Source: a virus
IMG/VR virus record: IMGVR_UViG_3300022602_000419
Location: 1-24,194 of that record
Strand: one strand, 5' to 3'
DNA length: 24,194 nucleotides
Shown: in pieces, positions 1 through 24,194 of the stretch
Layout of the letters: the number at the start of each line of letters is the position of its first letter
Position numbering within the stretch: the stretch's first letter is position 1
Translations under genes and position numbers: made by a program
The notes under the pieces: generated by a model
Databases searched by the model: none
What the model was told of the DNA's origin: nothing
What the model saw: only the letters and a program-made list of their open reading frames with translations

Positions 1-266
1 CCGGCTTCTTCTTTCAAATTAGCCCATTCATTGCTATCAACTACCTTCCAAAGAGTACTATAATAAAGACCCCATTCTTTAAGTTCTTCCTTAGATTGAC
101 ATTGTTTTATTATTTCGGTAGTATAATCATAACCGTGTTTATTAAGATGATTTAACCATCTAGTACCTGAACCAGAATACTTATGCGGATATTGTGAAGT
201 TGTAAAACCTAAGTACCTCAATCCAGTTACGATATGAGTCTTTACATAAAGTGTGTAAATAGACAT
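1..266 (-). CDS. GIY-YIG type homing endonuclease (5' part, cut by window edge)
   Basis: The minus strand is open from an ATG at 266 to the window edge (88 residues, no stop). Residues 1-18 read as a GIY-YIG variant: LYVKTHIVTGLRYLG, with Tyr and Gly where the YIG half is expected. It is followed by the KYSGSGTRW and LNHLNKHGYDY stretches seen in phage-encoded GIY-YIG (Seg-like) endonucleases, then YYSTLW and an ANLKEE segment. Such enzymes cut DNA to spread their own gene, and free-standing copies are common between T4-like phage genes. The C-terminal part, which should hold the rest of the nuclease or DNA-binding region, lies outside the window. An AAGGAA ribosome site lies about 8 bases before the ATG. 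A GATAAATA late-type octamer lies 62 bases upstream, so the gene has its own promoter and leader. Family assignment is by motif recall, not alignment. Confidence 0.8.
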   Translation of the reverse strand, partial: MSIYTLYVKTHIVTGLRYLGFTTSQYPHKYSGSGTRWLNHLNKHGYDYTTEIIKQCQSKEELKEWGLYYSTLWKVVDSNEWANLKEEA

Positions 267-328
267 GCTGATAGTTCCTTATAAACTGTTAGAGCGGGTG
301 GATATTGGCGTATCGCGATCCGCACTTT

Positions 329-336
329 TATTTATC
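329..336 (-). promoter_or_regulatory. Late-type promoter octamer GATAAATA
   Basis: The minus strand reads GATAAATA, a 7 of 8 match to the T4 late promoter TATAAATA. It lies in the 100-base gap between the 624-residue gene and the endonuclease gene and points at the latter. The 62-base leader downstream contains the imperfect palindrome gcgtATCGCGATccgc, which could fold. Confidence 0.55.
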
Positions 337-366
337 ATAGCAACCTAAAAGGCTGTTAATATTGGA

Positions 367-2241
367 TTATTTTGCCAATCCTGAAAGACGTAAAATATCC
401 TCAAAGATTTTATCTTCTGACATACGCATACCAGGAGGAGTTTGTCCTTTTCTTACAGCTGATGCCATTTTAGGTTCATTACGGCCGTTCAAAACACTGT
501 CACTTTCCATTTCTTTTTTACGTTCATGGCTACGACGTGCGGCACGCTCTAGTTTGGTTTCACCACCTTTGATGCCCATTAATTCCTTAACTAAATGGCT
601 ATGATGAGGTCCGAATTCTTTGTCGGCCATAAGACCTAATTCAGTAGGACCTTTCCTCCAAGGACTTTCAAATCCTTCTTCTTTATAATTGGCATTGTAG
701 TGTCCGCCTAGCCATTGTGCTAACTCACGCATACTAATGTTGTTGCCTTTTTCTTTCTTAGAATGCATTTCGTCTTCATCTTTTTGACCTTCTTGTACTG
801 GAGGTTGTTGTGGCATAGGTGCTTGTCCTTGTGGCTCTGGAACAGGAGGGGCCTGTTCTGGCTGTTGTTCTTGTCCGCTTCCTTGTTCTAATTCTGCGGC
901 AGCTTCTGGATCTATCTTTTGTAACCAAGCCATGATAGCGTGTACAGGATTACCTGCACCGTTGGTTTTATCAGCTAAATCTTGTAGTTCATTTTCTAAT
1001 TCTTCGTCATGTATGCCGATACCATTTAACGCTTCGATAGTGCTTGTAGCATCTACACCGACTGTAGGAATTTGATTAGTCTTCAACATATCTTGTAGAT
1101 CAGCGATAGTATCTGGCTCTAATCCACTGTTAGCGATACCTTCTGTCCATTTTTGGAATATGTCGAAATCATCTTCTTTTACTGTATCTTTGTCGCAAAT
1201 ACAAGGATCATGATCGCAGTCGCTACAGATATCATCGTGTCCTTCTTTTACATATTCTTCTAGATCAACAGTACCGGCTTCTTGCATGATGCTGTGTATC
1301 AATGGAAAATATTGTGCTAGGTCTTCTTTGAAACTGCTGACCGTGAACTTAGATTTATAATCTTCCATAGTAGCCTGATCCATCTCAGCCATACCGTCCA
1401 TAGTTGATATAGGATCAAATGTTTCAGCAAATTTCTCATAGCCACGTTGTCCGTGTAGTGATTTGATGTGCTGGCGTAGACTTTCTAGTTTAGAAGTTGT
1501 CTTACTGGCTATTTCATTTACTTCTTGATTTAGTTGATCGTGACGTCCCATATGTCTATGAAAAGCACTCAATTGTGCTATCTTACTGCTAGTATCAATA
1601 ATGTGACGTCCTAATTCATCATAGGGGCGTCCACCATTTGCTACGTGACGTTGCATCGCTTTCGCACCTGCGATATGTATAAATGGGTATTTGAAACGCT
1701 CGCCTTCTTCATTTTCTACAAATAATGCACTGATACCAGTGTGGCGTTGTCCATCCTGCACTGGCTTATTGTGTTTAGCAATCAACTTGGTTTTCTCTAG
1801 TACTCGATGACTGGTACGAGAAGTTCCAGTAAATTTAGCTGATTCTGTCATGTTTTCTTCCTTACTACCCTTTGTGGCCAAATATTGGAAATCATCTTTG
1901 TTAAGATTGGATTTAGTGATATCACGTGTATCAAATCTTAATAATCTACGCATAGCGAAACTACGCATTTCACGCAAAAAATCATACCAATAGTCTTTAC
2001 CAACAGGGTCTACTTCTTCTAAAATGCTTTTACCGTAGAACATCTTTAGAGTACCTAATTCGTTGATACTGATGCTAACACGTCCAAAATCGTGTCCTTC
2101 TACTGTAAAATCAAAATCGTAAAATCTTGCTTGTCTAGGGTCCATAGTGACCCCACCTTGCTCGTCGCCCATCTGTAAATTAGTGAATCGACTGCGTATT
2201 TTGTCAAATAAATCTTGGCTGATAATTTCGATAGTTTTCAT
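367..2241 (-). CDS. Conserved T4-like phage protein of unknown function, 624 aa, with Cys cluster
   Basis: I do not know the function. From recall, residues 140-215 (SHRVLEKTKLIAKHNKPV, then ENEEGERFKYPFIHIAGAKA and RHVANGG) resemble a conserved family of large unannotated proteins in marine T4-like phages. The N-terminal about 125 residues form a separate compact region. Residues 333-352 hold a cysteine cluster, CSDCDHDPCICD, which could bind a metal. Residues 450-484 are a Pro/Gln-rich linker (QEQQPEQAPPVPEPQG). The C-terminal part is charged and helical (RRSHERKKEME). It is the next gene after the large terminase, whose stop codon lies inside its promoter octamer. The position suggests a virion or head-assembly role, but that is inference. 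The start is the ATG 5 bases after AATAAATA, and there is no ribosome site. Confidence 0.85.
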   Translation of the reverse strand: MKTIEIISQDLFDKIRSRFTNLQMGDEQGGVTMDPRQARFYDFDFTVEGHDFGRVSISINELGTLKMFYGKSILEEVDPVGKDYWYDFLREMRSFAMRRLLRFDTRDITKSNLNKDDFQYLATKGSKEENMTESAKFTGTSRTSHRVLEKTKLIAKHNKPVQDGQRHTGISALFVENEEGERFKYPFIHIAGAKAMQRHVANGGRPYDELGRHIIDTSSKIAQLSAFHRHMGRHDQLNQEVNEIASKTTSKLESLRQHIKSLHGQRGYEKFAETFDPISTMDGMAEMDQATMEDYKSKFTVSSFKEDLAQYFPLIHSIMQEAGTVDLEEYVKEGHDDICSDCDHDPCICDKDTVKEDDFDIFQKWTEGIANSGLEPDTIADLQDMLKTNQIPTVGVDATSTIEALNGIGIHDEELENELQDLADKTNGAGNPVHAIMAWLQKIDPEAAAELEQGSGQEQQPEQAPPVPEPQGQAPMPQQPPVQEGQKDEDEMHSKKEKGNNISMRELAQWLGGHYNANYKEEGFESPWRKGPTELGLMADKEFGPHHSHLVKELMGIKGGETKLERAARRSHERKKEMESDSVLNGRNEPKMASAVRKGQTPPGMRMSEDKIFEDILRLSGLAK

Positions 2242-2246
2242 AGCTA

Positions 2247-2254
2247 TATTTATT
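2247..2254 (-). promoter_or_regulatory. Late-type promoter octamer AATAAATA, 5 nt from ATG
   Basis: The minus strand reads AATAAATA-TAGCT-ATG. The octamer is 7 of 8 to TATAAATA and ends 5 bases before the start codon of the 624-residue gene. It overlaps the stop codon of gp17 at 2253. No Shine-Dalgarno sequence precedes this ATG. Confidence 0.55.
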
Positions 2255-3842
2255 AATAACTGTTTATGAATATCGGCATAGGCATTTCATAGTCATCCAT
2301 TTTGGCATCTTCGACCATCTTACCATAGATAATAGGATCCCATTCTCCTAGCAATACGATCATACGTACTGCAAGTAAAAGTGCCGAAACTAGATCATCA
2401 TATTGTTGATCTTTGGCTTTAAATGTTATGCCCGCCGCTACAAAAGTTTTAAGTTCTGATATTAAACTTTTACTGTTAATCTTCATTTTCTTCTGTTCTA
2501 TCAGCTGTTTTGCCTTCGAACAGGCTGAAATCTTACTGTTGTGTGTAGTATTGAAGCCCCTACGGAACCTGCGTACATGACCTTTCTTTAAGGGTTCCGA
2601 TAGGAACATTCCTGGAATGCTCTCCTCACCCATTTCATTAATGGCGATCAATGCCGCTTCGCCTACAGTATTATTTTCTACGCTATAATAGAGATTAGCG
2701 TTCTTTCCACTCTCTAGGCATTTATTATCAATGTACTTGCAGATTTCTCTAAGTATTTTAACCTGTGCCTGTACGGGTGTAAGATTGTGTTGCCATTCTC
2801 CTACCTGTTCTAAACTAGGGAGTTCAAATATTTCTATACCTGCATAATTTCCACCAGTACCTAAACTAGGATCGTGTGCGACAACGTAAGTAGAATTAGG
2901 ATCGATTTCTTTATACCAACGCACCTGTCCCATTTTGATTATCGGTTCAATACCTTCAAGTTCTGCTAGGCAGATACTGTTAACCAATGTCTCGTCAAAT
3001 ACCAAGAATTCACAATCATGTTCACGACGGAAACGTTCTTCGCCAATACGGCTACGTTCTTCTTCGGCCCATTTATCGTCTCTATCTGGATGCTCTCTCC
3101 AATGTGCTTTGAAAGGAAAAAACCCGTTTCGTCCTACTTCTTGTGTGTTACCAAATTCATCTAAACGCTTGTTAGCTTCTTTCCAGATGCTGGCAAATTG
3201 ATCCTCATCGCTATTAGGCGTTGATGTGATAATGGCCTTACCACCAGTTGCCAGCGTAGGCGATATTGAAGTCCAAAACTCTGTAGCTACGTTGGGTGGA
3301 ACGAATGCAAACTCATCGGCATATAATAATGATAGTGACAAACCCCTTCCTGTTGTTTCAGTAGTTGTCTGTGCGATAATACGGCTTCCATTATCAAATT
3401 CAATGCTCTGCTTGTTATAACTAGTAACACCGCAACGTATATGATCAGGGCATAACTCATAGGCAAAACGTATACGACTCATGATCTCTTGAGCACCCGT
3501 ATACTTGTGTGCGGCAATTAATATAGTAGCATCTGGCACGAACATAGCGTACCATAGGAGATAGCCTGCCGCGGTGGTCGTTTTACCTGTTTGGCGAGGT
3601 AATAGATTAACATTAAATCTATGATTGTGATAACTGTCAATTAATCTACGCTGATAGTCAAATGCTTCATAGCGTAGGCGTCCTTTGGTAGGATGTTGTA
3701 TGTGGAAAAAATTATCAAGGAAGTGATGCGGCCCTGTTATAGGATCCATACAGGCACCCAAATCGAGTATATCCTGCTCGCTATATTTTTGTTTACTGTG
3801 AGCAGTTTTAACAAGGTTGCCGTCGAATCTATTTGTTGCCAT
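2253..3842 (-). CDS. gp17: Terminase large subunit, gp17-like packaging ATPase and nuclease
   Basis: This is the motor protein that pumps DNA into the prohead at the portal and cuts concatemers. The ATPase domain shows the Walker A LLPRQTGKTT (Lys87) and the Walker B LLYADE (Asp176, Glu177 as catalytic carboxylate). The coupling motif TSTP lies at about 207-210. The RNase-H-fold nuclease domain follows, with VVAHDPSLGTG (Asp324), YSVENN (Glu389) and YDDLVSA (Asp482/Asp483) giving the three metal-binding acids of the T4 gp17 family. At 529 residues it is shorter than T4 gp17 (610), mainly at the N-terminus. The gene stands as its own unit: an intrinsic terminator lies upstream at 3857-3883, then an AGTAAATA octamer 5 bases before the ATG with no ribosome site. 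No intein or frameshift is seen. Confidence 0.97.
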   Translation of the reverse strand: MATNRFDGNLVKTAHSKQKYSEQDILDLGACMDPITGPHHFLDNFFHIQHPTKGRLRYEAFDYQRRLIDSYHNHRFNVNLLPRQTGKTTTAAGYLLWYAMFVPDATILIAAHKYTGAQEIMSRIRFAYELCPDHIRCGVTSYNKQSIEFDNGSRIIAQTTTETTGRGLSLSLLYADEFAFVPPNVATEFWTSISPTLATGGKAIITSTPNSDEDQFASIWKEANKRLDEFGNTQEVGRNGFFPFKAHWREHPDRDDKWAEEERSRIGEERFRREHDCEFLVFDETLVNSICLAELEGIEPIIKMGQVRWYKEIDPNSTYVVAHDPSLGTGGNYAGIEIFELPSLEQVGEWQHNLTPVQAQVKILREICKYIDNKCLESGKNANLYYSVENNTVGEAALIAINEMGEESIPGMFLSEPLKKGHVRRFRRGFNTTHNSKISACSKAKQLIEQKKMKINSKSLISELKTFVAAGITFKAKDQQYDDLVSALLLAVRMIVLLGEWDPIIYGKMVEDAKMDDYEMPMPIFINSY

Positions 3843-3847
3843 ATTTT

Positions 3848-3855
3848 TATTTACT
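3848..3855 (-). promoter_or_regulatory. Late-type promoter octamer AGTAAATA, 5 nt from gp17 ATG
   Basis: The minus strand reads AGTAAATA-AAAAT-ATG. It is 6 of 8 to TATAAATA and keeps the TAAATA core shared by the other gene starts in this window. It sits between the terminator of the preceding unit and the terminase start, exactly where a new promoter is needed. Confidence 0.5.
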
Positions 3856-3856
3856 G

Positions 3857-3883
3857 AAAAAAATAGCCCCCTAAGGGGCTATT
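3857..3883 (-). terminator. Intrinsic terminator upstream of gp17
   Basis: On the minus strand a perfect 9-base-pair stem (AATAGCCCC / GGGGCTATT) with a 4-base loop is followed by a run of Ts that begins inside the stem (7 in all). It lies 13 bases past the stop of the 473-residue gene and ends 15 bases before the gp17 ATG. Confidence 0.85.
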
Positions 3884-3895
3884 GGGTCATACTGC

Positions 3896-5317
3896 TTATT
3901 TTTTACCCTTACCCTGTATATTAAGGGCAAAGTTAGCACGTTTCTTTTCTAAAGGTGTGCCACTTTTCTTTAAACTTTTCAGTTTAGCTGTACCAATCTT
4001 TTTGTCTTGTGGAATACCTTCTTGTTTGTGAAGGGCACCTTTCTTAACTGTCTTGGCTGCCTGGCTCATGGTCTTTTTACCTTCTGGTAAAACACCTACT
4101 CCAGCAATACCACTAGCACCTGGTTCTAGTTGTTCAGGCATACCTACACCATGTTTTTTAGCATAGTGATCACAGCAGGCTTGATGGAAATCTTCCCAGC
4201 ACTCATTGTATTTGTGTGTGATATGTCTATGGAATTTAGGAAATGAACTCATACAGTCCATAACACATCCTGTATCTTCATGCATCAAGGGAACGCCGGT
4301 GCGATGTGCACATTTACATACAGCATCTACATCGGCGTGTTCAATCTTAGGTCCTGCGTGATTGTGATTTAGGCCTTCATTAGCTTTTTTTTTACCGTGT
4401 ACTGGGCAGGCTTTTTTGCCTTTCTCTTCGCAACAGCAATTGGCTTTAGCTTCGCTTACAAACTTTTTGTATTCTGAATACAATTGATTTTCGTATTGTG
4501 CTAGGTTAGCACTTGGCATATTTGTCATGCCTTTATTTTGTCCGCCAGCATTAGGATTAAAAGCAAAATCATTTGTGTTACCTAGTGGAACATTTGTGGG
4601 ATCAGCAGGGGTATTATTATATGCTTCGTCTGCTTTTTCTTCACCGTCGTCACCGTCAACACCTGGTAGTTCATCAATGTCGTCGATTTGACTTAATCTA
4701 TCTGCCATGCTACGTATTTCATCAGCCATAGATGACACAGGAGTATCTCCGCCAGCACCCATTTCCGGTTTAGCCATCTTGCCCATATCGTCCCCGCCGA
4801 TGCCCATTTCATCGCCCATGCCAATTAATGGTACTTCTGCTTCGTCTTCAACACCGGGTGCATCGATGTCATGCATCTCGTCGCCCGGCTCATTCATCGC
4901 ATCGATCGCTGATCTCATCGCATCTTTCTCGCCGCCCATTCCTGGTGCTTGTACCATTGATGTCTGTGGACTATCAATAGCAGGCATATGTTCTGGACCT
5001 ACTTTTTCTACACCAGCTAGATTTAAAATATCATGTAACATTGAAGTTACTTCTGATCCATCTGCCGCTGTAGCGTTGATAGTAAAAGATGCTGGAGGAC
5101 GTGATTGCCCTGCACCACCTAACTCCATAATTCCGCATTCAGCGACAGGTTTTAGGCCACTTAGTGCTCTTAGTTCATTAACTGATTGTAGTTCAGGAAG
5201 TTGAGCGATTTGATCTGCTTCCATAACTTGTTTTTGGCCAGCGGCTAGTGGGTTGTTTACTGTAGGATTACCTGCATCTAACTCTGCTAGTCTTTGTAGT
5301 ACGTTGATCATTTTCAT
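3896..5317 (-). CDS. Unknown protein, 473 aa, acidic Met/Gly-rich middle and Cys/His-rich domain
   Basis: Function unknown. Residues 1-110 include VNELRALSGL, a short motif I recall from several T4-like marine phage proteins. Residues 125-235 are strongly acidic and rich in Met, Gly and Pro (GMGDEMGIGGDDMGKM), with low complexity. Residues 290-385 form a Cys/His-rich block: CCC at 294-296, CPVH at 304-307, CKCAH at 334-338, C351, C355, HRHITH at 363-368, C373 and CCDH at 381-384. This block could hold two or more metal ions. The C-terminus is Lys-rich (KKR, GKGKK) and may bind DNA or RNA. The ATG at 5317 is preceded by AAGGAAG, and the upstream gene ends 1 base away, so the two are co-translated. 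It sits between probable gp16 and gp17, suggesting a packaging or head role, but no domain proves this. Confidence 0.85.
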   Translation of the reverse strand: MKMINVLQRLAELDAGNPTVNNPLAAGQKQVMEADQIAQLPELQSVNELRALSGLKPVAECGIMELGGAGQSRPPASFTINATAADGSEVTSMLHDILNLAGVEKVGPEHMPAIDSPQTSMVQAPGMGGEKDAMRSAIDAMNEPGDEMHDIDAPGVEDEAEVPLIGMGDEMGIGGDDMGKMAKPEMGAGGDTPVSSMADEIRSMADRLSQIDDIDELPGVDGDDGEEKADEAYNNTPADPTNVPLGNTNDFAFNPNAGGQNKGMTNMPSANLAQYENQLYSEYKKFVSEAKANCCCEEKGKKACPVHGKKKANEGLNHNHAGPKIEHADVDAVCKCAHRTGVPLMHEDTGCVMDCMSSFPKFHRHITHKYNECWEDFHQACCDHYAKKHGVGMPEQLEPGASGIAGVGVLPEGKKTMSQAAKTVKKGALHKQEGIPQDKKIGTAKLKSLKKSGTPLEKKRANFALNIQGKGKK

Positions 5318-5318
5318 A

Positions 5319-5906
5319 TCATTTCTTCCTTGGATCTTTTGCTTGTTTGAGGATACTGTGAGATGCTTGTTCTTGATTATTCATCTCGGCTTGTGTTCCA
5401 TCGGGAATCACTTCACCTCTCTCTTTTCTTTGTAACTTTAATACATCGTTTAATTCTTTTACGAAGTTAGCGTTATATTTGTCACCATAATAATCTTCAA
5501 ACTTTGCGTTTGGTGATTCTTTATAGTCTTTGTCAGTTAGCAAAGCTTCTGTTCTCTTTTCGACAGGCTGTTGATACTCTTCGCCCGGTTCTCCTGGATT
5601 TCGAACGACTAACATTTCTTTAGCAATATGTAAATTGTTTGCGATATATTCGTTTAGTTCAAAAGGAGTCGTTGGATAGTCTAATGTAACTTCATAGATA
5701 TTCACCGTTTCGTTTCTCACTTTTGGAAAATCAAGCGGGAAGCTCTGAACTGGTGTTGTTCCTGATTTTTTAAATCCAGAAACTTTGAATTTACCTAGTA
5801 GTGATTCTAATTTGGTTTCAGAATCGCTACCAAACTCCCCTGCGATTTTAATCCTGAAATCGTACTTTTTAGCACTCTCAGATAATATTTGTTTGAATGA
5901 TGTCAT
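5319..5906 (-). CDS. Conserved phage protein of unknown function, 195 aa
   Basis: The N-terminus FKQILSESAKKYDFRIKIAG and the following segments (TTPVQSFPLDFPKVRN, then YEVTLDYPTTPFEL, then VVRNPGEPGEEYQ) match my memory of a widely kept but unannotated protein in marine T4-like phages. The first 110 residues look like a small alpha/beta domain. The rest (KDYKESPNAKFEDYYGDKYN onward) is polar and probably extended, ending Lys-rich. No catalytic motif is visible. An AGGATA ribosome site lies before the ATG, with an AATAAATA octamer 17 bases upstream. The stop lies 1 base before the start of the 473-residue gene. Its place between the terminase subunits hints at packaging or head maturation, by context only. 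Confidence 0.82.
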   Translation of the reverse strand: MTSFKQILSESAKKYDFRIKIAGEFGSDSETKLESLLGKFKVSGFKKSGTTPVQSFPLDFPKVRNETVNIYEVTLDYPTTPFELNEYIANNLHIAKEMLVVRNPGEPGEEYQQPVEKRTEALLTDKDYKESPNAKFEDYYGDKYNANFVKELNDVLKLQRKERGEVIPDGTQAEMNNQEQASHSILKQAKDPRKK

Positions 5907-5923
5907 ATCAGTATCCTATGCTT

Positions 5924-5931
5924 TATTTATT
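5924..5931 (-). promoter_or_regulatory. Late-type promoter octamer AATAAATA
   Basis: The minus strand reads AATAAATA, 7 of 8 to the T4 late consensus. It overlaps the stop codon of the probable gp16 gene and ends 17 bases before the ATG of the 195-residue gene, leaving room for the AGGA ribosome site. Confidence 0.5.
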
Positions 5932-6397
5932 TCAAATCTTTAAGTTTGGCCAGTATGCTGTTGCGGTCTGTGACGATAAATCCTTCACCCTCGATCTCCT
6001 CGCCCTTGCCATTTTTCTTATCTATGGCTAGCTTTTTCAGCTGTAGATCGACCATTTTTAGCTTCTTTTCTATCTTGTTTGTTTTAGCTGTTATAGCGGC
6101 ATTTAGCATACCTGTAGCCACTTCAAACATACGTGCACTATATTTGGGCTCAACTTGCATACCGAGATCCATTATGTCATCATATGCTTCTTCGGCTTTT
6201 TTAGCCAATGTATCTAACTCTAAATCTGATACATCTCCTAGGCCGCGTACTCTAGGTAATGCAGATGCAATCTTATCGAATTCTTCTAATCGGTCTTCTA
6301 GGCTTATTACAGGAACATCGGGTATTGTTTCTGGGGGAGGAACTGATTCTTCCTTGGCCTGATTTATATCTAGTATTTCTTCTAATTTCTTTGTCAT
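5927..6397 (-). CDS. gp16: Probable terminase small subunit, gp16-like
   Basis: This is probably the DNA-recognition subunit that loads the gp17 motor. The protein is 156 residues, close to T4 gp16 (164). It has a disordered acidic N-terminus, a central helical pair (DELDTLAKKAEEAYDDI-like, then SARMFEVATGMLNAAITAKT) that fits the oligomerising coiled-coil core of the family, a charged helix (KIEKKLKMVDLQLKKLAID) and a short C-terminal peptide (NSILAKLKDLK) like the tail that ends gp16 proteins. I choose the ATG at 6397. An in-frame TTG 6 bases further up (6403) gives only two extra residues. There is no clear ribosome site. The gene follows gp4 by 13 bases. Identity rests on size, helices and position, so it is less certain than gp17. 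Confidence 0.7.
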   Translation of the reverse strand: MTKKLEEILDINQAKEESVPPPETIPDVPVISLEDRLEEFDKIASALPRVRGLGDVSDLELDTLAKKAEEAYDDIMDLGMQVEPKYSARMFEVATGMLNAAITAKTNKIEKKLKMVDLQLKKLAIDKKNGKGEEIEGEGFIVTDRNSILAKLKDLK

Positions 6398-6410
6398 AGT
6401 CAACTACTTA

Positions 6411-6851
6411 TCACATCTTTTTACCGGTATGGTATAAATCATGTTCTGTGATAATTCTAAACTTCATGCCATTTTGCTGACAGTAGGCTTTGGCAGCGGC
6501 CCATTTTACCATGTTCTTAACATATTGGGCCTGATTGTAGGGATTCTTACCTACATGCTCTTTCAATGTCTGATTGAGTGGTTTTATTTCCCACACTTCA
6601 GCACGCTTCTTCTTTTTGTTATCTGTAAACACGACTAGGAAGTCTGGAACATATATCGTAGGTTTCCCTGTCAATGGATCTTTATAAGGTATCTTGATAC
6701 TTTCACTGGCCCACTGTTGTATGGCTTCATTTTCGTCACACATCTTCATAACACTCAATTCCCAACTGCTTCGAAATCGAGGAGTTCCTAAACCTATATA
6801 TTTTTCTGGATTTTGTAATTTATAAAATCCCTGATTGAACTTCATGCTCAT
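6411..6851 (-). CDS. gp4: Head completion protein, gp4-like
   Basis: T4 gp4 (also called gp50/gp65) is needed to finish the DNA-filled head before tail joining. Family members have a restriction-endonuclease-like fold. The 146-residue protein matches the pattern I know from T4-like phages: an N-terminal NPEKYIG, then RFRSSWELSVMKMCDENE, WASESIKIPY, the VPDFLVVF segment and EVWEIKPL. The spacing D-x(n)-ExK (Asp in PDF, then Glu-Ile-Lys) is that of a PD-(D/E)XK nuclease core, so a real nuclease activity is plausible. The start overlaps the stop of the preceding small gene as ATGA (6848-6851), showing translational coupling. Confidence 0.88.
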   Translation of the reverse strand: MSMKFNQGFYKLQNPEKYIGLGTPRFRSSWELSVMKMCDENEAIQQWASESIKIPYKDPLTGKPTIYVPDFLVVFTDNKKKKRAEVWEIKPLNQTLKEHVGKNPYNQAQYVKNMVKWAAAKAYCQQNGMKFRIITEHDLYHTGKKM

Positions 6852-7222
6852 GCCAGTATATTTCTTTCTATTTCATCAGCAGGGGTTGGAGTAGCGGTTA
6901 TTCCTAGACTGCTAGTTTTAAATCTATTATAATTTAATATCTGTCCTACGATTCCACTTAACTCTACTCCGTCTAATTTTTTAAGAGTATCTAAGATCTG
7001 AAACGCATTAAGGTTAGTGGATTTAGCTTGGCTTAAAATAATCATCGCTACAGACTGTGCTGAGTCTTTATTAAAACCTTGGCTTTCAAAAAATCCAGTT
7101 ACGGCAATAAGATCAGTCCCATTTAATGAAACGGGATTTTGATAATAACTGTTAAAAAATTTCACAGTACTATTCGAACTTGATTGGACAGGTTGTTGAG
7201 GAACGTTGTTATATAATGTCAT
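6848..7222 (-). CDS. Small conserved phage protein of unknown function, 124 aa
   Basis: Function unknown. After a polar N-terminus of about 35 residues, the body is predicted helical: LIAVTGFFESQGFNKDSAQ, then VAMIILSQAKSTNLNAFQIL, then ILNYNRFKTSSLGI. I recall the ILNYNR-KTS-LG ending from small conserved proteins of marine T4-like phages. There is no signal peptide, membrane segment or metal site. Both ends overlap their neighbours by ATGA (7219-7222 with the tube-fold gene, 6848-6851 with gp4), so it is made in step with a tail protein and a head-completion protein. A small virion or assembly part is the likeliest role. Confidence 0.85.
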   Translation of the reverse strand: MTLYNNVPQQPVQSSSNSTVKFFNSYYQNPVSLNGTDLIAVTGFFESQGFNKDSAQSVAMIILSQAKSTNLNAFQILDTLKKLDGVELSGIVGQILNYNRFKTSSLGITATPTPADEIERNILA

Positions 7223-8466
7223 TTTGAATTAAATGCTTTAGCAAAATTACTGCCACTAACATTTGCGTTAGCAGTTGCAGGACTAAGTGGTCCAAAGTTT
7301 TGTAAGAAATTTTGACCCGCTGTAGGACCTGCAGGCACATTCGTAGTTCCTGCATTAACACCAGTGCCTGCACCAGATTGGACAGCTACTGCACCTGATT
7401 CAGCGACAGGATTGGGATTAAAAATCTGAACGCCATTTAGATTACCATTGCTAAACACGGTACCATTACCCTGTGCCGCACTAGTAACCTGTCCAAGCCC
7501 TACTCCTACTAATTCATTGAGAGATGCTTTTTTATTTAGACTACTGATGTTCTTAACTAGGTTAGCAGTTTGTATAGCTACCTTGGCATAATCCCAAGGA
7601 CTCTGTGCATTGGCTATGCTACCATTCTCGCCAAATATAGCGGCACCGCCTGCTACTACACCACCCGGACCAAACAGATTGCTAGCACCACCGCCTGCGA
7701 TACTTAATGGGCTAGGTGTACTATCATAATGATTTTTATTATATCCTATCGGTCCTGCGTTTCCTGAATTATAAAACACTCCTTCGTAATTTACTGTCAT
7801 CCTACTATGGAGCATCTTATTGCCTTGTGTCTGATCAAGGTCATCGTGTCTCCATTCTTTAATGATAGGATTTACTAGAGTATAACTTAAAAATTTCTGT
7901 TTGTTTAAGGTAAAGATAGTTATATCTTTGAAGAAAGGAGCATCGGCACCTTTGGCCAATCCGTAGAGATAAGATTGCTTGGCTGGAGCCTGTTTATATT
8001 TTACATCGCCGAATGCCGCTACTGCAGAAGATGTTTTTCCATTGGCATTGTTACTATAATCTCCATCAGCAAAATAGTAGCCATAATACTGTCTCCATAA
8101 CCCGGTTGTAGCATTGGCCATATCGTCATGGAACGTTATAGTAATAGGATCATAATTGAGAGTCTTTTGTATGACAGTTTTTCTATTGTATTGGTTTAAT
8201 ACTTCAGTTTCAATATTAAATTGTGGCAAGTCGGAAGATTTAGCCAGTAAACCTATTACGTTATTTTTAGCATATCTAGTATACCATGTTGGCTCGAGAT
8301 ATTTCGCTATGTCAGGATTTATGTTTAGCTGTACGTAATATAACCACCCTGCTTTAGGGGCTAGATCATAAAGATTATCGGCCCTATATAATCTGCTAGC
8401 GTGTTGTTGATCTCTTAACCATCCCTGAGAAAGGATGTTAGAAAGAAAAGAGGATAAATTACTCAT
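7219..8466 (-). CDS. Tail-tube-fold structural protein, possibly gp54-like tube initiator
   Basis: The 415-residue protein shows the strand pattern of the T4 gp19/gp54 tube fold. SSDLPQFNIETEVLNQYNRK resembles the strand that lists onto the neighbouring subunit. TLNYDPITITFHDDM resembles the gp54 'dPlvISFrmD' strand, and MTVNYEGVFYN the closing strand. The first about 60 residues (SQGWLRDQQHASRLYRADN) are helical and polar. From about residue 285 the chain is low complexity, rich in Ala, Gly, Asn and Val, as in C-terminal ends of baseplate tube proteins. It lies directly downstream of gp19 but behind a terminator and with its own CATAAATA octamer 5 bases before the ATG. It could be the baseplate tube initiator gp54 or a second tube-like subunit. 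The fold is inferred from motif similarity only. Confidence 0.6.
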   Translation of the reverse strand: MSNLSSFLSNILSQGWLRDQQHASRLYRADNLYDLAPKAGWLYYVQLNINPDIAKYLEPTWYTRYAKNNVIGLLAKSSDLPQFNIETEVLNQYNRKTVIQKTLNYDPITITFHDDMANATTGLWRQYYGYYFADGDYSNNANGKTSSAVAAFGDVKYKQAPAKQSYLYGLAKGADAPFFKDITIFTLNKQKFLSYTLVNPIIKEWRHDDLDQTQGNKMLHSRMTVNYEGVFYNSGNAGPIGYNKNHYDSTPSPLSIAGGGASNLFGPGGVVAGGAAIFGENGSIANAQSPWDYAKVAIQTANLVKNISSLNKKASLNELVGVGLGQVTSAAQGNGTVFSNGNLNGVQIFNPNPVAESGAVAVQSGAGTGVNAGTTNVPAGPTAGQNFLQNFGPLSPATANANVSGSNFAKAFNSK

Positions 8467-8471
8467 ATAGA

Positions 8472-8479
8472 TATTTATG
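8472..8479 (-). promoter_or_regulatory. Late-type promoter octamer CATAAATA, 5 nt from ATG
   Basis: The minus strand reads CATAAATA-TCTAT-ATG, 7 of 8 to TATAAATA. It lies just past the terminator of the gp19 unit and drives the tube-fold gene. There is no ribosome site before the ATG. Confidence 0.6.
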
Positions 8480-8483
8480 CCAC

Positions 8484-8506
8484 AAAAAAAGGCCCCTTAG
8501 GACCTT
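8484..8506 (-). terminator. Intrinsic terminator after gp19
   Basis: On the minus strand AAGGTCC and GGGCCTT form a 7-pair stem (one G-T pair) with a 4-base loop, followed by 5 further Ts (7 Ts in a row counting the stem end). It lies about 15 bases past the gp19 stop and 18 bases before the next ATG. Confidence 0.82.
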
Positions 8507-8521
8507 AATTTGTTTAGTCGA

Positions 8522-9151
8522 TTAGCTAGTAGCTAATGTTCCTAATGTTCTGGCAACCGCAGTACCGATACCAGTATCGTTACCTGCACTGTCAGTTTGT
8601 AGTGCGTTATCAAATTTCAGTGTCAATGTTACATCCATTGGCTCGCTTGATTTGTAATCGCCCTGTTGATAGTCTGCTTTTTGTACATAACAACCGTAAC
8701 ATTCAAATGTTTCAAGAACGGCCGGTGCATTTGCTCCGTTTCCTCCGTCTAAAATATCAATGTTTGTCTGGAATTTATAATCACTACCAGATGCCGCACT
8801 AGATTGTTCAAAGAAATCAAACTGCTTCTGTATCTGTTGACCAACTAATTGCGTAATGTTATTGCTAACGTCATCACGTAGGACGATCTGTAATTCTGCC
8901 CATGTGTATTTTCCAGCATAATTGATTTTACTGTTATAGACATTTAATTCTATATTTTCGAAACTAACACTTGGACGTCCGCAAGTTACAACCTGCTTGG
9001 TCAATTCAAATGTACTGTTATTTGCTCCGAATCCAATAAAAGTTACTCTGAAACGATATTTCAGTTTGGGCATTAGTAGGCCCTGGCTCGTAGAGCTTTG
9101 ACCACCTCCGCTCAACGGTACTGAATAATTTAATAAACTAGATATTGCCAT
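8522..9151 (-). CDS. gp19: Tail tube protein, gp19-like
   Basis: This is the subunit of the inner tube through which DNA passes after the sheath contracts. The 209 residues are somewhat longer than T4 gp19 (163). The family pattern is clear: KLKYRFRVTFIGFG near residue 30, ELTKQVVTCGRPSVSFENI, the NVYNSKINYAGKYTWAELQI strand with VLRDDVSNNI after it, FDFFEQ, ETFECYGCYVQKADYQQGDY and the final MDVTLTLKFDNAL strand. The N-terminal about 25 residues are Ser/Gly-rich. The ATG has a good AAGGAG site and a GGTAAATA octamer 22 bases upstream, lying over the gp18 stop codon. The gene is expressed with gp18 or alone and is closed by the terminator at 8484-8506. Confidence 0.95.
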   Translation of the reverse strand: MAISSLLNYSVPLSGGGQSSTSQGLLMPKLKYRFRVTFIGFGANNSTFELTKQVVTCGRPSVSFENIELNVYNSKINYAGKYTWAELQIVLRDDVSNNITQLVGQQIQKQFDFFEQSSAASGSDYKFQTNIDILDGGNGANAPAVLETFECYGCYVQKADYQQGDYKSSEPMDVTLTLKFDNALQTDSAGNDTGIGTAVARTLGTLATS

Positions 9152-9173
9152 CTAAATGCTCCTTAATCTTTAA

Positions 9174-9181
9174 TATTTACC
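9174..9181 (-). promoter_or_regulatory. Late-type promoter octamer GGTAAATA
   Basis: The minus strand reads GGTAAATA over the end of gp18, 22 bases before the gp19 ATG. The leader holds AAGGAG. The same octamer recurs before gp13 (14514) and before the fibre gene (20677). Confidence 0.45.
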
Positions 9182-12100
9182 CTGGGAATCCTGCCCCAAG
9201 ATTACCAGCGGCAATCGCACCTGTATTCAACAGTCTCATCGGTATATAAATGAATTCAACCGCTTTAACTGGTTCGATAGCGATATCTAACCACAACTCT
9301 GATCTGTCAATCCTTGCTGGAGTATTATTGCTGTCGTCACAGACTACAATGTAGTCATAGATAGCACGTTGTCCGACCAATTCGATGAATAGGCTTTCTG
9401 CGGCATTTGCTATGGCTTTACGTGTTGTACTATCATTTGGCTCAAACAAATATGGTTGAGCCAAAATACTTAATTGTCTACGTAGGTAAGCTACTAGACG
9501 TGCAACGTTAATTCTATCCAACGCACTAGCTGCCTGTGCTCTTGTATAGTTACCAAAGTTTACAAGTCCTACTCCACTTAATGTAGCAATTGGATTTACT
9601 TTAACACCGGCCAATACATCACGTAGGCTCTGTGGTAATGATGCTGTAATAAAATCGCCCGACTCATCTACGTAACCTACTGCTGTAGCATTAATAACAG
9701 GACCTCTATTGATACCAGCTGGTGCAAACCATTGATAGCTCTTTTGATCGCTCTCTGTAATAGTACGCAACATCATGTGACTGGGTGGAACAACAATATA
9801 GTTTCCTGTATTGTCATTGGTATAACCACTTGGATAGAACATAGCCATATAGTCGTCGTAACTTACTGCACCCAATTCGCCGTTGTCTGCGGCCAATGCT
9901 GTATTATTACCCCAGTTAGCTAATTGTGTACCATTTGGTTGTAAACGGAATGGACTGTCTCCAACTACGAATGCTGTGTAACCTCTATCAGCATTTAATT
10001 CAATCATATTTTGAATAGCTTCTGGATAACCAGGACATGCTATTAGATTGAATACTGTGTTGTCTTCATCTCTAGCTACTGTGTTAGTATCGATCGCTGA
10101 TTTTAATGCCTCAACAACGAATGCTCTCTGTGCATAACGACCAAACTGACCAACGCCTAGATGATCATTAGGAGTTACACATACCCAACGTGCTGGGTTA
10201 TAAGCAACTGTGTCGTTTGATCCATCCATTGGATCGTTTTGATAACGTGGATTGTATCCATTGTTTGAATAGATATCAATGTAGTTAGCTTCGTATTTCT
10301 TAACATTAAATCCTGAACGACGTAGATTCCATAGGCGTGTGCCTTCTGGATATAGTGCTGGATCTGGTGCATCTGGATCTAGATAATTGCTAGTCAGCAA
10401 CTCTTCGATAGTAGATGGTTCTGTAGCTTGTCCGCTAGTAGCCCAACGTGCATCATGGAATACCCAACCATTAGGTGTAACGTGATCTGTTACATCCTGT
10501 GCTACCCATGTTAGAGAATTGCCGTTATATACATATACACTTTGTCCGTATACATCAGTTGCAGAACTATCAACCCATATGTCGCCATCTACTAATGTTG
10601 TACCATCGCTCTGTGTCGTTGGTTGGCTGGCAGCGATTATAGGTCCATTTGGATCTGTGTCAGGGAATGCAGGAGTGACACCCTGTGCAGGATCGTTACC
10701 TGCATAATGATAGCCAACCCATGTAGTTCCGTTATGATATAAAATATCTACTTCTTCTAGATTAGACCCATACCATACTTTTCCATCCGCTGGAGTAGTA
10801 GTTGGCTCATGTGCTCTAGCTTCAAATACCAATGGCTTCCAGTTGCTAGCCAATACTGTATAGTCATCATACATACCTGCTTCGTAAAGATTAGCAGTCG
10901 GTGATAAACCAGTGGCAGTAAGTCCTAGATCAGCCAATACTGCGATAGATCCGCTATCTGTAATTTCAATATCACCGCCATTAGCGTGTGTAATTGATAG
11001 GTAACCATTTGAATTAATGCTTGCACTAACATATTGGAAACCTGCGGCACTAATAGCTGTTACGATACTAGCACCTGTAACTGTTGTGCTAGTAGTACCT
11101 GCACTAGGATTAATTGTAGCAATAGTGATCGTAGCTGTATTTTGTACGCTACTCATTCCAGGTACAGTTTCTGCTATAGTTAAAGAATATGTAGAAGTAC
11201 TACCAGATGCACCTCTGTGTATTGTTAATGAGCTAACATTAACTCCACCTGTAACTGTGGTAGGACTAACTGCGGCTCTTCTTAGTATTTTGAATTCTCC
11301 TAAGACGGGCATGCCGTCGGATCCATCACCGCCGTCATAATTACTTTCGATCATCAATGTACCTACAGCGATACCTGTACCGCCACCTGCTGGATCAAGT
11401 GCCGCGATACCTGCCATTGTAGAGCCATATATAGGAGCAGGAATTACACTCCATGTTTCTGTTGTTCCGCTATATAATTTAACTGACCAGTTAGCACCTA
11501 CGCTAGCCGCTGTAGTTTTTAGGTAAACACTACCGCTTGGTACACCGTGTGCCGCATATTTTGGAACTTGTGTATGAGGAGCGATAGTGATAGCTACGGG
11601 AACATATGTACCTGTAGTCAATCCTAAATTGTTAACAGCGTTACCTGAAACAGTGATCTTTCCGTCTGCTACTGAACCATTGCTAGCCGCTGTAGAATCG
11701 GCATATAATTCAATCAATCCACTCGAGTTAACTTTAGCACCTACTCCATATGTAGGCATCAATGCGTTAATAGTTGTAGCGATGTGGCTAGTTGATGTAT
11801 TACCAATAGTAACAGTTTGACCATTAATGCTGAGAGTAGAACCGCTAACTACATTTCCTAGGCCTGCACTTGTGATCACCGGATAACTTGTTACCCATGA
11901 ATTAGATTTAAATGTGCTACCTGAAATCGCAGTTCCGAATTGTGATTCAATATTAGAACCAACTTGTACCCAGTTATTACTTTCGTTTTTATACCATACT
12001 GCTCCGACATTGTCGCTAGTAACAACTACAGCATATGCACCGATAGTACCAAAACTTGGATTAGGTACATCCATTGTTGCGTCAACTGAAGCGTTATCAT

Positions 12101-12599
12101 CATTGATAATTAATGGAGATTGTAAAGTGAATACTTTGTTTACGCTATCCCACTCGTAGATACCATATTGTGTATTACCAGTATCTAACCAATATGTTCC
12201 ATTAACAGGTAATCCTGTAGGAACGCTTGATTGTGCTGTTAGTTCACTTAGATCAATGTCGGCACGTGCTACATATGCCTTGCTACTAACACCTAATAAA
12301 CTATATGCGGCTTGTAAACCATATTCGTTTTGTTCACCACCGTTGATACTGTTTCCTTGGCTATCTGTTGGAAATAATGGGGTACCAAATGTGTTGGCCA
12401 AATCTAATTGGCTTGTAATATTATATACAGTTCCTGCGTTTGCTGGGATCGTACCCACTGCTGTAACACCCGAGCTATTTGTTTTGTTTGCTGCCGATGC
12501 TACGAAAATCAGCGGTACTGTTCCTGGTGCTGCCGGTGTATAGAAACTTTCGTCTATTACACTTACGCTAACGCCGGGTGATTGTAGTGTTGTTGCCAT
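9177..12599 (-). CDS. gp18: Tail sheath protein, gp18-like, very large (1140 aa) with inserted modules
   Basis: This is the contractile sheath subunit. The N-terminus (SPGVSVSVID, then AADIDL-type strand at about 115) and the C-terminal region (about 705-1140) are typical sheath. The latter includes WVCVTPNDHLGVGQFGRY, NLIACPGYPEAIQNMIELNA, MMLRTITESDQKSYQWFAPA, INRGPV, VKVNPIATLSGVGLVNFGNY, the RINVARLVAYLRRQL helix, LFEPNDSTTRKAIANA and a final strand VKAVEFIYIPM. T4 gp18 has 659 residues; the surplus lies between about 128 and 705. There I see two flagellin-IN-like modules (about 246-336, SINGQTVTIGNTSTSHIATT; about 453-570, ending ADLGLTATG) and several short aromatic W-x-W modules (for example YWLDTGNTQYGIYEW, VWYKNESNNWVQVG, ILYHNGTTWVGY). 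An AGGAG site precedes the ATG, with a GCTAAATA octamer 32 bases up. Confidence 0.95.
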   Translation of the reverse strand: MATTLQSPGVSVSVIDESFYTPAAPGTVPLIFVASAANKTNSSGVTAVGTIPANAGTVYNITSQLDLANTFGTPLFPTDSQGNSINGGEQNEYGLQAAYSLLGVSSKAYVARADIDLSELTAQSSVPTGLPVNGTYWLDTGNTQYGIYEWDSVNKVFTLQSPLIINDDNASVDATMDVPNPSFGTIGAYAVVVTSDNVGAVWYKNESNNWVQVGSNIESQFGTAISGSTFKSNSWVTSYPVITSAGLGNVVSGSTLSINGQTVTIGNTSTSHIATTINALMPTYGVGAKVNSSGLIELYADSTAASNGSVADGKITVSGNAVNNLGLTTGTYVPVAITIAPHTQVPKYAAHGVPSGSVYLKTTAASVGANWSVKLYSGTTETWSVIPAPIYGSTMAGIAALDPAGGGTGIAVGTLMIESNYDGGDGSDGMPVLGEFKILRRAAVSPTTVTGGVNVSSLTIHRGASGSTSTYSLTIAETVPGMSSVQNTATITIATINPSAGTTSTTVTGASIVTAISAAGFQYVSASINSNGYLSITHANGGDIEITDSGSIAVLADLGLTATGLSPTANLYEAGMYDDYTVLASNWKPLVFEARAHEPTTTPADGKVWYGSNLEEVDILYHNGTTWVGYHYAGNDPAQGVTPAFPDTDPNGPIIAASQPTTQSDGTTLVDGDIWVDSSATDVYGQSVYVYNGNSLTWVAQDVTDHVTPNGWVFHDARWATSGQATEPSTIEELLTSNYLDPDAPDPALYPEGTRLWNLRRSGFNVKKYEANYIDIYSNNGYNPRYQNDPMDGSNDTVAYNPARWVCVTPNDHLGVGQFGRYAQRAFVVEALKSAIDTNTVARDEDNTVFNLIACPGYPEAIQNMIELNADRGYTAFVVGDSPFRLQPNGTQLANWGNNTALAADNGELGAVSYDDYMAMFYPSGYTNDNTGNYIVVPPSHMMLRTITESDQKSYQWFAPAGINRGPVINATAVGYVDESGDFITASLPQSLRDVLAGVKVNPIATLSGVGLVNFGNYTRAQAASALDRINVARLVAYLRRQLSILAQPYLFEPNDSTTRKAIANAAESLFIELVGQRAIYDYIVVCDDSNNTPARIDRSELWLDIAIEPVKAVEFIYIPMRLLNTGAIAAGNLGAGFPG

Positions 12600-12631
12600 T
12601 GTCTAATCTCCTAATTTGGATCACTTTGTTT

Positions 12632-12639
12632 TATTTAGC
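12632..12639 (-). promoter_or_regulatory. Late-type promoter octamer GCTAAATA for gp18
   Basis: The minus strand reads GCTAAATA, 6 of 8 to the T4 late consensus with an intact TAAATA core. It ends 32 bases before the gp18 ATG. The leader contains TTAGGAGATTAG, a strong ribosome site fitting the high need for sheath protein. Confidence 0.45.
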
Positions 12640-12660
12640 GATACTGAGAGATTTTTTACC

Positions 12661-12668
12661 ATTAAATA
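12661..12668 (+). promoter_or_regulatory. Possible late-type octamer ATTAAATA for the HNH gene
   Basis: The plus strand reads ATTAAATA (6 of 8, TAAATA core intact), 30 bases before the ATG of the HNH gene. Similar spacing is seen for gp18 and the kinase gene. In this AT-rich gap it could be chance. Confidence 0.3.
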
Positions 12669-12698
12669 CAGGAACAAAAGGGCAGGCAAAGGGCTTAG

Positions 12699-13037
12699 AT
12701 GACTAGATTATTATGTAAAAAATGCGGAACAAGGCCGTGTGCTGTAAATTATCACAAGGAAGGTAAGACTTACTATAGGAGCCAATGTGACCATTGTTCT
12801 AGAGGTAGGCAGGAAGGAGTAGCCCGATGGGCGAAGGCTGGATATAAATTAAAACTTAAATGTGACAAGTGCGGATTTGCCAGCAAGTATGCCAAGCAGT
12901 TTAACGTCTATCACATAGATGGTAATCTCGATAATTGCCGACACACTAATCTAAAATCAGTGTGTGCAAACTGCCAACGTCTTTTACAAGATCTTGGGAT
13001 TCCTTGGCGTCAAGGCGATCTAACACCAGATTTTTAA
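12699..13037 (+). CDS. HNH-type zinc-ribbon endonuclease, 112 aa
   Basis: A small plus-strand gene among minus-strand genes. CxxC pairs lie at Cys6/Cys9, Cys30/Cys33, Cys55/Cys58 and Cys89/Cys92, enough for two zinc sites. The HNH-like core is YHIDGNLDN (His72, Asp74, Asn76) followed by TNLKSVCANCQRL (Asn84), matching the 'hIDGN..N...NL..lCaNChr' pattern of phage HNH endonucleases. The position that is usually His after the last Cys is Gln93, so cleavage activity is not certain. Such genes are selfish intergenic elements, or in some phages act in packaging. It starts at an ATG after AAAGGG and its last 92 bases run antisense through the 3' end of the dNMP kinase gene. Confidence 0.78.
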   Translation: MTRLLCKKCGTRPCAVNYHKEGKTYYRSQCDHCSRGRQEGVARWAKAGYKLKLKCDKCGFASKYAKQFNVYHIDGNLDNCRHTNLKSVCANCQRLLQDLGIPWRQGDLTPDF

Positions 13038-13650
13038 TTTGATCAAATAATTGATCTATAGTGGAATCATTGAATACAGTTTGATCTATCGGGCACCCGA
13101 TCCAGCTATACTCACTGGAATGTACATTATGATTGTCTAGTCGTTTTTTACTTAACGCCCAATCTATATTGCCATCAGGGCCTCGATTATAGTGTTCGGC
13201 GTCTATAAACCATTCTGGATCTTCTCCACGCTTGATACGCACCACCATACCTCCGCTATTGTGTATGGCCTTAATTTCATTGGGGAAACGTACATCACTG
13301 ATGACGATATCGTCTTGTGTTTTACGCATTTTATTTTCTAAACTGGCGATCCACATATCGTCGTGGAATCCTTCTCTAACGACTTCTGTACCCCAATATT
13401 GTAAGATCCAGCGTGGAGTTAAATGGGGCATTCCTAGTCTTTGTGCCCACCACGGATCAATCTGTTCCCGCCATTTACGTGCTTCCGAGGTACGACCTTC
13501 TAGTAATGTTCGATCCCAACCAAATACGTTGGCTACGGCATCTTTAAGTGTGCTAGCGAAACTGTCTCGCCTAAATCCATGAAAGTTAACCAAATAGTCT
13601 GCGGCTGTATCTTTACCGCTACCTATCAATCCTACAAAGCCTATAATCAT
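12946..13650 (-). CDS. gp1: Deoxynucleoside monophosphate kinase, gp1-like
   Basis: T4 gp1 phosphorylates dNMPs (dTMP, dGMP and hydroxymethyl-dCMP in T4) to feed phage DNA synthesis in the cytoplasm. The 234-residue protein begins with a P-loop, GLIGSGKDT (residues 7-15), and continues with TAADYLVNFHGFRRDSFA, the family segment LKDAVANVFGWDR, a ARKWREQIDPWW lid-like stretch, RWILQYWGTEVVR and ISDVRFPNEIKAI. All are typical of phage dNMP kinases. The ATG has a strong AGGAG site, and TCTAAATA lies 35 bases upstream. The last 30 codons overlap the convergent HNH gene. The gene lies between gp13 and gp18, so it is likely expressed late as well, unlike a classical early nucleotide-metabolism gene. 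That timing is inference from its octamer. Confidence 0.9.
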   Translation of the reverse strand: MIIGFVGLIGSGKDTAADYLVNFHGFRRDSFASTLKDAVANVFGWDRTLLEGRTSEARKWREQIDPWWAQRLGMPHLTPRWILQYWGTEVVREGFHDDMWIASLENKMRKTQDDIVISDVRFPNEIKAIHNSGGMVVRIKRGEDPEWFIDAEHYNRGPDGNIDWALSKKRLDNHNVHSSEYSWIGCPIDQTVFNDSTIDQLFDQIKNLVLDRLDAKESQDLVKDVGSLHTLILD

Positions 13651-13685
13651 AGCGTCTCCTGCTAATATATAGTTTATTACAATTT

Positions 13686-13693
13686 TATTTAGA
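13686..13693 (-). promoter_or_regulatory. Late-type promoter octamer TCTAAATA for dNMP kinase
   Basis: The minus strand reads TCTAAATA, 7 of 8 to TATAAATA. It lies 2 bases beyond the gp13 stop and 35 bases before the kinase ATG. The leader carries AGGAG. Confidence 0.5.
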
Positions 13694-13695
13694 GA

Positions 13696-14508
13696 TCAAC
13701 CTCTTGTGAACCACATAGGTGTCTGATTATCTTCATTATTTTTCAAGCCCTCTTCCAGCTTTTCAATCATTTCTTTACCTTCGGCTTTTAGTGCTGTTCC
13801 GTTTAATTGGGTACCACCCTGTGGGCTAGCAATCGTTGCAAACTTTTCACGTGCTTCACCTAAGATGATTTTACATTCAGCCAGTGCATAATCTTTTAAC
13901 CAAACTCCTGCGTAAGGATCTGAGAATAGTTGGAAATCTGGACGCTGATTATACATCCAAATTAGTACACTTTCCTGTCCTCTGGGACGTTGTGTGATAC
14001 GTAGTTTTTTGGTGACTGGGTTGAAATCAAACAGAATATAACTGCCAAACAATTTGCCAACTTCTTTCTGGTAACTGGCAAACATATAATAAGTTGCGAT
14101 ACCACCCATGTTACTAGTGCTTAACAGATAAGTGTTGCTGTACGCCAAGTTGAAAGGCTCAAATAAACTTCCACCGTCGCCGCCCCCGGTCCTAGAGCCG
14201 ATGCTTCTACGGAATATTTCACGCACGCTCTGTACTTCTCTGGGCAGTATGTATTCGTTTTGATCTATTTCTAGTGTTAAAAATCCAAAACTTTCTTCAA
14301 CAGCGTTACTGCTACGTTGGCGATATTTTGCCAACGCTTTATCAATCGCCACATTATAATGCTTAGGATCTAGTTCTACATCAACCATTCCATCACCTAG
14401 AAATGTTCGTATGTATTCAACTACATCCTTCCGTGCGACTTCTAGTTCTTTTAGATAATCTTCATAATCCTTAGTTATAGGACTGTTAGGGATATTGTAT
14501 TGGCTCAT
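13696..14508 (-). CDS. gp13: Neck protein, gp13-like
   Basis: T4 gp13 closes the filled head and makes the platform for the tail. This 270-residue protein compares with 309 in T4. It shows the family pattern: YKDYLKEL-like helices, FLGDGMVDVELDPKHYNVAI, KYRQRSSNAVEESF, the strand LEIDQNEYILPREVQSVREI with FRRS after it, and then VWLKDYALAECKIILGEARE. KFATIASPQGGTQLNG and the GKEMIEKLEEGL helix near the C-terminus are strongly conserved in marine relatives. The Gly-rich loop GSRTGGGDGGS lies near residue 105. The gene is divergent from gp14, the starts being only 29 bases apart. GGTAAATA ends 5 bases before the ATG, and no well-spaced ribosome site is present. Confidence 0.9.
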   Translation of the reverse strand: MSQYNIPNSPITKDYEDYLKELEVARKDVVEYIRTFLGDGMVDVELDPKHYNVAIDKALAKYRQRSSNAVEESFGFLTLEIDQNEYILPREVQSVREIFRRSIGSRTGGGDGGSLFEPFNLAYSNTYLLSTSNMGGIATYYMFASYQKEVGKLFGSYILFDFNPVTKKLRITQRPRGQESVLIWMYNQRPDFQLFSDPYAGVWLKDYALAECKIILGEAREKFATIASPQGGTQLNGTALKAEGKEMIEKLEEGLKNNEDNQTPMWFTRG

Positions 14509-14513
14509 ACCAT

Positions 14514-14521
14514 TATTTACC
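14514..14521 (-). promoter_or_regulatory. Late-type promoter octamer GGTAAATA, 5 nt from gp13 ATG
   Basis: The minus strand reads GGTAAATA-ATGGT-ATG, with the TAAATA core. It lies 1 base from the oppositely pointing octamer of gp14. Confidence 0.5.
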
Positions 14522-14522
14522 T

Positions 14523-14530
14523 TATAAATA
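14523..14530 (+). promoter_or_regulatory. Perfect T4 late promoter TATAAATA for gp14
   Basis: The plus strand reads TATAAATA, a full match to the T4 late consensus, 7 bases before the gp14 ATG. It is the only strong element for the plus-strand unit gp14-gp15-Nudix, so most of that unit's late transcription probably starts here. Confidence 0.75.
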
Positions 14531-14537
14531 CTTGACT

Positions 14538-15755
14538 ATGCCCCGTCTCTCACTATACAAAACCGAAAAAGGTCCGGATTTTCGATTCTTGGACCGTGTA
14601 ATCAACGAACAATTCCAAGTAGGCGGAGTTGATATTTTTGTACACAAATATCTAGGACCCGTTGATCCTGCTACTGGATCTAGCAGTCCAGAAATTCCTG
14701 TAAATTCAAATCCCATACCCGAGCTAGGTATCCAGGATCTGCTGTTTATGGAAAACAGAGACAGGCATTATGATCCTGATGTTTATCATTTGCGTGGCAT
14801 TTATACCATGCAGGATATAGATTTTAATCTAAGCCAATTTGGACTGTTTTTACAAAACGATAACATAATGATCAATTTCCATCTGCGTACTACGTTTGAT
14901 GCACTTGGACGTAAATTGATGGCAGGCGATGTATTAGAATTACCTCATCTCAAAGATGAATATGCACTAGATGACAGTATGGTGGCACTAAAAAGGTTCT
15001 ATGTTATCACAGATATAACCCGTGCCAGTTCAGGATTTAGCCAGACTTGGTATCCACATCTATTAAGAGCAAAATGCCAACCTCTAGTTGACAGTCAAGA
15101 ATTCGCGGAAATATTGGATAGCCCTTCTGGAGACGGTAATAAAACACTACGTGATGTTCTTAGTACATACAATCAAAATATTGCCATTAACGAATCAATC
15201 ATACAACAGGCGGAACTTGATGTGCCCAAAAGTGGATACGATACCAGTGCTTATTATGTATTACCTTTGCAACCAAATGGATTATTAAATCCTGTTGATA
15301 CTACTAAAGAGGGTGCTGATGCTAGCACTGATTCTAATGTGCTTGATGCTAGTTTTATTTTGAGTTCAAGTCCCGAAGGATCAAATACTCAGTATGCAGG
15401 ATATCTAACAGAAAATGCTATACCTCCCAATGGAGCACCGTATACATTTGGTATAACTTATCCTAGCAATCCTGTAGTAGGGCAATTTCACCTACGCACA
15501 GATTTTTATCCTAACAGACTATTCAAATGGGATGGCAGCTATTGGATAATGACTGAGATAGCAATGCGTATGACTCTAGATAATTTCGGCGATCAAGATG
15601 TTGCTCCTGGAACACTCAACGCAGGTAAAGATACGAGACAAACACAACTAGGTACGTTTGTTAATAACAATAACACTGCTACCATTAATGGTGTAGTAGT
15701 GCAAGAACGCCAGGCATTAAGCAAAGCGTTAAGACCTAAAGCAGATACACTATAA
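14538..15755 (+). CDS. gp14: Neck protein, gp14-like (long form)
   Basis: gp14 works with gp13 at the head-tail joint. Recognised segments: RVINEQFQVGGVDIFVHKYL, IQDLLFMENRDRHYDPDVYH with LRGIYTMQDIDF after it, LSQFGLFLQNDNIMINFHLR, GRKLMAGDVLELPHLKDEYA and SGFSQTWYPHLLRAKCQPL. T4 gp14 has 256 residues. This one has 405, as in cyanophage-type phages, the extra part being C-terminal: a YPSNPVVGQFHLRTDFYPN stretch, then LFKWDGSYWIM, and the ending QALSKALRPKADTL. The ATG at 14538 is chosen over the in-frame TTG at 14532, which would lie 1 base from the promoter octamer. There is no ribosome site. gp15 follows after 9 bases. Confidence 0.93.
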   Translation: MPRLSLYKTEKGPDFRFLDRVINEQFQVGGVDIFVHKYLGPVDPATGSSSPEIPVNSNPIPELGIQDLLFMENRDRHYDPDVYHLRGIYTMQDIDFNLSQFGLFLQNDNIMINFHLRTTFDALGRKLMAGDVLELPHLKDEYALDDSMVALKRFYVITDITRASSGFSQTWYPHLLRAKCQPLVDSQEFAEILDSPSGDGNKTLRDVLSTYNQNIAINESIIQQAELDVPKSGYDTSAYYVLPLQPNGLLNPVDTTKEGADASTDSNVLDASFILSSSPEGSNTQYAGYLTENAIPPNGAPYTFGITYPSNPVVGQFHLRTDFYPNRLFKWDGSYWIMTEIAMRMTLDNFGDQDVAPGTLNAGKDTRQTQLGTFVNNNNTATINGVVVQERQALSKALRPKADTL

Positions 15756-15764
15756 AGGTTAAGC

Positions 15765-17135
15765 ATGGCAGATTTTTTTTATGACGGGCAGGTAAGGAGA
15801 TTCTTAACACAGTTCATACGTGTTATGAGTAATTTTAGTTACAAAGATGGCAAGGGAAATCTCATACAAGTGCCTGTTCGTTACGGAGACATGAATCGAC
15901 AGGTCGCACAGATACTGAGCAAAAATACTGAAAATGTTATTCAAAGTGCTCCCTTTATAGCCTGTTATATCAAGGATCTACAGTTTGATAGAGAGCGTAT
16001 GCAAGATCCTTCGTTTGTTGAAAAGATACAGATACGAGAACGCGATACCAGTCCCGATGGTTCTACATACCTAAACACACAGGGCAGTAATTATACTGTA
16101 GAACGTATGATGCCTGTGCCATATAAAGCGACCTTTAATGCTGATGTTTGGGCTAGCAACACTGAACAAAAATTTCAATTATGGGAACAGATCGCTGTAT
16201 TGTTCAATCCTGCATTAGAAATACAAAATTCAGACAATTATCTAGATTGGACCAGTTTGAGTTATCTAGAATTAACAAGTATGACCTGGGAAAGCCGTAG
16301 TGTTCCGCAAGGCCTAGAAAGCGATATCAGTGTTCTTAGTATGAGTTTTTTGACTCCCTTATGGATTACACCTCCCGTTAAGGTAAAACAATTAGGAATC
16401 ATCACTAAGATTATTACCAATGTGTTCGCTGATCCAACTGGTACATTAGAATCAGCACCATACACTACTGATCTAGGATTAACAGATCTATTTGAAGGAC
16501 AACAACCTAGTGCTAGGATTATCGTCACACCGGGAGATTTTGATCTATTGGTGTTAGACAATACAGCGTCGTTAGTTCCTATTCCAAATACTCCTATATA
16601 CAATCAATTGACCAGTGTAAATCAGTCAACTGAAAAAGTGCAATGGCAACAATTATTAGATTTATATCCTGGATCATTTAAAGCAGGACTAAGCCAGATA
16701 CGATTAACGAAACCAGATGGTAATGAAATCGTAGCATATGCCAGCCTAAATCCTTTAAATGATTTTGCTATGGGGTTAAATTTCGATGTGGATACGATTC
16801 CTGCTAATACTATTTTAGATGGACGTGGCACGATTGACGCCATAGTCGATCCGCAGACATATAATCCAGGAACTATGTCTACAGGTAAGAGATTTTTAGT
16901 ATTAGAAGATGTTCCTGCTGATGCTGTTTCCTGGAATGGGTCTACAGCAAAAGCCAATGATATAGTACAATGGAATGGCACTGGTTGGGATACTGTATTC
17001 AATTCTGCTTCTGTTACTACATTAACCTATATAACTAATACATACACAGGCATTCAATATAAATGGGACGGCACGCAATGGAGTAAGTCGTTCGAAGGAT
17101 TATATGATAAGGGTGCTTGGCGTCTTGTATTATGA
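15765..17135 (+). CDS. gp15: Tail terminator / proximal sheath stabiliser, gp15-like
   Basis: gp15 caps the head-proximal end of the tube and sheath and lets tails join heads. The N-terminal 260 residues carry the family pattern: FFYDGQVRRFLTQFIRVMSN, VPVRYGDMNRQVAQIL, APFIACYIKDLQFDRERMQD, QIRERDTSPDG, YTVERMMPVPYKATFNADVW and FQLWEQIAVLFNPALEIQ. T4 gp15 has 272 residues; this protein has 456, with a C-terminal extension rich in aromatic turns (IVQWNGTGWDTVF, then YTGIQYKWDGTQWSKSFEGL), a form also seen in relatives of marine phages. AAAGG lies 6 bases before the ATG. The stop overlaps the next start as ATGA. Confidence 0.92.
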   Translation: MADFFYDGQVRRFLTQFIRVMSNFSYKDGKGNLIQVPVRYGDMNRQVAQILSKNTENVIQSAPFIACYIKDLQFDRERMQDPSFVEKIQIRERDTSPDGSTYLNTQGSNYTVERMMPVPYKATFNADVWASNTEQKFQLWEQIAVLFNPALEIQNSDNYLDWTSLSYLELTSMTWESRSVPQGLESDISVLSMSFLTPLWITPPVKVKQLGIITKIITNVFADPTGTLESAPYTTDLGLTDLFEGQQPSARIIVTPGDFDLLVLDNTASLVPIPNTPIYNQLTSVNQSTEKVQWQQLLDLYPGSFKAGLSQIRLTKPDGNEIVAYASLNPLNDFAMGLNFDVDTIPANTILDGRGTIDAIVDPQTYNPGTMSTGKRFLVLEDVPADAVSWNGSTAKANDIVQWNGTGWDTVFNSASVTTLTYITNTYTGIQYKWDGTQWSKSFEGLYDKGAWRLVL

Positions 17136-17557
17136 CAGAAATAGTTTGTAGCGGTGGTTTATTTTTAGCAAAAGATACTAGAAGATTCTTGTTCCTTTTA
17201 AGGACGCAGGGAAAAACTGCCGGAACCTGGGGATTAGTAGGCGGTAAAAAAGAACCAGATGATCATACACCGTACGATACACTAAAAAGAGAAATCAGTG
17301 AAGAAATAGGTAAGACACCTGTTATAAAAAAGACTGTGCCTCTAGAACTATTTGTCAGCAATGATCAACAATTCCAGTATAATACCTATATCTTGATAGT
17401 AGAAAAAGAATTCATTCCTACCCTAAATGAAGAACATTCTGGATATGCTTGGTGTGATTTTAATTGTTGGCCTAAGCCCTTACATCAGGGCGTAAAGACT
17501 AGCTTGAGTAATAAATCAATTAGAAATAAGATCGAAATCTTGCTTGAGTTGATTTAA
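17132..17557 (+). CDS. Nudix hydrolase-like protein
   Basis: Nudix enzymes hydrolyse nucleoside diphosphates linked to another group, such as nucleotide sugars or oxidised nucleotides. The 141-residue protein has the fold's opening strand (SGGLFLAKDTRRFLFLLRTQ), then TWGLVGGKKEP and LKREISEEIG (Arg53, Glu54, Glu57, Glu58), the core of the Nudix box. The box is not canonical: the stretch between GG and RE is one residue longer than usual, and the 'GE' position reads DDH. Two metal-ligand glutamates remain. The start at 17132 overlaps the gp15 stop as ATGA; a TTG at 17117 is less likely. The last 42 bases overlap the convergent APS-kinase-like gene. The substrate is unknown; nearness to sugar genes allows a nucleotide-sugar role. 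Confidence 0.8.
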   Translation: MTEIVCSGGLFLAKDTRRFLFLLRTQGKTAGTWGLVGGKKEPDDHTPYDTLKREISEEIGKTPVIKKTVPLELFVSNDQQFQYNTYILIVEKEFIPTLNEEHSGYAWCDFNCWPKPLHQGVKTSLSNKSIRNKIEILLELI

Positions 17558-17956
17558 TATCAGTCTGCTCCAAAATGCAGAATCTTGTGTAGTTACACGT
17601 AGATTGTATTTTTCCGGTGTAACAAACAGTTTAGTAGTATCGGCAAACTTGCTTTCAACGATAGTATCGACCCAAACTGTATAATCTGCTGAATAGATTT
17701 CCCGCATTTCAGGCAAAGGACAGACGAAATCAGCGATGGCATAATCACTATCTAAACGGTCTGCTAGTTCACGCATACGTTTACTTTGACGAATACGTCC
17801 TTCGTGACTGAAATCCCAATCATCGTACTCTTCTCTAACACGGTCGGCATTGAGCCAAACAGTCTTTTTATTGTTTTCGTCTAGGAGGTCACGTAGTTCT
17901 TCTGCTAACGTGGTCTTTCCGGTACCGGGTAACCCCATTATCAAGATACGTTTCAT
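17516..17956 (-). CDS. APS kinase-like P-loop kinase (CysC-like)
   Basis: A 146-residue P-loop protein with Walker A GLPGTGKTT at residues 8-16, followed by a helix LAEELRDLL. WLNADRVREEYDDWDFS (Asp38, Arg39) and RIRQSKRMRELAD match the 'GDnvR..lnkdlgFs...R.eniRR' region by which APS kinases bind adenylyl sulfate, and DFVCPLPEMREIY the following strand. CysC makes PAPS from APS. Short phage members of this family may instead phosphorylate another small molecule. The ATG overlaps the stop of the GmhB-like gene (ATGA), making this the last gene of a coupled three-gene unit. Its 3' end runs 42 bases into the convergent Nudix gene. Family is fairly sure, substrate is not. Confidence 0.8.
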   Translation of the reverse strand: MKRILIMGLPGTGKTTLAEELRDLLDENNKKTVWLNADRVREEYDDWDFSHEGRIRQSKRMRELADRLDSDYAIADFVCPLPEMREIYSADYTVWVDTIVESKFADTTKLFVTPEKYNLRVTTQDSAFWSRLILNQLKQDFDLISN

Positions 17957-18594
17957 AAACTTTCAGCAAAGGCCATTAGGTTATCGTAAATTTGTACCTT
18001 AGATTTTAGCTGTTTGTATAAGTGATTTTCTAATTTTTCCTGTGTTTTCTTTCCATTACCAGTTAATACCAGTATTGGAGTAGCACCTGCTTTATCTGCC
18101 ATTAATAGATCATCTAGACTGTCACCTACATAGGCACCGCCTTTAATATCTAATCTAGGATCAGTTTCGATAGCACGATTGAACATACCTGTATTTGGTT
18201 TACCAAATGGATCATCTTTCTTATTTGATACATTATACCAAATACCGTCAATGCTTGTGCAACCTGCTTGTCCAAATAGATTCAACATATATTGATTTAC
18301 AGCATCAACATCTGTAGTTTTTAATTTATTTTGTGATATAGCAGGTTGATCAAATATGATAGCTAGTTTATGACCTTTGCTACGTATCGTAGCAATAGCT
18401 TTCATACTATCATCGATTGGTTTGAAATCACCAGCACCACTTATAACTTCAGCATTTTCACAGAGTACTCCGTCTCTATCTACCGCGATAAAGTATTTGT
18501 CAAAAACGCTAGGCATTTTAATAGGAGGAGATTCGGCAGATGGAGCACTGGTAGTTACCTGAGGTTGGATCTTTTTTACGTCAAATCTTCCCAT
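17953..18594 (-). CDS. HAD phosphatase, GmhB-like (heptose bisphosphate phosphatase family)
   Basis: GmhB removes the 7-phosphate of D-glycero-D-manno-heptose 1,7-bisphosphate on the way to ADP-heptose for LPS. Here FIAVDRDGVLCE gives the HAD nucleophile pair (Asp39, Asp41), FGKPNTGMFNRAI gives the Lys132 segment typical of GmhB and HisB-N enzymes, and YVGDSLDDLLMADKAG gives Asp158 and Asp161-162. The spacing and the LTGNGKKT ending fit GmhB. The zinc-binding cysteine loop of classical GmhB is missing, and IFDQPAIS replaces the usual NQSGI. The first 27-30 residues are a low-complexity extension, and an internal ATG (MPSVFDKY) is a possible alternative start. It overlaps the GT9 gene by one base (TAATG) and the APS-kinase-like gene by ATGA. 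Confidence 0.8.
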   Translation of the reverse strand: MGRFDVKKIQPQVTTSAPSAESPPIKMPSVFDKYFIAVDRDGVLCENAEVISGAGDFKPIDDSMKAIATIRSKGHKLAIIFDQPAISQNKLKTTDVDAVNQYMLNLFGQAGCTSIDGIWYNVSNKKDDPFGKPNTGMFNRAIETDPRLDIKGGAYVGDSLDDLLMADKAGATPILVLTGNGKKTQEKLENHLYKQLKSKVQIYDNLMAFAESL

Positions 18595-19529
18595 TATTTC
18601 ACCTTTGATTCTATGTCTGTTACTATCTTGTTGTACATGTCATCTAGTTCTTGATCAGTAAATGATGCTAGATTTTCATTTAGTCTGTCGACTAATCCCG
18701 CATCTAATCCCATGATGCGTATAGGACTATATTTTTTCTCGCCTGCTTTTTCGATAATTTGGAACCAATCGGGATAGCTGGTATTGATCGGGAATGTACT
18801 TCCAAATATCACAGTACCAGGTTTGTTTAATGCACGAGCCATATGTTGCCCCACGCTATCAACGCCGATAAAATAATCACTATATTCGATGATAGCGGCC
18901 CAATTACGAAGATCTGTAGGACTGGTTAACTTAGCGGTATAGGTATCAGCAGGTAGATTAAACTGCTGTTCTCCAAAAAAGATCAAATTGTAGTTGTCTG
19001 CCAATCTACTGACTAGTTTTATGTAGGCATCGGGTGAAAGGCTACGACAACCATAATCTACTATTTCTGAACGATCGAGTGCGGCACCTCTACCAAAAGG
19101 TTGTATCACGATAGTTTTGTCTTTTTTCTGTTGTGCTCTAATATCTGCTACTGTATTTGCCGCCCATTTTTCCTCATATAGGCTAAACTTCATGATAGGA
19201 ACGCCCAGATCGCTATGATCAGTAGTCTGATTTATCTCTCTATCAAACCCTTCAACTAGGCTGATTTTTTGATTGAAGTAATCCGGAAGCCTGTAGGGTT
19301 CTGGAGTTATATACCTATCGGCTTTGCTAGCTATATTTTGCCAAAGTCCTTTGGTGTCTATACCGTAAGTACGGTCTTGCAGTTCCGGAATACTCCAATA
19401 AAGTGCATCCCATGCTGGAATCAATACGTTCCAATCTGCATCAGGATTTAATCTATGGTATTTGAGCAATGCTGGCATGGCAGCGATCACACGGCCTGCT
19501 CCGCCGTCTATGTAAAAAATGGTTTTCAT
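18594..19529 (-). CDS. Glycosyltransferase family 9 (heptosyltransferase-like)
   Basis: GT9 enzymes move heptose from ADP-heptose to LPS cores. The 311-residue protein starts with a short strand and a GGAGRVIAAMPALLKYHRLN helix as in GT9. QPFGRGAALDRS (about 143-154) fits the nucleotide-sugar entry loop, SLSPDAYIKLVSRLADNYNL the next helix, and IFFGEQQ the following strand. DYFIGVDSVGQHMARALNKP and the next residues GTVIFGSTFP (218-246) are the hallmark 'D..iG.DSg..HlAaal..P...lFG.t.P' of GT9. The neighbour being GmhB-like makes a heptose substrate reasonable. A weak ribosome site (AAGAA) and a TATAAATT octamer 20 bases upstream precede the ATG. It may rebuild host LPS or decorate virion glycans. 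The donor sugar is unproven. Confidence 0.85.
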   Translation of the reverse strand: MKTIFYIDGGAGRVIAAMPALLKYHRLNPDADWNVLIPAWDALYWSIPELQDRTYGIDTKGLWQNIASKADRYITPEPYRLPDYFNQKISLVEGFDREINQTTDHSDLGVPIMKFSLYEEKWAANTVADIRAQQKKDKTIVIQPFGRGAALDRSEIVDYGCRSLSPDAYIKLVSRLADNYNLIFFGEQQFNLPADTYTAKLTSPTDLRNWAAIIEYSDYFIGVDSVGQHMARALNKPGTVIFGSTFPINTSYPDWFQIIEKAGEKKYSPIRIMGLDAGLVDRLNENLASFTDQELDDMYNKIVTDIESKVK

Positions 19530-19531
19530 AT

Positions 19532-19562
19532 GTTCTTATTATATAAAATAATTTATAAGAAC
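19532..19562 (-). repeat. Inverted repeat in the GT9 leader
   Basis: An 8-base perfect inverted repeat (GTTCTTAT / ATAAGAAC) with a 15-base AT-only spacer lies just before the GT9 start. It could form a hairpin in the transcript or be an operator, and it encloses the TATAAATT element. Confidence 0.5.
19550..19557 (-). promoter_or_regulatory. Possible late-type octamer TATAAATT for the sugar cassette
   Basis: The minus strand reads TATAAATT, 7 of 8 to TATAAATA, 20 bases before the GT9 ATG. It stands in an AT-only stretch within the inverted repeat, so chance is possible. Confidence 0.4.
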
Positions 19563-19583
19563 ACAACCCCTTATGGAGGTATT

Positions 19584-20669
19584 TTAGAATGAACTATACT
19601 GTGCGTAGATGTTAAATGTGCCGCCGATATTGACGATACCATAGGCTACTATGTCCGTATGGCTAGCATTACCGGGCCATACTACGCCGCCTGACCATTT
19701 TGGAGTTACCGCGGTTCCATTGATAGTGATTTGGGTAGCTGTATAAGGTGTAGTTCCTTGATTAACTAGGAAGGTCACGATAGTTGAATAGTTAATTGGA
19801 TCAGTAGGAACACCATATAATGCTATACTCCATGTAGCACTAGGCGATACATAATAGGTTTGTCCAGCATTAAACAAGAAACTGGTAACACCACTGACTG
19901 AACCAACGTTGTTCATGATTTCTAGAGTGTTGGTAAATGTGCTAAGGCCAGTTACACGGGTTGAAGTAGATACGATGAATCCGCCTGCGTTGATATTACC
20001 TGCTACACCTAGACCTCCATAGACTACCAATGCACCTGTAGCTGTACCGGCACTGACTGTACCACTACTAAAGGTAGCTACGATATTACTGGCTAATGTT
20101 CCACCTACGTGTATGTAGACATTTTTACCAGGTGCGTCAGTTCCTAATGTAAGGTTACCTCCGTCTACATACAGATATCCATCTTTGGCACCGCTGATAG
20201 TCCAAGAACTGGTAGAATATCCGCTGTTGTTGATACCCATATCGATATAGTTAGCACTGTCACTGCCTACATCAGCTGTAGCTACGAAATCGCTACTGGC
20301 TATCGCACCTGTATTGGTGTTTTGTATCTGTATCTGTGTATAACTGTTAACGTTATTAGTTAATACCATCAATGGACTAGATAGTCCTATCAAGCTCTGC
20401 TGAGGTCCACCATAAACTATACCACCCACATATAAATTACCGCCGATGCCTGCACCACCTGCTACAGTTAAAGCACCTGTAGCTGTTGAACTAGACGGTA
20501 GATAACTGGTTATCGATAGATTACTAAACGATCCTGTAGTAATCGATAATATTCCTGTTATCGTACTGTAGGAAAGTGTACCACCTACGTTTAGATTTCC
20601 GCCAACAGTTAGCCCGCTGAGTACAGTGCCTGTACCATAAATTACCGTTCCGCCTTGTAGTTTTGCCAT
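19584..20669 (-). CDS. Repeat-built tail-fibre-like protein, 361 aa
   Basis: Low-complexity fibre protein rich in Gly, Ser, Thr, Val and Asn. It has two clear copies of a module also found in neighbouring genes: STATGALTVAGGAGIGGNLY (about 61-80, then VGG) and GTATGALVVYGGLGVAGNIN (about 210-229, then AGG). A degenerate opening reads GLTVGGNLNVGGTLSYST. Such G-N-x-x-V-G-G turns every few residues suit a beta-helix or triple-beta-spiral shaft. The C-terminal 110 residues (FLFNAGQTYYVSPSATWSIA, then TQITINGTAVTPKWSGGVVW) look like a separate globular tip. Probably virion-exposed and involved in host contact, by composition and place. GGTAAATA ends 7 bases before the ATG; there is no spaced ribosome site. 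Confidence 0.75.
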   Translation of the reverse strand: MAKLQGGTVIYGTGTVLSGLTVGGNLNVGGTLSYSTITGILSITTGSFSNLSITSYLPSSSTATGALTVAGGAGIGGNLYVGGIVYGGPQQSLIGLSSPLMVLTNNVNSYTQIQIQNTNTGAIASSDFVATADVGSDSANYIDMGINNSGYSTSSWTISGAKDGYLYVDGGNLTLGTDAPGKNVYIHVGGTLASNIVATFSSGTVSAGTATGALVVYGGLGVAGNINAGGFIVSTSTRVTGLSTFTNTLEIMNNVGSVSGVTSFLFNAGQTYYVSPSATWSIALYGVPTDPINYSTIVTFLVNQGTTPYTATQITINGTAVTPKWSGGVVWPGNASHTDIVAYGIVNIGGTFNIYAQYSSF

Positions 20670-20676
20670 AGTATAT

Positions 20677-20684
20677 TATTTACC
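20677..20684 (-). promoter_or_regulatory. Late-type promoter octamer GGTAAATA, 7 nt from ATG
   Basis: The minus strand reads GGTAAATA-ATATACT-ATG ahead of the fibre gene, in the 18-base gap after the LamG-like gene. The spacing is the same as for gp14. Confidence 0.45.
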
Positions 20685-20687
20685 TTG

Positions 20688-21578
20688 TTAGCTTATACCA
20701 GTTACTTCATCTAGTATTCCATAAGTGAACACATTGCCACCGGTTCCTACACGTTTAGCAGGATATGTAAAAAATACGTTAGTTGATGTGCTGTATGTAG
20801 GAGTACCTACTGCTGTTAGAGTGAAATTTGCTGGACCGCTATCTTTCAAATAAGTGCTGGGACTGACAGAATTTAACAATAATACTGTTCCACTGATAGG
20901 TTGTAGTGCTCCCACAGGAGGAATAAAATTGCTAGTGTAAACAGCCTGTCCATTTACTATACGCAGATTAGTAATATTGCCAGTCATGTAATCGCCTGCG
21001 GCAGGTGAATATCTACTGCCTATATATGCCAGTGTCGAAGCCACTGAATAATTGGTGGAATCCGGTGCTGAGATCACAGATATGCCATTCCTATACAGTG
21101 TTCCCTGTGTACCGTTACGGACGTAGGCCACATGTTGCCAAGTACTAGTGCTAATATCTGTCGACGAAGGATCCTGTAAAATTAATGTGCTACCGTTATA
21201 CCAGGTAAATTCGCCGGGTGTGGTAGGGCCAAATTCAAAACTCCAACCTGTAGTCTGTCCTGTGTTTCTAGTATCTATGACGTACTGAGAATTTTGAGCC
21301 TGGGTTAGATTGATCCATGCTTCTACAGTAAAATTATTCGTTCCAAATGCCACTGTGCTTCCTGGGCTCCATGTTAGGTAACTGGTAGTTCCCTCAAAAT
21401 ATATACTGCCTCCATAGTAGGTAGCACCGATAGTATATTCATCGAACTGTGTACCAACATAGTAAGTAGAAGTCGTTATTCTTTCTGTGAGTCCAGGTGT
21501 ACCCGCATAGGTCACTTCGTCAAGAGTGCCATTTATAAAAAAAGTGCTGGATGTTAGCCTAGTTACTAGCGTGGCCAT
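20688..21578 (-). CDS. LamG / concanavalin-like lectin-fold tail protein
   Basis: The 296-residue protein has a laminin-G-like jellyroll at about 55-230. SIYFEGTTSYLTW is the opening strand, NNFTVEAWINLTQ the central strand, followed by TGWSFEFGP, TWQHVAYVRNGTQGTLYRNG, AYIGSRYSP, and GNITNLRIVNGQAVYTSNF with the closing aromatic. This 'F.g..yl......f.....fTiEaWi...W.Hva..r.g....y.nG' order is typical of LamG_3 domains that bind carbohydrate or protein. The flanks contain two similar phrases (TFFINGTLDEVTYAG near the start, VFTYGILDEVTGIS at the end), perhaps for docking on neighbours. Likely a receptor-contact or side-fibre part. The start overlaps no gene, and the stop of the upstream gene is 3 bases away. 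Confidence 0.82.
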   Translation of the reverse strand: MATLVTRLTSSTFFINGTLDEVTYAGTPGLTERITTSTYYVGTQFDEYTIGATYYGGSIYFEGTTSYLTWSPGSTVAFGTNNFTVEAWINLTQAQNSQYVIDTRNTGQTTGWSFEFGPTTPGEFTWYNGSTLILQDPSSTDISTSTWQHVAYVRNGTQGTLYRNGISVISAPDSTNYSVASTLAYIGSRYSPAAGDYMTGNITNLRIVNGQAVYTSNFIPPVGALQPISGTVLLLNSVSPSTYLKDSGPANFTLTAVGTPTYSTSTNVFFTYPAKRVGTGGNVFTYGILDEVTGIS

Positions 21579-21581
21579 ATA

Positions 21582-21953
21582 TTATCCAAATACTGTATCT
21601 ATACTGTTGGTTGCCGTATTATAGAATGAATATGCGGCCCTTATGCCCGTTTGGCTATTAATGTATTGCACATTACCGCCTACTGATATATTTCCTCCTA
21701 GACCGATACCGCCCCAAACTTGTAATGCACCAGTATTAGTTGAAGTACTCTGTGTGATATTTTGTATAACGAATGTAGTAGTAGTTCCTGTACCGCTTGC
21801 TACCGTTCCACCACCTCCGCCACTGCTTGATCCTGTGCTGGCAGATAGTGTCGCTGGTACTCTCGTCCACGATGTATTAGCACTACTATATACATATGAA
21901 ATGTTATTAGTAACTGTTGTTTGTCCGTTTATGGGATTTAATGGGAAACTCAT
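21582..21953 (-). CDS. Short fibre-module protein, 123 aa
   Basis: A small protein made of an N-terminal PLNPINGQTTVTNNISYVYS segment with an aromatic close (ANTSWTRV), a Ser/Gly linker (SSSGGGGGTVASGTG) and one copy of the fibre module STNTGALQVWGGIGLGGNIS followed by VGG. The final 30 residues (GIRAAYSFYNTATNSIDTVF) may be a chaperone-like or docking end. At DNA level positions 21690-21817 align without gaps to the repeats at 23713-23840 and 23908-24035. It may be a real small adaptor or a remnant of a larger fibre gene left by recombination. AAGGA lies before the ATG. Confidence 0.7.
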   Translation of the reverse strand: MSFPLNPINGQTTVTNNISYVYSSANTSWTRVPATLSASTGSSSGGGGGTVASGTGTTTTFVIQNITQSTSTNTGALQVWGGIGLGGNISVGGNVQYINSQTGIRAAYSFYNTATNSIDTVFG

Positions 21954-21963
21954 TTATATGTCC

Positions 21964-22959
21964 TTAAGAGCAATAACAGCCTGATGATGTAAAAGTATGT
22001 ACCCAATAACAACAGGTAATTCCGTTACAAGAACAGGAATAGGCAGTTATCGTTCCGCCTGTTCCAATCGAGGCAGGTGCGGTATAAGATACTATAACTA
22101 TTCCCGATCCCCCGCAACCAGAGGGATTAGCCGCTAATCCGAAACTAGAAGCACCACCTCCACCACCTGTGTTTGTACACCCGGCAACACCCCCTGAAAG
22201 AGGATTACCTGGAAAACCGTAACCAGCACCACCGCCTCCTATACCTCCACCGCCACCGAGACTGGATGTGGGATTTCCTGTAGAACCAGCACCGCCACCT
22301 CCACCATAGTAGGTTGGAGTACCACTTATAGGACTAGCTATCCCCGGTCCCCCTTGTTGCCAAAAACCGGCCAGGGGATTGCAACCCCCGTCTTCGGGCG
22401 GGCCACCTGCACCACCTCCACCATTCATTCCTCTGTGACCTTGACCAGCTATTCCCATAAGATTATTGCATTGGCTTGTACCATTAATTCCCCCAACCCC
22501 TCCCCCAGACCCACCGTTAGCACCACAGGCACCAGAAGGGCCTAATCCGCGGCCTCCGCCGCATGCCACGATACCTGTGGGTCCGCCAAATGTGCTATTG
22601 GTTCCTGAAGTTCCAAGATATGCAGGGGCACCTGGCGAACCTGCACCGCCCCCTCCTACACATACAGCATAGCAACAGCCCGGAGACATGGGAATATTAC
22701 CTATTAACACTCCTCCAGCCCCGCCACCACCTCCGCTAACACCGTTAGCAGGGTTTCCTCCACCTCCACCTCCACCTGCTACTACCAAATAAGATAGGCA
22801 ATAGGTAACAGGGGAAGATATAGGAGCCGGAGTTCCTGGCCAACAACAGACTTCTGTCTGCTGTACAGCCGTAGCACCACTAAACATTCCTGATGCTTGG
22901 CCGTTGTTAATAATGGGGGGTACAGAGGAAATGATTCCTCCGGGAAATCTTTTAGCCAT
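21964..22959 (-). CDS. Cys-rich polyglycine adhesin-like protein, 331 aa
   Basis: The body from about residue 60 to 285 is built of Gly runs (YLVVAGGGGGGG, GGGGGAGG, GGGGGIGGGGAGYG), a pattern of phage glycine-rich tail proteins and the polyglycine-II receptor-binding tips of T-even gp38. LVVAGGGGG and the ending WVHTFTSSG are hallmarks of the phage glycine-rich domain family, where the last strand is usually followed by Thr/Phe residues. The unusual point is about 18 cysteines (VCCWPG, GCCYAVC, SCSCNGITCCYW, GCYCS), many at places where relatives have Ser or Thr. Probably a virion receptor-binding part. The start shares one base with the stop of the preceding gene (TAATG). Binding role is inferred from family. 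Confidence 0.8.
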   Translation of the reverse strand: MAKRFPGGIISSVPPIINNGQASGMFSGATAVQQTEVCCWPGTPAPISSPVTYCLSYLVVAGGGGGGGNPANGVSGGGGGAGGVLIGNIPMSPGCCYAVCVGGGGAGSPGAPAYLGTSGTNSTFGGPTGIVACGGGRGLGPSGACGANGGSGGGVGGINGTSQCNNLMGIAGQGHRGMNGGGGAGGPPEDGGCNPLAGFWQQGGPGIASPISGTPTYYGGGGGAGSTGNPTSSLGGGGGIGGGGAGYGFPGNPLSGGVAGCTNTGGGGGASSFGLAANPSGCGGSGIVIVSYTAPASIGTGGTITAYSCSCNGITCCYWVHTFTSSGCYCS

Positions 22960-23333
22960 TAGCTGATAACCTCATAACTGGCACTAACTACTGACCAATT
23001 ACTAGTTCCTGTCATCGCGGCAGTGATACTAGTTCCTTCTGCTAGATAATAGTGTGTGCCTCTATCTATAACTGTTAGTGTTCCGTAAGCAGGAACGATG
23101 GCGGCATATATTAACGGTAAATTTGTACCAGCACCTGCGGCACCCGTGTTATAGTTTATAGTACATTGTATAGCCGTAGTGGTATTATTGGCTATGTTAA
23201 GCGTGTCTAATTTGATTACGCTGTTAGATCCCACAGCATTACTGAGAATGGTATATAGTGTAGTACCCATCATCTGAGTGGCTGTAGTCTGTCCGTATGC
23301 TGAGTTTCCACTCATTAAATTTGGTGCTGTCAT
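22959..23333 (-). CDS. Small virion structural protein, 124 aa
   Basis: The protein resembles small virion proteins common in the fibre regions of cyanophages and other marine T4-like phages: an N-terminal helix-free start (TAPNLMSGNSAYGQT), a strand VIKLDTLNIANNTTTAIQC, INYNTGAAG, then PAYGTLTVIDRGTHYYLAEG, and the closing SYEVIS strand. The pattern 'vykv..l.vaN.....v.v.......yl.eGdsI.......s....SYe.is' suits a compact beta sandwich, perhaps a trimeric decoration or fibre-attachment unit. A strong GGAGG site lies before the ATG, so it may be made in high amount. The exact place in the virion is unknown. Confidence 0.75.
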   Translation of the reverse strand: MTAPNLMSGNSAYGQTTATQMMGTTLYTILSNAVGSNSVIKLDTLNIANNTTTAIQCTINYNTGAAGAGTNLPLIYAAIVPAYGTLTVIDRGTHYYLAEGTSITAAMTGTSNWSVVSASYEVIS

Positions 23334-23334
23334 T

Positions 23335-24194
23335 TTATCCTCCGTAGACTATGGCCATTCCATAGCTCTTGTTTGATGTTAGTGTTGATACCGCGAATCC
23401 GTTCTGTATCATAGTTCCGGTATTGATTATTCCTGCGAGATAGGTAGTAGTAGCAAATGTAGTAGTATTAGCTACCAATCCTCCTGTAAATGCTCCTCCT
23501 CCTGCGAGCGTGGTAGTATTTACGATCACCGGTGGGCTAGATATATCGATCCAATAACTGGTCGTAGTCGATCCGTCGTTTTCGTATCTGTAGACGATAT
23601 CGGTACCACTCTGATACCATATATCACCTACTGTAGGTGCTGGATTAGTCGGGGCTGATGCCGATGTAGTAGCACGTACTCCGCCCCCAACGACTGTTCC
23701 GCCAACGTTTAAGTTTCCACCTACTCCTGCACCACCTGCTACTTGTAGTGCACCTGTATTAGTACTAGTGCTCTGTGTAAGATTTGATATTACGAATGTG
23801 GTAGTAGTGCCTGTACCACTTGCCGCGGTACCTCCACCGGTTGATGTAGTAACTGGCCATATACCTACATATAAATTGGTAGCTGTAACTACTCCTCCCA
23901 CATTGACGTTTCCACCTACTCCTGCACCGCCTGCTACCTGTAGTGCACCTGTATTTGTACTAGTGCTCTGTGTGGTATTTGAAATAACAAATGTAGTTGT
24001 AGTTCCTGTACCACTTGCCGCGGTACCTCCACCGGATCCGACTGCTACACCATTTTGATAGATCGTACCGCCAACATACAAGTTACCTTGTATTCCAACT
24101 CCACCATAGACTTGTAAGGCTCCTGTAGTAGTGCTTGTACTAGATGCTGTGCTGTTAACGACTAACGAACTAACTACTACACTGGTTAAAGTAG
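23335..24194 (-). CDS. Repeat-built tail-fibre protein (5' end outside window)
   Basis: The frame is open from the stop at 23335 to the right edge, about 286 codons. The TTG near 24081 is an internal Leu, not a start. Three copies of the fibre module are seen: STTTGALQVYGGVGIQGNLY (edge copy), STNTGALQVAGGAGVGGNVN and STNTGALQVAGGAGVGGNLN, each followed by VGG; the last two are 65 residues apart. Between them run GTAASGTGTTTTFVISN linkers. The C-terminal part has an aromatic fibre module (PTVGDIWYQSGTDIVYRY with SYWIDI after it) and a final domain ending GMAIVYGG. Probably a long or side tail fibre shaft with its C-terminal tip, by composition and place. Confidence 0.78.
   Translation of the reverse strand, partial: TLTSVVVSSLVVNSTASSTSTTTGALQVYGGVGIQGNLYVGGTIYQNGVAVGSGGGTAASGTGTTTTFVISNTTQSTSTNTGALQVAGGAGVGGNVNVGGVVTATNLYVGIWPVTTSTGGGTAASGTGTTTTFVISNLTQSTSTNTGALQVAGGAGVGGNLNVGGTVVGGGVRATTSASAPTNPAPTVGDIWYQSGTDIVYRYENDGSTTTSYWIDISSPPVIVNTTTLAGGGAFTGGLVANTTTFATTTYLAGIINTGTMIQNGFAVSTLTSNKSYGMAIVYGG
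23713..24035 (-). repeat. 195-base direct repeat inside fibre gene
   Basis: Positions 23713-23840 and 23908-24035 (128 bases each, period 195) are nearly identical, differing at scattered sites. A third gapless but more diverged copy lies in another gene at 21690-21817. The period is a whole number of codons (65), so copy gain or loss by recombination keeps the frame. Confidence 0.85.

Follow-up and report, generated by a model that had tools for sequence, protein, structure and literature searches.

Octamers abutting start codons and predicted leaderless late mRNAs in uncultured T4-like jumbo phages

In uncultured T4-like phages, octamers with a TAAATA core stand a few bases before the start codons of a whole class of genes. 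This short TAAATA-to-ATG arrangement was confirmed as real in the window, that is, the whole stretch of 24,194 nucleotides analysed here (IMG/VR record IMGVR_UViG_3300022602_000419), and it extends well beyond it. The octamers are very probably gp55-type late promoters, which in one class of late genes would place +1 on the A of the AUG or at most about 3 bases from it. Where exactly transcription begins and how ribosomes bind are both inferred from sequence.

Short-Spaced and Longer-Spaced Octamers in the Window

An earlier note on this DNA listed six octamers, four of them 5 bases away from an ATG (2241, 3842, 8466 and 14508) and two 7 bases away (14538 and 20669), and every position was correct. 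The octamer AATAAATA (2247..2254, minus strand) ends 5 bases from the ATG at 2241 and overlaps the stop codon of gp17. The gene that follows it (367..2241, minus strand) encodes a virion structural protein (PHROG 13484, E 2.4e-12) and is predicted to be leaderless. The same is predicted for gp17, the large terminase gene (2253..3842, minus strand; PHROG 36964, E 4.1e-115), whose N-terminus is aligned in relatives and whose octamer AGTAAATA (3848..3855, minus strand) ends 5 bases from the ATG at 3842. A tail-tube-family gene (7219..8466, minus strand; PHROG 13438, E 9.6e-11), also predicted leaderless, has CATAAATA (8472..8479, minus strand) 5 bases before its ATG at 8466. The gp13 gene for the neck protein (head-tail adaptor Ad2; 13696..14508, minus strand; PHROG 211, E 3.6e-33) is another predicted leaderless gene. 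Its octamer GGTAAATA (14514..14521, minus strand) ends 5 bases from the ATG at 14508 and is kept in the relatives G001 and G003. Back to back with it lies TATAAATA (14523..14530, plus strand), 7 bases from the ATG at 14538 of a virion structural protein gene at the gp14 position (14538..15755, plus strand; PHROG 11591, E 1.2e-77). Another GGTAAATA (20677..20684, minus strand) ends 7 bases from the ATG at 20669 of a gene that has no PHROG match (19584..20669, minus strand). These two 7-base genes are predicted to be leaderless or to carry a leader of 2-3 bases, and the short leader is the more likely. The short-spaced genes in the window number seven, as the earlier six are joined by gene 5927-6397 (minus strand), where the one-letter variant GATAAGTA with a TAAGTA core (6405..6412) ends 7 bases from the ATG at 6397.

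The note's statement that none of the six genes has a properly spaced Shine-Dalgarno (SD) holds broadly, but a weak AAGG does lie 11 bases upstream of gp13 (14508). Since this AAGG overlaps the octamer GGTAAATA, it is usable only if the transcript starts further upstream.

The genes described as having longer leaders were likewise recovered, with octamer distances of 17 bases for 5906, 22 for the tube gene (9151), 30 for the endonuclease gene (12699), 32 for the sheath gene (12599) and 35 for the dNMP kinase gene (13650). Purine-rich SD-type sites occur at all five. At 5906, the octamer is AATAAATA (5924..5931, minus strand) and an AGGA lies 7 bases from the ATG; the tube and sheath genes are preceded by GGTAAATA (9174..9181, minus strand) and GCTAAATA (12632..12639, minus strand), respectively.

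TAAATA is depleted in the window overall, with 15 occurrences against a mean of 35.6 in dinucleotide shuffles, and yet it is placed before genes, so its placement is not due to chance. Chance in AT-rich DNA is thus ruled out by this depletion together with the shuffles.

Spacing and Conservation in Related Phages

In the large relative G001 (354,680 bases; 370 genes whose starts are mechanical first-ATG calls), no hexamer is more strongly enriched at a single position than TAAATA at 5 bases from the ATG; this placement occurs at 20 of the 370 genes against 1.0 expected (P 1.6e-19). The octamer-to-ATG distance therefore does peak at 5, the pattern that the earlier note had proposed to look for. 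In 200 shuffles of G001, the count of TAAATA at 5 bases averaged 0.5 and reached a maximum of 4, and no position exceeded 5 in any shuffle, so that the motif at this spacing is far commoner than in shuffled sequence, the opposite of the outcome that the earlier note had named as refuting it. The peak at 5 bases was seen again in four further large contigs. One repeated gene family was ruled out as its cause, because the spacing is common to unrelated genes of G001.

Among 996 ORFs from the window and 80 loci, 126 octamers end at 5 bases, 38 at 4 and 33 at 7, and just 8 in total at 9-15. The distances are bimodal, being either 4-8 bases or at least 17, the latter usually with an SD. Among the one-letter variants, TAAGTA alone forms a clear separate peak (20 at 5 bases against a background of 0.4, and 6 at 7), and the first two letters of the octamer vary. 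In the window, loci and contigs, a -10-type element thus lies about 10-12 bases before the AUG, as is expected of leaderless genes. In G001, SDs were found at 0 of 31 short-class genes and at 30 of 47 genes with an octamer at 17-60 bases, a difference that is partly mechanical because the short-spaced octamer fills the SD position.

The two classes proposed among late genes exist, and they are kept by gene family across 81 related sequences. An octamer (TAAATA or TAAGTA) stands 4-8 bases from the ATG in 61 of 71 related sequences of the 367-2241 family, and the short class accounts for 60 of 79 for gp17, 32 of 42 for the 7219-8466 family and 28 of 50 for the 5927-6397 family. For the tube and sheath genes, it was found in 0 of 40 and 0 of 28 relatives. 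Orthologues switch between a short-spaced octamer without an SD and an octamer at 17 bases or more with one. In family 5319, 16 members are short and 30 long, with at least eight changes on the gp17 tree. When a collection of bacterial and archaeal genomes was scanned, no relative was found.

The functional split that the earlier note drew, with packaging and neck parts leaderless and mass-produced parts SD-led, stands only in part. Sheath, tube and major capsid, the last with no octamer nearby, are SD-led and terminase and neck are predicted leaderless, but both classes hold other functions. Alongside many proteins of unknown function, the predicted leaderless class includes a peptide deformylase, an HNH endonuclease and a baseplate wedge protein; in the SD-led class, a baseplate hub protein and an endolysin are examples of low-copy parts.

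Promoter Features and Transcript Starts

In T4, the late octamer occupies positions -13 to -6, counted from the start site (PMC1524935). By the same offset, +1 would fall on the A when 5 bases separate the octamer from the ATG. The base before the ATG agrees with such a start. In the 5-base class, it is a pyrimidine (C or T) at 97% of genes in the loci and 100% in G001; genes that lack the motif have one in 53% and 49% of cases, respectively (Fisher 1.8e-22 and 1.3e-6). At the longer-leader promoters, the pyrimidine-A step peaks at bases 5-6 after TAAATA, with 0.38 against 0.11-0.30 for other steps. Where the octamer ends 4 bases from the ATG in G001, the preceding base is mostly a purine, and the start may be shifted by one base.

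T4 late promoters have no -35 conservation (PMC2988020). No -35 peak was seen here either, as the information upstream of the octamer is at most 0.28 bit at every position in both G001 classes. The TAAATA core precedes terminase, neck, sheath, tube and structural genes. A search of six related contigs for a gp55-family sigma factor, whose region lies outside the window, found one ORF in each of five (PHROG 12791, E 5e-80 or better; PHROG 234, E 1e-23 or better). In G001, this homologue is encoded at 128250-129119.

At these genes, the octamer could instead be a translation signal and no promoter, acting as an A/U-rich ribosome site that needs no SD, like those of SD-poor bacteria; transcription would then start further upstream. 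It does occupy the usual place of the SD, and the stop codon of the preceding gene is overlapped by several octamers, which would fit signals for coupled translation. This explanation is nevertheless improbable. In the same phages, SD-led genes have the identical motif 17-60 bases upstream, the pyrimidine-A step at the AUG is a feature of transcription initiators, and a gp55 homologue is present. Terminators also end directly upstream of the octamer. Before gp17, a predicted Rho-independent terminator, AATAGCCCC-ttag-GGGGCTATT followed by a T tract (3857..3883, minus strand), has a 9-pair stem whose substitutions are compensated across relatives; it adjoins the octamer, and its hairpin ends 19 bases from the ATG. 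Before gene 7219-8466, a hairpin with a 7-pair stem, followed by a T tract (8489..8506, minus strand), ends 22 bases from the ATG. The covarying hairpins at these two genes mostly end 17-22 bases before the ATG, directly upstream of the octamer. Furthermore, the divergent gp13 and gp14 starts are 28-29 bases apart, with both octamers present, in the window, G001 and G003, which leaves no room between the genes for another promoter.

It is similarly improbable that the octamers are real late promoters whose leaderless transcripts are a little-translated by-product, the main productive mRNAs being read through from upstream. Leaderless initiation is generally inefficient in E. coli, which counts for this possibility, and some short-class genes follow closely behind another, such as the one starting at 2241, 11 bases after the gp17 stop. 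However, the strong predicted terminators cut gp17 and gene 7219 off from upstream transcripts, and no SD is retained for a read-through mRNA. A by-product would also not need an exact spacing kept through many lineages, with repeated switches between two modes only. Where no terminator precedes a gene, as with 367-2241, it could be translated from read-through mRNA as well.

That the start codons were mis-called and the true starts lie downstream with an SD is hardly credible: the starts are indeed mechanical first-ATG calls, but alignments of gp17 and of the 5319 and 5927 families begin at or a few residues from the called Met in most relatives, and mis-calling would not yield TAAATA at a fixed 5 bases and a pyrimidine before the ATG.

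Proposed Mechanism and Implications

The distance peak, the pyrimidine-A step, the abutting terminators, the divergent starts and the gp55-type sigma factor all support mRNAs that start at or a few bases from the AUG, as the earlier note had proposed. In this model, one class of late genes would have the late promoter joined directly to the coding sequence, giving mRNAs with neither a leader nor an SD. Ribosomes would have to recognise the 5'-terminal AUG directly, probably as 70S with initiator tRNA, a binding mode deduced from the mRNA's predicted form. The second late class, with sheath and tube, would use the same promoter at least 17 bases upstream together with an ordinary SD leader. A phage-encoded initiator tRNA as a helper was not supported, as the three CAU tRNAs of G001, inspected by eye, are without initiator hallmarks. 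More speculatively, this uncultured T4-like jumbo clade may have built a second late-expression class, in which the late sigma factor both makes the mRNA and, through the position of +1 at the AUG, sets its translation. In that case, proteins such as terminase and the neck parts would come only from their own late promoters and never from read-through, possibly by 70S initiation late in infection, when initiation factors or free 30S subunits are limiting.

Leaderless phage mRNAs are usually single curiosities, such as that of lambda cI. In the present T4-like lineage, a conserved set of late genes appears to rely on them, with SD leaders kept for sheath, tube and capsid, and promoter position would be tied directly to the mode of translation. 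The arrangement yields a concrete prediction on late-infection ribosomes, and orthologues that switch modes are natural pairs for comparison. Gene callers that expect an SD may misplace starts in such genomes, where an octamer ending 5 bases before the ATG can serve as a start-codon marker.

Comparison with Known Systems

Stretches from 11 isolates (T4, two cyanophages and eight others) contain 2 short-spaced octamers in 538 genes, compared with 71 in 1012 genes of five related contigs (Fisher 4e-13, both set against octamers at 17-60 bases). A trait of all T4-like phages is thereby ruled out. Shared with T4 late promoters (TATAAATA, dependent on gp55, gp33 and gp45) are the TAAATA core, the lack of a -35 element, an encoded gp55-family sigma factor and the location before late virion genes. 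A transcript start six bases past the octamer, as in T4, is predicted here too. The T4 stretch read has its octamers 9-46 bases from the ATG, most often 24-28, and usually with an SD, whereas here a whole class ends 4-8 bases before it, with the first two letters relaxed and TAAGTA tolerated. The cultured T4-like jumbo phages PA5oct, Phosso, Atu_ph07, CBB and Munch have a related gp17, similar late-gene content and, as here, TAAATA octamers 17-60 bases upstream of SD-led genes. In the stretches read, short-spaced octamers precede one PA5oct gene and none in the other four. The PA5oct gene, at 44986 in L099, is structural and is preceded by TATAAATA-CGTGT-ATG, and a single P-SSM4 gene has TATAAATA-CCTAT-ATG. 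Among the papers searched, none was found to describe leaderless late mRNAs in T4-like phages.

In bacteria, leaderless 'TA-led' genes have their -10 box some 12 bases ahead of the start codon (PMC3160421), and 171 leaderless starts are known in Sinorhizobium meliloti (PMC3616915). The genes described here have in common with the TA-led genes a -10 element about 10-12 bases before the AUG, the absence of an SD, an AUG start and orthologues able to switch class. The bacterial -10 box is read by a host sigma-70-type factor, whereas its counterpart here belongs to the phage late-sigma type and precedes late virion genes.

Among phages, the classic leaderless mRNA is that of lambda cI transcribed from PRM, which begins at the AUG, as is predicted here. 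However, cI is one regulatory gene of a temperate phage, whereas the present class belongs to a jumbo phage and comprises about thirty genes, of which many are late.

Octamer Spacing in the Window and Its Relatives

The window belongs to a T4-like jumbo myovirus (24,194 bases of an IMG/VR virus record), and its genes encode tail, neck, packaging, and structural functions, as judged by PHROG matches. By its large terminase, the nearest isolates are Pseudomonas phage PA5oct (56%), Sinorhizobium phage Phosso (49%), and Agrobacterium phage Atu_ph07 (52% across 80% of the length). The gp17 query retrieved 80 related viral contigs. The closely related record G001 (locus L023; 354,680 bases; gp17 91% identical to that of the window) was analyzed in full, as were four other large contigs, G002, G003, G004, and G006.

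The earlier note placed late-promoter octamers with the core TAAATA 5 bases from the ATGs at 2241, 3842, 8466, and 14508 and 7 bases from those at 14538 and 20669, and every position and distance proved correct on re-check. The gene at 5927-6397 (-) is an additional case, with GATAAGTA 7 bases from its ATG. The distance peak at 5 that the note proposed to test for is present in G001, where 20 genes carry TAAATA exactly 5 bases before ATG versus 1.0 expected among 370 mechanically called ORFs and start codons. Dinucleotide-preserving shuffles of G001 averaged 0.51 such genes and never exceeded 4. TAAATA at 5 is the strongest positional hexamer in G001, ranking above the Shine-Dalgarno (SD) hexamers, and the peak recurs in the other four large contigs. 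Across the window, TAAATA is under-represented (15 observed versus 35.6 expected). Among 18 one-letter variants, only TAAGTA forms a clear separate peak at 5, with 20 occurrences there and 6 more at 7 against a background of 0.4 per position.

The distances fall into two classes. In G001, the octamer lies 4-9 bases away in 31 genes and 17-60 bases away in 47, with 2 genes falling between (10-16 bases). The window and 80 loci, which are related and thus give non-independent counts, yield 126 at 5, 38 at 4, 33 at 7, only 8 in total at 9-15, and a second hump from 17. The avoided leader lengths are approximately 4-10 bases, at which an SD does not fit and the leaderless state is exceeded. Geometry accounts for part of the lack of an SD among short-class genes.

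Predicted Transcription Start

The T4 late octamer occupies -13 to -6 relative to the start (PMC1524935), so that with five bases between octamer and ATG, +1 would fall on the A of AUG. This start was also addressed by two tests independent of T4. In the 5-base class, the letter preceding ATG is a pyrimidine (C or T) in 97% of 109 loci genes and 100% of the 20 G001 genes, versus 53% and 49% of motif-free genes (Fisher 1.8e-22 and 1.3e-6, computed as if genes were independent); it is mostly T and never G. This matches the pyrimidine-purine step of a start site. In longer-leader promoters, the frequency of a pyrimidine-A step is highest (0.38) exactly at bases 5-6 following TAAATA, with 0.11-0.30 at the other steps. 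In the 7-base class, spacers like ATATACT and GTTTACT point to initiation on the A of the third base ahead of AUG, which would leave a 3-base leader. A pyrimidine precedes ATG in 91% of the 4-base class in the loci versus 1/8 in G001, where the start may be shifted.

Genes of the Two Classes and Their Conservation

The G001 short class comprises gp17, gp13, gp14, a baseplate wedge protein, peptide deformylase, an HNH endonuclease, two likely virion proteins, and many unknowns. The long class holds sheath, tube, a baseplate hub protein, fibre-like proteins, and endolysin. The major capsid gene is SD-led, and the 60 bases before it are octamer-free. The proposed division between packaging or neck parts and mass-produced proteins is thus a fair trend but not a rule, since peptide deformylase and the HNH endonuclease are in the short class. 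The deformylase gene lies at G001 63745-64251 (L084:3745-4251), and its octamer, spacer, and start codon read CGTAAATA-TTTTT-ATG.

In the window, two genes of the head-closure cluster (6848-7222 and 6411-6851) overlap by 4 bases and are octamer-free, as expected for operon-internal genes. An HNH endonuclease-like gene at 12699-13037 (+), flanked on the opposite strand by the genes for sheath and dNMP kinase, is preceded at 30 bases by an octamer of its own.

Short spacing, defined as TAAATA or TAAGTA at a distance of 4-8 bases from ATG, was mapped onto a gp17 tree with 83 rows, of which two are isolates. It is found in 60/79 sequences of gp17 (2253-3842, -), with a minimum of 9 changes, in 61/71 of gene 367 (367-2241, -; 7 changes), 32/42 of gene 7219 (7219-8466, -; 5), 28/50 of gene 5927 (5), and 16/50 of gene 5319 (8). 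Sheath (0/28) and tube (0/40) never show it. Most gene 5319 orthologues are two-state, with the octamer either at 5 or 7 without an SD, or at least 17 bases away with AGGA/GGAG.

The stretches of 11 isolates (T4, Syn9, P-SSM4, PA5oct, Phosso, Atu_ph07, CBB, Munch, Vibrio 2.275, Rhizobium RHph_I1_9, and Desulfovibrio 7757) hold 2 short-spaced octamers versus 106 at 17-60. Short spacing therefore characterizes this lineage and is rare outside it. In the PA5oct stretch analyzed, the sole octamer 5 bases from an ATG, at L099:44986, precedes a structural protein gene and is a cultured test case. In the stretch from cyanophage P-SSM4 (L151), a single octamer lies exactly 5 bases from the ATG of a 166-aa ORF (TATAAATA-CCTAT-ATG); judged by length, this gene is possibly the plastoquinol terminal oxidase (L151:18274-18774).

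Terminators and Divergent Starts

Reading toward gp17, a terminator hairpin is followed by a T tract, the octamer, five bases, and then ATG. The hairpin ends 17-21 bases before ATG in 26 gp17 sequences, and its stem letters covary (e.g., GCCCC/GGGGC, GGCTC/GAGCC, GCCAC/GTGGC, and GCGCC/GGCGC). Gene 7219 follows this order too; its hairpin, which differs from that of gp17, mostly lies 20-22 bases ahead of ATG. In four loci (L047, L048, L058, and L070) the terminator-promoter unit is instead at 18-19 bases, an apparent switch of mode. By a simple search dominated by the gp17 and gene 7219 families, terminator-like hairpins lie within 75 bases upstream of 54/185 short-class, 5/143 long-class, and 6/597 motif-free genes in the loci.

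The starts of gp13 (13696-14508, -) and gp14 (14538-15755, +) are divergent, separated by 29 bases in the window, 28 in G001, and 29 in G003, and in all three the octamers are at 5 and 7 bases from the ATGs. Another divergent pair in G001 (245631/245660) is 28 bases apart, with octamers at 4 and 7.

Proposed Mechanism

Most likely, a gp55-type sigma would load RNA polymerase at the octamer, the A of ATG would be the first template base, and the ribosome would bind the 5'-terminal AUG directly. The sequences show the arrangement as far as the promoter and the predicted start; actual initiation at that base and recognition by the ribosome are inferred. A gp55-family sigma gene is present in 5/6 contigs searched. 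If the mechanism is true, short-class genes would rely for translation chiefly on transcripts of their own late promoter, because read-through mRNA carries no SD and, in the case of gp17 and gene 7219, should be terminated.

G001 carries fourteen tRNA genes (L081:307-9703 and L093:16750-16826), and the three with a CAU anticodon show no initiator-tRNA hallmarks by eye. It also has a permuted, two-piece tmRNA gene at L097:8205-8662 (+), about 328205-328662 in G001 (RF04321 in Rfam, 106.9 bits; ARAGORN agrees). A tmRNA of this type is a possible hint that the host is alphaproteobacterial, betaproteobacterial, or cyanobacterial.

Comparison with Known Systems

A search of openly accessible papers turned up no description of T4-like phages with a systematic class of leaderless genes. 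Leaderless genes whose -10 box lies about 12 bases upstream have already been described in bacteria (PMC3160421), and Sinorhizobium meliloti has 171 leaderless starts (PMC3616915). Upstream of the octamers there is no -35 conservation, a feature shared with T4 late promoters (PMC2988020).

Follow-up and report, generated by a model that had tools for sequence, protein, structure and literature searches.

Flagellin_IN modules in the tail sheath insertion of a jumbo-type phage

The sheath gene and its described relatives

Contractile tail sheaths with many domains are already known from jumbo phages. Evseev et al. (2022) modeled the 1086-residue sheath of Agrobacterium phage Atu_ph07 together with metagenomic sheaths, and ideas on adhesion and stability have been published for such proteins (PMC9230969). 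In solved as well as modeled sheaths, the extra domains are located away from the tube (PMC9230969). The sheath described here resembles the type 3 multi-domain sheaths of that report, which have large insertions away from the tube, at least five domains, and lengths of up to 1283 aa; the extra domains of type 3 sheaths are described as mainly Ig-like, and the main text names no IN motif (PMC9230969). We found no report in the open-access literature that describes a flagellin IN motif in a tail sheath, and the IN identity of the sheath modules appears to be unreported so far.

T4 gp18 and the sheaths of the RaK2/121Q/PA5oct type have the same core, insertion site, and PF17482 domain as the present sheath. 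T4 gp18 differs in carrying domains I and II, with no IN match, and PA5oct, RaK2, and XacN1 show only borderline IN similarity, unlike the family studied here. Atu_ph07 and Sinorhizobium phage Phosso belong to the same sheath family (39% identity over 82–86% of the length) and, like the present sheath, have two IN modules each.

In the window, which is the whole stretch of 24,194 nucleotides of viral DNA that was analyzed, the sheath gene is a single open reading frame on the minus strand (9177–12599), running from an ATG at 12599 to a stop at 9177–9179 and comprising 1140 codons. AGGAGA, which read from the sequence resembles a ribosome-binding site, lies 7 bases upstream of the ATG (12607–12612, minus strand). 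The preliminary description had placed a sheath of 1140 aa at 9177–12599; both the coordinates and the length were correct, with the frame lying on the minus strand. A plus-strand reading of this interval contains 66 stops and was rejected.

The protein matched PF17482 at residues 1025–1122 (E=5.8e-14, 52.4 bits against a cut-off of 26.9), the tail sheath family phrog_10581 (E=1.1e-198), and, by phmmer, sheath sequences in the PDB; NCBIfam gave no match. An AlphaFold2 model made with 64 window and locus sequences had a mean pLDDT of 86.9 (a single-sequence model, at 31.7, was discarded), and its sheath core aligned with solved sheaths in VIA-align at Z up to 29.0, with an rmsd of 3.0 over 333 residues for the 9ev2 sheath. 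In searches with the whole model by Foldseek and VIA, the matches listed were all sheaths, with FliD not among them; the core dominates these searches, which have no bearing on the modules.

Two tube genes lie next to the sheath gene and a gp15-like (tail terminator) gene near it, as for a contractile tail sheath. A 209-aa tail tube protein (8522–9151, minus strand) matched phrog_4542 (E=4.4e-54), and a second, tail-tube-like protein of 415 aa (7219–8466, minus strand) matched phrog_13438 (E=9.6e-11) and phrog_4542 (E=1.1e-9), with PF06841 below the cut-off (E=0.0011); its tube match covers the first ~240 residues, and its C-terminal part is unexplained. The gp15-like tail sheath stabilizer (456 aa; 15765–17135, plus strand) matched PF16724 (E=4.1e-23) over residues 5–225, its C-terminal half being without a match. 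The gene at 9177–12599 encodes the sheath of a contractile tail, and its phage is of the jumbo type. Also near the phage structural genes is a match to glycosyltransferase family 9 (heptosyltransferase; 18594–19529, minus strand; E=2.2e-6), and a glycine-rich domain protein is encoded at 21964–22959 (minus strand; PF21722, E=3.2e-16).

The sheath had also been called oversized. This holds against T4 gp18, which has 659 aa; within its own clade and next to some modeled jumbo phages its size is ordinary. Among about 100 metagenomic relatives from IMG/VR, nearly all full-length sheaths have 1000–1280 aa. The named relatives are those of Atu_ph07 (1086 aa), Phosso (1091), Vibrio phage 2.275 (990), Salicola phage SCTP-2 (955), RaK2 (888), 121Q (887), PA5oct (879), and XacN1 (714).

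Flagellin_IN modules within the sheath insertion

The N-terminal sheath core (residues 1–113; 12261–12599, minus strand) and the C-terminal core (residues 751–1125; 9225–10349, minus strand), which includes PF17482, are conserved among 64 relatives, with mean pairwise identities of 66 and 61%, respectively. These two parts (about residues 24–113 and 751–1125) would carry out assembly and contraction, and the peripheral insertion of about 640 residues between them holds two repeated domain types, namely two Flagellin_IN modules and four short tryptophan-rich repeats (DGxxW ... NGxxW). The two types alternate along 10482–12236 of the minus strand. Repeat A (residues 122–168; 12096–12236) is followed by IN module 1 (residues 236–342; 11574–11894), which has its motif at 255–301 and ends in LGLTTGTY by residue 332, and by repeat B (residues 343–392; 11424–11573); then come IN module 2 (residues 443–586; 10842–11273), with its motif at about 485–548 and the ending LADLGLTATG, repeat C (residues 594–633; 10701–10820), and repeat D (residues 656–706; 10482–10634), all on the minus strand. 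By hhalign, the tryptophan-rich repeats matched one another at probabilities of 95.6% (A–C), 80.7% (B–D), and 78.8% (A–D), the A–B and C–D matches being weak, and they matched no Pfam family. We are highly confident of this anatomy of a core and an insertion with two Flagellin_IN modules, a confidence that concerns anatomy and not role.

The two modules had been proposed from short strings in the middle part of the protein, all of which are present: SINGQTVTIG, IATTINA, VNSSGLIELYADSTA, and NLGLTTGTY lie within residues 257–332, and LADLGLTATG lies at about 555–565. Profile searches, their controls, and the confident model bear out two modules of Flagellin_IN type in the middle insertion (residues ~250–333 and ~467–568). 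A Pfam search gave no IN match for the window protein, whether whole or as isolated module segments, and against our own profile, built separately from 30 Flagellin_IN motifs of bacterial genomes, the protein alone scored weakly at the two module positions (E=0.069 and 0.6). Because the window protein's own match is weak, the assignment rests on the sheath family.

Within that family, PF07196 was found above its curated cut-off of 22.7 bits, in two stretches each, in the metagenomic sheaths L018 (E=3.7e-7, 30.7 bits) and L021 (E=1.3e-5, 25.7 bits) and in Phosso (E=1.8e-6, 28.4 bits); in L007, L010, L011, and Atu_ph07 it was below the cut-off when whole proteins were searched. A six-frame scan of 74 whole related phage records (about 5.5 Mb) placed 38 of 41 PF07196 matches in the sheath gene. 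Two of the 38 belong to Atu_ph07 and Phosso; among the 36 from IMG/VR, the 35 that were mapped all fall at window residues 255–301 or 457–547. With the bacterial IN profile, 45 of 64 sheaths had matches at E≤0.01, in total 51 domains, of which 39 lie at module 1, 12 at module 2, and none elsewhere.

Profile-profile alignment to the bacterial IN profile gave a probability of 95.4% for module 1 (E=1.7e-8) and 90.0% for module 2 (E=1.6e-6), and when the sheath alignment was slid along the IN profile, the signal was restricted to residues 181–380 and 421–620. Modules 1 and 2 also matched each other (probability 97.5%, E=7.5e-12), indicating that they are paralogues. The I277-N278 pair is invariant in module 1 across 18 sheaths; the corresponding helix pair of module 2 is I-S in the window and I-N in L018 and L021. 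In the model, module 1 has strands at 255–258 and 261–264, a helix at 270–284, and strands at 286–290, 296–300, and 315–318, and module 2 has the same order of elements around a helix at 509–517 flanked by strand pairs. Both are thus predicted to have the strand-strand-helix-strand-strand order expected for IN.

In profile, I-N pair, order of elements, and closing LGL, the modules resemble the Flagellin_IN domain (PF07196) of FliD, flagellins, and hook-associated proteins. Unlike these, the window protein is a phage sheath lacking flagellin and FliD terminal domains, which gave no match in any of 18 sheaths. When single modules were searched against phages by tblastn, the Phosso module found only Atu_ph07 and Phosso, and the other modules found nothing convincing.

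Could the match to PF07196 reflect convergence, with a generic small beta-beta-alpha-beta-beta unit scoring on this profile without common descent from flagellar proteins? The motif is short (55 positions), the matches are modest (12–32 bits), and a search of the module profiles against PDB sequences gave nothing significant; for module 1, FliD came third, after two unrelated chains and with an E value of 9.2, a match that is not evidence. However, reversed or shuffled sheaths gave no match to the bacterial IN profile, other open reading frames (at least 100 aa) of the same phage loci gave none at E<0.01, and 20 column-shuffled versions and a reversed version of each module all remained under 1% in profile-profile alignment, against the 95 and 90% of the true modules. 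A further argument against convergence, which we consider improbable, is that the sheath modules share the I-N pair and the LGL ending with the IN motif. Even less credit is due to the view that the two stretches are ordinary Ig-like domains without IN similarity, which the preliminary description had named as the outcome that would overturn its reading. Most extra sheath domains were reported as Ig-like by Evseev et al., whose set includes Atu_ph07 (PMC9230969), but the model shows both stretches with a helix in the middle and a strand pair on either side, and several relatives match Flagellin_IN, so that an Ig-like identity is very improbable. On the evidence of the sheath family as a whole, both stretches belong to the Flagellin_IN family (PF07196).

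Loss, position, and divergence of the modules

A search of relatives for the presence or absence of each insert, as had been suggested, showed that module 1 is missing from one clade and module 2 is kept. Six sheaths (L093, L098, L105, L107, L110, and L128) lack module 1, with 13–18 residues joining the intact flanks, and module 2 is retained in all 64 aligned sheaths. In a core-only tree, the six form one group nested among module-bearing sheaths, and a single loss of module 1 is therefore the simplest reading. The arrangement in Atu_ph07 and Phosso differs from that in the window: their first IN module occupies another insertion point (residues ~185–270), their second aligns with window module 1, and window module 2 has no counterpart in the alignment.

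We compared the divergence of modules and core. Identity between relatives is 31–34% in the modules versus 61–66% in the core, and pooled dN/dS is 0.18 and 0.17 in the modules versus 0.08 in the core. The core diverges at about half the rate of the modules, which are still under purifying selection; with dN/dS well below 1, no positive selection was seen in the modules.

Two further features were observed among the relatives. In L024 and L026, IN module 1 is enlarged by ~165 residues containing GSGYTSIPTVSI-type repeats (sheath residues ~300–475), located between the post-helix strand and the closing strand of the module. A carbohydrate-binding domain, CBM_5_12 (PF02839), occurs in the sheaths of the subclade comprising L124, L126, L130, and L114 at residues ~769–806, close to where the C-terminal part begins, and is above the cut-off in L124 (E=1.4e-7); profile search found no CBM_5_12 in the window protein.

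Display and possible role of the modules

The preliminary description proposed that the sheath displays hundreds of these modules outward, which could hold onto host surface polymers or flagella. Outward display is supported by the position of the insertion, a part found at the periphery of known sheaths (PMC9230969); since the modules lie within it, we infer that such display is likely. The insertion is located between the N- and C-terminal core, in the same place as domains I and II of T4 gp18, and most likely faces outward, so that on the tail surface each subunit would present two IN modules. In the T4 sheath, each six-subunit ring accounts for about 4 nm. At this spacing, the 136-nm tail length of Atu_ph07 (PMC6102473) would correspond to about 200 subunits with about 400 IN modules.

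As to function, the IN modules may be swappable surface decoration whose contact with host surface polymers is weak and multivalent. A peripheral contact role is favored by the dispensability of the modules, their faster divergence, and the presence of a CBM in sister sheaths, and we tentatively regard weak multivalent adhesion to host surface polymers as the likeliest role, at not quite an even chance and ahead of bracing of the tail. With bracing, the modules would be structural: on the outer face of the sheath they would touch neighboring subunits or rings and stabilize a long, large tail, with no host contact. Purifying selection on both modules suggests a constrained role, module 2 is kept in every aligned sheath, and extra domains have been proposed as stabilizing for phage 812 and others (PMC9230969); the retention and the selection thus fit bracing too. 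The outright loss of module 1 in one group that kept the rest of the sheath does not fit it well, and the divergence of the modules, roughly twice that of the core, is unlike that of a conserved interface. Bracing is accordingly a possibility to be taken seriously, about which we have appreciable doubts. Nothing points to flagella as a target; that flagellins contain the domain as well does not show that the sheath binds them.

On a wider and more speculative reading, which we hold to be rather unlikely as a whole, the shaft of the jumbo tail, and not only its fibers, would be a multivalent adhesion surface that gains, loses, and exchanges small adhesive modules. These would include CBMs, tryptophan-rich repeats, and IN domains, the last being a domain that flagella show on the filament surface or cap. 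Both adhesion and stabilization had been proposed earlier as the function of the large extra domains in jumbo sheaths. The identification of two of them as Flagellin_IN modules, with module 1 present in some natural sheaths and missing from others and with the CBM of sister sheaths, turns the function of sheath domains into a concrete, testable question, and it connects the surface of the flagellum with that of an unrelated filament, the phage tail.
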